Program-made: the position numbers and the translations under genes
Notes under the pieces: model-generated
Told to the model about the DNA's origin: nothing
Databases searched by the model: none
The model's input: the letters and a program-made list of their open reading frames with translations, nothing else
Shown: positions 1 to 64,000 of the stretch, in pieces
Layout: every line of letters begins with the position of its first letter
How positions within the stretch are numbered: position 1 is the stretch's first letter
From: Phlyctochytrium arcticum
Lineage: Eukaryota; Chytridiomycota; Chytridiomycetes; Chytridiales; Chytridiaceae
NCBI GenBank assembly: GCA_025602905.1
Contig: JAHLKI010000045.1
Location: forward strand, 1-64,000
DNA: 64,000 nt
Reading direction: 5' to 3'

Positions 1-1004
1 CACATGTCCCACACTAAGTTCATTCAGTGTCTCTGAATACGTAAAGTCACTAGTTCTATTCAAACCTGCAATCCCGTTGTCATAAGGAATCTGCCCTAAT
101 CCCTGACTTCTAAACGCCAGCTTGTTACCCGTCTGCTGAAAATTTTCATGGTCCACCTCGAGTTGACAAGTGATCCGTCAATGGATTCGGTAATATCTCG
201 ATAAACTGATATGGCGCCGGCTCCCTTGAGACTCTTGGAGACATCCTGTATTTTTGCTTTTAATTTGTTATCATCTACTTCAAGTGTATCTTCATCAATT
301 CGTAAGGAGACTTGACCATCGATTTCATCTAATGGGTATTCGAATACCAACTTGTCGGGAATACGGGCCTTCAACTCACCTCCATCAATATCCATAGTCT
401 CGCTGTCTATCTTGAGGGACAATTTGTGACTATTTAGAACATTGTAATAGAACGGATCAGAGATTTTGAGACTCAACCCTTTTGCAAATAGATTCAAATC
501 ACCGTCAAGTATAGATTCTGCGTCTTCCATATGAGATGCATACCTTAACTCTATTTGGTCATCGTCATTGTAGAAGAGCGGACTGTTCAATTCAGGTGGA
601 TCCGGAATTCTGGCTGCTAATTGATTCTCTTGATTAACGAATAATGAGTCTTCGTCAATCAAGAGAGCTATGGTCCGTCCATTGTTTGAGTCATTTTCTT
701 CACATGAAAGCGGAACCTCATAAGAGGGATCAATTGTGGTTAGAAGATTATCTTCTGTTATATTCAGTCGATGAGGATCTATATTCAAGGAAGTGGTTGC
801 CTCCCCCTTGGAAAGACTGGTTGAAAGTGGTGACTGACTTGAGACGTAGTTTACCTTCATTTCGCCATTAGTATTCGATAGTTTTGCGACATTGATACTA
901 CTATATTCGTCTCCTTTTAGCTCTCCCGAGATGAAGCTGTCGGATATAATCGTGCTATTAAGATTTCTCAATCCATTTGCGGATCTTGAATTTAACCCAC
1001 TCAT
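1..1004 (-). pseudogene. Fiber-like protein with adenovirus-type shaft repeats, frameshifted and partial
   Basis: The start is the ATG at 1004; an upstream in-frame TTG at 1025 is less likely. The protein contains repeats of about 20-30 residues that alternate hydrophobic and turn residues, such as LSLKIDSETMDIDGGELKA and VSLRIDEDTLEVDDNKLKA. This is the pattern of the trimeric beta-spiral shaft of adenovirus fibers, so a receptor-binding spike is the likely role. The open frame stops at 96. From about position 175 down to 1, another frame on the same strand stays open and again has shaft-like character, so a one-base frameshift lies near 160-190. No GT-AG intron fits there. The distal part, including any knob, is outside the window. 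The match rests on repeat pattern only. Confidence 0.6.
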
Positions 1005-1036
1005 CTTATTACTTATTGTACACAAATTCTAATCAT

Positions 1037-1234
1037 TCAATCAAACGTCACTATTTTAGACTTAGGTTTCTCGGGCGTCTTGGGTTGTCGCTTGTTTTGG
1101 GTTGCATTAACGTATTCCATCACATGCTTAGCAAGCTTGGCAACTTTGTCGCCAATTTCAGTACCTTCTATTTCTTCCAAATAGTTGATTTGATCTTCCT
1201 CTGACATCTTATCCAATTTTTGTAGAACGTCCAT
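1037..1234 (-). CDS. Small acidic/lysine-rich hypothetical protein (65 aa)
   Basis: The start chosen is the ATG at 1234; the longer frame to 1255 begins with TTG. The protein is predicted helical (MDVLQKLDKMSEEDQINYL) with a basic, proline-containing tail (KRQPKTPEKPKSK). It lies between the fiber-like gene and the C5 methyltransferase on the same strand, with gaps of about 30-50 bp, so it probably belongs to that left-end transcription group. I do not recognise the family. A small DNA-binding or capsid-associated protein is possible but not shown. Confidence 0.5.
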   Translation of the reverse strand: MDVLQKLDKMSEEDQINYLEEIEGTEIGDKVAKLAKHVMEYVNATQNKRQPKTPEKPKSKIVTFD

Positions 1235-1285
1235 GGTTTTACATTTTAGAAACAAGTTTATTTACAATATTTACACAAATGCGTC

Positions 1286-2206
1286 TCATTGAATACAATC
1301 GAATACGGAAACAAACAAAGCCTTGAGAACATTGACGCTCATTGTGTTTCCAGCTTGTTTCGCCAAGACGCTGTCTGATACTACAATGTTTGTATCAATT
1401 ACTGAGAATCCTTGTAGGGTGAACTTTTCGCGTGGAGTCAAGTCTCGATTCAATTGAGTGACGAATATAGAACAGCTTGTTGTAATACATGGCGCGCATT
1501 GTTCAAATATTCCTTCACCACCTCTATGCTTCACGGCGTAGAGTTTGTTTTTGCGATCCACTGGTAACCTTTCTAAAAGTCGTCTCGGATACTTGTCTAG
1601 TGGTAGAAATTCGTTTATTGTTGTATCTAAAAATGTTGATAATGGTCGAGGCAGGAATGGTTGGGGAAATTCAAATGGTTTCGTTTGACAGTCTTTCCGT
1701 ATTCCAACTATATACAAGCGGTGTCTATTTTGAGGAATGCCGTAGTCTTTGGTATTCAGAATAGCATGATGAATCGAATATTCGTCATCTCTGTTTAACT
1801 CCGCAAGCAGATTGTTGAACTTTTCGCCATTCATAAATGTTTTGAAGCGAGGGACGTTTTCCAGAATGAATATTTTGGGCTTTTTTAATTGAATCGTTTG
1901 AATACAATGAATTGAAAGATTGCTTCTAATGGAATCGTGGTTTTCGGGTATTCTCTGATTCAGAGCTTTCAGACCGGAAAATGATTGGCACGGAAAACCG
2001 GCTACATAGACGTCTATTTCTGGTAACTGACTATGATCTCGCGTCGTGATATCCTCAAACAAACGTTTCGGTGAATGATTCGATTGTATCATTTTGCGGC
2101 ATTTGGCATCTATTTCGCAACTCCATTCATGTGAATATTCTACACCTAGTTGCTGTAATGCAACAATAGGAGCTTCGATACCTGAAAAATCCGTAGCTAC
2201 TCTCAT
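1286..2206 (-). CDS. DNA (cytosine-5) methyltransferase (306 aa)
   Basis: This is a class I SAM-dependent C5 methyltransferase. Motif I is DFSGIEAP at the N-terminus. The catalytic cysteine motif is AGFPCQSFSG near residue 73, motif VI is ENVPRF near 117, and the conserved C-terminal motif is KQAGNTMSVN. The length of about 300 aa is that of a compact bacterial or viral stand-alone enzyme. It is read with the N6 methyltransferase just upstream (12-bp gap), so the pair may modify viral DNA on both base types. Element B has a clear homologue at 23,025-23,984, which makes this one of few left-half genes shared by both elements. The target sequence cannot be read from the protein. Confidence 0.93.
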   Translation of the reverse strand: MRVATDFSGIEAPIVALQQLGVEYSHEWSCEIDAKCRKMIQSNHSPKRLFEDITTRDHSQLPEIDVYVAGFPCQSFSGLKALNQRIPENHDSIRSNLSIHCIQTIQLKKPKIFILENVPRFKTFMNGEKFNNLLAELNRDDEYSIHHAILNTKDYGIPQNRHRLYIVGIRKDCQTKPFEFPQPFLPRPLSTFLDTTINEFLPLDKYPRRLLERLPVDRKNKLYAVKHRGGEGIFEQCAPCITTSCSIFVTQLNRDLTPREKFTLQGFSVIDTNIVVSDSVLAKQAGNTMSVNVLKALFVSVFDCIQ

Positions 2207-2218
2207 TTGACATGTACA

Positions 2219-3019
2219 CTAGTAATTTGTTATGATGATTTCCTTATCCTTGTTTCTCCCATTTGATATGAACGAATGTCTGTCGTATTCGTGAATATTG
2301 TACTTGGCAAACCGACGCTTATGAATCTCACTGCTATCTAGGGTCAACATCCAGTTAACACCTGCTTGATGCAAGTCGTCACATAGAGCTAGTAATTCAT
2401 TGTAATTTTTTTCTTGGAATGTCGAGCTGTAGTATTCATTCACAGATGCTACATTGTAGGGCGGGTCGAGAAACACAAAATCATTTTTCTCAAAGGAGAA
2501 ACGTTTGATGAATAAGATATAGTCCAGATTGAAAATATTCACTTGTTGTAGAAATGGCGCAATTCCTTCAATGTGGTCCGGATTGTAAATCTTTTTTGCA
2601 GCAGCGTTTCTCGCGGAATACGTCGGATGAATCCTACCATTCTTGTGCTTCAAATTGTTGTTGAATGACAGTTTCAACAGATACAAATATAGCGCGCTTC
2701 TCTTTATGGTATTCAGCTCTACATCATTGTTGAATATTTCTACATATTTTATGAATGAACCTTTGTCTTTTGCAAACGGGGAAAGCAGCAATTCTTTCGC
2801 GTCTTCTTTTATGGAGAGATACAAGTTTATCAAATCATCATCCTTGTCATTGATGAAATACTGCTTTATATTCATTTGGTACTTTTCTGCTACGTGAAAC
2901 AGAACACTTCCACCTCCTACAAATGGTTCAAAGTACCGATTAATGACTGGGGGTAGCTTCGCATCAATGTGCTTCATGATTTTTGTCTTTGAACCAACAT
3001 ATGGTACGAATGGCTTCAT
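2219..3019 (-). CDS. D12-class DNA N6-adenine methyltransferase (Dam-like, 266 aa)
   Basis: Motifs in order are PYVGSKTKIM at the N-terminus, FEPFVGGGSVLF (SAM-binding motif I), and LDPPYN, the DPPY catalytic motif. This arrangement is characteristic of the D12/Dam family, which methylates adenine N6, often in GATC. The start ATG is at 3019. It lies 12 bp upstream of the C5 methyltransferase on the same strand. Element B has an N6 methyltransferase of a different family in the same relative position, so function rather than sequence is conserved at this locus. Confidence 0.92.
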   Translation of the reverse strand: MKPFVPYVGSKTKIMKHIDAKLPPVINRYFEPFVGGGSVLFHVAEKYQMNIKQYFINDKDDDLINLYLSIKEDAKELLLSPFAKDKGSFIKYVEIFNNDVELNTIKRSALYLYLLKLSFNNNLKHKNGRIHPTYSARNAAAKKIYNPDHIEGIAPFLQQVNIFNLDYILFIKRFSFEKNDFVFLDPPYNVASVNEYYSSTFQEKNYNELLALCDDLHQAGVNWMLTLDSSEIHKRRFAKYNIHEYDRHSFISNGRNKDKEIIITNY

Positions 3020-3093
3020 TTCTTGCTTTATTTGTATTCAACCAAAAAAATGACCCCTATCAACGAGGGACGGGTTTTTTCGCGGGTCGATCC

Positions 3094-3294
3094 TCATTTG
3101 ATAGGTAAGCGCGACACTTGGATTCTATCTCTTGTATTCTGGTGAGCTTTTTCTGGATGGTGAATTAGAATACACAATGTATTATATCCTATATTCAGTT
3201 TCTTGGCTAAATCTTGCAACGATTTCGAATCTAATGACATCATACACCCTCCTGGTAACGTCACTTTGGCATTATATTGATACTTTAAAGGCAT
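3094..3294 (-). CDS. Small HTH protein divergent from the primase-helicase (66 aa)
   Basis: The longer frame begins at 3381, but its first 29 residues overlie the TATA box of the divergent primase gene. I therefore choose the internal ATG at 3294 (MPLKYQYN). The middle reads SLQDLAKKLNIGYNTLCILI, a helix-turn-helix-like pattern. Element B has a homologue at 25,688-25,885 with the same position and orientation and a matching core (RELAKELNISLSTTQHLI). The likely role is a DNA-binding regulator of the shared divergent promoter, or a partner of the replicase at a nearby origin. Family not recognised. Confidence 0.65.
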   Translation of the reverse strand: MPLKYQYNAKVTLPGGCMMSLDSKSLQDLAKKLNIGYNTLCILIHHPEKAHQNTRDRIQVSRLPIK

Positions 3295-3306
3295 CTTGTT
3301 TTTGTT

Positions 3307-3341
3307 TATATTGATACAAAAAAAATATAAATAAAGTGCGT
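3307..3341 (+). promoter_or_regulatory. Core promoter of the primase-helicase gene
   Basis: A degenerate TATTGATA is followed by TATAAATA (3326-3333) and GTGCGTC (3336-3342), about 60 bp before the ATG at 3400. The same arrangement precedes other replication-type genes in both elements (8,686; 10,166; 25,919; 29,664). Confidence 0.6.
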
Positions 3342-3399
3342 CTGACCAAATTGAAGCTTCAATTTTTTTATTTGAATTCAAACATTAAGAACCACCAAA

Positions 3400-6303
3400 A
3401 TGACTGAAATCAAACAAGTCGAATACCAAGGCATCACATGGTACAAGAATATTACCAAAAATGGAGGTGCTCAGAATCACGTTCTGCAGCATTTAGAAAC
3501 GGACAAGTTGCCAGTGTGGAACTGGTCTTCAAAAAACGGACGGATGTGGGGTGCAGCCACTGACGATCAAGTCATGAAACTCATCGCCAAAAATCGCAAC
3601 ATCTTTGAAGTACTATTGAAAGACCGACCTAGAAAAGTCTATTTCGACATTGATAAAACTCAAGATTCACTCGAATATATTTGCAAGACTCTTAACGGTT
3701 ACTTTCCCAATGCACAGTTGAATATTTCGGGCAGATCAGAACCAGACCTTTCCATTCATATCGTCATTAGCAACTATGTTTGTCTCGATGAAGAATCCAC
3801 CAATCTGCTCTCTCGAATCGCAGCGGTTCATGGATGGGATACTTCTGTGTATAACAAAAATAGCAACTTTAAAGCAGTGAATCAATCGAAACCCGCCAAG
3901 GACGCTCCCATTCAACGTATTCTACAAGGTAGTAACTACGTGAAGGAACACTTGGTGCAACGTTTTATTGCACCCGACGTCATTGATATTATGACACTTG
4001 ACTGGAGAGAGCTTGCGTACAAACAGTTGCAAATTCCACGCAAGGGGAAGAAGAACAAGGTGACGGATAAAGTTACAAAGAAGCAACTCGTCAAACTTGA
4101 TCTCTTGTCCATTAAGCAACAAAAATTATCAGTACCTGAATCTTTTGAATATCTGGACGCGACACCTTTGGACAAATTGAATATTCTCCCGAATCCACAG
4201 AGAGGCGATGAATACCAATTGAATCATGATTGTATCTATCATGTCATGCGTTGGTGTAAACATGTTGGAATCTCGTTTGAGGCTTTCTGGAAATGGAACA
4301 AACAAAAGGATGATTCCGCGTCGCGGCTGCGTGCTTATCAGGATGCTTGGGAGAATACAAACTTTGGCTGCTCTGTTTCGCTCATGGATCAAGTCTTGAA
4401 ACGATTCTACCCCAAGATTACCATTTCTCGTTCCACCCAGATTCTCAAAAAGCGCTTTGATATTCTCAAACAAGTGACGGGTAATGCGTTTTTGTCGGCA
4501 GACGATATTCATCGTGATAAGAAGACTACGATTTTATGTGCATCAATGGGGCAGAACAAAACGGGCGCAACTATTGACTATCTGAAAAAACAAGTGGGAA
4601 AGAGATTTCTAATTGTTTCACCGCGCATCACACTCTCTGCCAATCTGGCAAATCGTTTAAACGCTGCTGGTCTCAAAAGTACCAATTATCGCGACTTTAG
4701 TACTGCCAAGAAAAAGGCTGGAATACTAGATGAACAAGATATTCTGGTTTGCAGTGTACAGAGTCTTCATTACTTGAGAACTAATTTTGACATTGTGGTC
4801 ATGGATGAATTCGATACTTCTATGGCCACTTTTGCCCAAAACTGTACTACTCACAAGAAACGACTTGCCGCTAATTGGAACATGTTGATTTCTCAATTGA
4901 AACATGCTCAAAAAGTGATTATACTTGATGCATTCACGTCACAAACAACCGTCAATTTCGTCAAGGAGATCGATGACAATTATGAAGTCGTTACCACTAG
5001 TACGAAACCAGCTCAACGCAAGTTTATGGAATATAACGACTTTGATGTATGGATTGAAGACATATTGGCCGATTTAAGGAATGGTTTGAAACTCTACATC
5101 TTCACACCTGCTAAATCCGGTGAACGTGGTGTGGATTCAATTGCATCAGTCATTGCAAAAGAATTAGGGTGGCAAAACAACAAGAATATCATCTCGTACT
5201 TTGCTGAAAAGGAAAAAGAGAAACGCGCATTGATTGATGTGGAGAAGATTTGGAGCAACCCAGAGCTTCGTGTCATTGTTACCAATTCAGTCATTAGTGT
5301 GGGGGTGAACTTTGATGCTAAGGATGTATTCGACAAAGTGTACGCATTGTATTCGCCCATCATCACCCCTCGCGACTTTTTTCAATCTATCACCCGTATT
5401 CGACATCCCAAAAACAGTACTATTAGCCTCTTTCGAACCAAAAATGCACCCTTTGGCATTGTATGTGATAATCTGAATATGCCAGAGTGTTCGATTTTTC
5501 ATCAATTACGCAAAGACTTGGACATTGAATTCACTGCCAATAAGAATATCAAAAATTGGGAAACTTTCAACTTGTTTGCAAAAATGGCCAATATATCATA
5601 CACTGCTAAAGATCCTGATATGGCACAGCGAGGGGCTCTACAGTCGATGGGCGATTTGATGCAAGACTGTGACATGGTATTGCATTGGAAACACATCAAG
5701 GACATATCCAATGAAAAAGCCAATCATCTATCGGATCAATTGTTGGACAGCAACAATGGTGACTTGGATACAAAACTCCAGTTACAAAAAAACTATTATA
5801 AACGTGATTTCAAACACGATGCTTCTAACGACGATATGGGCTTCATCTGGAATTCTCATATGCAACTCCCAAGTCTATTGAGGCCTTTGACGAAACCTTA
5901 CTCGAAACGCTTGAATCATTGTGAGGAAATTATACTTGAAATATTCAATACTAATGATGTGGAACTTGGTGAAGCGTTTCCGCGGCAAATGATTACAAAG
6001 ACGCCTCTCGACAAGATCAATCAGGCCTTCAAATTCCGCAATCCCGTTACAGATTATAAGACAAATGTTGTCGGCCGTATTCTCAACACGTACTTTAATC
6101 GCGACGTGTATTCTTTTACCCAAAAACGTACTTGTACTCGTCAGTATGGATATGATACGAATCCCGACTTCATCTCGCTAGTACAACTATGTGTTGCCAA
6201 TTTCCGTGAACACCCTCAGGTCACCGCGGCGAGGGTCTTTGAAGCGCGTATGCTAAAAAAACGATGTTTCAAATCTTGGCTTCAACTTTGCCAAAAAAAG
6301 TAG
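3400..6303 (+). CDS. Primase fused to SF2 helicase, herpes UL9 (origin-binding protein)-like (967 aa)
   Basis: The N-terminal third has the archaeo-eukaryotic/herpes-type primase signature RKVYFDID near residue 85, a likely metal-binding DxD, followed by conserved-looking SIHIVISNYV. The C-terminal half is an SF2 helicase: ASMGQNKTGA near residue 380 as the Walker A equivalent, VVMDEFDTS near 465 as motif II, and VTNSVISVGVNF and QSITRIRHP as the C-terminal helicase motifs. This resembles herpesvirus UL9/OBP-type helicases found in several large DNA viruses. The enzyme probably unwinds the origin and makes primers. Element B carries an unrelated PrimPol-SF3 protein in the same place, so the replication module has been exchanged. 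The stop codon lies inside the adjoining R1 repeat. Confidence 0.85.
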   Translation: MTEIKQVEYQGITWYKNITKNGGAQNHVLQHLETDKLPVWNWSSKNGRMWGAATDDQVMKLIAKNRNIFEVLLKDRPRKVYFDIDKTQDSLEYICKTLNGYFPNAQLNISGRSEPDLSIHIVISNYVCLDEESTNLLSRIAAVHGWDTSVYNKNSNFKAVNQSKPAKDAPIQRILQGSNYVKEHLVQRFIAPDVIDIMTLDWRELAYKQLQIPRKGKKNKVTDKVTKKQLVKLDLLSIKQQKLSVPESFEYLDATPLDKLNILPNPQRGDEYQLNHDCIYHVMRWCKHVGISFEAFWKWNKQKDDSASRLRAYQDAWENTNFGCSVSLMDQVLKRFYPKITISRSTQILKKRFDILKQVTGNAFLSADDIHRDKKTTILCASMGQNKTGATIDYLKKQVGKRFLIVSPRITLSANLANRLNAAGLKSTNYRDFSTAKKKAGILDEQDILVCSVQSLHYLRTNFDIVVMDEFDTSMATFAQNCTTHKKRLAANWNMLISQLKHAQKVIILDAFTSQTTVNFVKEIDDNYEVVTTSTKPAQRKFMEYNDFDVWIEDILADLRNGLKLYIFTPAKSGERGVDSIASVIAKELGWQNNKNIISYFAEKEKEKRALIDVEKIWSNPELRVIVTNSVISVGVNFDAKDVFDKVYALYSPIITPRDFFQSITRIRHPKNSTISLFRTKNAPFGIVCDNLNMPECSIFHQLRKDLDIEFTANKNIKNWETFNLFAKMANISYTAKDPDMAQRGALQSMGDLMQDCDMVLHWKHIKDISNEKANHLSDQLLDSNNGDLDTKLQLQKNYYKRDFKHDASNDDMGFIWNSHMQLPSLLRPLTKPYSKRLNHCEEIILEIFNTNDVELGEAFPRQMITKTPLDKINQAFKFRNPVTDYKTNVVGRILNTYFNRDVYSFTQKRTCTRQYGYDTNPDFISLVQLCVANFREHPQVTAARVFEARMLKKRCFKSWLQLCQKK

Positions 6304-6470
6304 GAAAAATCCTACATATGTAATAAACGTTTAAGTGTATTTTACTTTTGTAGGAAAATCACGACTTTTTCAAGTTGCTGAATATGAGGAATATGATGTA
6401 GCGTGTTGAAGATGTGTATAGGAGTGTGATTCAATGACCCTCACCGCGATGAGGTCATGAATCACGCACT
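6299..6470 (-). repeat. R1 repeat, copy 1 (next to replicase)
   Basis: This is the reverse complement of the sequences at about 18,950-19,100 and 19,613-19,775. It includes the block from TAGGAAAAATCCTACATATG through AACGTTTAAGTGTATTTTAC, the ATTCAGCAA/TTGCTGAAT segment and the ACCCTCACCGCGATGAGG segment. Internal inverted repeats (GTAGGA/TCCTAC, CGTGAT/ATCACG) allow folding. It starts at the primase-helicase stop codon. It is absent from element B, which has a different repeat here. Confidence 0.8.
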
Positions 6471-6547
6471 TAAGGAATCCAATCGATAGAAACAAAAGAG
6501 TTAAAAAGTGCTGTTCTTTTGTTTCCAAACCAATTACAATAATCATC

Positions 6548-6880
6548 ATGTATACCAATTGTTTCATCTGCGGACGTTCGCATCATGAGAAATACGACTT
6601 TTGTTATAATTGCGGTATTGACAAGAACATGTGTAAAAGATGCTGGACTCCATTCCATATCACACCAAAAACGAAATGGAAGAAGAAGTGTCGTGATTGC
6701 GAAATGGAAGACGGCAAAGAAGAACGAACAATCGTCGCCAAAGAAAAGAGCTACAAGTGCGAGACAGAAGGTTGCCAGAATACCAAGAAACAGTCATGGA
6801 TGAAATTTTGCTTAGATTGTTATATAAAGTCCCAAACCCCTGTATATGTAGACATAACCATAGATTCTGATGACGAGTAA
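6548..6880 (+). CDS. Cysteine-rich zinc-binding protein (110 aa)
   Basis: There are at least five CxxC pairs: CFIC, CYNC, CKRC, CRDC and CLDC, plus CETEGC. This suggests two or three zinc ribbons or treble clefs in tandem. The tail is acidic (IDSDDE). It may be a viral transcription factor or nucleic-acid chaperone. It follows the R1 repeat after the replicase. Element B keeps only about 30 bp resembling its 3' end (28,783-28,812), so B seems to have lost the gene by deletion. No family is recognised. Confidence 0.75.
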   Translation: MYTNCFICGRSHHEKYDFCYNCGIDKNMCKRCWTPFHITPKTKWKKKCRDCEMEDGKEERTIVAKEKSYKCETEGCQNTKKQSWMKFCLDCYIKSQTPVYVDITIDSDDE

Positions 6881-6918
6881 TGTAATGTAAAAATGATATA
6901 TTATTGAAAAATACACAA

Positions 6919-7578
6919 TTATTCATTTGGTTGGGAAGGTGGTGGTAGATCAGGATATACTGCTGTACTACCAGATGCAGTTTCGTTGTTGAAGACAACA
7001 TTTTGTAACTTTTCGCGGGTATCAGAATCCACCGATTCTCGAGACAATGCCCTTCGGCGACGTTTTTCGGAAACCTCTTCATCTTCTTCGTAACGTTGAT
7101 GCTTCCCAATACTCGCTCGAAGGGATTGAATTTCAAGCTCCATGCGTCGCATTTTGATTTGGTCTGTAGTCAGGTGCTCTTGCTGGCGGGACATCAACCC
7201 ATCATCAAATCGTGATTTGAGATCGGGAAACTTGTTCAAGTATTCATATACTTCGCTGTTTTGGAAAGCCAACATGATACTTGTACTGACTTGATCCTTG
7301 TTTCTTTCGCTGAAATCGATTGTTCCCAAACGTTTCATGAATTCATTACGAATAGCATGAAGTTCTATGTTGACCTTGTTTTCGATGTCAGGAAGTTTAC
7401 AGAATTGTTGAAGGACTTCATCGTGTGACAAGTGAACTTTTCGTAATCTGCAGATAATAAAACGTCAATAAAAAAGCCGATAAAGTAGCCACTAAATGTA
7501 CCTTTCAAGAACAGGAGCTCGATTCAGGTTGATGATGGGTTTGTCAATGACAAACGAGAGATTGAACGGTTTGGCCAT
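6919..7578 (-). CDS. Spliced coiled-coil protein (201 aa, two exons)
   Basis: The open frame ending at 6919 has no ATG near its 5' end (it begins with TTG at 7431). An upstream exon, 7578-7502, starts with ATG (MAKPFNLSFVIDKP). It joins in frame across a 54-nt GT-AG intron (7501-7448) with a pyrimidine-rich 3' part ending TATCTGCAG. Exon lengths of 77 and 529 nt sum to 202 codons including the stop. The protein is helical and charged, with a basic RRRR stretch, and ends in a proline-rich tail (YPDLPPPSQPNE). Function is unknown. Element B has no counterpart. The intron implies nuclear transcription and splicing of this viral gene. Confidence 0.65.
7448..7501 (-). other. Predicted spliceosomal intron (54 nt) in a viral gene
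   Basis: The donor is AG|GTACAT and the acceptor is TTATCTGCAG|A. Splicing keeps the reading frame and supplies an ATG-initiated first exon. The size matches introns in the neighbouring host CRN genes (about 60-80 nt). Confidence 0.65.
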
Positions 7579-7731
7579 TGTTGGTGGTGTACGATATAGA
7601 CGAAAGACGGGGGGCGACGCTCTCGTTATAAGTAGGCAGTCGACGGCAGTCGAGGGCAGCCGAACTAGGTGGGGGTCGTGGCTGGTGTACGTCGTTCTAT
7701 TGTAAGCAACCGGAACCTCCGGTCTCTAGTC

Positions 7732-8610
7732 TTATTCAACAAGCAGCGCCTTGACGACATCCTGAATAGCAATGCTACGTTTATAGAATACCACATCCTC
7801 TCTGTACTTCCTCACTTTCTCCACAATACGATTCACTTGTTGCATTTCCACGTCATTCTCTAAATATAGAGCAATGTACTCGATATGTGAAGGGACACTC
7901 AAATAGTCCTCTGGTTTCCTAACCCAGTACCATCGAAAATCCACATAGTACCGACCGATCAGAATGATATTCTGAGAAATATTACCATAATTATCAACTT
8001 TAAACTTGTGAATGGCTATGACCTTCATATTCGGAGCGCATTGTTCTAATTTTGGAACAATAGGTTGAACGCCTTTTTCGAATACGGACCAGAACGCCGC
8101 ATAGTTGAAAACCTTACCAGTGCCAAACTTGAAGAAGGATTTTTCTGCAATATGTTTCCGACAAGCCAGCTTCATACCATCATATCGGGCAACCGTTGCT
8201 CGATGAGGCAATATCATTGCAATGAGTTCCGGTTTATATTCAATTGCAGCATGTCTGACAAACTTAATCGAAGTGAAGCACCCCGCCCCATATGGTGGAT
8301 TAAATCCGACCGCGACTCTCCTCATGGTAGGAGATTTCTTAGTCTGCAGAAAGTCCATATGAATCACATCCGAATACGTGTCTGTTGCGGGAAACAAGTC
8401 ATAAGACACATAATGAATCTCAGGCAATATTTGCTTCAATCGGAAAACAACATAGCCATCCCCAGCAGACGAGTCTATATAATGTGTGATGTTCTTCTGC
8501 CTCAAAAGCGGTACAAGCTCTTTCTCGATTAGATCATCAATGACATCCTTACTAGTATAATATTGTTCGGCGCTAGACTCTGCGATTAGCTTACGTTTGT
8601 TGAAGGACAT
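7732..8610 (-). CDS. N6-adenine-type DNA methyltransferase with NPPY motif (292 aa)
   Basis: The N-terminal YYTSKDVIDDLI resembles target-entry motifs of gamma-class adenine methyltransferases. IDSSAGDGYVVF is the SAM-binding motif I, and VGFNPPYGAG near residue 105 is the catalytic (D/N)PPY motif. The C-terminal half, which may hold target recognition, is not recognised. It is read leftwards from ATG 8610. This would be the third DNA methyltransferase of element A, and it is missing from B. RNA or protein modification is an alternative, because NPPY is also found in such enzymes. Confidence 0.8.
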   Translation of the reverse strand: MSFNKRKLIAESSAEQYYTSKDVIDDLIEKELVPLLRQKNITHYIDSSAGDGYVVFRLKQILPEIHYVSYDLFPATDTYSDVIHMDFLQTKKSPTMRRVAVGFNPPYGAGCFTSIKFVRHAAIEYKPELIAMILPHRATVARYDGMKLACRKHIAEKSFFKFGTGKVFNYAAFWSVFEKGVQPIVPKLEQCAPNMKVIAIHKFKVDNYGNISQNIILIGRYYVDFRWYWVRKPEDYLSVPSHIEYIALYLENDVEMQQVNRIVEKVRKYREDVVFYKRSIAIQDVVKALLVE

Positions 8611-8685
8611 GTTTGACTCTATAGAATATTACCATTGTAGCAACCAGAATATATTCTGTCAAGTTGTATCATTAGGTTCACATTG

Positions 8686-8722
8686 TATCGATAGAGCTCC
8701 ACATTTGTAATAAACTGCGTTT
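8686..8722 (+). promoter_or_regulatory. Promoter: TATCGATAG, TAATAAA, TGCGTTT
   Basis: TATCGATAG (8686-8694) is followed 13 bp on by TAATAAA (8708-8714) and then TGCGTTT (8716-8722). The ATG follows at 8762. The same ordered motifs precede both tyrosine recombinase genes and the B replicase. Confidence 0.65.
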
Positions 8723-8761
8723 CAAGTCAGTGACATATTTTTGTATTATTGAGAAATAAGA

Positions 8762-9193
8762 ATGATTGTTGATCCTTCTGTCTATATTGCGATTATTTCC
8801 AAATATGAGAGATATACCACAGTAGGCAACACAGAAGTGACAGAGAATTACAAGAGACTTATAAAAGAAACCTTTAAAATCGATCTACCTATTCGTACAC
8901 GAGCAGAACAGATTAAACCGGTCATTGCGAAATTAAAGGATGATCTGAAAACAGGTATGAACGATTCATGGGAATCTTTTGACTTTTCATTAAACGAAGA
9001 CGACCTAAAAGAAGAAATCAGACAAGTGTTCAATTCACTTAGGTGGGTAGATTGGAGTAGAGCGTCATTGTTCTTCTTGAGATTTAAAGATTTAAATCTT
9101 TTTACATGTGAAGAGGTTAGAATGATTGTTGAATTAAGGGCTTTAGAACATATAGTCAGTGAGGTTGAACAACCGCCCGAATATTCCAAGTAA
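8762..9193 (+). CDS. Hypothetical protein (143 aa)
   Basis: An ATG start follows a well-formed viral promoter, which supports a real gene. The protein is helical and mixed-charged (RAEQIKPVIAKLKDD) and has no cysteine cluster, membrane segment or motif I recognise. It lies at the right edge of the region present only in A, just before a partial R1 repeat and the start of the shared block. It may be an accessory or early gene. Element B has no counterpart. Confidence 0.6.
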   Translation: MIVDPSVYIAIISKYERYTTVGNTEVTENYKRLIKETFKIDLPIRTRAEQIKPVIAKLKDDLKTGMNDSWESFDFSLNEDDLKEEIRQVFNSLRWVDWSRASLFFLRFKDLNLFTCEEVRMIVELRALEHIVSEVEQPPEYSK

Positions 9194-9224
9194 TCTTGCG
9201 TCATAATGTATCACTAGCTTACTT

Positions 9225-9322
9225 TTGTGGAAAAATTTCCTTTTTTCAAATTGCTGAATATGATGAAGTGTGTGGGAGTGTGCTTCAAAGACCCTCACCG
9301 CGATGAGGTCATGAATGACACC
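9225..9322 (-). repeat. R1 repeat, copy 2 (partial)
   Basis: It has the same orientation as copy 1 and keeps CTTTTGTGG, TTCAAATTGCTGAATATGA and ACCCTCACCGCGATGAGG. The AACGTTTAAG core is missing. It sits exactly where homology to element B begins (9,322 matches 28,818), so it may mark the recombination breakpoint. Confidence 0.65.
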
Positions 9323-9329
9323 CCGCAAT

Positions 9330-9352
9330 ACCCGTCCCAACTAGATACGGGT
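9330..9352 (+). promoter_or_regulatory. Conserved 6-bp hairpin ACCCGT/ACGGGT followed by T-rich run
   Basis: The hairpin ACCCGT-N11-ACGGGT followed by TTTTG is identical at 28,828-28,850 in element B. It lies about 130 bp upstream of the RING gene TATA box. It could be a transcript-end or protein-binding signal; the role is unknown. Confidence 0.35.
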
Positions 9353-9455
9353 TTTGTTTGTGAATCAGTAGTACTGCCGCTTTCTTTTATTTGAAAGGAT
9401 AAACTTTATTGCAGAGAAAAAAGACTCTTTCCATTTCTATAGATAGAACTTTTTC

Positions 9456-9463
9456 TATAAATA
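9456..9463 (+). promoter_or_regulatory. TATA box (TATAAATA) of RING gene
   Basis: TATAAATA lies 46 bp before the ATG at 9509. The whole leader from 9322 on is nearly identical in element B (TATA at 28,954-28,961). TATCGATA is absent here, so this promoter differs from the recombinase and replicase type. Confidence 0.6.
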
Positions 9464-9508
9464 ACTTGCTCCAGGTCGCATTTTCCTCAACTTACAAGAG
9501 GCACAACA

Positions 9509-10132
9509 ATGGGCAGCGACAGATTCTCACTCTTTCAAGCTGAGCTGAGCAAGCACGATTATCAACTCGTATCACCAATGCATATTGGATTTACTGCATT
9601 AGGAATCACACCCGGGACCGAAATTACCGAGGAAATCAAGGAAAACTTGAAATTATGTCACGAAAGATTACATGATGGCTTCAAGAACAAGAAGCGAACT
9701 ATTCTTTATTTTGACTTGGGTGATATTGTGAGATTTGTTCGCAGCATCAATGAAAGAGTGGTACAACTAGAATGGAGTACGATCAACAATACGAATATCT
9801 ATAAACATTTAGAAAGAGCTGGACTTTTCGATGACGCAGATGATTGTCCAATTTGCCTCACACGTGACGACAGGATCCGTATAGGTTGCAACAAATGTCA
9901 AAAGGCAATCTGTCTTACATGCTATTCAAAGTCGGACCTTTTCTGTTTAAAGCGTCGTATTCCGTTTCGATGCTCGCTTTGCAACGATTTGAAGTCAGAC
10001 TACTCGACAATTTGCATCCACACAGTTTGTTTAGACAAAGACGGCACCACCGACTTTGCTGATGATACTACTGTAACAGATGAATTAGTAGCTAAAAATC
10101 GGTCTAGATTGTCAAAGATTTTACATATGTAG
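9509..10132 (+). CDS. RING-like zinc protein (207 aa)
   Basis: The C-terminal half has CPIC, CNKC, CLTC and CSLC pairs in RING-like spacing (about residues 112-165), as in E3 ubiquitin ligases and many viral RING proteins. The N-terminal 105 residues are helical and of unknown fold. It is almost identical to the element B copy (29,007-29,630), with only a handful of substitutions, so it is one of the most conserved genes of the pair. It is first in the shared block and may redirect host ubiquitination. Ligase activity is inferred from the motif only. Confidence 0.75.
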   Translation: MGSDRFSLFQAELSKHDYQLVSPMHIGFTALGITPGTEITEEIKENLKLCHERLHDGFKNKKRTILYFDLGDIVRFVRSINERVVQLEWSTINNTNIYKHLERAGLFDDADDCPICLTRDDRIRIGCNKCQKAICLTCYSKSDLFCLKRRIPFRCSLCNDLKSDYSTICIHTVCLDKDGTTDFADDTTVTDELVAKNRSRLSKILHM

Positions 10133-10165
10133 TTTAGCGTCATAATGTATCAATCCATAGTTTTG

Positions 10166-10201
10166 TATCGATAGTATTGTTGTGCATAAATAGCTGCGTT
10201 T
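10166..10201 (+). promoter_or_regulatory. Promoter of tyrosine recombinase gene
   Basis: TATCGATAG (10,166-10,174), CATAAATA (10,185-10,192) and TGCGTTT (10,195-10,201) precede the ATG at 10,248. The layout is identical at 29,664 in element B. Confidence 0.7.
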
Positions 10202-10247
10202 CGGTTACAGTTTCGGTTAAAAATAATAAGTTACTTTATATTATAAA

Positions 10248-11693
10248 ATGACCGACATTCTAGAATCCATTAAAAATTATGCAGAATCGCCTTATAGCAC
10301 GGACGCTTTGATAGCCAAAATCATCAAAAGAGATCCTGACCAAGAAGCATTTTTCGGCCTATTGTTAGCCAACGCGAGTCCAGAATTGGCCGAATATGTG
10401 ACAAGTGTCTTTCAAAACAATGAAGCTCCCCAACCGCTACAAATGAGTATGGAACCAGAACCGGAACCAGAACCGTTGCACGTAACCCGCGATTTCATCA
10501 ATATGGTGTTCAGGCGCGAATTGGACAATCCAAACAAGACACGCCAAGATTCAACGATCAACAGAAGTCGCTATAGTGCTTTGAATGGGCACACCTTGTT
10601 TGAGGTAGAGGAAAATGATGGTATTATGGATCATGTAAAAATGAAGGATATTCTCGATACGACATACGAGAATATTCTGCAATCAACCGATAATAGGCAT
10701 GAGCACAAGTGTCGAATACGCGCCGTTAAGGATTATTGCACAGGGATTGCAGTTTTCCTATCGATTCTGACCGACGAGGAAAAGAAACAAGTTGCTTCTT
10801 ATGACGAGTTGAAAGAGATGATTTCAAAGTATCAAACATTTATCAATGGCAAAATTAATGAAATCGATGAAGAACAAGAAGCAAATAATGCTCAAATTGA
10901 ACACTATATTCCGGGGGATGTGACATCCGAAATGGGCAATGATTTCCTGAATACCATCGATGCGAACACTTGTTCAAAAGAAGAATTTAGAAATGCCATG
11001 ATTGTAACACTTTACATTAACTACCCTCCTCGCCGTAGTGAAGATTATTCGACCATGTCGTTGAATGAAACAGAAAAGAACTACTATAAGGACGGTGTCA
11101 TTTATCTATCCAAGTACAAGACTTTCTTCTTGTATGGCGAATACATAATGAACCTAAGGAGTGAAGATGTGAAGCTATTTGAAACATATAAGGAACGATT
11201 TGGCACTGAGGAGAAAATATTTGGAAAATGGGACTCAAACTGGTCCAAGAAAGTCGCAAATGTGATGAATCGAATACTAGGCAAACCGTTGACTAGTACA
11301 GATCTCCGAAAGAATTACGTGACCTATCATACGTCAATTGGAACACTCAATTACTTGAGTGCGAAGAAAGAAATCGCTAGACAGATGGGACATTCTATTA
11401 ATTTACAAGTTCTGAACTATACGTTTAAAGTTCCAGAAACACAACCAGCAGCACAATTACCAGAAACAACATTAGAGGCAGCTGTACCATCATCATCGAC
11501 ATCGACTTGTCATCATCGTTGGACACCAGAGGAAGACGAAATACTTCTTGAAATGATGGAAGATTTTGCAAATAATCCACCAGTACAGGACTCCTTGCAA
11601 ACATACATTGCAAATTCAAAGCGAGTGGGAGATCTAACACCTGAACAGATTCGTTCTAGATTGAGAAACTTGAAAAGACAAAAAAGAATCTAA
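10248..11693 (+). CDS. Tyrosine recombinase/integrase with C-terminal Myb-like domain (481 aa)
   Basis: The catalytic region is recognisable in order: PPRRSEDY (first Arg, about residue 261), YLSKYKT (Lys), TSTDLRKNYV (second Arg box), RQMGHS (His box) and VLNYTF, whose Tyr near residue 392 is the likely nucleophile. The C-terminal RWTPEEDEILLEMM resembles a Myb/SANT DNA-binding helix set. The family cuts and rejoins DNA through a 3'-phosphotyrosine bond and includes integrases, resolvases and hairpin-telomere resolvases. It stands directly against the convergent rve integrase gene (stop codons abut), so each element encodes two unrelated DNA-joining enzymes. Copy B is diverged but collinear. 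Confidence 0.85.
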   Translation: MTDILESIKNYAESPYSTDALIAKIIKRDPDQEAFFGLLLANASPELAEYVTSVFQNNEAPQPLQMSMEPEPEPEPLHVTRDFINMVFRRELDNPNKTRQDSTINRSRYSALNGHTLFEVEENDGIMDHVKMKDILDTTYENILQSTDNRHEHKCRIRAVKDYCTGIAVFLSILTDEEKKQVASYDELKEMISKYQTFINGKINEIDEEQEANNAQIEHYIPGDVTSEMGNDFLNTIDANTCSKEEFRNAMIVTLYINYPPRRSEDYSTMSLNETEKNYYKDGVIYLSKYKTFFLYGEYIMNLRSEDVKLFETYKERFGTEEKIFGKWDSNWSKKVANVMNRILGKPLTSTDLRKNYVTYHTSIGTLNYLSAKKEIARQMGHSINLQVLNYTFKVPETQPAAQLPETTLEAAVPSSSTSTCHHRWTPEEDEILLEMMEDFANNPPVQDSLQTYIANSKRVGDLTPEQIRSRLRNLKRQKRI

Positions 11694-12962
11694 TTAGCGA
11701 TTATATTCTCTTTCGAAATCCTCTATTTCGTCAGCGAAATCGTCTTCTAAGAGAGATTCTCTCGGTTCCCAGGTGTTGGAATCTTCACTATAGCCCTTCC
11801 ATTGTATTAAATAAAATATTCTTCTTCTAGACAATTTCTTGTCCAAAATAGCTTCTACTTCGTATTTCTCAATGTCATCATCTTCTTCATCTTCATTTTC
11901 TTCTTCTATAGTTTCAGTATTCGTATTTGCAGGTTCAGGTAAAGGATTTTCTGACTGATCGACCTTTCGTAATTCATAAGCTGAATACAATCCAAACATA
12001 TCATTCCCTAACGCATTAGTAATCTTAAAAGCATCTTGATAAGATTGGCGTGTGGATTTGATGACCTTGGAGACTGTATATATTTCTTTGCTGAAGTATC
12101 CTTTTTTACTACGCTTCTCCACTTTACTAATTTGGGTCAATTTACGCACTTTGTCTCCTACTTTAATATCAACTACTAATTTTGCTCCCCTGCCTTTCGT
12201 CCTTGCTACTAGTTGTTTCTGATAAGCAACTTCAGGATTATCTAGAATCTGTTGAGTTGTCATATTCGCACTACCAAAGTGAATAGCGCTAGTATTCAGG
12301 TTTTCGACAACCTTTGGCAAGGCTGCAGGCCAATTTAAATCTCCAAGCTGAATACTTTTGAACAAAATATTCTTAATTGTTGCATTAACGCGTTCGACAT
12401 GCGAATTCGATTGGGGTCTTCCGGGGCGACTAAAGGTCCACTGAATACCATTCTCTTCTGCGAACGTCTGCACCAAACCCTGGAATTCGCTACCGTTATC
12501 TCCGTTTATATAGACCATCTCGACACCGTCTTCTAACACATCATCGAGAAAGTCTCTAACTTCTTGCTGAGTATTCGCCTTTAGAGATTTTGAATACAGT
12601 TTTTTACTAAAGATGTCGATTAAATTCACAATATAATTAAAACCATTATACGAATGCGACCTCATATTCACTGTATCGATTTGAAACGTCCCTGGCTTCG
12701 AGGACAGGATCGGTCTGATACTACCCTTTGATCCAACAGGACGCGTCGTTCTCTGCCAAATCTCCTGGCGTCGAAGCCAAGATAATATAGTACGTTGAGA
12801 CACTTTAGAATCCGGATAGCGTGACCGGAAACTATAATATAATCGGTCACGGCCATATAAGTTCTTATCGTTGTAGAAAAAGTCTTTCAATCGACGTGCA
12901 TCTAGATTTGTTAGCTCTTTCGAATATTGTAGACTCCTCGATTTAATGACAGGTTCTTCCAT
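11694..12962 (-). CDS. Retroviral-type (rve, DDE) integrase with chromodomain (422 aa)
   Basis: The N-terminal helical region contains RTILSWLRRQ. The rve core has FQIDTVNM, NGDNGSEFQG and HVERVNATIK, supplying D, D and E. An SH3-like region (KVGDKVRKLTQISK) follows, then an acidic linker and a C-terminal chromodomain (YEVEAILDKKLSRRR, YLIQWKGYSEDSNTWEP). This is the Maverick/Polinton and Ginger type, in which the chromodomain may steer insertion to heterochromatin. The B copy shares the catalytic triad. Two decayed homologues of the C-terminal part lie at 46,290-46,604 and 52,730-53,235. Confidence 0.93.
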   Translation of the reverse strand: MEEPVIKSRSLQYSKELTNLDARRLKDFFYNDKNLYGRDRLYYSFRSRYPDSKVSQRTILSWLRRQEIWQRTTRPVGSKGSIRPILSSKPGTFQIDTVNMRSHSYNGFNYIVNLIDIFSKKLYSKSLKANTQQEVRDFLDDVLEDGVEMVYINGDNGSEFQGLVQTFAEENGIQWTFSRPGRPQSNSHVERVNATIKNILFKSIQLGDLNWPAALPKVVENLNTSAIHFGSANMTTQQILDNPEVAYQKQLVARTKGRGAKLVVDIKVGDKVRKLTQISKVEKRSKKGYFSKEIYTVSKVIKSTRQSYQDAFKITNALGNDMFGLYSAYELRKVDQSENPLPEPANTNTETIEEENEDEEDDDIEKYEVEAILDKKLSRRRIFYLIQWKGYSEDSNTWEPRESLLEDDFADEIEDFEREYNR

Positions 12963-12986
12963 TTACTATTAATTCATGAGAATCAT

Positions 12987-14507
12987 TTATCGCCGTCTTT
13001 GACGTTTCGCCGCAGCTGGCGCAATAAGGTCTCTATCGTATTGCTCCTGCTGTCTTGCTGCTCTTCGAGGGTTCAAGATGGCCGTACCAGTGGGTTCACC
13101 AGGGTTTCGTCGAACTGGTGCAATTCTTCGTGTTGACACAACTGTTGGTGCCGGTGGTACTACTACAACTGGTCTAGGGTTGAATTGAAACGGTTGTGAA
13201 AATTCAGCAGGACGTGCACTTGGTGTCCGTTCAATATTCACAAAACCTGGTGGTTCGAGTCTAGTATTCTTCTTGCGACGTTTTGGAGTCGGTGCCATTT
13301 GATCTCGGTTATATTGTTCTTGCTGACGCAAAGCTCGACCTGGGTTAAGGATCGCTGTGCCTGTAGGTTCCCCTGGTTGTCGTCTTAGTTCAGTAATAGG
13401 TCGCAAAGTTGAGGACGGTGTAGGTGCTGGTGCTACTGGCGCTGGTACGACTTCATTTTCAACTGTATCGACTTCTACAATACGAGGCGGAGCAGGAGCA
13501 GGAGCAGGAGTTATAGTTATCTCACGTGGACGTACAACTTCCTCGACACTGGGACGAACAACTTCCTCGACACCTGGACGTACAACTACTGCTGGAGTCA
13601 TCGGAACCAATCTTCTCGGTCTCCGCGGGGGAACGGGATTCACTCGATTAGGAGTACGATTCGGTCGATCAACAAATGGTGAAAGATAATTAGGTACAAT
13701 CTCTGTCCTGTTGGGTTCAACATGAACAGGATCGACAATGATGATGGGAGGAACTGGTCCGGGGATTGGAGAAGGCGGTTCCGGTTCCGGTTCAATTGGC
13801 GAGGGAATTGGTACCGGTTCGGGTGACGGTATTCGAGGAAACCCTCCTGGCAACTCAACTACTCTTTCTCTTTCTCTATCAATTCGAATCGGGTTGGGAT
13901 TCAAGGTTCCCGCTGCGTCTGATGCGAATGTTTGTCCCGTTTCATTGTCTTGTCGAATAACTGTTTGCAATGTTTCAACCATGGGAGGCGGTACTGAATC
14001 AGTTCCTTGTGGCGGTCGTTGGAATTCCCTAATATTACGAGGCGGCTCGAAGCGAATACCGCTCATGCCAGCTACTTCATCGCTGTAATGCGGTACGACT
14101 CCATTGACAGATGGAATCGGCATGAAGGAACGATTAGTACCTGAAAGTGATTTCTCTGGAATGAGTGAATCAAGAAAGTCTTTTTGTTTTTTATAAGACA
14201 ACTCAATGTTCTTATATTCCGAATAATCCTTATAAGCCTTTGTAGCATAGACTGTGTTGGCCATATTCGTCACAGACAGTGACGGTTTAGCAACATTGTT
14301 GTTCATCATACGTTCGACTGTACTGTATTTCCCATTATCCAATCTTTGTGTGAGGTGATTCCATGTTTTTACAATCTTCCCAGGTCGTCCAAATGAATCA
14401 TACTTATACCCATCGACAATATTCGTAATGAGATTGTCTTGAGCATTCACTTGGCCGGGTGTATCATTGACACCCATGAACTCTAACGTATTCGTTCTGT
14501 ACACCAT
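12987..14507 (-). CDS. Proline-rich virion-like protein with repeated basic C-terminal motif (506 aa)
   Basis: The conserved N-terminal 200 residues (MVYRTNTLEFMGVNDTPGQ, then VERMMNNNVAKPS) are nearly the same in element B. A middle region rich in Pro, Val, Arg and Glu differs strongly from B. Two C-terminal repeats of GEPTGTAILNP followed by RQQEQY and a Lys/Arg cluster end the protein. The basic ends suggest nuclear localisation or DNA binding. Its place between the integrase and the capsid genes suggests a minor capsid or core protein, comparable in style to adenovirus core or cement proteins, but I see no homology I can name. Open frames on the opposite strand here reflect composition. 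Confidence 0.65.
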   Translation of the reverse strand: MVYRTNTLEFMGVNDTPGQVNAQDNLITNIVDGYKYDSFGRPGKIVKTWNHLTQRLDNGKYSTVERMMNNNVAKPSLSVTNMANTVYATKAYKDYSEYKNIELSYKKQKDFLDSLIPEKSLSGTNRSFMPIPSVNGVVPHYSDEVAGMSGIRFEPPRNIREFQRPPQGTDSVPPPMVETLQTVIRQDNETGQTFASDAAGTLNPNPIRIDRERERVVELPGGFPRIPSPEPVPIPSPIEPEPEPPSPIPGPVPPIIIVDPVHVEPNRTEIVPNYLSPFVDRPNRTPNRVNPVPPRRPRRLVPMTPAVVVRPGVEEVVRPSVEEVVRPREITITPAPAPAPPRIVEVDTVENEVVPAPVAPAPTPSSTLRPITELRRQPGEPTGTAILNPGRALRQQEQYNRDQMAPTPKRRKKNTRLEPPGFVNIERTPSARPAEFSQPFQFNPRPVVVVPPAPTVVSTRRIAPVRRNPGEPTGTAILNPRRAARQQEQYDRDLIAPAAAKRQRRR

Positions 14508-14596
14508 ATGTTAGGCGCTCTGTATCTTTCTTTATCTAATTGAAATTTTATTAAAAATTTTACTCTGTAATAGGTAAACTCTCCCATTATACGAAT

Positions 14597-14908
14597 ATGA
14601 GCTTCGGCAAGTTCTTAACCAATGGAAGGAAGACTCTCAAGACGTTTTGGAATAACGCTCCCTCTCATTTAAAAAGTGCACGCGGTTTCGCTGCAAGTGC
14701 TGTCGGATTCGCTAACAAAGGAAGCAAACTGATACAAGGTGTCAATAAGTCGATTCAAGAAAGCCCAGAGCTCTTCAACGAGAAGATTCGATCAACAGCG
14801 GATGATCTAACCAACAAGACGGGAAAAGGCGTAAAGAAACTAAGTGATCTTCATGCCTCAAGTGACAAGTTTGTGGATCGACTAAGTACTAATTTAAGCG
14901 GTGACTAA
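14597..14908 (+). CDS. Small basic amphipathic virion-like protein (103 aa)
   Basis: It is rich in Lys, Ser and Ala with amphipathic stretches (FWNNAPSHLKSARGFAASA), including a Gly/Ala-rich region that could contact membrane or DNA. By position, among morphogenesis genes, and by size, it resembles adenovirus-type minor virion proteins (pVI or pX-like), but this is analogy only. Its stop codon overlaps the stop of the convergent packaging ATPase by four bases (CTAA), an arrangement kept in B. B differs at only a few residues. Confidence 0.6.
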   Translation: MSFGKFLTNGRKTLKTFWNNAPSHLKSARGFAASAVGFANKGSKLIQGVNKSIQESPELFNEKIRSTADDLTNKTGKGVKKLSDLHASSDKFVDRLSTNLSGD

Positions 14909-15615
14909 AAGTAGTCTTTGAATACGTTACCTTCGCAATACTTGTATATATCTTTAGCTGTATTCTTTGAGAGATCGACAAAGCAGAATGAATATGGTGT
15001 TTTAGTACAGTCAATCAAATACTCAAGAACTTCACCTTTTGTCGCGTGAGAGGTCACAAGCGTCTCCGATAGCGCTTGAAGATCCTTCTGATTGTTCTTG
15101 AATATGAACCATTCCGTTGTACAATTTTTTTGCTTCCCTGAAAGCTGACTCTTAATTGACTGGCAACAGACGATAATGCTGATATTGAAGTGACGTCCCT
15201 TGGTGAATAAGAGGTCAAGCTGTTTTGCCAAATGTTTCGATCGCGCACCGTCCGCCGCATCGTCGATGAACAGCAGTATTCGATCCTCGCAATTATTGTC
15301 CTGTTGTTCCTTCACAATAGCGGCAATACTCTCATTAGAGACATCATCAGTGAAATAGATATTATTGTGTTTCGTGGTCTTGGCTAGCTGTTGAATACAA
15401 GTATCATACCTAACAGTGTCTGACATAACGATAACCTTGTCGAATACTCTGGCGTAGACATCTTGAATCAAACCCGAAACTAACGCCGATTTTCCACTTT
15501 TCCGGGGTGCCACAAGAGTGCAACACAACGGATGACTTGGTAACGGCTCAGGGACGCGAGGATCCCTTTCAATAGCTTTCGGATTGTATATGGGCTTTAC
15601 CTTGTACGTCGTCAT
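14905..15615 (-). CDS. Genome-packaging ATPase, A32/FtsK-HerA type (236 aa)
   Basis: Walker A is APRKSGKSAL near residue 35 and Walker B is LLFIDDAAD near 115. A later polar sensor-like segment reads IIVCCQSIK. Length and motif order match the A32-like ATPases of Polintons, virophages and Polinton-like viruses, which pump DNA into preformed capsids. It is transcribed divergently from the penton-like gene (31-bp gap) and convergently with the small basic protein gene. The B copy is almost identical. Confidence 0.92.
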   Translation of the reverse strand: MTTYKVKPIYNPKAIERDPRVPEPLPSHPLCCTLVAPRKSGKSALVSGLIQDVYARVFDKVIVMSDTVRYDTCIQQLAKTTKHNNIYFTDDVSNESIAAIVKEQQDNNCEDRILLFIDDAADGARSKHLAKQLDLLFTKGRHFNISIIVCCQSIKSQLSGKQKNCTTEWFIFKNNQKDLQALSETLVTSHATKGEVLEYLIDCTKTPYSFCFVDLSKNTAKDIYKYCEGNVFKDYF

Positions 15616-15645
15616 TTATTTATTACTTAGATAATAACAAACGAT

Positions 15646-16362
15646 ATGATTAACGAGTTGACGTACTGTTCCCTTAAGCGGCGCTCGTTCAACATTGAGA
15701 AGCGGAACGTTTCATTTGTGAAAATCTTGTCAGTCAGTTTCCTTCAAGATTACGATTTGATCAACAATACTAACAACATATTCGCCTTCAATGAGGACGG
15801 GAATACCGACACGATTAAAGCCAGTATTCCTCATGGCAACTACACTGTAGCAAACTACCCACAAGCTGTTGCCGCTGCGATGACTACAGCAGGGAGCCAA
15901 GCGTATTCTTCAAGTTACAATCAAATTACTCGAAAGATTACTATAACAGCGGTGGACAAAGACTTTTCAATTCTACCAGGTGTTGAGGGTACCAATGCGT
16001 ATTCAGTTAGCGGCATGTCGAATCGAACTGCATCGCCTATGGCAAAGACTGTCACATTTAAAAATAGTGTCAATTTATCTGGTAGCTATCCGATTCTATT
16101 GACATCGAATATCAATGTTCCAAGCGTTAGATATCTATCTGATTACAATGATACCGCGAGTACTATTATAGCGACCGTCGTTCCCGATTCGTTTGGGGAC
16201 GTCATTACATTCACCAATGACTCTGAATGGTTACCCTGTAATGACACTATCAGCAAAGTGGAGTTTCATCTAATTGATTCACAAACAGGTGAAGAACTTG
16301 CATTGAATTCACCATTAACAGTGAGATTCTTGATAGCCGACGACATTTCAGATGTTCAATAA
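15646..16362 (+). CDS. Penton-like minor capsid protein (238 aa)
   Basis: The sequence is beta-rich with few charged runs. Segments such as IKASIPHGNYTVANYPQAV and VEFHLIDSQTGEELALNSP are the style of single-jelly-roll vertex proteins of Polinton-like viruses; the phrase about differences between local structure and reference to gravity is like minor capsid proteins that end in a strand near the C-terminus (VRFLIADDIS). The position directly before the coiled-coil gene and the major capsid protein supports this. The first ATG at 15,646 is the same start region used in B. The fold is inferred from pattern and context, not from a motif. Confidence 0.75.
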   Translation: MINELTYCSLKRRSFNIEKRNVSFVKILSVSFLQDYDLINNTNNIFAFNEDGNTDTIKASIPHGNYTVANYPQAVAAAMTTAGSQAYSSSYNQITRKITITAVDKDFSILPGVEGTNAYSVSGMSNRTASPMAKTVTFKNSVNLSGSYPILLTSNINVPSVRYLSDYNDTASTIIATVVPDSFGDVITFTNDSEWLPCNDTISKVEFHLIDSQTGEELALNSPLTVRFLIADDISDVQ

Positions 16363-16391
16363 ATTATTTTTTTTGTAGAATACAAGTAACA

Positions 16392-16847
16392 ATGTCGGAC
16401 CATAACGAAAATGAGCTACCAATCGAGCCTGAGCAACCCATTGAAGAAGAAGTTGAACAAGAAATTGAACAACCCGTTGAACCTTCACCTCCACCTGAAC
16501 CAATTCAAGAAGTGAAGAAAAAGAAACAAACAGCGAATATGATCAAAGCGCAAAAAGAACGGACTCGACAATTAAGAGAGATGCAGCAGAAGCGAGATGA
16601 AGAGAAACGTATTCAAGATGAAAGAACACGTATTCAAAATGCCTATGATTTGGTCAATGAATTAGAAGAGAAAAAGAGACAAGAAAAGCAACAAAAGAAA
16701 GAAGAAAGAGCGCGTAAAAAAGCGGAACGTTCTTCAACAGCGAATACCAAAAAGAAGGCTGTTGCTCCCAAGAAACCAGTTAGTACAAGAAAAGCAACAC
16801 CTGTTCCACAATATTCAAATGATGACTTTGGAGGAATATTCGGATAA
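16392..16847 (+). CDS. Highly charged coiled-coil protein (151 aa)
   Basis: The N-terminal third is Glu/Pro-rich (PIEPEQPIEEEVEQEIEQ). The middle is a long Lys/Arg/Glu/Gln helix (KKRQEKQQKKEERARKKAE) likely to form a coiled coil. The tail is basic and ends FGGIFG. It sits between the penton-like and major capsid genes on the same strand, with gaps of 29 and 47 bp, so it may act as a scaffold or core protein during assembly. B has two extra residues in the Glu/Pro region. Confidence 0.65.
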   Translation: MSDHNENELPIEPEQPIEEEVEQEIEQPVEPSPPPEPIQEVKKKKQTANMIKAQKERTRQLREMQQKRDEEKRIQDERTRIQNAYDLVNELEEKKRQEKQQKKEERARKKAERSSTANTKKKAVAPKKPVSTRKATPVPQYSNDDFGGIFG

Positions 16848-16894
16848 GTGTTTTTTATTTTTTCTTCATATAGTAAACAACCACAACATCAATC

Positions 16895-18139
16895 ATGTCA
16901 GAAGTACCTAAGAACTGGCTTGTCGGCTCCTCGAGGTTCGCTGTCCCATACAGCAATCCTCGCCTTGAATCAATTAATAAATGGTACCCCATCGGGCAAG
17001 ATACGTTTACGTCCAAGAATCGGCAAGCAGCACCTATTAAAATCTCGTTGCACGACGCTTCTCGATCCCTTCAATTGCAGAATCTTCTGTTGAATTTCAA
17101 AGTTCAAATATTCAAAAATGGGCAACCAGTTTCAGGGAATACGGTCATCAACAGCAGTATCGGTTTAGAAGGTTTGATTCAATCGGTACGAGTCTGTATC
17201 GGTAGTAAAGAATTGCAGAAAATCGACAATTATCCTAAATACCTCAAGACTGTCTATAAGTATCTACCAAAGACGCAAAAGACATTCTTGAAGTCATTAT
17301 CTGGATATGGAGTTAAAAATATTTTTGAAACTGGCAGTGTGGCAGGATGTTCTACACACCTTCCTATAGGATTCCACCATCCAGATAATGACTCATTATT
17401 CCACGTGTGGGGTACACCGGGACAATCCCTTGAATACTATATAACCCTGCGCGATCCTGCTCTAGTATTCTTAAACAATACTGTTGATGAAGTGAAATTC
17501 AGTGAAACTTCCATCATGGTTCCGACATTCCAGCCGCCCCCTGAGTTCCAATTGGCGGTACAGCGTTCGATTGCGGCTGGTAAAGAACTGTTCTACGATT
17601 ACACACGGTATTCTACTCAAGAGTTGGCCTGTAATGGTTCCACTCGTCAAACTTACCGTATTCACATGAATGGTGTTCGAAGTTTGAAGGCCTTTGACTT
17701 TTCTTTTGTTGATGAAGACCTATTAGCAAATCCTGCACTTGACAAGAATGAAATTTCGTCTAGTAAGGGCTTGAAAGAGTGGTTCATCCAAATCGGTAAC
17801 CTTGTCACGCCTAATGGTACTACTGGATTTTTGAACGGTCCTACCAATCCAGAAACACTGCTCATTTCGCAGATTAAAGGCAACTACTTGTCAGCTGTGG
17901 GTGAGATGGATTTACCCTCACTGCCTGACTACCAGAACAAGGACTTTAGCGCAGGTTTCTCATATCAGAGTATCGATGAATCTTCTAGTGCGGCCTTGTC
18001 ATTTGTTGGTACTGACAGTATTATGGAAATTACAACCATCCACGAGGCAGGTCAACAGCCTTCTACCAACTGTCGCATGGAATTCCAATATTCTGAGAAC
18101 GTCACACTCTCAATCAGTACACTAGTCGATGTGATCTAG
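16895..18139 (+). CDS. Major capsid protein, double jelly-roll type (414 aa)
   Basis: It is a long beta-rich protein without trans-membrane segments. It has a conserved opening (NWLVGSSRFAVPYSN) and typical capsid-core segments (LEGLIQSVRVCIGSKELQ, FHVWGTPGQSLEYYI). Gene order (ATPase, penton, major capsid) matches Polinton-like viruses. It is somewhat shorter than many of their capsid proteins. The B copy differs mainly in surface-like patches, and a decayed relative at 52,304-52,729 aligns with residues of about 85-200. Assignment as capsid is by context and pattern. Confidence 0.83.
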   Translation: MSEVPKNWLVGSSRFAVPYSNPRLESINKWYPIGQDTFTSKNRQAAPIKISLHDASRSLQLQNLLLNFKVQIFKNGQPVSGNTVINSSIGLEGLIQSVRVCIGSKELQKIDNYPKYLKTVYKYLPKTQKTFLKSLSGYGVKNIFETGSVAGCSTHLPIGFHHPDNDSLFHVWGTPGQSLEYYITLRDPALVFLNNTVDEVKFSETSIMVPTFQPPPEFQLAVQRSIAAGKELFYDYTRYSTQELACNGSTRQTYRIHMNGVRSLKAFDFSFVDEDLLANPALDKNEISSSKGLKEWFIQIGNLVTPNGTTGFLNGPTNPETLLISQIKGNYLSAVGEMDLPSLPDYQNKDFSAGFSYQSIDESSSAALSFVGTDSIMEITTIHEAGQQPSTNCRMEFQYSENVTLSISTLVDVI

Positions 18140-18195
18140 ACGAACAATTGAATATTTAAAAAAAAACATAAAGATAAGAATATAATCATAAAAAT

Positions 18196-18271
18196 CCGGC
18201 TGTAGTGTAAAGGTTATCATAAGGTTTCTTCATCGCATTCCCGATGCAGGGTTCGACTCCCTGCCGGCCGA
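18196..18271 (+). tRNA. tRNA-like gene (degenerate, 76 nt)
   Basis: It has a good Pol III A box (TAGTGTAAAGG) and a perfect B box (GGTTCGACTCC). The T arm is CAGGG-TTCGACT-CCCTG, and the acceptor strands CGGCTG and CGGCCG pair with one G-T. The anticodon arm pairs poorly, and this copy has 3 extra bases there compared with element B. By B's numbering a TTC anticodon (Glu) would be in place, but position 33 would not be U. I therefore call it tRNA-like rather than functional tRNA. Confidence 0.55.
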
Positions 18272-18366
18272 AAATAACAGACTTTGAAATATAAAAGCTT
18301 CAATTAATGCAATGTATGATACATGGTGCGTTTGCGTTTGCAATCCAAGTTTTAAAAACATGAAGA

Positions 18367-18822
18367 ATGTTAAACAAGAAAATGTTGTTATTTGACACGG
18401 GAGATATCGCATTAAAGAGAATAGAACCTGATAGTGACGGAATATTTCATGTCGTCTCTATAGCAGAAAACGCAGTCTTTTCATCTCTGTATCTAGATGG
18501 CTTGAATGAAACTGATTTGAAGAATATCGATGTTGTCTTGGAATATATAAGATTGGATCATCAATTGGAAACATTTCGAGTGCCGTTAGAAGACCTTAGA
18601 AAAAAAGGTGTTGATTACAGATCTAATTTGTTTCCAGTATTCATTCTTAATGAGCGACACTTAAAAGTCAGTTTCTTTATCGGAGACAAACTTGCAGTAC
18701 CCAAACAGATATTCTTGAATATGCTTATATTACCGCCATCAGAATATATAAAACTACTTCTTCACGAAGAGAAAGATGAAATCATTATCAAGTTAGGAGG
18801 TAGAGAGTTGCGTATTTTTTAA
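18367..18822 (+). CDS. Hypothetical protein conserved in A and B (151 aa)
   Basis: ATG follows the tRNA-like gene by about 95 bp. The B homologue at 37,928-38,380 (150 aa) is clearly related but much more diverged than the capsid genes. Conserved segments include LYLDG, LKNID, FPVF and KQIF. The predicted structure is mixed alpha/beta. It has no family I recognise. A rapidly evolving accessory or host-interaction role would fit. Confidence 0.65.
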   Translation: MLNKKMLLFDTGDIALKRIEPDSDGIFHVVSIAENAVFSSLYLDGLNETDLKNIDVVLEYIRLDHQLETFRVPLEDLRKKGVDYRSNLFPVFILNERHLKVSFFIGDKLAVPKQIFLNMLILPPSEYIKLLLHEEKDEIIIKLGGRELRIF

Positions 18823-18949
18823 ATGCCCGAATCACGAAAGAATCAATAAAGAATAGCGAAAGAATCACGAAAGAGTGGTATCCGTATCGAGATGATAGGG
18901 GTAGATCCTGAAAAGTGTCCCGGGCGGGATATTTCATTCCCGTTGCGTT

Positions 18950-19100
18950 TTGATGCGGTGAGGGTCATCTAATCACGTTTTCCACACACTTCATCATATT
19001 CAGCAATATTCAGCAATTTGAAAAAGTCGTGATTTTCCTACAAAAGTAAAATACACTTAAACGTTTATTACATATGTAGGATTTTTCCTACTTTTTGCTA
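18950..19100 (+). repeat. R1 repeat, copy 3
   Basis: It runs from GATGCGGTGAGGGTCAT through ATTCAGCAATATTCAGCAA, CGTGATTTTCCTAC and AACGTTTATTACATATGTAG. It is a direct match to copy 4 and the reverse complement of copy 1. It lies between the two small right-end genes, the same interval where element B has its R2 repeat. Confidence 0.8.
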
Positions 19101-19199
19101 AAAGTTTAGCGACATGTAGCATGGTACGAAGCATTGACCTCGGGACGGATAAGCGGCAAGAGATTCAATTGGTTCTTTCCTATCCATACAAAGAAAAGG

Positions 19200-19225
19200 T
19201 ATCGATACAATCACGAGTATATAAA
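19200..19225 (+). promoter_or_regulatory. Promoter: TATCGATA and TATATAAA
   Basis: TATCGATA (19,200-19,207) is followed 10 bp later by TATATAAA (19,218-19,225). Element B has the same pair at 38,825-38,850. It decides the start of the next gene: the ATG at 19,274 lies downstream, and the ATG at 19,121 lies upstream of this promoter. Confidence 0.65.
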
Positions 19226-19273
19226 GCGACGAACCTGCCTCAGATATGCTCAGTTAGAATCAAGTTAGCATCA

Positions 19274-19597
19274 ATGGATTACCTTGAGAAGAAGATGGAG
19301 CGTCTGATAGACTTGGATCAATCACAGGAATTCAAGAAAGCGCAGAAGCTGATAAAGGAACATACAGACTTGTTAGCGACAATCAAGAAGACAATGAAGC
19401 TGCGGAATATAACAAGCCATCAAATCAAGCGAGGATCAGTTTTGAAGAAGCTAAAGTTCAAGATCTTGACATCCCGCCGCGTAGACGTGACGAATATGCC
19501 AGAGGAAGTCAGAGAGTTGTATCTGACGACGAATGAAGTGTGGGTTCGGAATATAGATATAATAGAGACGGCGGATGACGTCATAGTGATAGATTAG
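19274..19597 (+). CDS. Small helical protein conserved in A and B (107 aa)
   Basis: The frame is open from 19,121, but the TATA box at 19,218 and the B homologue (38,896-39,237) place the start at ATG 19,274 (MDYLEKKMERLIDLD). It has an N-terminal coiled-coil-like helix and a basic middle. The tail ADDVIVID is shared with B. No family is recognised. It is the last gene before the right end. Confidence 0.65.
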   Translation: MDYLEKKMERLIDLDQSQEFKKAQKLIKEHTDLLATIKKTMKLRNITSHQIKRGSVLKKLKFKILTSRRVDVTNMPEEVRELYLTTNEVWVRNIDIIETADDVIVID

Positions 19598-19612
19598 TGT
19601 GAGAATCGAGAC

Positions 19613-19775
19613 CGTTGCGTTTTGTCGCGGTGAGGGTCATTTAATCACACTTTTCACACACTTCATCATATTCAGCAATATTCAGCAACTTGAAAAAGTC
19701 GTGATTTTCCTACAAAAGTAAAATACACTTAAACGTTTATTACATATGTAGGATTTTTGCGACTTTTTGCTAAAA
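19613..19775 (+). repeat. R1 repeat, copy 4
   Basis: It is nearly identical to copy 3, including GTTGCGTTTTG, CGGTGAGGGTCAT, the doubled ATTCAGCAA and AACGTTTATTACATATGTAGG. The downstream TTTTTGCTAAAAGTTTAGCGACA is also shared. It lies just after the last gene. Two direct copies therefore flank the 107-aa gene. Confidence 0.8.
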
Positions 19776-19885
19776 GTTTAGCGACAAGTAGCGACATGTA
19801 GCTGGGGACCTTCGGGGCGAATAAGCGGCAAGAGATTCAAGGCAAGATGGGCGGATGACGTCATCGAGTCAGAGGTGATAGTGAT

Positions 19886-19985
19886 AGATTAGAGTTAGCG
19901 TCGAATGAGTATGTGGCCGCTCGGATATTCGGTCAAGATTAGAGTTAGCGTCGAATGAGTATGTGGCCGCTCGGATATTCGGTCA
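19886..19985 (+). repeat. 50-bp tandem duplication near right end
   Basis: Two perfect copies of a 50-bp unit containing GAGTATGTGGCCGCTCGGAT occupy 19,886-19,935 and 19,936-19,985. Element B has one diverged copy (from 39,232), so the duplication is specific to A. Confidence 0.85.
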
Positions 19986-20067
19986 AAGTTCGGTCAAGAT
20001 TCTATTAATAGGATACATCTGTATTACATCATTATAATATACAAATTAACAATACTATTAGCTCGGG

Positions 20068-20090
20068 CGAGATCCTATCGATAGATCTCG
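20068..20090. repeat. Subterminal palindrome around CTATCGATAG
   Basis: CGAGATC and GATCTCG flank TATCGATA to form an imperfect dyad. Element B has a related, weaker version near 39,361-39,385. It lies about 60 bp inside the terminal palindrome. Confidence 0.5.
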
Positions 20091-20146
20091 CATCTAGGCC
20101 TGTTTTCGGGCAAATTCGGTCAAACCGTATATGGGGTAACTTCCAG

Positions 20147-20211
20147 TGCCACGGTGCATAACCGTATACTATGCGCTGGAGGCGCATAGTATACGGTTAT
20201 GCACCGTGGCA
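20147..20211. repeat. Right-end palindrome of element A (30-bp arms, 5-nt loop)
   Basis: Arms 20,147-20,176 and 20,182-20,211 are perfect inverted repeats around TGGAG. The outer 14 bases TGCCACGGTGCATA are identical to those of the element B palindrome, while the inner bases differ. Viral subterminal sequence lies on the left and host-like DNA on the right. Confidence 0.92.
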
Positions 20212-21986
20212 GTCACTAGTGACATTTCGGTTTGCCCAGACTTGCGATCGTGGCTTTCCAAAACAGCTTGAACAGCCATCTCAACAAAGTGCCCAAGATA
20301 TGGAGACGTCCCCGATGAATATGAGGTTCGAGGAGTAGACCTCGGTCTCCAATATTCATCCAATGGAACCTTGTCCACGCTGTTGCTTCCCGCAAACAGG
20401 AGAGGTTTACGTGATCCGCAGCAAGTGTTACTATTTTTGGCGGCTCCGAGTTGCAGTGCGAATGTCCCCTTAGCATACATCGAACAAATCACCAGGAGCT
20501 GATTGAAAGCTTAAAGACATCGTTTTGTACAATTCCCACCCCGACCGATTTCTTATCTCGCCTTTTCCGTTTACCGTCAGCCCCGATGGAGTTGCAGCCT
20601 TGTCGGTTAGTGTTGCGCATTTCCCTCCGTCACCACCCTCATTAGCTCAGATATTTCTAGCTGGAATGTCATCATCCATAATTGCCGTGGGTCAGCATTT
20701 TTCGTAACAGAGTTTTACATCTCGTCACTTCTCTTCCTACTGGCATTTATTGTCGGCGCGTGTGTTCTCACCTACCGGGTCCGGTGGAAGAAACACACGC
20801 TCTGGGATCCCACCTTATCGACCTTAGATTCTTTTATGTTGATCAATGCCTTTGGCTTTTCGTTGGGTACGCCTCTGTATCCGCGCTACTTTAATCGTCA
20901 TTCCAAAGCTCTTATTCTATTAACCCGGATTGCAGGTCGAGGGATTGGGGCTTTGGTGCTGGCGATGGACGGATTTCCGCAACAACATTACGTCGCTTGG
21001 AGCTCGGCAATGCATGATATACCATGGACTTTTGGAAGAGTCTCGATGTGGGTTTACATCCTGTCCATGTACGTACGTTTTTGTCGTTCGTCATCATAAT
21101 ACCACGCCAACCATCACATATCAGCGTGCAAATGACTCCGAGACACTGCACGAACGTATTTCTTCCCAGTGTCAGACTGCTCAATAAGCTACGTGTCATC
21201 ATCATTGTTATCGAGGTCACTTCCATATCTGCGCTGTCGGTAGCAGCCGGCTATGCCTATGATGCGGGCGACATTGCCAAATTCGAATTCCTTACCATGA
21301 TAGACTACGGTGTCACGAGCATATACTGCGTTATTCTTGCGGGGGGATTTGGGTTCTTCGGACGGCAGATGGTCAGGATAGTTACGCTCTCGGCAAAGGA
21401 GGTGAAAGAGAACACACAGAGTGTGTTTGCGACAACCATGGCTTCTAAACGTTCTACAACGAGGTCGGACATGAGGATGAGAAAGGCTATTATAAAGGTC
21501 ATAATGCTTTGGTGGTATTCGACATCGGTCATCAATTCACCCTGCCTCCGATCCTCGTTCTGGATAGTAGATGAAGATTTTCAATTTCGCCTGCCTTTGG
21601 GCTTTCCTATGGTTTGGCGCTATCTTGGGCATATTCGCCTTTCTGCAGACTGAAGTAAGAACCCATACAAAAGGCTTTGTCCGGGTCACTCATGTCACTA
21701 ATGCTCTCTGATTCTTCCATTCTATCCTCTCAGATGTTCGGGTTGTTATGGTGGTCAAAAATTCAGAGTCTGGGTGCGGAAGTGTTCATCCCAGGGCTGA
21801 ATCTTTGGGTTCAAGTGAGTGCGTGACGGAGGCAGCGGAAGCAAACTGCACACCCTTTTGTTCACTGCTGTTGATATAGGTCGTACTAGCTTGGGGCGAA
21901 GTCTTTCCGAAAAAGGACATTGTGAGAGATGTCCTTAACGTTGGCCATTTCAGCGGGGTTGAGAGACTACAAGAGCGTAGATAATG
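20212..21986 (+). pseudogene. Host multi-exon membrane protein gene, 5' end cut by element A
   Basis: The GC-richer sequence encodes several hydrophobic segments in pieces, for example FYISSLLFLLAFIVGACVL (about 20,710-20,770), SVAAGYAYDAGD and VILAGGFGFFG (about 21,230-21,360). Changes of frame are consistent with introns, such as GTGAGTGCG to TTGATATAG (about 21,816-21,879). The last exon ends at a stop near 21,983. The number of hydrophobic segments suggests a polytopic receptor-like or channel-like protein. The 5' part appears to end at the palindrome. Exon limits are approximate and no family is named. Confidence 0.45.
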
Positions 21987-22034
21987 ACGATATATAGCGA
22001 GGCAGACGAACATTATCCGTTAATTTGTTTAAAT

Positions 22035-22232
22035 GAGATCTTTCTCCCTGACAACACCGTGAACTACGCACCCACAGGGAAAACGAATGCATTTCGAGGC
22101 ACTTCTATTCCAAAACCGCGATCGCCTTATTCTTTGAACAAGCGGAAAGTTAACTTCAATTTCAACCACCGGTCTGTTTATATAACAGGACTCGGTGGTT
22201 CAGTGTTGTTGAGCAATAACTATGTTGAGTGA
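22035..22232 (+). CDS. Open frame at left edge of element B, probably a fragment
   Basis: The frame from about 21,984 to the stop at 22,232 reads EIFLPDNTVNYAPTG and ends VYITGLGGSVLLSNNYVE. The beta-like composition would suit a structural protein end, but its 5' part crosses the host junction. An internal start (ATG at 22,035 region) is only a guess. It is probably the remainder of a truncated left-end gene. Confidence 0.25.
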   Translation, partial: EIFLPDNTVNYAPTGKTNAFRGTSIPKPRSPYSLNKRKVNFNFNHRSVYITGLGGSVLLSNNYVE

Positions 22233-22376
22233 AATATCATTGGCTGCTGGCTCGGATGCTTTCTATAGTAAACCAATCACGAAACAGATATTGATTGATA
22301 TTCTGAAAAAACCAGAATCATAGACGCAAAAAAGCTTCAAGTAAGAAAAAGATAAGCTTCAAGATATATTCAAGAC

Positions 22377-22718
22377 ATGTGCTATTTATGTCCTGAATCA
22401 AGGGCTATAGAGATTACATCGAAGAGCGGCGAAACGGCATATGTGTTACGACTACCTATATCGACCGAAGCACAATTGACAGATATAGCTATTTCTTTAA
22501 GAGGAAAAGATTTGTATGTGTACGTACCGAGGACCCCTTGTAATCGACCATTGTTCGAGAAGATTATCACCATTTCAAGTATGCTTCATCCCAGGGTCAA
22601 TAAGAAACTAAGACGGGAATTCTTGCAGTCAGGGTGGTTGAATGTCAGTGAAAGTAAAGTTGCACTTGGTTGCAACAAGAACACATTTATTGAATACTTT
22701 GAAGTAATCTATTCCTAA
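22377..22718 (+). CDS. Hypothetical protein (113 aa)
   Basis: It starts at an ATG preceded by an AT-rich leader with AAGCTTCAAG repeats like those before other viral genes. The protein is mixed alpha/beta (MCYLCPESRAIEITS, YVLRLPISTEAQL) with a basic C-terminal half. It converges on the fragment at 22,715-22,903, overlapping its end by four bases. The corresponding A region is outside the window. No family is recognised. Confidence 0.5.
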   Translation: MCYLCPESRAIEITSKSGETAYVLRLPISTEAQLTDIAISLRGKDLYVYVPRTPCNRPLFEKIITISSMLHPRVNKKLRREFLQSGWLNVSESKVALGCNKNTFIEYFEVIYS

Positions 22719-22903
22719 TATTCAATGAACTGCACATCAATGCGGCAGTAACCATCAAACGAAATATTGTTTCCAGACCAGGTCAAACTGAATGTATGCC
22801 ATGGTTTTACTGATTGTTGAGCAAACGGAGCAGAAGGTACAATAAAAGAATCAGATTGCACAAATTCACAAAATGAAGCAGATGTAGGATATGCATAACT
22901 CAA
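22715..22903 (-). pseudogene. C-terminal fragment, possibly of the fiber-like gene
   Basis: The frame has no ATG (upstream stop, then TTG). It encodes a beta-rich end, SVKPWHTFSLTWSGNNI to CRIDVQFIEY. By gene order it sits where element A has its fiber-like and small gene, upstream of the C5 methyltransferase. I infer that it is the remaining tail of B's fiber-like protein after a deletion. TATCGATA (22,948-22,955) and TATAAAAAG (about 22,928-22,938, minus strand) lie just upstream, so a different short transcript cannot be excluded. Confidence 0.35.
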
Positions 22904-23024
22904 GTATCTCTAAACGACCGTCGTCGTCTTTTTATAGAAAAAGTTACTATCGATAGGAAAAAAGCGGCTGTGATGTAAAGGAGCAAGAAAGGAAAGCGGC
23001 GGTTGTGGGGAAGTAAAAAGAGTC

Positions 23025-23984
23025 TCAATGAATACAATCGAATACATTTACAAACAACTCCTTCAGAACATTGACGCTCATTGTGTTTCCAGCTTGTTTC
23101 GCCAAGACGCTGTCTGATACTACAATGTTTGTATCAATTACCGAGAAGCCTTGCAATTCGACTTTCTCGCGGGCGGTTAAAATCCGATTGAGGCGTGTGA
23201 TGAAAATAGAACAACTTCTTGTTATGCAAGGCGCATATTCTTCGGATACCCCGTTCCCGCCGTGATATTTGAGTGCAAAAAGTTTGCTGCTGTGGTTCTT
23301 GGGCAATTGTGAAAAGATTCGCTGCCGAGTTTTCAGAGGATATTTCTCAGGGATCAATGGATGTATTGTTTTGTCGTGTAAGAAAGCGGATAACCGTGGT
23401 ACATGTCGATGCGGCTCTGGATAATGAAATGGTTTCGTTTGACAGTCTTTCCGTATTCCGACTATAAACAAACGGCGTCTATTTTGAGGTATGCCAAAGT
23501 CTCTTGTATTCAGAATAGCATAGTGAATCGAATAATCGTCATCTCTGTTGAGTTCCGCAATTAGATTGTTGAATTTCGGGCCTGTTGTTTCGCCCTTTTT
23601 ACGTTCAAATGTCATGAAATGTGGTACGTTTTCAAGTATAAATACTTTGGGTTTCGTGCAATGAATAGTTTGAATACAATGATCTGACAGATTTGCCCTG
23701 ATGGTAGAGTCAGTCATTTCTAGTGGTGTCTTTTTTTTTCTGAGTGTGGAAAAAGTTTGACAAGGAAAGCCGGCAACATAGACGTCTATTTCTGGTAAGT
23801 CGTTATGATTTCTAGTGGTGATATCCTCAAATACTATTTTGGGTGAATGATTGGCGGCGATCATATCCTGACAGCGTCGATCCATTTCGCAGCTCCACTC
23901 GTGCGAGTATTGTATCCCAAGTTGCTGGAGTGCGACGATGGGCGCTTCGATACCAGAGAAATCAATAGCTATTCGTACTCGCAT
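23025..23984 (-). CDS. DNA (cytosine-5) methyltransferase (319 aa)
   Basis: It is a homologue of the A enzyme, with DFSGIEAPIVAL at the N-terminus, AGFPCQTFSTL with the catalytic Cys, ENVPHFMTF and KQAGNTMSVN. It contains a short Lys/Thr-rich insert (RKKKTPLEM) after the catalytic loop. The C-terminal 40 residues are almost identical to A. The middle region, which includes target recognition, is more diverged, so the two enzymes may differ in specificity. It follows the N6 methyltransferase gene on the same strand. Confidence 0.93.
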   Translation of the reverse strand: MRVRIAIDFSGIEAPIVALQQLGIQYSHEWSCEMDRRCQDMIAANHSPKIVFEDITTRNHNDLPEIDVYVAGFPCQTFSTLRKKKTPLEMTDSTIRANLSDHCIQTIHCTKPKVFILENVPHFMTFERKKGETTGPKFNNLIAELNRDDDYSIHYAILNTRDFGIPQNRRRLFIVGIRKDCQTKPFHYPEPHRHVPRLSAFLHDKTIHPLIPEKYPLKTRQRIFSQLPKNHSSKLFALKYHGGNGVSEEYAPCITRSCSIFITRLNRILTAREKVELQGFSVIDTNIVVSDSVLAKQAGNTMSVNVLKELFVNVFDCIH

Positions 23985-24129
23985 TGTTTGAGACAGTATT
24001 TGAAATGTTGTAATATAAAAAAGGTGATAACGAATACTGTCGCGTTTTATACAAATAATTGTTTCTGGTTATAAGAAAGACTAGACTTTTCTTTATTCAG
24101 AAGAGGGAGAGCTGCCGCTACTATTGCCG

Positions 24130-25326
24130 CTAGCCGCTTGCTTCTACATGGTAACATTTCATATTGTGGCCGGGAATGAATCCATGCTCGCCGAATACTT
24201 CAACGAACCTATCCGAAAACGGGAAAGACGGATCACTATCCATGTAGAATATCACACGCGAGAGAATATCGCCTGCGTTGCGTGATTTAGGATTGCTAGT
24301 CGCTCTTGACATACTTGCGGCAGTCCGTTGCCAGTTGACTTTCTTGTTGACCGAACATGTCAGTGACTTTTCATAGATCAAACTTCCCCAGCCTCGAGCT
24401 GATCCTGCTGGTACTATGCCGATGATACGTTTGATATTCCCCTTTTCCAACTCCTCATATGATTTTTCGAGGAAAGCCGATATCAAATTGGAAGAGTTCT
24501 TTGGTCCTCGTTCATGATCGAATAATGCGCTTCCGGGTGGATTCAAATATACCCAATTTGACTCGTCCCAATCCTCTAATGTCAACGCATTGATGAATGA
24601 TCCGTCCGGTTGATTCCCATATGTTCGTTTCGTCCTCAGAATACTCTCAGTATTCGTACATGGATCCAGGTCTATCCCATCCGGTGCCGTGAAACGTTCA
24701 ATTGCTTGAATGAGCCACGCAGGGGAATTGAATTCGTTCTCACATCCTACTCTTTTGTTGTGTCTACGATTATATTCTGAGGAGGTGGGTGATTGAGATC
24801 CAGATCCATTAGTAGGGGTAGACGAGCGAGTTGATGATGAAGGGGACGATGGCGGTGACACGGGTGTAGAAGGAAGCGGTTCTTGCTCAATAGGTGAAAG
24901 TTGAAAGAGTACTTCAGTTTCGGAGAATACGACATTCAACTCTGATGTTACTACATTGTCTCTTGTTCGAAAATGAGCTAGTATTCTTTGCCATACGTCC
25001 GTAACTGGTAAACTACGACTTGCAGCTTGCTTCTTCACTGCCAGACATAGTTGAATTGAAGTGGGAAGTTGATCGTGTGGAAATACTTGCTCCAACTCTT
25101 TCAAAACCTTTCCCGTATTCGAAACTCGATATCCATTAGAGGTGGATTGATTCCAGCGTTCAAATAGATACTTCTCCAGTGAAGCATAATGGGGCCGGTA
25201 CAACTTGTTGCTGATTATCGTATTGAGCGCCTTGCATGTCTCTAACCACTCGACTTTGAATACTGGGTTGAGTTGCAAGTACTCTAGGTGTATCAATGAT
25301 TCTTGAGTTGCAAGTTCGTCGCTCAT
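24130..25326 (-). CDS. Phage-Dam-type DNA N6-adenine methyltransferase with N-terminal extension (398 aa)
   Basis: The C-terminal half has EFNSPAWLIQAIERF, IDLDPCTN and WVYLNPPGS, the order expected for the phage DNA N-6-adenine-methyltransferase family (PF05869-like). The N-terminal 150 residues are helical, and a Ser/Thr/Pro linker (about residues 155-185) joins the parts. It is unrelated to the D12 enzyme at the same locus in A. Final catalytic residues read NPPG rather than NPPY, so activity should be treated with some caution. Confidence 0.82.
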   Translation of the reverse strand: MSDELATQESLIHLEYLQLNPVFKVEWLETCKALNTIISNKLYRPHYASLEKYLFERWNQSTSNGYRVSNTGKVLKELEQVFPHDQLPTSIQLCLAVKKQAASRSLPVTDVWQRILAHFRTRDNVVTSELNVVFSETEVLFQLSPIEQEPLPSTPVSPPSSPSSSTRSSTPTNGSGSQSPTSSEYNRRHNKRVGCENEFNSPAWLIQAIERFTAPDGIDLDPCTNTESILRTKRTYGNQPDGSFINALTLEDWDESNWVYLNPPGSALFDHERGPKNSSNLISAFLEKSYEELEKGNIKRIIGIVPAGSARGWGSLIYEKSLTCSVNKKVNWQRTAASMSRATSNPKSRNAGDILSRVIFYMDSDPSFPFSDRFVEVFGEHGFIPGHNMKCYHVEASG

Positions 25327-25432
25327 TATGTATGTCCTTTTGCAATATTTAAATTTTTTTTCAAGAGTACTGAAACGAACAGATCCCCATCAAGTCGGGA
25401 CGGGTATTGAGGGTGGATCCTTATTTGATGAT

Positions 25433-25687
25433 GGTAGCAATCTGCTGTTTCGAGTGGGGAAGCATGCAACCTCTTTCCCTGCTCGAATTTTTCATAGGTA
25501 GCAAAATATTCTTCCAAAACTATTTTTTAGTAGGCCAAACAAAAATTTTCCATTTTTTTTTTTTTTACTTCTTGTTTTTTACAAAAGTTTTTTCAGAATA
25601 TTTTGCTACCTAATGAAAAATTCGAGTGGGGACCACCTTCATGTTCACCCCCCACACGTTTAAAAAATTGCTACCCAAATTGCTACC
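25433..25687 (-). repeat. R2 foldback repeat, copy 1
   Basis: It begins GGTAGCAA and ends TTGCTACC. Subterminal CGAGTGGGG and CCCCACTCGA-type segments and inner TAGGTAGCAAAATATTC/GAATATTTTGCTACCTA segments are mutually inverted around an A/T-rich centre. It is inverted relative to copies 2 and 3. It ends directly at the stop codon of the HTH gene. Confidence 0.85.
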
Positions 25688-25885
25688 TCAATTTTGCAAC
25701 TTGCGCTCAATATGAATCCGCTTTGACATGGAAGGTGCTTTTTGAATATTGTTGATCAGATGTTGCGTAGTAGATAATGAAATATTCAGTTCTTTGGCCA
25801 ATTCACGCATCGTTTTGGCCTCTACGATACATTTTGTATCTTTGCTGACTCGAACTATCGCAACGTAGTGAAATTTTTGCTTCAT
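25688..25885 (-). CDS. Small HTH protein divergent from the PrimPol-helicase (65 aa)
   Basis: The longer frame (to 26,020) runs through the replicase promoter, so I choose ATG 25,885 (MKQKFHYVAIVRVS). The core MRELAKELNISLSTTQHLI is a helix-turn-helix-like segment matching the A protein. It shares a bidirectional promoter region with the replicase, with TATCGATAG (25,919-25,927) in the middle. The HTH gene is kept while the replicase beside it was exchanged, which suggests a regulatory role rather than a subunit of one replicase. Confidence 0.65.
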   Translation of the reverse strand: MKQKFHYVAIVRVSKDTKCIVEAKTMRELAKELNISLSTTQHLINNIQKAPSMSKRIHIERKLQN

Positions 25886-25918
25886 GTTTACCTCTGTATT
25901 ATATATGACACAATAAAA

Positions 25919-25959
25919 TATCGATAGGAAAGCATCCAATAACTTATATAAGTGCGTTT
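25919..25959 (+). promoter_or_regulatory. Promoter of PrimPol-helicase gene
   Basis: TATCGATAG (25,919-25,927), TATATA (25,945-25,950) and GTGCGTTTG (25,952-25,960) precede the ATG at 26,019. The pattern matches the recombinase and A replicase promoters. Confidence 0.7.
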
Positions 25960-26018
25960 GAGTTTGAGACATCACCAAAAACTTTATTTTACTTTGTACT
26001 GAATAAAACACAAAAGCC

Positions 26019-28472
26019 ATGGTCCAAACTCAGCTATTCAAGGTCGCCAAAAAGATGAGAGCCCACAACCCCTGGTTCAATCCCGTACCAGCAAGCGTTA
26101 AAGACAAGCGACCTTTGGGCTTATGGAAGGCAGGAAAATACACTTTTGAACGTGACTTCCAAAAGAGAGAAAAGTGGGACGATGAATGTAACTTGGGTCT
26201 CATCATCAACTCCAAATACATCGTGCTTGATATTGACAACAAGTCTCCCGCAAACAAGTCTAGTACTAAGAAATACTCTGAGAATACGGGGATTGATGAT
26301 TTCAACACTTTGGTGTCAGAAAACGAATTCCTTCCCAAGACTCTCTCGGTCACTACCCCTTCAGGCGGCAAGCATTACTACTTCAAATTAACTGGCGTTG
26401 ACGATGAGACCATGTTGAAGAATTGGACTGCTTGCATGTCTCACAATGACAAATTGATCGCAGTCGATATCAGAAAACAGGGTGGGTACGTCATGTGCCC
26501 GCCTAGCACCAAAGGACCAAATAGTTATATTTGGGATGATCGTGAAAATGAATACCGCGTTGAAATGGCTCCGTTGCCTCAATGGATTCTTCGCAATATT
26601 CAGACCACCATGGAAAAACATGAGACACACTTTAGCCGTCAAGAATTCATTTCATCGCCAGTGGACAACGCGCCGCTCAACAACAATGATGTAGACATGT
26701 TCAAGAAGAGTGAATACTATCTGGAACAGTTCCAAATCGACCAAAGTCCCAATCGTGACAATATGTTCATCATCACAGCGACCGCCCCTTACATGTGCAA
26801 AGTTTGTGAACGACATCATACAAACAATACGAATCATCCCTTTCTAGTGAGAAACAAAGGCACACTTCGTTTTGTTTGTCGTAGTGGCCGGGGTAACAAT
26901 GTGGTCATTGACAAAGATTACCTTTCCATGTGGGAAACGTTTGACGACAATATTACGAAACAGTTTATTTTGAAGGGTGATATTTCAAACAAGTCTATTT
27001 CGGAAACATTGATGAAGAAGATAAACAACCATGTTTATGCCAATCAAGTGAATGGGGATTGGTCATACTTCAATCCTAAAACCGGAATATGGGAAGAACA
27101 ACACCACACCTTTATTCTTCGACCGTATTTCGACCAACTGGCAGACAGTCTTAATCGACTTGGTTACATTTGTAGCCAATTGAGTGAAATTGAAACGAAT
27201 GAGGCGGCAGAGATGTGGACAGCTCGTGCGGATGTTGCGTCAGGTGCAGCCTATAGCATGAAGAAGACACGAGAGAAAAAGGACAACACTGCCGCATTGT
27301 TTGAATTGATTGGTGACAAGCGCAAGGCGTGTGAATTCAACAAAACAGCGGGTAATCTCCACTGTTCCAATGGAGTGTTCGACCTTGATGAAGGTGTATC
27401 CAGAGCGTCCCGACCCGACGACTACTCGACAATGTCTACCAATCTGGAATATAAACCTTATGCTGATCACCCTCAGGAAAAGAAGGATATTATCAACAGA
27501 TTTTTCGACGACTTTACGTTAAATCGACCAGAGTTGAAGAAATACATATTGAAAGTGATTTCAAGCGCGTTGGATCGACATAGTCGTGACCAACTGTTCT
27601 TCTTTTTTCATGGTATTGGATCGAACGGAAAATCACTACTAGCATCACTCATAGCTCTAGCGCTTGGGGATTATTCAGCACCCATTTCCAGTGCCTTGGT
27701 CAGCAAACCAAACGTGGACGCTCAGAGTGCGTCGCCCGCGCTAACGGCACTCAAAAGCATTCGAAGCGGAATTCTCACTGAATTGGAACAAAAGACTCTA
27801 TATACGGAATTCCTCAAGATGCTTGTCTGTGGCGATAGGACAACTGGGAGAGACTTGTACGAGAAAAAGATGCAGGTCATTACATTAGCGGTCAAACCAT
27901 TCATCATGTTGAATAAACTGCCAATTGTATTTGACATGACGCGAGGTTTTTGGAGAAAGGTCGTCGTTATCCCTTGTGACGCCCGTTTCGAATCAACAAT
28001 TGATCCATCAAAATCCAACGAGAAGAAGATTATCGTCGGTTTTGAAAAGGAGTTACTCAAATGTGCCGATACATTTCTCGCATTACTGATTGAAGTGTAC
28101 TTGAATGAGTACAAGAGTGAAGGGATCCGTGACGATGTACAGCCGGAGATCATAAAGCAGACAACTCTTGAATACCAAAGGTCTCAAAACATTGCTATGT
28201 CATTCGAACAATCGGTATTGGAAAAATCTGAGGGTCATATTCTCACAGTCAATGACGTCAACGCAAGTTTCCGCAAGTTCTGTAAAAACGCCGGCATCCT
28301 GCATTCCCAACATCTTGTTGATCAAGTACACGAGCGTTTGGATTCCTTGTCACCACCAACCAATCGAACACGACAAATAAAACATCATGGGAAAAACCTC
28401 CGGGGTTGGGCGAATTATAGAGTGGTTCCAAAAGGAGACATGGACTTGGCATATGCTACTGACGAAGAGTAG
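26019..28472 (+). CDS. PrimPol fused to SF3 (D5-like) helicase (817 aa)
   Basis: The N-terminal domain is a bifunctional primase-polymerase type: VLDIDNKS near residue 72 (metal-binding DxD), TTPSGGKHYYF near 115 and VDIRKQGGYVMCPPS near 152. A CxxC zinc segment (CKVCERHH) follows near residue 265. The C-terminal half is an SF3 helicase with FHGIGSNGKSLL (Walker A, near 535), ILTELEQ (motif B region) and KPFIMLNKLPIV (sensor/motif C). It would prime and unwind viral DNA. The gene is flanked on both sides (with the HTH gene) by R2 foldback repeats in inverted orientation, giving a cassette-like unit. Confidence 0.9.
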   Translation: MVQTQLFKVAKKMRAHNPWFNPVPASVKDKRPLGLWKAGKYTFERDFQKREKWDDECNLGLIINSKYIVLDIDNKSPANKSSTKKYSENTGIDDFNTLVSENEFLPKTLSVTTPSGGKHYYFKLTGVDDETMLKNWTACMSHNDKLIAVDIRKQGGYVMCPPSTKGPNSYIWDDRENEYRVEMAPLPQWILRNIQTTMEKHETHFSRQEFISSPVDNAPLNNNDVDMFKKSEYYLEQFQIDQSPNRDNMFIITATAPYMCKVCERHHTNNTNHPFLVRNKGTLRFVCRSGRGNNVVIDKDYLSMWETFDDNITKQFILKGDISNKSISETLMKKINNHVYANQVNGDWSYFNPKTGIWEEQHHTFILRPYFDQLADSLNRLGYICSQLSEIETNEAAEMWTARADVASGAAYSMKKTREKKDNTAALFELIGDKRKACEFNKTAGNLHCSNGVFDLDEGVSRASRPDDYSTMSTNLEYKPYADHPQEKKDIINRFFDDFTLNRPELKKYILKVISSALDRHSRDQLFFFFHGIGSNGKSLLASLIALALGDYSAPISSALVSKPNVDAQSASPALTALKSIRSGILTELEQKTLYTEFLKMLVCGDRTTGRDLYEKKMQVITLAVKPFIMLNKLPIVFDMTRGFWRKVVVIPCDARFESTIDPSKSNEKKIIVGFEKELLKCADTFLALLIEVYLNEYKSEGIRDDVQPEIIKQTTLEYQRSQNIAMSFEQSVLEKSEGHILTVNDVNASFRKFCKNAGILHSQHLVDQVHERLDSLSPPTNRTRQIKHHGKNLRGWANYRVVPKGDMDLAYATDEE

Positions 28473-28479
28473 AACAATA

Positions 28480-28732
28480 GGTAGCAATTTAGGTAGCAAT
28501 TTTTTAATCGAGTAGGGAAGAACATGAAGGTAGTCCCCACTCGAATATTTCATTAGGTAGCAAAATATTCTGAAAAACTTTTGTAAAAAACAAGAAGTAA
28601 AAGAAAAAAAAATGAAAATTTTTTGTTTGGCCTACTAAAAAATAGTTTTGGAAGAATATTTTGCTACCTATGAAATATTCGAGTGGGGAAAGAGGTCGCA
28701 TACTTCCCCACTCGAAACAGCCAATTGCTACC
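28480..28732 (+). repeat. R2 foldback repeat, copy 2
   Basis: Outer ends are GGTAGCAATTTAGG and CCAATTGCTACC. Inner arms are CATTAGGTAGCAAAATATTC and GAATATTTTGCTACCTATG, with CGAGTGGGG-type arms between. It starts 8 bp after the helicase stop codon, the same place as R1 copy 1 in element A. Confidence 0.87.
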
Positions 28733-28782
28733 AGTATCATTCATGTTTTAAAATTTAGCTTCTTTTTGTATCATCTGACGTG

Positions 28783-28812
28783 AATCTGATGATGAGTAAT
28801 GTAATATAATTT
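28783..28812 (+). pseudogene. Residual 3' end of the zinc-protein gene
   Basis: GAATCTGATGATGAGTAATG followed by TAATATAA closely matches the last codons, stop and trailer of the A zinc-protein gene (6,863-6,890). It lies just before the shared block, so B appears to have lost the sequence corresponding to about 6,890-9,320 of A and most of the zinc gene. Confidence 0.6.
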
Positions 28813-28827
28813 GATCACACCCGCAAT

Positions 28828-28850
28828 ACCCGTCCCAACTAGATACGGGT
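28828..28850 (+). promoter_or_regulatory. Conserved ACCCGT/ACGGGT hairpin
   Basis: It is identical to 9,330-9,352 in element A and lies at the very start of the shared block, upstream of the RING gene TATA box (28,954-28,961). Confidence 0.35.
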
Positions 28851-29006
28851 TTTGTTTGTGAATCAGTAGTACTGCCGCTTTCTTTTATTTGAAAGGATAA
28901 ACTTTATTGCAGAGAAAAAAGACTCTTTCCATTTCTATAGATAGAACTTTTTCTATAAATAACTTGCTCCAGGTCGCATTTTCCTCAACTTACAAGAGGC
29001 ACAACA

Positions 29007-29630
29007 ATGGGCAGCAACAGATTCTCACTCTTGCAAGCTGAGCTGAGCAAGCACGGTTATCAACTCGTATCACCAATGCATATTGGATCTGCTGCATTAG
29101 GAATCACACCCGGGACCGAAATTACCGAGGAAATCGAGGAAAACTTGAATTTATGTCTCGAAAGATTGCGGGATGGCTTCAAGAACAAGAAGCGAACTAT
29201 TCTTTATTTTGACTTGGGTGATATTGTGAGATTTGTTCGCAGCATCAATGAAAGAGTGGTACAACTAGAATGGAGTACGATCAACAATACGAATATCTAT
29301 AAACATTTAGAAAGAGCTGGACTTTTCGATGACGAAGATGATTGTCCAATTTGCCTCACACATGACGACAGGGTCCGTCTAGGTTGCAACAAATGTCAAA
29401 AGGGAATCTGTCTTACATGCTATTCAAAGTCGGACCTTTTCTGTTTAAAGCGTCGTATTCCGTTTCGATGCTCGCTTTGCAACGATTTGAAGTCAGACTA
29501 CTCGACAATTTGCATCCACGCAGTTTGTTTAGATGAAGACGGTACCACCGACTTTGCTGATGCTACCATTGTAACAGATGAATTAGTAGCTAAAAATCGG
29601 TCTAGATTGTCAAAGCTTTTACATATGTAG
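29007..29630 (+). CDS. RING-like zinc protein (207 aa)
   Basis: It is nearly identical to the A copy, with CPIC, CNKC, CLTC and CSLC pairs in RING-like spacing. The differences, about a dozen, are mostly in the N-terminal 60 residues. The leader with TATAAATA at 28,954-28,961 is also nearly identical. This similarity exceeds that of the capsid or recombinase genes, which suggests recent gene conversion or strong constraint. E3 ligase activity is inferred from motif only. Confidence 0.75.
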   Translation: MGSNRFSLLQAELSKHGYQLVSPMHIGSAALGITPGTEITEEIEENLNLCLERLRDGFKNKKRTILYFDLGDIVRFVRSINERVVQLEWSTINNTNIYKHLERAGLFDDEDDCPICLTHDDRVRLGCNKCQKGICLTCYSKSDLFCLKRRIPFRCSLCNDLKSDYSTICIHAVCLDEDGTTDFADATIVTDELVAKNRSRLSKLLHM

Positions 29631-29663
29631 TTTAGCATCATATTGTATCAATCCATAGTTTTG

Positions 29664-29699
29664 TATCGATAGTATTGTTGTGCATAAATAGCTGCGTTT
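29664..29699 (+). promoter_or_regulatory. Promoter of tyrosine recombinase gene
   Basis: TATCGATAG (29,664-29,672), CATAAATA (about 29,683-29,690) and TGCGTTT (about 29,693-29,699) precede ATG 29,746, as in element A. Confidence 0.7.
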
Positions 29700-29745
29700 C
29701 GAGTCAAATCGAGTCAAAATTTTAAACATAATTTACAAATAACAA

Positions 29746-31224
29746 ATGGCCGCCTTTATTGAGAATTACGTATTTTCACAGTATGCCACTGGACCCGGTG
29801 TTTGGAAACTCCAGAACAATAAGCTCGATAAACAGTTACTTTTAGACCTCTTATTGGCAAACAATGTCGATCGAGACTTGGCTGAATATATCAACAATGC
29901 CGAAATTGAATCGAATGATGCACCTATTGAATCAGAACCCCTCCAAATGGAAGCGGAAGTCGAAGTCCAGAACACCGGACCGTTGCACTTTACCCTAGAG
30001 TTTATCGATATGGTATTCAATCGAGCCAAAAACGACCCTGATCCAGAAGAGAAGCGAAAGGGCAAGACATACAAGAATGCCTTGCGATGCGCCAAGAATG
30101 CATCGATCTTTTTCGACTTGGAGAATACTGATTATATCCTTCACAAAGATCGTATTCAGAATAAATTAGATGACCACTTGGAAAACATTCTTAATACAGA
30201 AGATGACATTCAGATAATCAAAAGAAATATTCAACAACTAAAGGATTTATGCAATGGAATGTCGCTCTTGTTGAAAATATTGAATACTGATGAAAAGGAA
30301 AGAATTGAAAACTACGAGGAATTGCAAGACTTGTTTTCATATTCATCGAATTATTACAAAGATCAGATTAAGCTGATTCTCGAAGAACAGAAATCTTCTG
30401 AAGAATTCCAACGAGAAAAGTATATCCCATGGGAAATTTTGGACGAGGATTGTCGTAGTCGTATTGCCAGTGTGGATTTCGAACATTGCACTAAAGAAGA
30501 ATTCCGTGCTGTATTGATTCTATGCATCTACGTGAATCACCCTCCACGTCGCAGTCTAGAATATAAGTCACTCTCACTCAACAAAAAAGATGCCAATTAT
30601 TACGATGGTGACCGTGGTGTGCTTGTTTTGAAGGAATACAAGACTTCTGGTGTCTACGGTAGATATCATCTGAAACTTTCACCATTCGAAAAGAAGCTAT
30701 TTGAGACATACCGCAACAGATTCGGTGAAGATGATGACATGATATTTAGCGGTTGGGCTTCGAATTGGTCACGACATGTTGCGAAAATATTCGACAATGT
30801 TGTTGGGAAACCACTTACTAGTACAGATTTGCGCAAGTTGTATGTTTCACATCGCGTAGCATCCGGTACCCTTTTGTATCTTCCAGAAAAGAAACGCCTC
30901 GCCTGTCAAATGGGACACTCGGTTGCTCTGCAAACTTTGAACTATACGTTTCAACCTGTTCCTACGGAAGTTGAGAATACGGTTCCTATGGAAGTCGTTG
31001 AAGAGAATACGGATCCCGTAGTTTCTTCACCACCTAAGCGCTATTGGTCACATGAAGAGAAAGCAATACTTTACGAGTTGTGGGACGAATACGAACGACT
31101 TCAGCCTAGTGGAACTCTACAGGAATATGCGAGGGATAGTGGTCGCTTACCTGCAGATTTGGACATTGATAGAATCAAACTAAAGATCAAAAATGAGAAG
31201 AAAAGGAAGATACGTACTAACTAG
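29746..31224 (+). CDS. Tyrosine recombinase/integrase with Myb-like C-terminus (492 aa)
   Basis: Catalytic boxes are HPPRRSLEY, VLKEYKTSG, TSTDLRKLYVSH, CQMGHS and LNYTF, in the same order as copy A. The N-terminal 230 residues are much more diverged from A than the catalytic part, which would suit different DNA-site recognition. The C-terminus has a Myb-like YWSHEEKAILYELWDEY. The stop overlaps the end of the convergent integrase gene by 8 bp. Confidence 0.85.
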   Translation: MAAFIENYVFSQYATGPGVWKLQNNKLDKQLLLDLLLANNVDRDLAEYINNAEIESNDAPIESEPLQMEAEVEVQNTGPLHFTLEFIDMVFNRAKNDPDPEEKRKGKTYKNALRCAKNASIFFDLENTDYILHKDRIQNKLDDHLENILNTEDDIQIIKRNIQQLKDLCNGMSLLLKILNTDEKERIENYEELQDLFSYSSNYYKDQIKLILEEQKSSEEFQREKYIPWEILDEDCRSRIASVDFEHCTKEEFRAVLILCIYVNHPPRRSLEYKSLSLNKKDANYYDGDRGVLVLKEYKTSGVYGRYHLKLSPFEKKLFETYRNRFGEDDDMIFSGWASNWSRHVAKIFDNVVGKPLTSTDLRKLYVSHRVASGTLLYLPEKKRLACQMGHSVALQTLNYTFQPVPTEVENTVPMEVVEENTDPVVSSPPKRYWSHEEKAILYELWDEYERLQPSGTLQEYARDSGRLPADLDIDRIKLKIKNEKKRKIRTN

Positions 31225-32485
31225 GATTCTCTCTATTATAGTCATCAATTTCCTCCTGAAAGCCATCCTCGATCAAGTTCGAAGAAGGTTCCCACGTATT
31301 TGCATTTTCATCGTACCCCTTCCATTGTATCAAGTACCATACTTTTCGTCTAGACATTTTCTTATTTAATATACTTTCAATTTCGTATCTTTCAATGATA
31401 TTATCTTCATCTTCTTCATCAGCTTCTTCTTCAGTTTCAGTATTCGTATTTGCAGGTTCAGGCAAAGGATTTTCTATCTCGTTGACCTTTCGTAATTGAA
31501 ATGCGGGTATGAGCCCATGTACATCTTGTCCTAAACTGTTCTGAATCTTGTAAGCATCTTGATACGAGGGGCGTGTCGATTTGACAATTTTTGATATAGT
31601 AAAAACCTCTTTGCTGAAATAACCTTTTTTACTCCTTTTCTGGACCTTGGAAATCTGCGTTAACTTGCGCACTTTATCCCCAATAGCCAAATCTGGTAAC
31701 AATTTCGTACCTCTGCCTTTCGTCCTTGCTACTAATTGTTTCTGATAAGCTTCTTCTGGATTATCTAGAATTTGTTGAGTCGTCATGTTCCCGCTACCAA
31801 AGTGAATAGCGCTGGAATTCAAATTTTCGACAACCTTTGCCAAGGCTGCAGGCCAATTTAAATCACCGAGCTGAATACTTTTGAACAATATGTTTTTAAG
31901 TGAGCCATTGACCCTTTCTACATGCGATGAACTTTGCGGTCTCCCCGGGCGACTAAAGGTCCATTGTATTCCATTCTCTTCTACCCACGTCTGCACCAAA
32001 CCCTGGAATTCAGTGCCGTTGTCCGAATTCGCATAGACCATCTCCACACCATCCTCTAGCACATCGTCTAAGAAATCTCTAACTTCTTGCTGAGTATTCG
32101 CTTTTAGAGCTTTTGAATACAGTTTTTTACTAAAGATGTCGATCAAATTCACAATATAATTAAAACCATTATACGAATGCGACCTCATATTCACTGTATC
32201 GATTTGAAACGTCCCTGGCTTCGAGGACAGGATCGGCCTTATTGATCCTTTCGACCCAACAGGGCGAGTGGTTCGCTGCCAAATATCCTGCTTTTTCAAA
32301 AATTTCAACACAGCTCTTTGACTGATCTTTGAGTCGGGATACCGTTGACGGTAAGCATAATACAAGCGGTCACGACCATATAGATTTTTGTCGGTGTAAT
32401 AAAACTCTTTCAATTGACGTGCATCTAGATCTGTTAACTCTTTCGAATATTGTAATGACCTAGATTTAATGACAGGTACTTCCAT
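31217..32485 (-). CDS. rve (DDE) integrase with chromodomain (422 aa)
   Basis: The core has FQIDTVNM, NSDNGTEFQG and HVERVNGSLK, giving D, D and E. An SH3-like segment (IGDKVRKLTQIS), acidic linker and chromodomain (ESILNKKMSRRKVWYLIQW, ANTWEP) follow. It is the same length as copy A, and the central core is almost identical. Its substrate would be the viral ends, but this copy's right end is a palindrome rather than a plain inverted repeat. Confidence 0.93.
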   Translation of the reverse strand: MEVPVIKSRSLQYSKELTDLDARQLKEFYYTDKNLYGRDRLYYAYRQRYPDSKISQRAVLKFLKKQDIWQRTTRPVGSKGSIRPILSSKPGTFQIDTVNMRSHSYNGFNYIVNLIDIFSKKLYSKALKANTQQEVRDFLDDVLEDGVEMVYANSDNGTEFQGLVQTWVEENGIQWTFSRPGRPQSSSHVERVNGSLKNILFKSIQLGDLNWPAALAKVVENLNSSAIHFGSGNMTTQQILDNPEEAYQKQLVARTKGRGTKLLPDLAIGDKVRKLTQISKVQKRSKKGYFSKEVFTISKIVKSTRPSYQDAYKIQNSLGQDVHGLIPAFQLRKVNEIENPLPEPANTNTETEEEADEEDEDNIIERYEIESILNKKMSRRKVWYLIQWKGYDENANTWEPSSNLIEDGFQEEIDDYNRENPS

Positions 32486-32509
32486 TTACTATTAATTCAT
32501 GAGAATCAT

Positions 32510-34060
32510 TTATCGCCGTCGTTGACGTTTGGCAGTTGGCGCAATAAGGTCTCTATCGTATTGCTCTTGTTGCCTTGCTGCTCTTCGAGGATTCAAGATG
32601 GCCGTACCAGTAGGTTCACCAGGATTTCGTCGAACTGGTGCAATTCTTCGTGATGACACAACTGTTGGTGTCGGTGGTACTACTACAACTGGACTTGGAT
32701 TGAATTGAAACGGTTGTGAAAATTCAGCAGGACGTGCACTTGGTGTTCGTTCAATATTCACAAAACCTGGTGGTTCTAAACGAGTATTCTTTTTGCGACG
32801 TTTAGCAGGCCCTTGTTCTAACTCGTCTTCTAATCGTCTAGTTCTTCGCGGGTTCAAATCTGCTAGAGGCTGAATACCAGATGGTTGATTCAATGTAGAG
32901 ACCGCTGTAGGATCAACGTGTGGAATGACTTGAGCAGTTAGACTATCAGCAACATCTACTTGCACGCGACGAGCTGGAACGGAGTTTGCAACTCTTGTTA
33001 TTCTGGTTGGTGACTGTTGATTAATACGAGTAACATTTGATGGAATATGTTCCACACGACGAGCTTCTAATTCTTCACCGATTATACCTGAGGGGCTATC
33101 CGGAGTTACAGGGCGTGGACGTACAACTTCCTCTACTCCATGAACAACTACTGATGGATTCATTTGAACCATTCTTCTAGGTCTCCGTGGCGGAATGGGA
33201 TTCACTCGATTAGGAGTACGATTCGGTCGAACAACAAATGGTGAACGGTAATTAGAGACAGCATCTGTCCTGTCAGGTTCAACATCAACAGGATCCACAA
33301 AGATGATAGGAGGAACTGGTGCAGGGGTTGGAGTTGGTGGTTCTATTGGAGAGGGACGAATCGGTGATGGTGGAGGCGATGGAATACGAGGAAACGCTCC
33401 GGGCAATTCAACTACTCTTTCTCTTTCTGTATCAATACGAATCGGGTTGGGATTCAAGGTTCCCGCTGCCTCAGATGCGAATGTTTGTCCCGTTTCATTG
33501 TCCTGTCGAATAACAGTTTGTAATGTTTCAACCATGGGAGGCGGTACTGAATCAGTTCCTTGCGGCGGTCGTTGGAATTCCCTAATATTACGAGGCGGCT
33601 CGAAGCGAATACCAGACATACCAGCTACTTCATCGCTGTAATGCGGTACGACTCCATTGACAGATGGAATCGGCATGAAGGAACGATTAGTACCTGAAAG
33701 TGATTTCTCTGGAATAAGTGAATCTAAAAAGTCTTTTTGTTTTTTATAAGACAACTCAATGTTCTTATAATCTTCATAATTCTTATAAGCCTTGGTAGCA
33801 TAGACGGTGTTGGCCATATTCGTAACATACTTTGACGGTTTAGCAACATTATTGTTCATCATACGTTCCACTGTACTGTATTTTCCATTATCCAATTTTT
33901 GCGTGAGGTGATTCCATGTTGCTACAACCTTCCCCGGTCTCGCAAATGAGTCTAGTTGATTCCCATCAACAATATTCGTAATGAAATTGTCTTGAGCATT
34001 CACTTGGCCGGGTGTATCATTAACACCCATGAACTCTAACGTATTCGTTCTGTACACCAT
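32510..34060 (-). CDS. Proline-rich virion-like protein (516 aa)
   Basis: The N-terminal 200 and C-terminal 90 residues closely match copy A. The middle (about residues 310-420) is unrelated in sequence between the copies and lacks A's GEPTGTAILNP first repeat, having only one at the C-terminus. The basic tail is AKRQRRR. This mosaic of conserved ends and a variable centre suggests a virion protein with an exposed or disordered loop. Function is not established. Confidence 0.65.
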   Translation of the reverse strand: MVYRTNTLEFMGVNDTPGQVNAQDNFITNIVDGNQLDSFARPGKVVATWNHLTQKLDNGKYSTVERMMNNNVAKPSKYVTNMANTVYATKAYKNYEDYKNIELSYKKQKDFLDSLIPEKSLSGTNRSFMPIPSVNGVVPHYSDEVAGMSGIRFEPPRNIREFQRPPQGTDSVPPPMVETLQTVIRQDNETGQTFASEAAGTLNPNPIRIDTERERVVELPGAFPRIPSPPPSPIRPSPIEPPTPTPAPVPPIIFVDPVDVEPDRTDAVSNYRSPFVVRPNRTPNRVNPIPPRRPRRMVQMNPSVVVHGVEEVVRPRPVTPDSPSGIIGEELEARRVEHIPSNVTRINQQSPTRITRVANSVPARRVQVDVADSLTAQVIPHVDPTAVSTLNQPSGIQPLADLNPRRTRRLEDELEQGPAKRRKKNTRLEPPGFVNIERTPSARPAEFSQPFQFNPSPVVVVPPTPTVVSSRRIAPVRRNPGEPTGTAILNPRRAARQQEQYDRDLIAPTAKRQRRR

Positions 34061-34149
34061 ATGTTAGGCGCTCTGTATCTTTCTTTATCTAATTGAAATT
34101 TTATTTAAAATTTTACTCTGTTATAGGTAAACTCTCCCATTCTACGAAT

Positions 34150-34461
34150 ATGAGCTTCGGCAAGTTCTTAACCAAAGGCCGGCAGAATCTCAAAACCTTT
34201 TGGAATAACGCTCCATCTCATTTAAAAAGTGCACGCGGTTTTGCGGCAAGTGCTGTCGGATTCGCTAATAGAGGAAGCAAACTGATACAAGGTGTCAACA
34301 AGTCGATTCAAGAAAGCCCAGAGCTCTTCAACGAGAAGATTCGATCAACAGCGGATGACCTAACCAACAAGACGGGAAAAGGCGTAAAGAAACTAAGTGA
34401 TCTTCATGCCTCAAGTGACAAGTTTGTGGATCGACTGAGTACTAATTTAAGCGGTGACTAA
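34150..34461 (+). CDS. Small basic amphipathic virion-like protein (103 aa)
   Basis: ATG 34,150 (MSFGKFLTKGR) matches the A start; the frame open to 34,093 begins with TTG. It is nearly identical to A except for a few N-terminal residues. It overlaps the convergent ATPase gene by four bases. Confidence 0.6.
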   Translation: MSFGKFLTKGRQNLKTFWNNAPSHLKSARGFAASAVGFANRGSKLIQGVNKSIQESPELFNEKIRSTADDLTNKTGKGVKKLSDLHASSDKFVDRLSTNLSGD

Positions 34462-35168
34462 AAGTAGTCTTTGAAAATGTTACCCTCGCAATACTTGTAA
34501 ATATCTCTAGCTGTATTCTTTGAGAGATCGACAAAGCAGAATGAATATGGTGTTTTGGTACAGTCAATCAAATATTCAAGCACTTCTTTTTTCGTCGCAT
34601 GGGATGTCACTAATGTCTCTGATAGCGCTTGAAAATCCTTCTGATTGTTCTTGAATATGAACCATTCCGTTGTACAATTTTTTTGCTTTGATGAAAGCTG
34701 ACTCTTAATTGACTGGCAACAGACGATAATGCTGATATTGAAGTGACGTCCCTTGGTGAATAAGAGGTCAAGCTGTTTTGCCAAATGTTTCGATCTAGCA
34801 CCATCCGCCGCATCGTCGATGAACAGCAGTATTCGATCCTCGCAATTATTGTCTTGTTGTTCCTTCACAATAGCGGCAATACTCTCATTAGAGACATCAT
34901 CAGTGAAATAGATATTTTTGTGTTTCGTGGTCTTGGCTAGCTGTTGAATACAAGTATCATACCTAACAGTGTCTGACATAACGATAACCTTGTCGAATAC
35001 TCTGGCATAGACATCTTGAATCAAACCCGAAACTAGGGCTGACTTTCCACTTTTCCTAGGAGCGATCAGGCTGGACGACAAGGGATGACTTGGTAACGGC
35101 TCAGGGACGCGAGGATCTCTTTCAATAGCTTTCGGATTGAATATAGGCTTTACCTTGTACGTCGTCAT
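34458..35168 (-). CDS. Genome-packaging ATPase, A32/FtsK-HerA type (236 aa)
   Basis: Walker A is APRKSGKSAL and Walker B is LLFIDDAAD. It is almost identical to copy A except near the N-terminus (SSSLI in place of CCTLV before Walker A). It would drive DNA into capsids, and it is divergent from the penton-like gene. Confidence 0.92.
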   Translation of the reverse strand: MTTYKVKPIFNPKAIERDPRVPEPLPSHPLSSSLIAPRKSGKSALVSGLIQDVYARVFDKVIVMSDTVRYDTCIQQLAKTTKHKNIYFTDDVSNESIAAIVKEQQDNNCEDRILLFIDDAADGARSKHLAKQLDLLFTKGRHFNISIIVCCQSIKSQLSSKQKNCTTEWFIFKNNQKDFQALSETLVTSHATKKEVLEYLIDCTKTPYSFCFVDLSKNTARDIYKYCEGNIFKDYF

Positions 35169-35201
35169 TTATTTATTACTTAGATAATAACAAACGACAT
35201 C

Positions 35202-35921
35202 ATGACAATCAATGAGTGGACATACTGTTCCCTTAAGCGGCGCTCGTTCAACATTGAGAAGCGGAACGTTTCATTTGTGAAAATATTGTCAGTGAGTTTT
35301 ATTCAAGATTACGATTTGATCAACAGTACCAACAACGTATTCGCTTTTAAAGAGGACGGGAATATCGACACTATTAAAGCCAGTATTCCTCATGGAAATT
35401 ACACTGTAGCAAACTACCCACAAGCTGTTGCCGCTGCGATGACTACAGCTGGGAGCCAAGCGTATTCTTCAAGTTACAATCAAATTACTCGAAAAATTAC
35501 TATAACAGCTGTAGACAAAGACTTTCAAATATTGCCAGGTATGGAAGGAACGAGCGCGTATTCAGTTTCTGGGTATTCGAATCGAACTGCATCGCCTATG
35601 GCAAAGACCGTCACATTTAAAAATAGTGTCAATTTATCTGGTTCATATCCGATTCTACTGACATCGAATATCAATGTTCCAAGTGTTCGATATCTATCTG
35701 ATTACAATGATACTGCGAGCACCGTCATTGCAACAATCATCCCCGATTCGTTTGGGGACGTCATTACATTCACCAATGATTCAGAATGGTTACCCTGTAA
35801 TGACACTATTAGCAAAGTGGAGTTTCATCTAATTGATTCACAAACTGGTGAAGAATTAGCACTGAATTCACCATTGAGTATTCGTTTCTTGATAGCTGAC
35901 GACATAAGCGATATTCAATAA
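35202..35921 (+). CDS. Penton-like minor capsid protein (239 aa)
   Basis: It has the same beta-rich pattern as copy A (IKASIPHGNYTVANYPQAV, VEFHLIDSQTGEELALN). The start has one extra residue (MTINEWTYCS). It precedes the charged coiled-coil and major capsid genes. The single-jelly-roll vertex role is inferred from context. Confidence 0.75.
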   Translation: MTINEWTYCSLKRRSFNIEKRNVSFVKILSVSFIQDYDLINSTNNVFAFKEDGNIDTIKASIPHGNYTVANYPQAVAAAMTTAGSQAYSSSYNQITRKITITAVDKDFQILPGMEGTSAYSVSGYSNRTASPMAKTVTFKNSVNLSGSYPILLTSNINVPSVRYLSDYNDTASTVIATIIPDSFGDVITFTNDSEWLPCNDTISKVEFHLIDSQTGEELALNSPLSIRFLIADDISDIQ

Positions 35922-35949
35922 TATTTTTTTTTGTAGAATACAAGTAACA

Positions 35950-36411
35950 ATGTCGGACCATAACGAAAATGAGCTACCAATCGAGCCTGAACAACCCATT
36001 GAAGAAGAAGTTGAACAAGAAATTGAACAACCCGTTGAGCAAGAACCTTCACCTCCACCTGAACCAATTCAAGAAGTGAAGAAAAAGAAACAAACAGAGA
36101 ATATGATCAAAGCGCAAAAAGAACGAACTCGACAATTAAGAGAGATGCAGCAGAAACGAGATGAAGAGAAACGAATACAGGATGAACGAAAACGCGTTCA
36201 AGATGCCTACGATTTGGTGAATGAATTAGAAGAGAAAAAGAGACAAGAAAAGCAACAAAAGAAAGAAGAAAGGGCGCGTAAAAAAGCGGAACGTTCTTCA
36301 ACATCGAATACCAAAAAGAAGGCTGTTATTCCAAAGAAACCAGTTAGTACAAGAAAAGCAACACCTGTTCCACAATATTCAAATGATGAATTTGGAGGAA
36401 TATTCGGATAA
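35950..36411 (+). CDS. Highly charged coiled-coil protein (153 aa)
   Basis: The Glu/Pro-rich N-terminus is followed by a long Lys/Glu/Gln/Arg helix and a tail ending FGGIFG. It is two residues longer than A in the Glu/Pro region (QEP inserted). A possible scaffold or core protein. Confidence 0.65.
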   Translation: MSDHNENELPIEPEQPIEEEVEQEIEQPVEQEPSPPPEPIQEVKKKKQTENMIKAQKERTRQLREMQQKRDEEKRIQDERKRVQDAYDLVNELEEKKRQEKQQKKEERARKKAERSSTSNTKKKAVIPKKPVSTRKATPVPQYSNDEFGGIFG

Positions 36412-36458
36412 GTGTTTTTTATTTTTTTTTCATATAGTAAACAACCACAGCATCAATC

Positions 36459-37703
36459 ATGGCAGAAGTACCCAAGAATTGGTTGGTTTCTTCTAATCGC
36501 TTTGCCCAGCCGTATTCGAATCCTCGCCTAGAAAGTATCAGTAAATGGTATTGTATCGGACAAGATGTTTTTACGTCCAAGAATCGGCAAGCAGCACCTA
36601 TCAAAATCTCGTTACACGATGCATCTCGATCCCTTCAATTGCAGAATCTTCTGTTGAATTTCAAAGTTCAAGTATTCAAAAATGGGCAACCAGTTTCAGG
36701 GAATACGGTCATCAACAGCAGTATCGGTTTAGAAGGTTTGATTCAATCGGTACGAGTCTGTATCGGATCGAAAGAATTGCAAAAGATTGACAACTATCCC
36801 GAATATCTCAAGACTGTCTACAAGTATCTACCAAAGACGCAAAAGACATTCTTGAAGTCACTTAGTGGATATGGTGTGAAGAATATTTTTGAAACGAGCA
36901 GCGTGGCAGGATGTTCTACACATATGCCAATCGGTGTACACCACCCGGATAATGACTCTTTGTTTCATGTGTGGGCCCTCCCCAATCAAACGCTAGATTA
37001 CTACATAACCCTGAGAGATCCTGCTCTAGTATTCTTAAACAACACTGTTGATGAAGTGAAATTCAGTGAAACTTCCATCATGGTACCGACTTTCCAGCCA
37101 CCTCCCGAATTTCAATTGGCCGTCCAACGTTCGATTGCGGCAGGTAAAGAATTGTTCTATGATTACACACGGTATTCTACTCAAGAGTTGGCTTGCAATG
37201 GTTCTACTCGTCAAACTTACCGTATTCATATGAATGGTGTTCGAAGTTTGAAGGCCTTTGACTTTTCCTTTGTCGATGAAGACCTTCTTGCTAATCCTGC
37301 ACTTGACAAGAGTGAAATTTCGTCTAGTAAAGCGTTGAAAGAATGGTTCATTCAAATTGGCAACCTCGTGACCCCCTCGGGTACTACTGGATTCCTCAAC
37401 GGTCCTACCAATCCAGAGACGTTGCTCATTTCGCAGATTAAAGGCAACTACTTGTCTGCTGTAGGTGAGATGGATTTACCTTCTCTATCAGATTATCAAA
37501 ACAAGTTCTTTAGCGCTGGCTTCTCATACCAAAGTATCGATGAATCTAGTTCTGCGGCCCTTTCGTTTGTTAATACTGACAGTATTATGGAAATCACTAC
37601 TATCCACGAAGCAGGACAGCAGCCTTCTACCAACTGTCGCATGGTATTCCAATATTCTGAGAACGTCACACTCTCAATCAGTACACTAGTCGATGTGATC
37701 TAG
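36459..37703 (+). CDS. Major capsid protein, double jelly-roll type (414 aa)
   Basis: It has the same length as copy A. Substitutions cluster in short patches, for example near residues 10-35 and 165-180 (FHVWALPNQTLDYYI against FHVWGTPGQSLEYYI). The patches fit exposed loops, with the rest nearly invariant. It follows the coiled-coil gene by 47 bp. Capsid assignment is by gene order, beta-rich pattern and the related relic at 52.3 kb. Confidence 0.83.
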   Translation: MAEVPKNWLVSSNRFAQPYSNPRLESISKWYCIGQDVFTSKNRQAAPIKISLHDASRSLQLQNLLLNFKVQVFKNGQPVSGNTVINSSIGLEGLIQSVRVCIGSKELQKIDNYPEYLKTVYKYLPKTQKTFLKSLSGYGVKNIFETSSVAGCSTHMPIGVHHPDNDSLFHVWALPNQTLDYYITLRDPALVFLNNTVDEVKFSETSIMVPTFQPPPEFQLAVQRSIAAGKELFYDYTRYSTQELACNGSTRQTYRIHMNGVRSLKAFDFSFVDEDLLANPALDKSEISSSKALKEWFIQIGNLVTPSGTTGFLNGPTNPETLLISQIKGNYLSAVGEMDLPSLSDYQNKFFSAGFSYQSIDESSSAALSFVNTDSIMEITTIHEAGQQPSTNCRMVFQYSENVTLSISTLVDVI

Positions 37704-37754
37704 ACGAACAATTGAATATTAAAAAAAAAACATAAAGATAAGAATATAAAAAAT

Positions 37755-37827
37755 CCGGCTGTAGTGTAAAGGTTATCATAAGGTTTCTTCGCATTCCCGA
37801 TGCAGGGTTCGACTCCCTGCCGGCCGA
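37755..37827 (+). tRNA. tRNA-like gene (73 nt)
   Basis: It is the element B counterpart of 18,196-18,271, with A box TAGTGTAAAGG, B box GGTTCGACTCC and T arm CAGGG/CCCTG. Its length of 73 fits canonical tRNA numbering, with TTC where the anticodon would be. The anticodon stem is poorly paired and position 33 is C. The T arm and the A and B boxes are unchanged between copies although the flanks differ. Confidence 0.55.
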
Positions 37828-37927
37828 AAATAACAGACTTTGAAATATAAAAGCTTCAAATAATGCAATTTATGATGCATGTATGATACATGGTGCGTTT
37901 GCAATCCAAGTTTTAAAAACATGAAGA

Positions 37928-38380
37928 ATGTTAAACAAGAAAATGTTAGGATTTGACACAGAAAAATGCTCATTAAAACGAATAGAACCTGATGATAACG
38001 GAGTTTTCCATGTCGTCTCTATGTCAGAATACGCGATGTTGACATCTTTGTATCTAGATGGATTGCCTGACAACGATTTGAAGAATATAGATGTTGTACT
38101 TGAATTTACAAGAGGAGACAACCACTTGGAAATATTCAGAGTGCCATACAAAAACCTAAAGAGACATGGAATTTCGCACATCTCAGATCCGTTTCCAGTA
38201 TTCTGTACAAATGAAAACCACCTGAAAATCAGTTTCTTTACTGGAGATAAAATGGTGACACCGAAACAGATATTCTTCATTGTGTTTCACGCAAATCCAA
38301 GTGATCTAATAAGAGTGACGATGCTACGGAACCATGTTTTCAAGATCACGCTAGCAGGTCAAGACTTGCGTATATATTAA
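37928..38380 (+). CDS. Hypothetical protein conserved in A and B (150 aa)
   Basis: It is a homologue of the A gene at 18,367. Shared segments are LKRIEPD, LYLDGL, LKNIDVVLE, FPVF and KQIF, with many differences elsewhere. It is among the fastest-changing genes of the shared block. No family is recognised. Confidence 0.65.
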   Translation: MLNKKMLGFDTEKCSLKRIEPDDNGVFHVVSMSEYAMLTSLYLDGLPDNDLKNIDVVLEFTRGDNHLEIFRVPYKNLKRHGISHISDPFPVFCTNENHLKISFFTGDKMVTPKQIFFIVFHANPSDLIRVTMLRNHVFKITLAGQDLRIY

Positions 38381-38511
38381 ATGCCCGAATCAATAAAGAA
38401 TAGCTAAAGAATCACGAAAGAGTCGTATCCGTATCGAGATGATAGGGGTAGGGGTAGATCCTGAAAAGTGTCCCGGGGGCGGGATAAAGTCGTCATAAGA
38501 GACATTTTAGA

Positions 38512-38764
38512 GGTAGCAATTTAGGTAGCAAAATTTTATTCGAGTGGGGAGGAACATGAAGGTAGTCCCCACTCGAATATTTCATTAGGTAGCAATTTAT
38601 TCTGAAAAACTTTTGTAAAAAACAAGAAGTAAAAAAAAAAAAAATGAAAAATTTTTGTTTGGCCTACAAAAAAATAGTTTTGGAAGAATATTTTGCTACC
38701 TATGAAATATTCGAGTGGGGTTTGAGCTCATATACTTCCCCACTCGAAACAGCGAATTGCTACC
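38512..38764 (+). repeat. R2 foldback repeat, copy 3
   Basis: It is in direct orientation with copy 2 and nearly identical to it. It lies between the 150-aa and 113-aa genes, exactly the interval where element A has R1 copy 3. Confidence 0.87.
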
Positions 38765-38824
38765 AGTAGCATCAAGTGAAATGAAAGGAGCAAGAGAGTC
38801 TTTCCTATCGATACAAAGAAAAGG

Positions 38825-38850
38825 TATCGATACAATCGCGAGTATATAAA
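38825..38850 (+). promoter_or_regulatory. Promoter: TATCGATA and TATATAAA
   Basis: TATCGATA (38,825-38,832) and TATATAAAG (from 38,843) lie 45-70 bp before ATG 38,896, as in element A. Confidence 0.65.
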
Positions 38851-38895
38851 GCGACGAACCTGCCTTACATTGCATCAAGTTAGCATCAACAAGCA

Positions 38896-39237
38896 ATGAG
38901 TCGATTGGAGGAGCGAGTATTGGAGTTTATCAACCTAGACATATCAGCAGAATACGATGCGGCGAATAGAGTCGTCAAGAAACATACCGCAGCTTTAGAA
39001 TATATCAAGCAAGAGATGAAGAAGAAGAATATAACTTCATTATCAGTGAAGGACGGCGGAATATCCAAGAAACTATCGTTCAACATAAGGAAACAAAGCC
39101 GCGTCGATATCAAGGCATTACCGATGGATATTCGCGATTCATACCAGACACTAACGGAAATCTGGACAAGAAACGTGAAAGTGGAAGATCCAGCGGCGGA
39201 TGACGTCATCGCGTCAGAGGTGATAGTGATAGATTAG
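38896..39237 (+). CDS. Small helical protein conserved in A and B (113 aa)
   Basis: It starts MSRLEERVLEFINLD and is homologous to the A protein at 19,274. It shares the helical N-terminus, the KKHT/KEHT segment, NITS, RVD and the tail VIVID. The overlap with shared promoter architecture fixes the start in both elements. Function is unknown. Confidence 0.65.
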   Translation: MSRLEERVLEFINLDISAEYDAANRVVKKHTAALEYIKQEMKKKNITSLSVKDGGISKKLSFNIRKQSRVDIKALPMDIRDSYQTLTEIWTRNVKVEDPAADDVIASEVIVID

Positions 39238-39499
39238 AGTTAGCATCGAATGAGTATGTGGCCGCTCGGATCGGGTCAGAATCCTATTGATAGATAGTTG
39301 CCACGATCTTAGATCAGATCAGTATAGTAATATATCTATATAGGGAGCTTCTGACACGGGCGAGATCTTAACGATAGATCTGCGAATACAGGCCTGATCT
39401 GCGCTTGACACGGTTCAAAAACGTGTCAATTTTAAACTATATCATTAAACTATATCATTAAACTGCATGCAGCTATTCAATCCCTATATAGACACCAAC

Positions 39500-39571
39500 C
39501 AGTGCCACGGTGCATATTGACACTGACTACCCACCCGGGTGGGTAGTCAGTGTCAATATGCACCGTGGCAC
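39500..39571. repeat. Right-end perfect palindrome of element B (72 bp)
   Basis: Two 36-base arms meet at CCCGGG (39,533-39,538) with no loop and no mismatch. The outer GTGCCACGGTGCATA is shared with element A and the inner 20 bases are not. The bases to the right continue directly as copia integrase coding sequence on the minus strand. Confidence 0.95.
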
Positions 39572-40590
39572 TTATCAACTCGAACAGAAACTGTTGCATC
39601 TCGGCATTGCAGAACTCTTTCCCATTGTCCGTGCGATATGTGCCAACCAGTGGTCCTGTTGGATTTTTGCGCATCACCACATCACGTAGATAACACCGAA
39701 GAGCTTGGATGATTGAGCCGGCACTTTTGTCCAGGAGTAGCGCGACGTAGGTATACGAAGTGTGGAGATCTGTGAAGAGGACGAAGTATTGATAGCCTTC
39801 TTCAGTAGGTGTATCCAGAAAGACGACGAGATCAGCAGCTACGACTTCAAATGGTCGACTAGTTTTACGTTCCGAATGGGGAAAAGAAGCCCGATGTGCC
39901 TTGCCAGTGTAGCACGCTGGGCAGGGTTCGAAGTCGTCGGTGGAAAGCGTTGTGGGAAAGTTCTTGCACTTCTTGGACATGAGTTGCAAGACGCGATTGC
40001 GAGGATGGCCGGTGCGAAGGTGCCAGAGACGACGATCATCCTTTTTCTTGAATGGTGATGGAGGTGATGCTGTAGCGGAAACATCGCCAGGAATCAAGGT
40101 GTCGGTTGCAAAAGCGGTGCCTATGTTTCCGTTTTCGCCTGGAAGAGCAGGAAGCAAATCCCTATTTGTATCCATAGTTGAAGCCGAATACGCGGTTCCG
40201 ACCCCCCGAAACTGACCCGGACGAGCAAGAGTAACATCAATATCCCACATCAATGTTGTTGGCGACACGTTCAAAATCTCCTTTGTGAGCTCATGCTGGA
40301 GTTTGACCGAGTCCTTGGCAAAAGTGGTGATAATATCTGCATCCGCAAGACCCCGAACGCTCATCAAGTTGGTAGAAATTTCTGGGACATGAAGAGCGGG
40401 AACTTCAATAGTGGCCGAAGTCGGGGTGGTCATCTGGATTGTTCCCTCCCCAGTTGCTGGAATGATCACCGAGTTTGCCACCTTTACCCGTCGCTGTGTA
40501 GGACCATAGCAAGTAAACAACGACCGGTCCTTGGTTATCGTTGTTGTTGCCCCACTGTCAAGGAGCCACCGCACACGTTTCTGTCGTGGG
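39572..40590 (-). pseudogene. Truncated Ty1/copia pol (protease and integrase part)
   Basis: On the minus strand, LLDSGATTTIT is the aspartic protease. LWHLRTGHPRNRVLQL with CPACYTGKAH is the zinc-binding pre-integrase domain, and VVAADLV to RTDNGKEFC is the integrase core. Coding stops at the element B palindrome (after FLFELIS), so the rest of the integrase, reverse transcriptase and RNase H are missing. They do not appear on the other side of element B either. The pol frame is displaced relative to gag around 40,590-40,620. Confidence 0.85.
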
Positions 40591-40616
40591 CCGGTAGTGC
40601 CGATGGCTCCAACCCT

Positions 40617-41645
40617 TCAATCGCTGTCAGAAGAGTAGAGATCTTGTGTTGGCACCAGTGATGGAACAATAGTGTCGACTTCGTGAGCCGAGTCAGGTCG
40701 CTTGCGTTTCTGTGCCGCAACGTTGGATCGGACCATTGACAGCTTGGGACACTCGTGGGCACGATGGTCCGTTTGATCACAGATGGGACAGGGATAGGAA
40801 CGACGGGGTTTGCCATCTCGTTGCTGAACTTGGTAGACTTCAGTTGGTGGTAACGTAGGAGTCGCCGAAACATCGCCTTTGTCGGAAGACCTGAAGAATG
40901 TTTGAGCCTCGGCCTTGAGGTCCACAAGTTCGCTAATACTGCCGTGAAGCATTTCCGTGTTGAGGTACTGGCGAGCAGCCGAATCCCGAATGCCTTGGAT
41001 GTACAGTGTAGCGGTGACGAAGAACGGGAAGCCTTCAGGGAGTTGGGGAACCAGTTCGTCAAAGTCAGCGTTGTAGGCAGTCAGGGATCCCTTCTGTTTC
41101 AATTTCTGCAATCGAGCAAAGACTTCTGCGGGCAAGTTTGCTCGGTGATACTTCTTGATAAGAAACGCGCGAAGTGTTGCCCAAGTGTCGAAAACCGGGG
41201 TGTGACGTTCAATCTCAGTGTCGGCACTTCCGACAAATTTCGACAAAATGATCATAAACGATTGCTTGGGAGACACCACCGAAGCCTCAAGATACAGTTC
41301 AACTTTACGAAGGAATTGGGTCAACAAAGCGGGCTTGTCCATTTCGCCGGAGAACTTGGGAATGGCCTTCTCGAGTCGTTCCGCAAAGCGAGATTCTTGA
41401 ATTTCTGGGACACGGGCGGCACGCGCAACAAGCAATTCAGCACGTAGTTTTTGGCATTCCAATTCGTTCTTCAATCGCTGGATTTCCAAGGCAGCGGCAA
41501 AGGCTTGAGCTGGATCATGAGCAGTGAAGAGCGGGTTGGTGCCTTGAGTCTGACCACCTTGAGCGTGACCTTGACCGTTGTTTTCGTTGTTTTCAGTCGG
41601 GTCACCTTGGATAGCGCCTTCAGCATTGTTTTCGGTGGCAGACAT
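40617..41645 (-). CDS. Copia gag polyprotein with CCHC zinc knuckle (342 aa)
   Basis: The N-terminal Glu/Asn/Gln-rich region is followed by a retrotransposon capsid-like helical domain (FLIKKYHRANLPAEVF, LQKLKQKGSLTAY). A CPICDQTDHRAHEC zinc knuckle (CX2CX4HX4C) sits near residue 290. The ATG is 185 bp inside the 5' LTR end. It is intact, but its element lacks most of pol, so mobility would need helper proteins. Confidence 0.85.
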   Translation of the reverse strand: MSATENNAEGAIQGDPTENNENNGQGHAQGGQTQGTNPLFTAHDPAQAFAAALEIQRLKNELECQKLRAELLVARAARVPEIQESRFAERLEKAIPKFSGEMDKPALLTQFLRKVELYLEASVVSPKQSFMIILSKFVGSADTEIERHTPVFDTWATLRAFLIKKYHRANLPAEVFARLQKLKQKGSLTAYNADFDELVPQLPEGFPFFVTATLYIQGIRDSAARQYLNTEMLHGSISELVDLKAEAQTFFRSSDKGDVSATPTLPPTEVYQVQQRDGKPRRSYPCPICDQTDHRAHECPKLSMVRSNVAAQKRKRPDSAHEVDTIVPSLVPTQDLYSSDSD

Positions 41646-41812
41646 ATTCTTGAGCTAAGTGTTGATTGACGATTCTTGGGTGTTTTCGATGTTTCACTGA
41701 CAGTTTTCTTGATAGAGAAGTGGGCAGAGTTAGCACATTCGTCTCTTTTATTTATACTGCCAGAGCCTTTGACCCAAGGTTCTCTTCGTTCACACTTAAC
41801 TTTATTTTTAGT

Positions 41813-41993
41813 CCTCAGGGCTCATAACCTGTTAAAGCTGGTATCCTATATCGGGACTAGTAGCTTATTGAATTAGATACAGCAGTACGTAGGTCATATG
41901 TCGTCCAACTATAAATAGGATTCTACCGCTAAACTATGCTGCAATATGACCGCTATCCACTAAATGGGAAGGATGAGTCATGACGTCTCAACA
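41813..41993 (-). mobile_element. 5' LTR (41,830-41,993) and primer-binding site of truncated copia
   Basis: On the minus strand the LTR would start TGTTGAGACGTC (at 41,993) and end TTTAACA (at 41,830). The next bases GGTTATGAGCCCTGAGG resemble the GGTTAAGAGCC after the LTR of the complete copia at 47,018, as expected for a primer-binding site. Length is 164 bp. The ends are my best fit, since no second LTR is present. Confidence 0.6.
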
Positions 41994-42072
41994 CTGCAGT
42001 TGTTGACTGACCGACCATTCCAGTAGCCGAAATACGGCGAAATACCGCAAGCAAGATTCATAGGAAACAACC

Positions 42073-43581
42073 ATGACGACAATTTGGTTTCAACTAACTA
42101 CTGCCAACGGCAAGAAAGCACTTGGAACCGCCACCTCCATTTCTGTCTCAGAAACCTCGACTGTGGACAATCTGCGCGATGCTGTGAAGACAAAGTGCGC
42201 CAACGACTTGGAGAAGGTTGACGGAAACAAACTCCTTGTGTACGCCAACGCAGAAGCACTAGAGAAAGACAAAGACGAACCCGAACCCAAGCACTGGTTG
42301 AGAGCGGGGAAAACGCTGGAATCGGTACTGGAAGAAGCAAAAGACCACTCGGATGAGAACCCGCTGCTGATTGTGGTGCCGGAGCGAGTCCAGCCGACTA
42401 CAAGTGGTAAGGGAGCGATTCGTGTGGAGTATGTATTGTTCAGAACCTTGCTAATGACGGTCATGGCTTCTTATTTCGTCTTCCAGATGAAAGTCAATCG
42501 GAGACTCTTCAGGAACTAGGGAGAAAACTCACACGAATTGAGCAATTACAGCAAGAGGCATTAAAGAAGCGCAGTTAGTTGTTTCGTTATCAAGAGTCTC
42601 TAAATTGGCATGCTCACTTGTCACTTGTTACGGTAGAAAAAGACACAGTGCCCGCTTCGCAGATCAACGACCGCGAAATTAATAGCGTTTTAAACTCGCT
42701 GGGTTTTGTGGAAATTCAGGTAAGTAGGCTATATGTAATCATATGCTTCCCCTTTTAGTGGCTGATACGTTGAGCAGGGTGACGACACAGATTTCGAAGA
42801 TTATCCTCGAAAATTCGCTAAACCTTATATCTGGGGCCCGGAAGTTGAGTGGCCGCAAACCTCTGCATGGTTTTCTGATGCGTTAGACATTAAATCCTTG
42901 CCAAATGTGAAAGTCAAGAATGCCCAAAATATGACAGAACAACGGGTTTTCGAGGGGGCGGAAGTCAATGCCATATCTGGGCCGGACCTCGTCATTACAA
43001 TCAAGAATAATCCAATTTGTTTCATCGAGTTGAAGAAAGAACCAGAAGAGGGGCTGAATCAAGCAAAAGCAGAGGCGGTGCTGTTTTTGGATAGTGCCAG
43101 GCATGCTCTCGATCGAATCGTTGTACTGACGGACATGAATGACTTTTGGCGAATCCTCTTTTTTAGATCTTTTGGGGAAGTCGAACCAGAAAGACAAGGT
43201 CTCTTCATAGGCGCAGTTAGCGCCGAGGTGGCACTTGGGGTGATGTATAGGTGGATACAACGTTCCGGACATAAGTTCCAACAATTATTCAACCAAGAAT
43301 TGCGGGGCTTTGCGAAGTTCGGAGACCTGCCACCCCTCACAGGACCGTTGAAATGGCACAAGACAGTGACACATCCACTGCCGTCGGAGGTTCTGCAACT
43401 TGATATGTTACGAGGTTTAGCCGAGGATGAATCAGAGGATTACTTGCTTAGAAATAGGCAACGACTTGCTTTGTATGCTGCCCACTGTCCACCTGGTGCA
43501 GAACCCGTGTTCCGTGAGATGGCAGCAAAGTTGGCTACAGAAACGCACAAGCGCGATAATTATATTTCGTACATTTCTTAA
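42073..43581 (+). pseudogene. CRN1: Crinkler-type effector gene, three exons, one in-frame stop
   Basis: Exon 1 (42,073-42,406) encodes a ubiquitin-like CRN N-terminal domain ending in NPLLIVVPERVQPTTS. The linker resembles that of CRN2. Introns are 42,407-42,486 (GTAAGG...CCAG) and 42,720-42,777 (GTAAGT...GCAG). Exon 3 encodes a PD-(D/E)XK nuclease-like segment (GPDLVI, then CFIELKK), as in REase-type CRN C-terminal domains. The exons join in frame except for one TAG at 42,576-42,578 in exon 2. CRN proteins act in host nuclei in oomycetes and fungi; role here is inferred. Inactivation by one base suggests recent loss or a polymorphism. Confidence 0.75.
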
Positions 43582-44249
43582 CTCTAATGTGTCATTCATA
43601 AATCCAGTCCTGGTCGTTCAATATGGATATGTAAGCGTACTTTGGCACCAGACAAATGGAGACGGGCTGTGTGAATGTTTTCGATGTGCACAAGTCAACC
43701 TTAAATGAGCGGTGGATTGATATAACACTGGATTTTCCGGGGAATTCCAACACACATCATTTTATAACCCTCCGCAGCCTTTCGAGAGTAATGGAGTGCC
43801 TACAGCGACGGTGGGTAGAGAAAGAGAAGATGAAGGAACATTGTTCTCTGCATACTATCCGAAGAGGATAAGTTACAAACAATACACAACATATTTTCAA
43901 CAAAATCACACCCCGTCGCTTGCTACATATATTCACGTCCTTCTCGAACCGGTCGACTTTTCCTTCCACACTCTCCAAAGCCTCCGGAGGGAAACCAGAG
44001 TGAACACCTATGTTCAAGAGAGTAGCGAGACTAGACCGCTGTGGTGAAGTCGTTCAGACTGTTCAACTGCGGATTCGTCGAATACGAAAATCTTCAATTG
44101 GCTTGGGAACGGTCATTGGTGCATACACAATACTCGGTCTTCTCTTGCCCACTCTTATCTAAGGTTCCAACGGTAGCAACGACTATTTTCAGTTTCTCCT
44201 TCCGGAATTGATACTGATGAACTGGACCGAAGAACGGTCAGACCCGACA
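43582..44249. other. Intergenic region without a supported gene
   Basis: About 670 bp lie between the convergent CRN1 and CRN2 genes. Short open frames on both strands have no recognisable domains, and I see no repeat or RNA gene. Confidence 0.5.
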
Positions 44250-46128
44250 TCACGACAAATTCAGAATCAATGGTGCATCATGGCCAAATACAAACTGGCA
44301 CGACGAGAAATCTCCGGGAGCAAAGAATACCGAAAGTCGATGTTCGTAACGGTCAACTCTTGCCGAGAATGAACCCTGCCGAAAGTCAACAACAACATAA
44401 TCGTTCACACGAAGCGGATGGTACGGTCCTGAAGGAGAAAATCGGTCCATATGCTTGCCGCTTTTATCCCCTTTCCTCAAAAGTTCGACTCCCCAGCGCA
44501 ACTGCCCATTCAAATAAAAATCGATTGCGCCCGCAATTCGCTCACTTGGCTCCTCGCCACGCTCAGGAAATACGGTCGACAACTCGGGACATATTGCGCA
44601 CGATGGTGGTGTAGATGCGGCAAGGGATTGCATGAAAAGATGTTGAAACGTGGCCTCCTTTGGAAAATCAACGCCACCAGGTGAAGATGAACGAAGGATT
44701 GCGCTTGACATGTCAGAAATAGCCTGCTTCATCAACACTTTCAAATTAGCCGGGGCGCTGGGAGACCTTTTTGGGAAAAGCCACCGGCAATAGTATCGTT
44801 TTGCTAATGGAGAAGAGAAAGCAAACTTAATACTTCCAACTTCGACAAGCAGTCCAACCTTCATCAAGAGGGACAGGTGATCTGCAGTCTTATCGTCTTC
44901 AAATGTCGGTTTCTCTAAATCGTCCGGGCAGATTAAACACTGCTGCAGAAACGTTCTCAAGCCTGAATCCACTGGAGCCGACTGTTTACTGCCGAAACAT
45001 CGATTCACCTCAGGAAGAAAATCTTGTGAAAAATAGTACTGCACTATATTCGTTTCCGGCGGCGGCAGCGCATTCTTCACGAATCGCTGTTTTATAGCAT
45101 CAATAGAAAGGCGGACTGCAGCAATCAGTCCGTCGCTTTCGTTGATAATGATGTTCTCAATCAGTTGAGTTCCGTAGCCATTGGGAAGACCAAAAGGTGG
45201 CGGTGCTCTTAGCATGTCAAGAGCCTCCTGCGAGGAAATTCGGAAATCTTCCCGCTTCAGCCGTCTAAGTGATGCCAACTCAACAGGACTTTCTTGCTGG
45301 CCCTCCAGCAGATGTGTTGCAGATATCACCAATCTCAGACGCGGAAATTTAACGATAACATCCTTAACTAGAGATGCCCACGCTTTAATGTTGTTGTACG
45401 TTGCTTGAGCATCATCCAGCCATATAAGGTAGTGGCTGGTAGCGTCCAATAGATACTCATGGCGTCCATCGAAAAGTTTGCCTCCCCCCAGAGCAGAAAC
45501 AAACGTTTCGAAGTTGAAACCCGATGCTAGACACGAAACGCGAACGCAGTTCTCCCTTTCTCGCGAAAGCAATTGAAAAAGGGAAGTCTTTCACGAGCCG
45601 GCCGGCGATGCTACGACCACAACCTGATTGTCGTTAAGTAGTTGATTAAGTTCAGTCAACAATGGAATACGATGAAGGTAAAAGCCGTTCAAGTTGACGC
45701 CATCGAGTGTGACGGTCCGGTCGATGGTTGCTGTATTGCGTCGTACTGAAGGACAGAAGTGTATGCGTTAGAATGCTATTGTCTGTAATTGCAATCCTTC
45801 CCTTACCACTCGTTGTCGGCTGAACTCGCTCCGGCACCACAATCAGCAGCGGGTTCTCCTCAGTGTCCTTCAGCGTATCTACTTTGCCGCGTGGGTCAAT
45901 AAAGTGCTTGGGTTCGGGTTCGTCTTTGTCGGCCTTGATTGCTTCTACGTTGGCGTAGACGAGGAGTTCTCCAGCGGCTACTCCGTGCATACGCTGGGAG
46001 TCCTTCCAGTTCTGCCAAATGGCGTCCCAGAAGTGAAAGACCTTCTTGTTCTTTTCGAGAGAAACAGCGTCAACTGTTGAGACGGGATTTCCTTTCGCAT
46101 CAACCAACTGATAGTAGAAGTCTTCCAT
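44250..46128 (-). pseudogene. CRN2: Crinkler-type effector with P-loop NTPase, stop in Walker A region
   Basis: Exon 1 (46,128-45,807) encodes the CRN N-terminal domain with LLVYANVEA, DKDEPEPKHF and NPLLIVVPERVQPTTS, matching CRN1. A 61-nt GTAAGG...CAG intron (45,806-45,746) follows. Exon 2 (45,745-44,250) encodes an NTPase-like domain: VVVVASPAG is the run into Walker A, and YLIWLDDAQ is a Walker B-like motif. A TGA at 45,591-45,593 interrupts the Walker A loop. The exons sum to 606 codons with this single stop. The C-terminal 250 residues are of unknown fold. NTPase-bearing CRNs are a known architecture. Confidence 0.75.
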
Positions 46129-46289
46129 GGTGATGCTGGATGTCTCCGGGATGTCTGCCTGCTTTTGGTTTCAACAATTGTCTGCAGGCGCCCGCAGGTG
46201 GCTTATGTCAGTGGCACAGATATCAAAACGTAGCGGCGCGTGAACACAACAGAGGGCAGTACTAGAGGCAGCATTAGACCCAGTACAGT

Positions 46290-46604
46290 GCATTCATATA
46301 GATTCTCAAGGAAAACGCCCTCCAAGGACTACTTCCAGCATACACTTTGCGGCTTGTTCCAGCACAAACGACTCCATTACCCGCTCAGCCCGTCAATCCT
46401 CCACCAACTCAGGAAGGATATTACCAGGTAGACTACATCATTGACAAGCGAACTCGCATCGAGTCGCATGGTAGATGGAGAGGAAGGGTCGAATTCCTTG
46501 TAAAGTGGGTCGGGTATAACAACCCACAAGACAATTCGTGGGCTCCGCTTCGAGATTTTGGAGACAATAGGGAAGCAATTTACGAGTTTGAACCGAATAG
46601 TTGA
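46290..46604 (+). pseudogene. Relic of a viral integrase C-terminus with chromodomain
   Basis: LLPAYTLRLVPAQTTPLPAQP parallels the SAYELRKV...NPLPEPA region that precedes the chromodomain in integrases A and B. It is followed by a chromodomain (YQVDYIIDKRTRI, VEFLVKWVGYNNPQDNSW). Only the C-terminal 100 residues remain. It sits about 190 bp before the copia LTR. It represents a further, older insertion of the same virus group. Confidence 0.7.
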
Positions 46605-46796
46605 TCATTTACATAGGAAAGATCACAATACATTTGATTTATACAATCCACACAACATTCTACATTTCATCCATGTCGCTAAAAGGATATGCTGCTCCAC
46701 TTAGAGGCGAAAGTGAAGAAGAAGTGACCGAAGCATTAAAGAAGTGCCTTGGCAAGGGTCGACGAGAAGGAAGGAAAATCTCAATAATGCAAACGG

Positions 46797-47017
46797 TGAC
46801 AAGAATGGTTATGATAGTGTCGCGTCTGCCACTGACAGGTGTCATTCCTGAGCACCACGGATACCACCACATGGTTACCCTTGGCCGTTCGCACAGCATT
46901 CCTACATCATTGCTGTGCTTTATGTCTTTCATCATGTATCACGTAGACCTATGTTTCCTGTATATATTGGGAGCCTTGAGGTGCTCCCGGAACGAGGATA
47001 TCCGAGTTTTTTACTCA
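46797..47017 (+). repeat. 5' LTR of complete copia
   Basis: It runs from TGACAAGAATGG to TTTACTCA and matches the 3' LTR except at several positions, such as ATGGTTACC against ATGGTGACC and CACGTAGACC against CACATAGACC. Confidence 0.85.
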
Positions 47018-47068
47018 GGTTAAGAGCCTCAGTTCCCATTGAGTTTAACCATCCATTAACCACCCATT

Positions 47069-47614
47069 ATGGCGGATAGCACGTCTGCAACTCCAGCTAT
47101 GCCGGCTATGTCTCGACCCATTTTTGACATCTTCAAACTGCCAAACCCTATGTATGACCTACTGGACTATGAAGGGAACAACTACGCGCAATGGAGAGAC
47201 AATACTGAACGAGTGCTCGCCACACGAAACCTTACAAGAGTACTGTTATCGTCCTACGTTGTGAACCTTGATGCCAATACCGCAAGCATGGACCAAGAAG
47301 TTCTACTGTTCCTACGCCTTCACCTAGCCCCGCCAACGTTAGCCCGGTTCCAGTTTGAAAGAACCAGCAAGGCTCTGTGGGCAGCGATAACAGAGAGCTA
47401 CCAAGAGATAGCGCTTGAACTCCGAAAGGGAGTAGAAGAAGAGTGGATCAAGCTACATTTCGGAGATTTCAATACCGTCGATGCCTGGACTGAGAGAGTT
47501 TTCAACCTCAAGAGAAGAATGCTTACCTGCAAGATTCCTTGCGATGAAGCACTCTTGATCAAACGGGGAATGTTTTGCTTGTGGCAGACAAGGACATATT
47601 GCCAAGAGGTGTGA
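47069..47614 (+). CDS. Copia gag (181 aa open part)
   Basis: The frame begins MADSTSATPAMPAMSRP and contains a copia gag-like core (LLDYEGNNYAQWRDN, LHFGDFNTVDAWTERV). It stops just after 47,600. The zinc knuckle CFACGRQGHIAKRC (CX2CX4HX4C) lies next to it in the pol frame, at about 47,572-47,613. The switch between frames near 47,560 is therefore a mutation or a programmed frameshift. Confidence 0.8.
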   Translation: MADSTSATPAMPAMSRPIFDIFKLPNPMYDLLDYEGNNYAQWRDNTERVLATRNLTRVLLSSYVVNLDANTASMDQEVLLFLRLHLAPPTLARFQFERTSKALWAAITESYQEIALELRKGVEEEWIKLHFGDFNTVDAWTERVFNLKRRMLTCKIPCDEALLIKRGMFCLWQTRTYCQEV

Positions 47615-47627
47615 AGCTTCGTACTAT

Positions 47628-50600
47628 GTGAAGAAACTCTGGAGGGAGTTGCAAGCCAGCAAGGGCAACGGCAATCAGAACGGCAACCAGAATGGCAACC
47701 AGAATGGCAACAATTATCCACAGGGAAACCCAGGGGCAAATTTGATGATCGCAAATTTTGTTGATGCAGCACCTGCAGTTGCTGAGTTCTCGGACGATCC
47801 ATGTTTCAATATGATTGACGCATCCATCAACTCTTCCTCAACGACCAATGACACTAGCAAATGTACAGCATATTACGACCCAGGAAGCACCCACACGGTC
47901 TTGCGCGACAAACAATTTTTCAAGACACTACGCCCGGAGGAGGTTTTTAACCTCACCACAATTGCGGGACAAGGCATTGGCATCCGTGGACATGCTGTTT
48001 TCAAGTTACCAAACGGGACCGTCATTTCCGACCCGGATGCACTTTACTGTGCAGACTCTCCCCGTAACCTCATTTCCGTCAGATCGATTGCGGCCAGCGG
48101 CTACAAGGACTTCAAGGATGCAACTGCTGAAGAGGGAGAAGACTCTTTCTGGCTGGTCAAAATCTACCCGCAAGGTAGAATGGAACGTCTTGAACGATTT
48201 ACCAACAACGGAAATTTCTTGTATAAGACCATCGTCAAGCCTGTAGCGGTAGCCGTAGAACAAGGTGCCTCTATTGTACACATAAACGCCGTCGTAGCAA
48301 ATACAACTCTTTTGAACCAGTATCAATTATGGCATACGCGGTTGGGGCACCCGGGGTTAGGCATGATGCGACGTCTGATTAGCGCCGTACGGGATTGCCC
48401 ATTATCCGTCCACAAGATTACGACAGCTGCTGGCAAACACTGCCTATGTATCCCGTGTACGGAAGGAAAGTTGATTCGGCAACCCTTTGTTGAGAAGACA
48501 AAGTATTCACCACCGGCGTTTCTCAGTCATTTATTTTCTGATGTGTGCGGACCATTTGAGCCACCATGCGGCAGTTTTCGATACTTTCAAGTTATCGGCG
48601 ATGCGACTGGTCAATTTACGGAAGTTTTTCTTTTGGCATCAAAGAACTTGACCTGCGCTCGCATTATATCCACCGTTTCTCAGCTCAAAGGTTATTTCCC
48701 AGACAACCCCATCCGCACCATCCGCTTGGACAATGCTGCCGAGTTCATGAGTGCTACCTTCCTCAACTACTGTGAAGCTGCCGGCATCAAAGCGGAATAT
48801 TCTGTTCCTTATGTGCATGAGCAGAATGGTGCTGCTGAAAATCTGGTCAAGAGGATCGTTTGGATCGCGCGTCCTTTGCTTCTCCAGACAAATTTACCGG
48901 CTAGTGCGTGGGGTCATGCTGTTTTGCATGCTGGCAAACTCCTGCGTTACCGACCGGCAATTCATACACAAGTATCGCTTATGGAGTTGAAGGACGGGCG
49001 CCCGCCATCGGTCGCTCATTTGAAAACTTTCGGGTGCGCGGTTTGGGTTCCAATAGAACCACCGAAGCGACAGAAGATGGGACCACAACGACGTCTTGGC
49101 ATTTATGTTGGATTTGATTCCCCATCAATTGTGCGCTATCTGGCACCTGAAACAGGCATTCTCCTTAAGGCACGATTTCCCGATTGCGTCTTCGATGATG
49201 AATTATTCCCCTTTTTGGGGGCATTGGGGGCAGCTAGTGCGAAAACTGACACTGAAACAATCATCCGGATGTTCAGATCAGTTGATTCCCCAAATCCAAG
49301 CTTCATTCATCATGATCCTCCGACGCAGGAGAGCGAGACGGCCGTCCAACAGATTTTGGATTTTCAGCGCATTGCGCAGAATACCCCGGACGGTTTCGTC
49401 AACACATCAAGGGTCACTACGACTCCGTTCCTCCCCCCATCTCACAATATGCCGGAGGTCTTGCCCACCTCCAACGCTGTACCAGCGCGCGATACTGCTC
49501 CCGTTGCGGGACGAAAAAGGGGACGCCCTGCAGGATCGAAAGACAAACAACCGCGACAGCGGCGCATAGTGGCTGCAGGCTCGAGGGGGAGTGAAGAAAA
49601 TGTCTCTGCGGGCACAAACATGGAATCCGTCGAACAATCTATAACCAACGGATCGGACCAGGTAGCTCCTGGTCAGCAAACACCTCTCGAAGGTGTCGAC
49701 GTGCCGCAGATCGACGAGCCCAGCAGCTTCACTCAAGAAGTGATTATTCAGTCAGCAAAGGCTGTTCTAGCAAAAGCTTCTCAGTCGCAAGACAACACGC
49801 TGGAGAGCGTGCGAGACAAAGAGATCAAGATACCTTCTTCGTATGAAGAAGCGAGAGCGTCTCCCGAATGGCTATCGTGGAGAAAAGCTATCTTTTCCGA
49901 GTTAAGTTCATTGCGTGAACGAAATGTCTTTGGGCCGATTCAAAGAAAACCACCAGGAGTCAAATGCGTTGGTGCAAGATGGGTCTTTGACCTAAAACGC
50001 AATGGCCAAGGACAGATTGTACGGTTCAAAGCAAGACTTGTGGCTCAAGGCTTCAGTCAACGGCCCGGCGTTGATTACGAAGAAACGACATCGCCTGTAT
50101 TGGACGGGATGGCATACCGATTCCTAATGGCATTTTTGGCTAGCAACAGCAAACGAGTACGCGCGCGAATCACGGATATTGTCACAGCCTATCTATACGG
50201 AAAACTGGACAAGGAAGTCTACATACGCGTTCCAGAAGGATTCACGAGCGACGGCAAGGCCCTATCAGATGACCACTGTATGCGACTCATTCAAGCTCTG
50301 TATGGTCTCAAACAAGCAGGCAGACTTTGGTTTATACATCTGCGCGACTTTCTACTGTCCAAGGGATTCAAACAAGATCAACTCTTCCCGTGTCTGTTCT
50401 TCAAGTATCTATCGGATGGCCAGTTCGTCATCATTGCCATTTATGTCGATGATTTGACATTCATCGGAACGGATAAAGCCGTGGAAGATGCCACAGCCGC
50501 TGTAAGCGCCAAATTCGATACAAAGGACTTGGGACAATCTACCTACTGCCTGGGGATCCAAATTGAATACCTGAAGGATGGCGGTATTATGCTCCACCAA

Positions 50601-51485
50601 ACAACGTACGCCAGGCGACTCCTAGAACATTTCCGGATGGATCGGGCAGAAGCTGCCCGGACCCCCATGGTATGCAGGTCCCTGGATCCGGAAACGGATC
50701 CATTTAGACCTTACGACCCGAAGGATGAAAAGGATGTCCTATTGCCGCAAGACAATCAATACCTTCCAGCCATTGGTGCGCTCATGTTCTTAGCCAACTC
50801 TACCCGCCCAGATATAGCATTTGCTGTAAACCTCCTTGCTCGTTACTCCCAACAACCAACAAAAAGACATTGGACTGGAGTACAGACAGTTATGCGTTAC
50901 CTACGTGGAACGCTTGATCTCGGTTTACTATATCAAGCCAATTGCGATGCTAAGGATGAAGGGATTGTTGGATATGCAGATGCTGGTTTTCTGTCAGATC
51001 CGCATACCGGCCGATCACAAACTGGATATGTGTTCTTGCGAAATGGAACCGCCATTAGTTGGAAATCGACCAAGCAAACTACGATAGCCACCTCTACCAA
51101 CTATTCCGAAGTCATGGCATTACACGAAGCTACTGAAGCATGCCTTCATATCCGATCACTGGCCAGTACCATGCGCTCCAACACAGGAGTTAATGACAGA
51201 GCATCCTCAGCGGCACCGACAATTATCTATGAAGACAATGAGGCTTGCATCGCGCAACTTACAACAGAAACACCGCACATCTCTCTAAAGGGCAGGGCTC
51301 GATATTATATTGCCAAGTTTTTCCATATCTGCGAACTTTTGGGAAAGGAAATTGATGTGCGAAAGGTGTCTTCATCCAACAACTTGGCCGATTTATTCAC
51401 GAAGAGCTTGGGTGCTGTTGCCCACGAACGACTAGTACACGGAATCGGCCTCAGACGTGTTTCCACCACCCTTCAGGGGGAGTGA
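47628..51485 (+). CDS. Copia pol: protease, integrase, reverse transcriptase, RNase H (1285 aa)
   Basis: Domains in order are protease YYDPGSTHTVL near residue 80, pre-integrase HTRLGHPGLGMM near 235, and integrase core FRYFQVIGDAT, RLDNAAEF and HEQNGAAENL. The RT follows (WRKAIFSEL, ARWVFDLKRNG, KARLVAQGFSQ, YGLKQAGRLWF and catalytic YVDD near 940), then RNase H with ADAGFLSD and TNYSEVMALHEA. The frame is open throughout. The apparent start is an in-frame GTG; the true product is a Gag-Pol fusion. Confidence 0.93.
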   Translation: MKKLWRELQASKGNGNQNGNQNGNQNGNNYPQGNPGANLMIANFVDAAPAVAEFSDDPCFNMIDASINSSSTTNDTSKCTAYYDPGSTHTVLRDKQFFKTLRPEEVFNLTTIAGQGIGIRGHAVFKLPNGTVISDPDALYCADSPRNLISVRSIAASGYKDFKDATAEEGEDSFWLVKIYPQGRMERLERFTNNGNFLYKTIVKPVAVAVEQGASIVHINAVVANTTLLNQYQLWHTRLGHPGLGMMRRLISAVRDCPLSVHKITTAAGKHCLCIPCTEGKLIRQPFVEKTKYSPPAFLSHLFSDVCGPFEPPCGSFRYFQVIGDATGQFTEVFLLASKNLTCARIISTVSQLKGYFPDNPIRTIRLDNAAEFMSATFLNYCEAAGIKAEYSVPYVHEQNGAAENLVKRIVWIARPLLLQTNLPASAWGHAVLHAGKLLRYRPAIHTQVSLMELKDGRPPSVAHLKTFGCAVWVPIEPPKRQKMGPQRRLGIYVGFDSPSIVRYLAPETGILLKARFPDCVFDDELFPFLGALGAASAKTDTETIIRMFRSVDSPNPSFIHHDPPTQESETAVQQILDFQRIAQNTPDGFVNTSRVTTTPFLPPSHNMPEVLPTSNAVPARDTAPVAGRKRGRPAGSKDKQPRQRRIVAAGSRGSEENVSAGTNMESVEQSITNGSDQVAPGQQTPLEGVDVPQIDEPSSFTQEVIIQSAKAVLAKASQSQDNTLESVRDKEIKIPSSYEEARASPEWLSWRKAIFSELSSLRERNVFGPIQRKPPGVKCVGARWVFDLKRNGQGQIVRFKARLVAQGFSQRPGVDYEETTSPVLDGMAYRFLMAFLASNSKRVRARITDIVTAYLYGKLDKEVYIRVPEGFTSDGKALSDDHCMRLIQALYGLKQAGRLWFIHLRDFLLSKGFKQDQLFPCLFFKYLSDGQFVIIAIYVDDLTFIGTDKAVEDATAAVSAKFDTKDLGQSTYCLGIQIEYLKDGGIMLHQTTYARRLLEHFRMDRAEAARTPMVCRSLDPETDPFRPYDPKDEKDVLLPQDNQYLPAIGALMFLANSTRPDIAFAVNLLARYSQQPTKRHWTGVQTVMRYLRGTLDLGLLYQANCDAKDEGIVGYADAGFLSDPHTGRSQTGYVFLRNGTAISWKSTKQTTIATSTNYSEVMALHEATEACLHIRSLASTMRSNTGVNDRASSAAPTIIYEDNEACIAQLTTETPHISLKGRARYYIAKFFHICELLGKEIDVRKVSSSNNLADLFTKSLGAVAHERLVHGIGLRRVSTTLQGE

Positions 51486-51610
51486 ACACTTTTTCCTCGG
51501 TACACTCTTTTTCCCCTGGTCCTAGCTTTTTCCCATTGGGTTTTGCAGGCAGGTTTTTAATGAGCTACCTGAGAAGCGCTATTGCAATCGGCATTAGCGA
51601 CAAGGGGGAG

Positions 51611-51832
51611 TGACAAGAATGGTTATGATAGTGTCGCGTCTGCCACTGACAGGTGTCATTCCTGAGCACCACGGATACCACCACATGGTGACCCTTGGCC
51701 GTTCGCACAGCATTCCTACATCATTGCTGTGCTTTATGTCTTTCATCATGTATCACATAGACCTATGTTTCCTGTATATATTGGGAGCCTTGAGGTGCTC
51801 CCAGAACGAGGATATCCGAGTTTTTTTCCTCA
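51611..51832 (+). repeat. 3' LTR of complete copia
   Basis: It begins TGACAAGAATGG directly after the polypurine tract and ends TTCCTCA. It is one base longer than the 5' LTR in the terminal T run. Confidence 0.85.
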
Positions 51833-52303
51833 AAGGCCTAGTTTTCGTATGATTTTCGAAGTTTTGACGGTTTATCAACATAAACCGAGTGAAAATGGGT
51901 TGAAAACACCTGTTTTTCACACATTCCCAATTTGGCATAATTAGAATACCCCTTTTTTCCTGAGTTGTCTCGATGAATCCAAACATTGTTGTAAAACAGT
52001 TATGCGTATTGGTAGTTATAGGAGAGAGTCAATGAATGTATTGAGTTATATGTTAGTGTACAGGAGGAGGGGAAGAGAGGGTACTGCTCTGCTTCAGTAC
52101 TTGACAAAGTTCCCCTAGAAGTTCCCATCATCTTTTCCAGAAAGTTCGAGGTTACTTCGACGGCGAAGTGATGAAGACTTCACGTGATCCAAAGGTTCAC
52201 GACAAACATTTTAATTTTCTAAATTTCTCCATCGCTCCATGTTTTGGCACATCGATGTACAGTTCTCTCCGTCGGTTGCAGACAAAACCGTGCTATTGGT
52301 TGA

Positions 52304-52729
52304 ATGCGCAGTCATGACACTCCATTGGACTTGAAGATTACATATCTGGGATTGGAATCGATTATCCAAAGTATGACAATTCGAGCCGGAGGTGAAGTTG
52401 TTCAGAAAATTGATAACTATCCGGCATATCTCAATATTGTTTGCAAGAACTTGCCGGTTGGACAAAAGAAACTCCTTGATCAATTGTCTGGTTATTCCAA
52501 CACAACTGTCACCATGAATATGCATCCTTGGATAGGCTTTTTCCATAGTAATAATGATTCCTTTTTCCATGTATGGTCGTTGCCAAAGCAAGCCCTTGAG
52601 ATTTCTATAACGCTCGCAGATCCAGCAACCATGTTTACAAGTACTGGAGTGGCGGAAATCAAAGTGTCAAATATTCGCTGTCTCGTCCCATACATCACAC
52701 CACGGCGCAGGTTTGAAAACTCCAGATGA
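52304..52729 (+). pseudogene. Relic of a double jelly-roll major capsid protein
   Basis: The frame carries LGLESIIQSMTIRAGGEV, QKIDNYPAYLNIV, LLDQLSGYSNT and DSFFHVWSLPKQALEI. These align segment by segment with residues of about 85-200 of capsid proteins A and B (LEGLIQSVRVCI, QKIDNYPKYLKTV, LKSLSGYG, DSLFHVWGTPGQSLEY). The rest of the gene is missing. Higher divergence and GC content show an older insertion. Confidence 0.85.
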
Positions 52730-53235
52730 AATCGAAGCCGACATGGAAGCCGCATTCGAGAAGATTCGGGCCATGAAGTATAAGGGGACCGGGCCACGGT
52801 TTCACAAGTTTAAGGTGGGCGATCGTGTGAGGCGATTGATACCTAGACAATGATACCAAATTCTGGAGCGATTATCAAGAGAGTCAAGCGCGGCTTTTTC
52901 GGGCAGGAGATTTAACCGTTTCTGGCATTGTGCAAAGTCAACATGCCGGATATCAGATTCATATCGACTTACGGATTCTCAAGGTGTCATGCTTGCTTGT
53001 ACCAGAAGACCCGGAGCCTCTCCCTGCAGAACCGGCAAACCCCGGTCCAGATGAGGACGGCAACTACAAAGTTCTGGTTGACAAACAAACTCGACGGGTT
53101 GGAGGGCGCGACATTGTGGAATACAAAACACATTGGTATGGCTGGAACGGACCAAATGATGGCACTTGGGAGAGCCGAGAAAACCTAATGGAGGGGGCTT
53201 CTGATGCGGTTTTTAAATATGAGAATTCACACTAA
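52730..53235 (+). pseudogene. Relic of a viral integrase SH3-like region and chromodomain
   Basis: It follows the capsid relic without a gap, on the same strand. KFKVGDRVRRLI matches KVGDKVRKLT of the intact integrases. LLVPEDPEPLPAEPANP matches the linker, and GGRDIVEYKTHWYGWNG matches the chromodomain. Stop codons and frame changes occur near 52,850 and 52,915. In intact elements the capsid and integrase genes are on opposite strands and about 4 kb apart, so deletion and inversion joined them here. Confidence 0.8.
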
Positions 53236-56200
53236 GCAAGCACGGTCTATTTCATACAGAACATTTTGATTCATTATGAAACATTTTTACAAACAGTTCT
53301 ATCTACTCAACTATCTAGTCATCTAAATTTAGGGTTAGAACTTGAATAGTATTCCCGTTGTGGGCCTAGTGGTGTTCGGTATGTACTTTCATTTTCCGCA
53401 TAGTTACGAGAGGGATGATGCTCACTGACACCGTCTGTCAGGCAATCGGTTGGAATCGGTTGTAACTACGCGCCGTGGGAATGTTATACTATGTGAGGCA
53501 GAAGCTTCGACCGTGCTGGTCACAAGCCGTGAAACGTTTACGAACATATCTGACGTTCTTTCGCGCCTGCTGTGGGTAAAGGTATGGTAGATAACTTCAA
53601 CATCCTTTCCAACATTCTAACTCATCCATTGATACTTAGGAGCTCTGCCGACAGTCAGAACACGGGTTCAACCCGGAACACGGAATAGAACCTCTCCCAT
53701 GTGTCCCTACACCAATAAAGGAAATCCCGGGCAGAAGGACGAGAAAGACTGTGGGGCAATGCCCTAGCTCTCCACAATCTCCATGTCTCGGCCGGGAAAA
53801 ATAAATGTGTCTTCAAAAAATCTTCGTTGGTCTTCTTTCTTCAATGCCGAGCCAGCTGTCCTTCCTGACCTCATGAATTTAACGGACTTTTGGAGTTTAA
53901 GGATGGCTGCCACAAACACTGTCCTATCGCTGTCAGCTTCTCCTATATTCTCCTTGCTTTCTGACTTTGATTGGTGCCGATGCACAGCGAGTTCAGTAAA
54001 GGTGCTGTTTGAATTGAAGTGGTCAGTCTGACATCAGAGAACTGACCGCTGATTGCTGATTTCCTCGGTCAAGTCACGTGGATACTCGCGCTTTTTACGG
54101 ATGCTGATGTCGCGACTTTGAGGGATTTGGTTGCTGGGGAATTTGGACGATCAAGGAGGCGGTTGGTGTATTCTGGTGGCAGGACCTGCTCATCATCCAA
54201 GTAAGTGAAGCTTCATTGTCTTCGTTTCTGCTTGCTGCGAAGGTATGCTTCTGCACGCAAGGTTTGCTCCTGTCGAGGATGACAAACTGGGCGAGATTTG
54301 TTCTTGCCCCGAGGTCAAGCTATCTCCAGGAGTCGAGCCTTTTCCGACACCCACATACTTGCAAGCTGTGCAGCCGTCCCCTTGTGCCTGGTCAATTCTT
54401 TTGATCCCGCCTTGCTGGCGACTGTTTCCTCTCTTTTGAGAGGGCACTGCAAGTCCGCGTCGGTGTTGGTCGAAAATCGCATCAAAACGGCCACGTGCCC
54501 CGGAGAGTTGACAACGACCTCCCAGGAACCTCCCTTGGTCTTGCGAGTGGGCAGAGCATATATCGGCTGAGTCCCGGTCGACAACGTCGGGGGCCCGACA
54601 CTGGCTTGGCCATCAAAGCAAGTACATACGGTGTTCTCTTGTTCTTTTTTTTTCTCGGATTTAGATGCCTACTCTGATACTTCAAGAGACTTTGTGACTT
54701 TTCTGTGGTTGGACACATAGGTCGACTGTTTCGTCCAACGTAAGAATACTTTGCTTCCATAATTTTTCTTGTTGGATAGTGCTGATTCTCGGTTCCGACT
54801 ATTGTTTTTCAGGGATACACCTATTCCGCTGCTTTCAGAGATTTCGTGGCTACGCTGTGGTTGAGCATAAAGATGATTTCGACTCAATTCTCGACCCTGG
54901 ATCCCATTGTATTTCTTCAAGTGATTTCCTGTCAAACTGTCCATGGATGCGCGCCACTAGCAATTTTCGGGCACGTAGCCTTGTCCAGGTTTCGAATAGA
55001 GTGCGTGCATGGTGATCGCTGCCTTGAACAGGCTTCGAACCTTACCTTGAGTTTTCAAAGCATCAAATAACGCTCCGTCCCTCCACACACTTGCTTATCG
55101 CTCATATAACTGTGATATGCGCCTGTCTACTACACAAAAATTTTTCAAACGCTTCTACTTATTCTCATACAAGTTGGCCCACAGCGCTTTCGCGCTGTAG
55201 CCCAAATACAGAACCCAAACATGCTCGTAACCAATCTTGGAAGAACCAATATTCAAACATTACTAACCCATACCCGTTGGGTCTGAAGAAGTTGTTATAA
55301 GAATAGAAATAAAACTGACCATTGCAGCCAGAATTATTTCTGCCAGATTCAATACATCAAAGTCCGAACTATTACAGCCGGACAACACATTTTTATCAGT
55401 GTAAGACCTATTGCTACTATCAGAAGCAATCCATTCCAGTACCAAAGTATTTCAGAGCCACTGACTCAGGGATCATTACTGCAAGATCTGGCAGATATAT
55501 TACAGAAGCAACATCGACAGAACGATAAATCACAGGTCCATTACGGCTAGACTCTAAAAAAGAGAAGCGTCATCTATTTTGATACTGCGCAAGGGACTGC
55601 ACGAGGACAGTGACCAACAAAATATTCCCACGTGTCCATCACATTCAAAGCATCGCATCACAAAACCGTTGCGCATCGGACCCTCTATGTAAGTTACAGT
55701 CAGATTTTGCCAATCTGTGCCCCGCATTCAGAACCCAAACAGGTCCTAAGCCATTAAGGCAGTGCCAGAACAGATGCCCAAGGTCATGCATAAGCATCAT
55801 TACCCAGACCATTACTGCCAGATTTATTTAATCAAAGCATTACTGACCCATCACTGCCAGACGGACTACTGCCAGATCCATCATAACCAGAAGCATGACC
55901 TCAAGACCACTACATAATGCCAGGGACAATCTTTGTCTGAGTCAATGCATTTCAATACTGTCCGCTACTGCCAGACCCTGACCAGCGGATTTTACTGTCA
56001 GAAACAATCCCTGCCTTAAGTACATACTGCGCAAATCATCACAGCCAGTTTTGCATACCCAACACTGCCAGGACCATCACTGCTGCCAGATTAGTACAAC
56101 GATTTAGCAGTACTGACATCAGAGGAAACACAGGAAGGGACAGAGAACAGTCCACTTCAGCGACAGAAACGGTAAACGATCCCAGTCCATAATCCAAAAT

Positions 56201-56734
56201 CGATTCAAGGACAGTGGCCGGAAGCAGAACTCCTTTCAGAGACAGAGGTAGGAACAGAATTCAGTCCAGAAAGGGAGACAGAGACGGACACGGATTCAGT
56301 ACACTGACAGGTACAGGAACCGACTGCGCAACACAATCCTGAAAGACAGCTTTATCCAAAAACACAACTTCAGTCCCGAAACATGTCAGATTCAAGTACG
56401 ATGCTGTCCAGTACAGTCATGGATACTGGAACAGATCAAATATCATCAACAAAAACAGAACAGGCAGAGACAGAGACAGAAACAGAACCGACAATGAGGA
56501 ACTGTTTCTCCCTGGGGAGACGCGCTTAACCCTTTTTCGGACAACTTTTTGATTGGTGTACTCTTTGTGTTCAAGAACCACGGTTTCATCACTTTTTGCA
56601 ATTTCAAACTTGAGACAATGGTGACAATATTGATTGAGCGAGTATGACAATAAATAAACAGCGTAAAAAGACAGACAGAGAGAGGAAGAGAGAGGTTGCC
56701 ATAGCAACAGATGTTTGTTACGGACGTCACAACT
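53236..56734. other. Host intergenic DNA with low-complexity tracts
   Basis: No gene is supported. Short frames occur but lack recognisable domains. From about 55,300 to 56,100 a degenerate motif near ACTGCCAGA recurs irregularly (CATTACTGCCAGA, CACTGCCAGAC). From about 56,110 to 56,500 a GACAGAGAC-like motif recurs. These look like decayed minisatellites. No tRNA or CRISPR-like array is present. Confidence 0.45.
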
Positions 56735-57145
56735 TCACGCACGCGTAGAGCCACTGCCACGACCCCTTCCTCCGCGTCCTCCTCGACCTCTTCCTGCAGC
56801 CTTGGACTTTGGAGCTGGAGTTTTGCGCACCTTTCCACACTTCTTCAACACATGGTCATATTGGTGCTCGGTTGACCCGCACCCGGCACATCGACGCTTC
56901 TTGGGCGGCTGGGAAACGTCCAATGGAAGATCGGACGCGTCAGCAATCCCGGCACCTTCAACCTCCAAGTTCTCCACACTTCGACAGAGAGCGAGCAAAT
57001 CGGCCATGTGGTCATCATCATCCTTGCTAAAGTCGATGAGCTCGTCTTCGGACTCTGGATCAGACTGAGGAATGGGCTGGTCTCCTTCAGCGGTCGGCAC
57101 ATCTTCTGGATCCGCACCGTCCTCCGCTGCGCCCAAGTCCTCCCT
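56735..57145 (-). pseudogene. C-terminal fragment of a retrotransposon gag-like protein with zinc knuckle
   Basis: The minus strand encodes acidic segments, then RRCAGCGSTEHQYDH with a Cys/His cluster near a zinc-knuckle type, and a Gly/Arg-rich tail (GRGRGGRGGRGRG). The frame runs on into the element C helicase on the other strand (to 57,268), but that part is a shadow. The true protein seems cut at about 57,145, where GC content changes. Confidence 0.5.
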
Positions 57146-58258
57146 TCTAATCCTCATCTTTTTGCATTCACTGATGGTGTTTACGACCTTGTCAAAGGAG
57201 AGTTTCGTCCTTTTGAAGCCGCGGATTACATCTTGCACACTTGCGGTTATCCTTTCCCTAGCGGACAAAATGCAGACATTGGAAAAACAATCTTGTCATT
57301 CTTTGAAAGCATTTTTCCATCCAAAAAAGTCCTTGACTATCGACTTTTTCAACTTGCCAGATGCTTGTACGGGAAAGTTGTTGAAGAGTCCTTCTACGTC
57401 CAAAAAGGAGGCGGCAGAAATGGAAAAGGTGCTGAAACCACGCTAGTTACATCTACTTTTGGGACGTATTTCTACTTTATCAAACCCGAAAATATTACAA
57501 CTAGAAGCAGAGGTCAACGTGATGCACCAAATGCGCAAATGTTCAACTGTTTTGGTAAGAGATATCTATCCACTTCCGAACCTCAAGTTGGTCAATATTT
57601 TGCTTCCGACGAAATAAAAATTATTCGAGGCAACAACCCTTATCCTGTCCGGACACTTCATGGTAAGCCTATCACTTTCCCTATTACTGGCTCTCTGCAC
57701 ATACAAACAAACGAAGACCCAAAATTCGACCGTATTGATACTGCTATTGCTCTTTCCGCCAAAATGGTCCCATACACCGTTACATTTGCAGAATGTGATA
57801 ATGAAGAAGAGGATACGGCCGTTGAATTAGACGACGATGAAGATGAAAAAATTGTTCGTCAGGTTAATCCACAACTTAAAAAACTTCTATCTTCTCCAGA
57901 GTATCGAGATACATTTATTCTCATATTAATGGACATCTTTAAAGCAACGTTTGTAAAGAAAGATGGAAGTTTGGATTTCTCAATTCAAGTCCCAAATGAG
58001 GTGAACGAGTTTACACAGAAGAATCTGGTTAATTCTTTAACAGTTGCGAAGTGGTTCAAAATGACTTATAAATTGACAAACAACCCCGACAACAAAATTG
58101 AAAGAACCGCCATTTATGGGAAGTATATGGCAGATAACATTGGATCCACAAATCTGTGTGAGCGAAACACATTTTACAAAGAACTGCGAGCGGTAGTGCC
58201 GGAGAGAAAGATTCGGGGCGCTCGATACTTTGTAGGGATATTATTGAAGACTGATTGA
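57145..58258 (+). pseudogene. D5-type SF3 helicase, 5'-truncated
   Basis: Recognisable sequence begins at HLFAFTDGVYDLVKGEFRP, typical of the D5-N region before SF3 helicases. YVQKGGGRNGKGAE is the Walker A motif near 57,410, RYLSTSEPQ the Walker B region, and GSLHIQTNEDPKF the motif C/sensor Asn. An acidic insert (EEEDTAVELDDDEDE) follows. Upstream in the same frame lies only antisense gag-like sequence, so the N-terminal (primase) part is lost. It is a different lineage from the SF3 helicase of element B, making a third replicase type in the window. Confidence 0.85.
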
Positions 58259-58395
58259 TTGTGGGTTTGATGAAGAGGGGGGCAGGATATTGGTTCTTTC
58301 CATCCGCAATCCGGGATATTGGTTCTTTCCTCTTTCTTTCTCCTTTCCATCCGTGTGACTTATCCACATGCACATGACTTATCCACATTCTTGTC

Positions 58396-58403
58396 TATAA
58401 AAG
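58396..58403 (+). promoter_or_regulatory. TATA box (TATAAAAG)
   Basis: It lies about 97 bp before ATG 58,493 and about 30 bp before a plausible transcription start. Two direct copies of GACTTATCCACAT lie just upstream (58,367-58,389). Confidence 0.5.
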
Positions 58404-58492
58404 AGCATCAACCTTTCCCCTTTCCTTTTTCATTATCACTCGAGATAAAAACAGATATTCGGGCGTTATAAAAGAGGTCGTAGGAAGGGCGG

Positions 58493-58840
58493 ATGCAATA
58501 CCCTAAAAAACCTAACATCAACATGGGGAACCCAACAAATAATCAAAAAACGGCAGCGGAAGCAAAAGAGCATGTTCTGTATGTGTGGTGCCTTGTCAAC
58601 ACGGTCTGCTACAAAATGGGATTTCTATCAAAGAAACACATTAAAGAAACAAGAGAAGTAATGAAGGATTTGTCTTGGGATATTTTCGAAATGGACGACG
58701 AAACTACAAAGGAACTTTTGGAACATTTCAAAGATGATGCCGAAATGTTTGATGTCCTAAAACAGAAACGCAAAGAAAAGGGGCAATTTGGCTTCATGAG
58801 GTGGTTAGAGAAAGAAATTCATACCTATGGATTAGTGTAA
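58493..58840 (+). CDS. Hypothetical helical protein of element C (115 aa)
   Basis: It follows a TATA box and is open from ATG to stop. The protein is helical and charged (HIKETREVMKDLSWDIFEM, EHFKDDAEMFDVL). The start could be the second ATG (MGNPTNN). No family is recognised. AT-rich codon use matches the helicase gene. Confidence 0.55.
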   Translation: MQYPKKPNINMGNPTNNQKTAAEAKEHVLYVWCLVNTVCYKMGFLSKKHIKETREVMKDLSWDIFEMDDETTKELLEHFKDDAEMFDVLKQKRKEKGQFGFMRWLEKEIHTYGLV

Positions 58841-58867
58841 AAACATGTCATTTTATTGGACAGTGTC

Positions 58868-59014
58868 ATGAAGAGATTACAAGAGTTACAAGAAAACGAC
58901 GTATATGATACAGATTTGGCGAATTTGAACCAATTTCTGTATATTTTGATGACGGTTGGAAAAAGCAGATCAGCTGCTTGGAATATCGAATTATGGAAGC
59001 TCGATACTTTGTAG
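58868..59014 (+). CDS. Very small ORF ending in a duplicated helicase tail (48 aa)
   Basis: ATG 58,868 encodes MKRLQELQENDVYDTDL and ends at TAG 59,012. The last 70 bp (from about 58,995) duplicate the helicase 3' end (58,217-58,290: GCTCGATACTTTGTAGGGAT and following) in another frame. It may be a gene fragment fused to the duplication rather than a functional gene. Confidence 0.3.
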   Translation: MKRLQELQENDVYDTDLANLNQFLYILMTVGKSRSAAWNIELWKLDTL

Positions 59015-59054
59015 GGATATTATTGAAGAAGTGATTGATAGTGGGTTTGATGAA

Positions 59055-59432
59055 GAGGGGGGCAGGGTGGGGCAGGTAGGGGGGCAGGGTTTTAAAAAAG
59101 TGCCCCCCACTCGGTACATGTAAGAAAAGAAAAATTAATTAATAAAGTAGTGTAGTGTTTCTATGTAGGTAAAAAAAAGGGGGGCAGGGGGGGCAGTTTT
59201 TTTGTATGTTTATGATTCTTATAAAATTTTTATTTGAGTGAGAAGTAGTTCAGAACGTGTGAACTACTTATGAGTAGTGAAAAACCTATATCCCCAGGGA
59301 CTTTACCTCGAAGAAGCTGCCCCCCCTGCCCCCCTACATGTAAAGTGGGGGGAAATATAAGATAAAAGTATTATTCACTCGAGAGATGGAGTGAAAAACA
59401 CCTGCCCCCCTTTCTGCCCCCCTTTTTTGCTG
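59055..59432. repeat. R3 foldback repeat of element C
   Basis: Nested inverted segments are CCCCCCACT...TACATGTA (59,103-59,122) with TACATGTAAAGTGGGGGG (59,335-59,352), GGGGGGCAGGGGGGGCAG (about 59,179-59,196) with CTGCCCCCCCTGCCCCCC (59,317-59,334), and a central AAGTAGTTC/GAACTACTT (about 59,242-59,269). It lies downstream of the helicase, comparable to R1 and R2. The sequence is unlike either. Confidence 0.7.
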
Positions 59433-59798
59433 AACGGGGGAATTGCGAAAGTGTAGTTTTATCGATAAGCCAGAATTGAATTAAATCGATAATAGAAAAT
59501 ATTTATAAAAGAAGTGGAAGTCCCGTAGGAAGGCGACCCTGAAAAAGTCTAACCCGGTTAGAAAATGGAGCGATTGGAAGGATGCTTACGTAAGCGGATG
59601 GACACATAGAATGCGGAATATTGGATAAAAGCATTGGAATATGGGAGAAAATGGTGTGCAGTATAAAGTAGGGTCGAGTTTATGCGGATATGGTGTAGTG
59701 AGGAAGTCCCGTGAGAGGAGCGGCTCGGCTCGATGAGTAATGGAGGGAGATGACTCGTGATTTGTAAGATGACTCGATATTCGATGGAGCGACCTGAG

Positions 59799-59918
59799 AT
59801 GGATAGCTGATGGATAGCTGATGGATAGCTGGTCAAATAGCTGGTCAAATAGCTGGCATATAGCTGGAACATAGCTGGCATATAGCTGGCATATAGCTGG
59901 TCAAATAGCTGAAATAGC
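59799..59918 (+). repeat. Short tandem repeats of TAGCTGG units
   Basis: Units of 11-14 bp such as GATGGATAGCT, TCAAATAGCTGG and CATATAGCTGG are repeated about ten times with variation, ending 2 bp before the terminal palindrome of element C. Confidence 0.8.
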
Positions 59919-59920
59919 CC

Positions 59921-59984
59921 CTGTCATAGTGCAAAAAAATAGCACATAGTATATACTATGTGCTATTTTTATGCACTATGACAG
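59921..59984. repeat. Right-end palindrome of element C (64 bp, one mismatch)
   Basis: Arms of 32 bases meet at TATA with a single mismatch (position 14). The outer arm CTGTCATAGTGCA resembles GTGCCACGGTGCA of A and B, with GTGCA in common. Host-like DNA follows at once. Confidence 0.9.
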
Positions 59985-60144
59985 ACTTACACTCGATTCA
60001 CACTGACCTGCCGAGCGCTACACTCCCTCCGCTCCCCGCACGACATTCATCAAGTCTTATACACTTCCCGGAGCACAGTTATCCCCCATAGGTGGAACAT
60101 CGATTTGGGCCTTTCTCCATGAGGACAATTTCCCGCCCTTCCCT

Positions 60145-61091
60145 TTGGAGTTCCGCCGAAAGTATGTTATGTTAATATTGCAGGAAGTAGTCGCTGATCC
60201 TAGTCTTCAAGCACCACCGCCAAGACGACGTCGTGACCCTCAACCGCCGAGAGGAGCTGATATTGATATTCGCCGACTTTTGCGACATGATCTGGACTCT
60301 TGTGCCGAATTTGCATTGGCGCATTGCCTTGGGAAAAGACGTAGTGCATGCTACAGCGCCTCGTACTTGACTCGAGGTTGCATTTCAAGCAAGATGCCAA
60401 TAGAGAAGTTAGAGCTGTTGGCCAAATATAATCTGGTCGATGCGGAGTGTGGACTTCGACATACTATCGGAGATGTTCAAATGGAACATGAGCCAATCTA
60501 TGATGAATATTTTGATTTCTTCCTGGAGCGTTGCACAAGAACAGACGGCCTTTGGATCCAGTGCGATTCATTCTGTGAAAATTGGAGAGAAACTGATTGG
60601 GAAAACTACACTAACATCTTTCGTTTCCTGTTGTCCCATTTGCCTGACCCGGTACCAGCTTACCTTACGATAACGATGGCGACTGGTATCTCTCCGCACT
60701 CCAAACAGCCGCAGAGTTCGGCCATGTTGAAACTTTGGAGGTGCTCTTAGCTCGCGAGGACGTGAACGTCAATGCAATGACACCTGATGACGAAGGACCC
60801 TACACTTTAGCAGCTTCTTTCCAAACGGGAACGACTGCAACCGCTGACCTTTTGCTTTCCAAGGGTACATTGGTCTCAAATTCCTTTGTGCTTAGTCATG
60901 CAATCGAGTGCGGCATCCCACTGGAATATATAGAAAAGACTTTGATTGAGAAGCATGGTGCACGACCAATCACGCCATTTGTGCTCTTCGAAGCCGACGC
61001 TCCACGTCTTGGCCATGTTGCTAAGAAAGCTCAAGACTACATCGCCCCCAATTACTCTGAAAGATTTGGAAATGTACATAAGAGGGCCTGA
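60145..61091 (+). pseudogene. Host ankyrin-repeat-like gene, frameshifted
   Basis: The first frame (to 60,750) is Leu/Arg-rich with LLRHDLDSCAEFALAHC. From about 60,670 another frame carries ankyrin-like sequence (ALQTAAEFGHVETLEVLLA) and continues to 61,091 (TADLLLSKGTLV, LSHAIECGIPLEY). The frame change lies near 60,660-60,670 without a convincing intron. No good ATG is seen at the 5' end. It is probably a decaying host gene. Confidence 0.45.
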
Positions 61092-61158
61092 GCCACAATT
61101 GCTTTCTGCGCTGCAAGATTTTCGTGCTTTTGAACGTGCGGCATAACCTTGGTAAGGA

Positions 61159-61560
61159 TTTGCGTTTGTCATTCATGAGTGTCTCCTCCACACGCTGTCC
61201 CGCGTCATGGATTCCGCTTTCGCGACTCTGGCGTCCGGGTTATCATTCCCTTCATCGACTGGTCGAACTGCGGGGGAGTCGAGGAACTCGCGGCGTTTCG
61301 CGGAAAGCCGCTATGAATTTTTCACCAATCCACAGGTCAAGGAAGACTTCAAGGCTTTAATCCGTGCCATCGTCCTTCGCGAACAGCGTTTTACCGATCG
61401 CCTGTACCAGGACGATGAGTTAGTTCCCGGATGGGAGCTGTGAAACGAGTTGGGAGGCTAGTTCGGCATGCGAACGACTGAGTGGATGTTGGAAATGTCG
61501 GCCTATGTCAAGTAGTTTGACGCATAGCATCTTGTCTTTGACGGGTCCATCGCGGTTGTG
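61159..61560 (+). pseudogene. GH5 endo-beta-1,4-mannanase fragment, broken
   Basis: Segments VIIPFIDWSNCGGVEE, YEFFTNPQVKEDFK, QDDELVPGWEL and WMLEMSAYVK match in order the GH5 mannanase family (the stretch around the acid/base Glu, normally within WELxNE). The pieces lie in two frames and are interrupted by several stops after 61,440. Only the central region is present. Mannanases degrade plant or algal mannans, so the host lineage has such enzymes. Confidence 0.6.
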
Positions 61561-62486
61561 CACAAGCTCGGCTTCTTGGAGAGCAACCTCAAACACACCC
61601 ACTTTTCACCGTTAGATTCCAAACTCAATGTGTACCGCAAAGCCGGTGTCCTTTCCAACAATAACGTTGATATCTTTCGTGATCACTTCCATGTTGCAGA
61701 CGTAAGTACAGAGCGTTTCAAAACAGCTTGTGTTCTCTCGAGTCAATCCATCTTCCACAACCTTCTCACCACCGTCTTGAACGACGAACGCATTTCAGCA
61801 GCAGCCATGTGGAGATTTCGAACGCACACCCATTGAGGCGGCTACTACGTCCACCAAAAAAGGACCCTTGGCTTTCCTACCGCTTACTGGGAAATATTGT
61901 AGCAGACGGTGCACCGACTGACGAGTTGATACAGCAAACCTCATCCGCGAGTTTGCCGGGAAGGTCCAAGATGGCGATCCCGCCAACTGCCTCGACTGCA
62001 TCCCATCAAGAAGGTTAAGCAAATTACTTGGCAAGGCTGTCATGGCCTATCTGTACGCGTTCGCTCGCGCTAGTGCAATCCCTCCGCCCACTGCTTCTCC
62101 CGAGACCGACATTGATGCACCACCACCAAGTGATCTACAATGAGAAGTCATTTTCAACAAGCTGTATGATGTCCGCACCGCCGTATTTGCAGATTTTACC
62201 GCCCGGTGCGGGATGGTGCACCACTGCAATCTAGCGGCGTGAGTGGAGCTCAGTAGAGTCGGTATATGAGCCATGCCTAGTCGCCTGTCAGCATCAAATA
62301 GTCTTGCCTTTTGCAAAACTTTCCTTTATATACCTAAGATGACATTAGACAAATACAGATTAGAAATCTAGACCGACTAATGCACTACATATACATTAGT
62401 ACGTTTTATTCACAGGTAACTGAGCAATACACACAATGTGCTTGGAAGTACGTCAAGCGAGTTAAGTTTACCGGTGCTATTTATAT
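61561..62486. other. Host DNA without a supported gene
   Basis: Short open frames (61,558-61,836 and 61,728-62,018) have no recognised domain and may be remains of the mannanase neighbourhood. I see no repeat or RNA gene. Confidence 0.4.
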
Positions 62487-62490
62487 AGTT

Positions 62491-63106
62491 TCACCACTCA
62501 TCTCCCCCATACTTCCACTGAATATCCTGTGCCGAATCCTCGAAAGTCCCATTCAGCGGCTTTCCCACCGGAACCCCATGGTGAAACTTGACCGTGAGAA
62601 TGCGTTTATTCTCTCCATCGACGCAATATATGCTGAATTCCTTGCGTTGGGCACTATATTGGGCGTAAATGATGGGTTCCTCGGCAAATAATTTCGTCAG
62701 GCGCAATTTCTGCATAAACCAAGAGCGAAACTCGTCGGCGTCTGCATTCAAAATGTCCAATCGCTCTTCCGTTGTTTCTAATTCTGGCTTGTAAATGTAC
62801 CCGTCATTAGGTAGTTTGACGTTAATAAAGTTGTATGTCCCTCGGGGTGCAACAGCTGATTCGTACTCGGAATCATGTTGTTTTATCGTGGTGGCCCAGC
62901 GATATTGTCCAAAGTTGAATTCTCTTTTTGAGCAGGCCGCTTTTTTCCCACCTTTTGGCGGTTCCCATCAAGTCCTGCAAAACTGCGAGTTTCACCTTTT
63001 CGGGAAACAAGGTCCCTGCAAGACTGGAAAGAAGTACGGCACCATCACTAAGGGGGTGGCGTTCGATGAAGTGAACGAGGTGATCGAAATCCTTGTCGGC
63101 AGCCAT
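62491..63106 (-). pseudogene. Uncharacterised ORF pair, probably one frameshifted gene
   Basis: A 5' part from ATG 63,106 (MAADKDFDHLVHFIERH) and a 3' part ending at 62,491 (DIQWKYGGDEW) lie in different frames on the minus strand. The 3' frame is open well upstream of its annotated ATG, to about 62,985, reading FNFGQYRWATTIKQH and VAPRGTYNFINVKLP. The two overlap, so a single frameshift near 62,960-62,985, or a small intron, joins them. No family is recognised. Confidence 0.4.
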
Positions 63107-64000
63107 TATTATACCCAGCTATAAAAAAGAAACGGCCATAGTGAGTGTCCAACAAAACAAATCCAAATGCCCCAGCTGTTATTCTACCTGTCAACTATTT
63201 CAGAACGTTTTGTTGAGGAAATGGGAACGTTAGGGGCAGAAAACGAGGGAGTACTGCGTACTTGTAGACTTTCGTTCCGAGAAAAACCTGATTGCCCGCT
63301 TGTTCTCTGGTTTATGATAAGTCTGCTCCCTAGCCACGTCTCGGCGTCTCAAGACATAGCTTCAAGAGCTTCAAAGCTGCGAAGACGGTCGAAGCGTCTC
63401 AGAAGTGTCTGCCTTGCTGATGCGAGGTGTGGAGCAGCCACTGAAGTCCGTCCAGTGAGGGCGTGGAGTCTCGCCATCCCCACCTACACCAGTCGATGGA
63501 CGTACACTGGTCTTGCGACGGTGGACAGCTATTTTCTCTCGTCAAGCGCGATGGTCAAGTCGACAGAACACATCAAAATGATCTTTGTGGGAATTATTAC
63601 TGATACATTCAAGTATGACACCAGAATAGAAGGCATCCACGCATCTTAAGTTCCTTCATCATTTTGATACCATGATCTTGCAATAGCGCAGTCATCAGGT
63701 CGACCGCATATCACCCTGCTCGAAGTGGGAAAAACAGCGGGGTGTTTTGTAATTGATGGAGTTTTTTTGGATCCATACAGTCATCCTTTATCGAAGCTTT
63801 GGTTTTCGTCTCATATGTCAAGGGCATGGCCAGCAGTAGGGTTTCCCCGTCGCATCTCTTGAACATCTCTGATGCCTCAATCGGCGTGGGAGTAGCTACA
63901 AGATATGGTCATATTTCATTTCATAGCGCCGTAGCGGAAGGCAGGATGTGCCAACGACGGAAACGCCCCGTGTTCACGCGTCGCGCGAATCGTGATTGCC
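63107..64000. other. Terminal host region without a supported gene
   Basis: One open frame (63,167-63,649, plus) lacks recognisable domains and has irregular composition, so I do not call it. Nothing else is seen. Confidence 0.35.

Follow-up and report, generated by a model that had tools for sequence, protein, structure and literature searches.

Palindromic ends of Polinton-like elements in the genome of the chytrid Phlyctochytrium arcticum and their possible origin from hairpin telomeres

The window, by which we mean the whole stretch of 64,000 nucleotides analysed here (C45:1-64000, labels such as C1 or C23 referring to host contigs and being distinct from element C), contains three elements, A, B and C, whose features are collected in Table 1. 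The integrases of A and B share the residues D96, D155 and E190 with a DD35E spacing, and both elements carry the rve integrase expected of Polintons/Mavericks. Their tyrosine-recombinase-like proteins have R262, K291, R354, H382 and Y391 in common, residues that we take to be catalytic on the basis of known motifs. The predicted structure of the A protein is weak (mean pLDDT 67), Foldseek pointing to Cre and poxvirus topoisomerase as nearest folds at a non-significant best E of 0.05, and none of 6797 candidate relatives reached E <= 0.001. For the capsid protein of A, the model (mean pLDDT 60) gave 53 structural matches at E<=1e-3, many of them named major capsid protein, with TM-scores of about 0.3. 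The combination of a predicted double-jelly-roll type capsid protein with an A32-like ATPase, by which Polinton-like viruses (PLVs) are recognised, is present. Three relatives were recovered in the capsid search, one of them named for Powellomyces hirtus, and no relative was confirmed among viral contigs by capsid, integrase, ATPase, primase-helicase or metagenomic capsid, in searches from which records very near the window were possibly excluded.

Table 1. Features of elements A, B and C, in window coordinates
Feature	Element	Position	Strand	Remark
Polinton-like element	A	1..20211	.	cut by contig start; only right end within window
Helicase	A	3400..6300	+	Herpes_ori_bp match
Tyrosine-recombinase-like protein	A	10248..11690	+	
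Retroviral-type integrase with chromodomain	A	11697..12962	-	D96, D155 and E190 shared with B
A32-like packaging ATPase	A	14908..15615	-	Pox_A32 match
Major capsid protein (predicted)	A	16895..18136	+	low-confidence model; many viral major capsid proteins among its best structural matches
Right terminal palindrome	A	20147..20211	+	perfect arms of 30 bp each; asymmetric centre of 5 nt, TGGAG
Expected target duplication GTCAC	A	20212..20216	+	inferred from 5-bp rule; left copy outside window
Primase-polymerase plus D5_N domain protein	B	26019..28469	+	
Tyrosine-recombinase-like protein	B	29746..31221	+	
Retroviral-type integrase with chromodomain	B	31220..32485	-	
A32-like packaging ATPase	B	34461..35168	-	95% identical to A
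Major capsid protein (predicted)	B	36459..37700	+	94% identical to A
Right terminal palindrome	B	39503..39570	+	TG...CA part, no mismatch; perfect 72-bp palindrome at 39501-39572
Expected target duplication CTTAT	B	39571..39575	+	inferred from 5-bp rule; no left end recognised
Capsid protein remnant	C	52343..52723	+	
D5_N/primase-helicase remnant	C	57008..58255	+	
Right terminal palindrome	C	59922..59983	+	TGTCATAGTGCA class, one broken pair (59921-59984 in full)
Expected target duplication GACTT	C	59984..59988	+	inferred from 5-bp rule; left end not found

The terminal palindromes of A, B and C are the three longest of the window; in the next longest, for which up to 2 mismatches were tolerated, the arm measures 18 bp. 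An earlier note on this DNA had placed those of A and C correctly and that of B one base off. When folded as single-stranded DNA, each of the three outperforms its shuffled versions (0/200 fold as well; z from -12.9 to -15.8), and the one broken pair of C is intact in near-identical copies elsewhere, such as C6:103483. With A truncated at the start of the contig, and with no left end recognised for B or C, target duplications cannot prove the junctions in the window.

The outer-arm motif described in the earlier note is real: GTGCCACGGTGCAT has 12 exact matches in the host genome and none for the reversed control, and two end motifs gave 117 and 41 matches versus 7 and 0 for their reversed controls, which rules out a chance origin. 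Of the 117 first-motif matches, 100 were listed; 41 plus/minus pairs account for 82 of these, and the other 18 are single, six of the latter being chance-like; the 41 second-motif matches comprise 19 pairs and three singles, two of which were inspected in sequence. A total of 61 palindromes was examined, including four that lie on contigs outside the 100 listed matches and were added through other searches, and leaving out the pairs at C26:12112, C30:333728 and C36:208076 as well as C30:335596 (one mismatch). The elements that they bound span 1.7-39 kb. The palindromes had been thought to mark right ends only, which does not hold, as both ends are palindromic in paired copies elsewhere in the genome. 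Some half or partnerless palindromes are also present, and some loci are broken off close to the palindrome centre.

Within 45 kb, 23 pairings of palindromes were found, 15 of which (14 independent) are flanked, immediately beyond 5'-TG...CA-3', by a target duplication of exactly 5 bp, the remaining eight having duplications of 0-1 bp. Because the search patterns start with TG, the TG...CA ends were partly selected for, whereas the duplications immediately outside were not. The length is exactly 5 bp in all 15 pairings with a duplication, and not the 6 bp expected of Polintons/Mavericks; one paper describes 6 bp as typical of the rve integrase and gives 5-6 bp for PLVs (PMC12220804). The precision of these duplications indicates that a retroviral-type integrase joined exact ends and that the palindrome entered the joint fully extended and at a defined place, thereby excluding a hairpin opened at variable points before joining. 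In the same line, inverted repeats with target duplications at both ends, which the earlier note had regarded as speaking against its idea, do occur in several copies, yet their outermost sequence is the palindrome itself, so that they correct the integration step and leave the hairpin idea standing. It is hardly credible, finally, that the palindromes are free-standing MITEs located by chance beside viral genes: the partnerless and half palindromes could be read in this way, but fifteen pairs each bound one single insert with one 5-bp duplication, and 12 of the 16 palindrome-bounded intervals have a capsid match.

The arms are almost perfectly matched, with 6 of 1028 arm pairs broken at positions unused for selection in the 61 palindromes, and 6 of 629 in the 37 distinct sequences once the central three of each arm are omitted. 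Between nearest variants of equal length (17 comparisons), 26 differences are mirrored versus 5 one-sided, and the other asymmetry consists of a few bases at the palindrome centre. Such symmetry could be under selection if the palindrome were a binding site for an integrase, packaging or recombinase protein on ordinary open linear DNA, a proposal that draws on the outer motif TGNNACNGTGCATA, common to otherwise unlike inner arms and located where the integrase must bind. We nevertheless consider it unlikely, given that the inner arms vary between families and are still mirrored up to the centre, and that selection on a bound sequence predicts neither free but mirrored variation nor inverted centres. 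The arms might also have been homogenised after insertion in the host chromosome by cruciform-dependent conversion, and the loci cut near the centre are what chromosomal cruciform or hairpin damage would give; against this, copies sharing a flank are distinguished by a one-sided, apparently post-insertion change that was left unmirrored (C3:1361088 versus C1:1308257 and C25:302763 versus C2:1321699, two cases only), making this origin very improbable.

Asymmetric centres are found in either orientation. In the four elements that allow a clean comparison of both ends, the centres read outward have opposite orientations at the two ends of C1:1308257 and of C26, and one and the same orientation at both ends of C23 and of C25, the C23 element reading CTCCA at both ends, opposite to the TGGAG of A. 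The two ends of one element can also differ beyond the centre: in C18, the inner repeats are identical over 40 bp and the two palindromes are nonetheless different, each being internally matched, and in C2:456723/480823, which has the duplication AGCTC, the ends are unrelated, with no blast match between them, and each is palindromic. The ends of C3:1361088/1387068 have only the palindrome in common, with no inverted repeat beyond, and in five pairs the inner 40 bp match at just 10-13 positions. Long terminal inverted repeats occur in C15, C23, C4 and C40, and the presence of long identical inverted repeats in several elements implies that exchange between ends also acts; as the only process, such exchange is ruled out by the occurrence of both relative centre orientations. 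These comparisons bear as well on a circular or concatemeric viral genome with one palindromic junction, nicked at both borders by the integrase and repaired so that the palindrome is copied to both ends. Several elements with identical palindromes at both ends and 5-bp duplications would suit this scheme, but it predicts that ends read outward are always opposite, contrary to C23 and C25, and that the palindromes are identical, contrary to C18 and C2:456723/480823; unless these four elements were altered after insertion, they contradict the scheme, which we judge quite improbable.

The reading that we favour, with a probability of roughly 0.7 and drawing on integrated copies in one host genome, is that Polinton-like DNA viruses have hairpin telomeres, of which the palindromes represent the double-stranded, fully extended form, inserted by a DD35E integrase of the element. 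The proposal of hairpin ends made in the earlier note thus gains support as regards the telomeres, from the diverse mirrored arms, the centres in both orientations and the elements with two different palindromes, and has to be given up as regards nicking, filling-in and joining at variable points. In replicating viral DNA, each end would be one strand folded on itself, about 20-32 bases being paired around a small centre. One arm being the template of the other, each end would stay mirrored and drift independently of the other end, and the unpaired centre would be inverted at random (flip and flop). A nick at the inner border of the palindrome followed by copying round the fold would yield a blunt, extended 5'-TG...CA-3' end, and exactly these ends would be inserted into the host with a 5-bp stagger by the element's own integrase. 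The folded end may be either covalently closed, as in poxviruses, or open and self-priming, as in parvoviruses, two forms that sequence does not tell apart.

The gene content of the palindrome-bounded intervals may provide an internal contrast, in that protein-primed polymerase matches are present in the same genome outside them: PF03175 was found in none of the 16 intervals and has 14 matches elsewhere (12 over the cut-off). Two of these, C3:282466 and C26:400414, come within about 5 kb of a palindrome on its outer side, so that the contrast with polymerase-bearing elements depends entirely on the mapped palindrome-bounded borders. Beside another PF03175 match, C25:412300-414600 and 414000-418282 contain no palindrome with arms of at least 13 (at least 14 in the second stretch), a weak comparison given that the element border is undefined and that C54 is a near-identical copy. 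Some gene searches weigh against the favoured reading. The rve integrase was found in 10 of the 16 intervals and the tyrosine-recombinase-like gene in seven, the other nine, where it was not found, being palindrome-bounded all the same. The telomere resolvase family ResT-TelK_cat gave no match, with a control positive in 1 of 14 genomes; the Pox_A22 resolvase gave none, but neither did its control; and of the 20 sequences scanned from the window, none matched a Pfam family of the HUH/NS1-type Rep nickases.

The elements resemble Polintons/Mavericks, PLVs and EMALE virophages in their capsid gene, A32-like ATPase, rve integrase and short target duplications and, in some copies, in terminal inverted repeats. 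A tyrosine recombinase next to an rve integrase is reported for some EMALEs, as are duplications of mostly 3-5 bp (PMC8547959). From Spizellomyces punctatus, one element is described (PMC7805220). Unlike all of these, the chytrid ends are complete palindromes, which may lack a longer inverted repeat, and the intervals contain no match to a protein-primed PolB. Among the papers listed in the literature searches, none was seen to report Polinton-like viruses whose ends are hairpins or palindromes, and a term search of the main texts of the Polinton, PLV and virophage papers compared did not return "hairpin" or "palindrom".

The telomeres of poxviruses, asfarviruses and chloroviruses are reported to be imperfectly paired terminal hairpins with flip and flop forms (PMC8956199; PMC11814242). 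The chytrid elements likewise have inverted forms of an incompletely paired end; they differ in that their palindromes are known only extended, in integrated elements with an integrase; the Pox_A22 search, like its control, gave no match. Parvovirus rolling-hairpin ends are likewise terminal palindromes with inverted centres, and self-priming is possible. The integrase and the large capsid protein of another type set the chytrid elements apart, and no Rep nickase family was recognised in the window sequences scanned. Protelomerase phages such as N15 have perfect palindromes at linear ends, and many chytrid elements combine palindromic ends with a tyrosine-recombinase-like gene; here the differences are the absent ResT-TelK_cat match and the intervals in which that gene was not found. 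Finally, retroviral LTR ends share the 5'-TG...CA-3' termini, the DD35E integrase and the short target duplication, but in the chytrid elements it is a DNA virus that is bounded, and the unit at its ends is an inverted palindrome.

To our knowledge, how ends are copied in PLVs without a protein-primed polymerase, and how hairpin-ended large DNA viruses originated from Polinton-like ancestors, are open questions. With many viral ends kept in one genome, some of them inverted at the centre and some differing in palindrome within a single element, hairpin replication becomes testable by sequence comparison. It is possible, although we hold it only tentatively, that a PLV lineage swapped protein-primed ends for independently evolving hairpin telomeres, which its integrase would both process at the TG/CA borders and insert. 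If true, these elements would represent an extant link from Polintons with protein-primed replication to the large DNA viruses that end in hairpins, poxviruses among them.

The palindromes that the earlier note had placed at the ends of the three Polinton-like elements A, B and C are real and are the longest in the window, although the coordinates proposed for that of B were shifted by one base. Treated as single strands, they each fold into one long hairpin, a fold that none of 200 shuffles equalled.

Right-end palindromes of the three elements of the window
Element	Position	Features
A	20147-20211	30-bp arms around centre TGGAG
B	39503-39570	TG...CA; free of mismatches
C	59922-59983	one broken pair

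The collection of many junctions genome-wide, suggested at the time as a check, greatly extended this confirmed observation. Across the host genome (31.5 Mb in 91 contigs, the window being the start of contig C45), the motif GTGCCACGGTGCAT has 12 matches against 0 for the reversed control pattern, TGNNACNGTGCATA has 117 against 7, and TGTCATAGTGCA has 41 against 0. Plus/minus pairs, that is, palindromes, account for 82 of the 100 TGNNACNGTGCATA matches listed (117 in total), mostly a few dozen bases apart, and for 38 of the 41 TGTCATAGTGCA matches. The resulting sample comprises 61 palindromes, 42 of the TGNNACNGTGCATA class and 19 of the TGTCATAGTGCA class. Since the outer motif on both arms was the selection criterion, arm symmetry was scored at the remaining positions, minus the central three of each arm: only 6 of 1028 such pairs are broken, and 28 of the 61 palindromes are entirely mismatch-free.

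Between nearest variants (17 comparisons of equal length), 26 differences are mirrored on the two arms versus 5 that are one-sided, and the inner arms are unlike between palindrome families. Other asymmetry lies at the palindrome centre, where a folded strand would lack a template, and asymmetric centres occur in both orientations. At C1:1308257 and on contig C26, the plus-strand centres are identical at both ends, hence opposite when read outward, while on C23 and C25 they are reverse-complementary, i.e. the same read outward; judged by eye, the ends on C7 are the same outward, those of C6:775917 likewise with one base different, and those on C18 opposite. The centre reads TGGAG in A versus CTCCA outward at both C23 ends. 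Besides, some elements carry two unlike palindromes, each matched to itself, as on C18, where the duplication is GTCAG and the inner repeats agree at 40/40 positions, and at C2:456723/480823 (duplication AGCTC), whose two 3-kb end loci gave no mutual blast match at E 1e-10. A third element with unlike palindromes, C2:1321699/1340481 (duplication GTGCC), is given less weight because of apparently retrotransposon-like sequence inward of its right end.

Matching of the arms could alternatively arise in the chromosome after insertion. As far as two cases go, this is not so: the same-flank copies C3:1361088 and C1:1308257 differ by a one-sided change, as do C25:302763 and C2:1321699, and changes apparently later than insertion are therefore unmirrored. 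Copying around a fold would account at once for the mirrored arms, the central asymmetry, both centre orientations and the unlike palindromes on one element, a combination that none of the rivals listed explains. It is thus likely, from integrated copies in one genome, that these viral elements have hairpin telomeres.

Regarding insertion, all pairings among the 61 palindromes no more than 45 kb apart on one contig were considered. An exact 5-bp flank match lies directly outside TG...CA in 15 of these 23 pairings, the remaining 8 matching over 0 or 1 bp; as C3:1361088/1387068 shares its flanks with C1:1308257/1323975, 14 of the 15 duplications are independent. The paired elements span 1.7 to 39 kb. 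Read from these flanks, the 5-bp duplications are the mark of a retroviral-type integrase working on exact ends. Hence, of the interpretation in the earlier note, hairpin telomeres are retained as likely, whereas random opening at integration is at odds with the exact duplications. At C6:103483/127688 (C6:103483-127749), the inner repeats are identical, a target duplication is absent and each host flank is an inverted copy of the other; the left flank of C15:729592 is the same as that of this element. Half palindromes, cut at the centre or a few bases from it, were seen at C1:448170, C1:1744805, C4:367072, C13:357590 and the loci L126, L121 and L125; two of these seven retain the outer arm plus two bases of the inner arm, and GAAGAT repeats occur in the flanks of L125. 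The half palindrome C1:448170 and C1:451264 share, in our reading, a duplication GACAA, counted outside the 15.

In the proposed mechanism, the linear viral DNA would bear folded ends of about 20-32 bp, either covalently closed or with an open self-priming 3' end. A nick at the inner border, then copying around the fold, would give an extended palindrome with blunt TG...CA ends, which the integrase would insert with a 5-bp stagger. Some elements have inverted repeats at their two ends that are identical or nearly so over kilobases (1118 bp at 100% on C15, 1150 bp at 97.3% on C4, at least 1.57 kb at 99.6% on C23, and at least 3.9 kb at 100% at C40:7173-32114, the whole capsid gene being included at both ends), so that the ends have also been exchanged. 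Comparable inverted capsid genes are seen at C1:1325439/1341274. At locus L061 (C3:484907), a single palindrome (1442-1514) is flanked on either side by a viral inverted repeat, 82% over 815 bp and, close to the palindrome, 74% over 146 bp. One of its arms is similar to one end type and the other to another, and they meet head-to-head at the centre, as if two telomeres had fused. An apparently chimeric palindrome, with one TGTCATAGTGCA-class and one TGTCACAGTGCA-class arm, lies at C36:185253-185318.

The host is read as a Spizellomyces-like chytrid fungus from its RPB2: among the best 120 of 3263 matches to part of this protein, the top identity is 91% (Spizellomyces sp. 'palustris', 68% of the query); Gaertneriomyces comes next at 82% and then Powellomyces at 80%, and the best by score is a longer Puccinia protein (68% identity over 57%). 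The RPB2 open frame on C46 spans 1589 residues, and the majority of relatives among the matches listed span just 68% of the query; as two long relatives covering 99% have PF14890, it probably holds an intein.

Genes for a capsid protein, an A32-like ATPase, a tyrosine-recombinase-like protein and an rve integrase that carries a chromodomain are present in both A and B. In addition, A has a Herpes_ori_bp-type helicase and B a primase-polymerase/D5 protein. Genome matches, fragments counted, number 59 for the capsid protein and 16 for the recombinase-like protein. The integrase residues D96, D155 and E190, which we take to be catalytic, are conserved in A and B, at a DD35E spacing. The protein at 99-1004 (minus strand), which matches an avian adenovirus fibre N-terminal (E 5e-8), is a possible virion spike of A. 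Short frames at 42073-46128 with LLVYANxEAxxxDKDEPEPKHW/F motifs presumably resemble Crinkler-type proteins, and close to them lies a copia-like retrotransposon frame (47745-51485, judged by eye).

One Polinton-like element has already been reported from Spizellomyces punctatus (PMC7805220). Among the papers listed, titles and abstract beginnings hold no report of hairpin or palindromic ends in Polinton-like viruses, and a term search found neither 'hairpin' nor 'palindrom' in the main texts of PMC8547959, PMC12220804, PMC10120064, PMC7805220, PMC9952930, PMC4642659 and PMC12945077. The hairpin passages of a giant-virus review (PMC11814242) concern giant viruses and transcript ends, and in another paper the word is applied to a large algal virus.

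Finally, gene content was compared over 16 palindrome-bounded intervals, namely the 15 pairs with a 5-bp duplication and C6:103483. The PF03175 protein-primed polymerase has no match in the 16 and 14 elsewhere in the genome (12 over the cut-off), two of which, C3:282466 and C26:400414, lie about 5 kb outside a palindrome. ResT-TelK_cat gave no match, its control matching once, and Pox_A22 gave none, with an equally silent control. Searched by similarity to the proteins of A, which divergent genes can escape, a capsid is found in 12 of the 16 intervals, an integrase in 10 and the recombinase-like protein in 7. Because it is found in just these 7, the recombinase-like gene does not appear to be required for the palindromes, and the integrase would be the more general candidate for acting on them.
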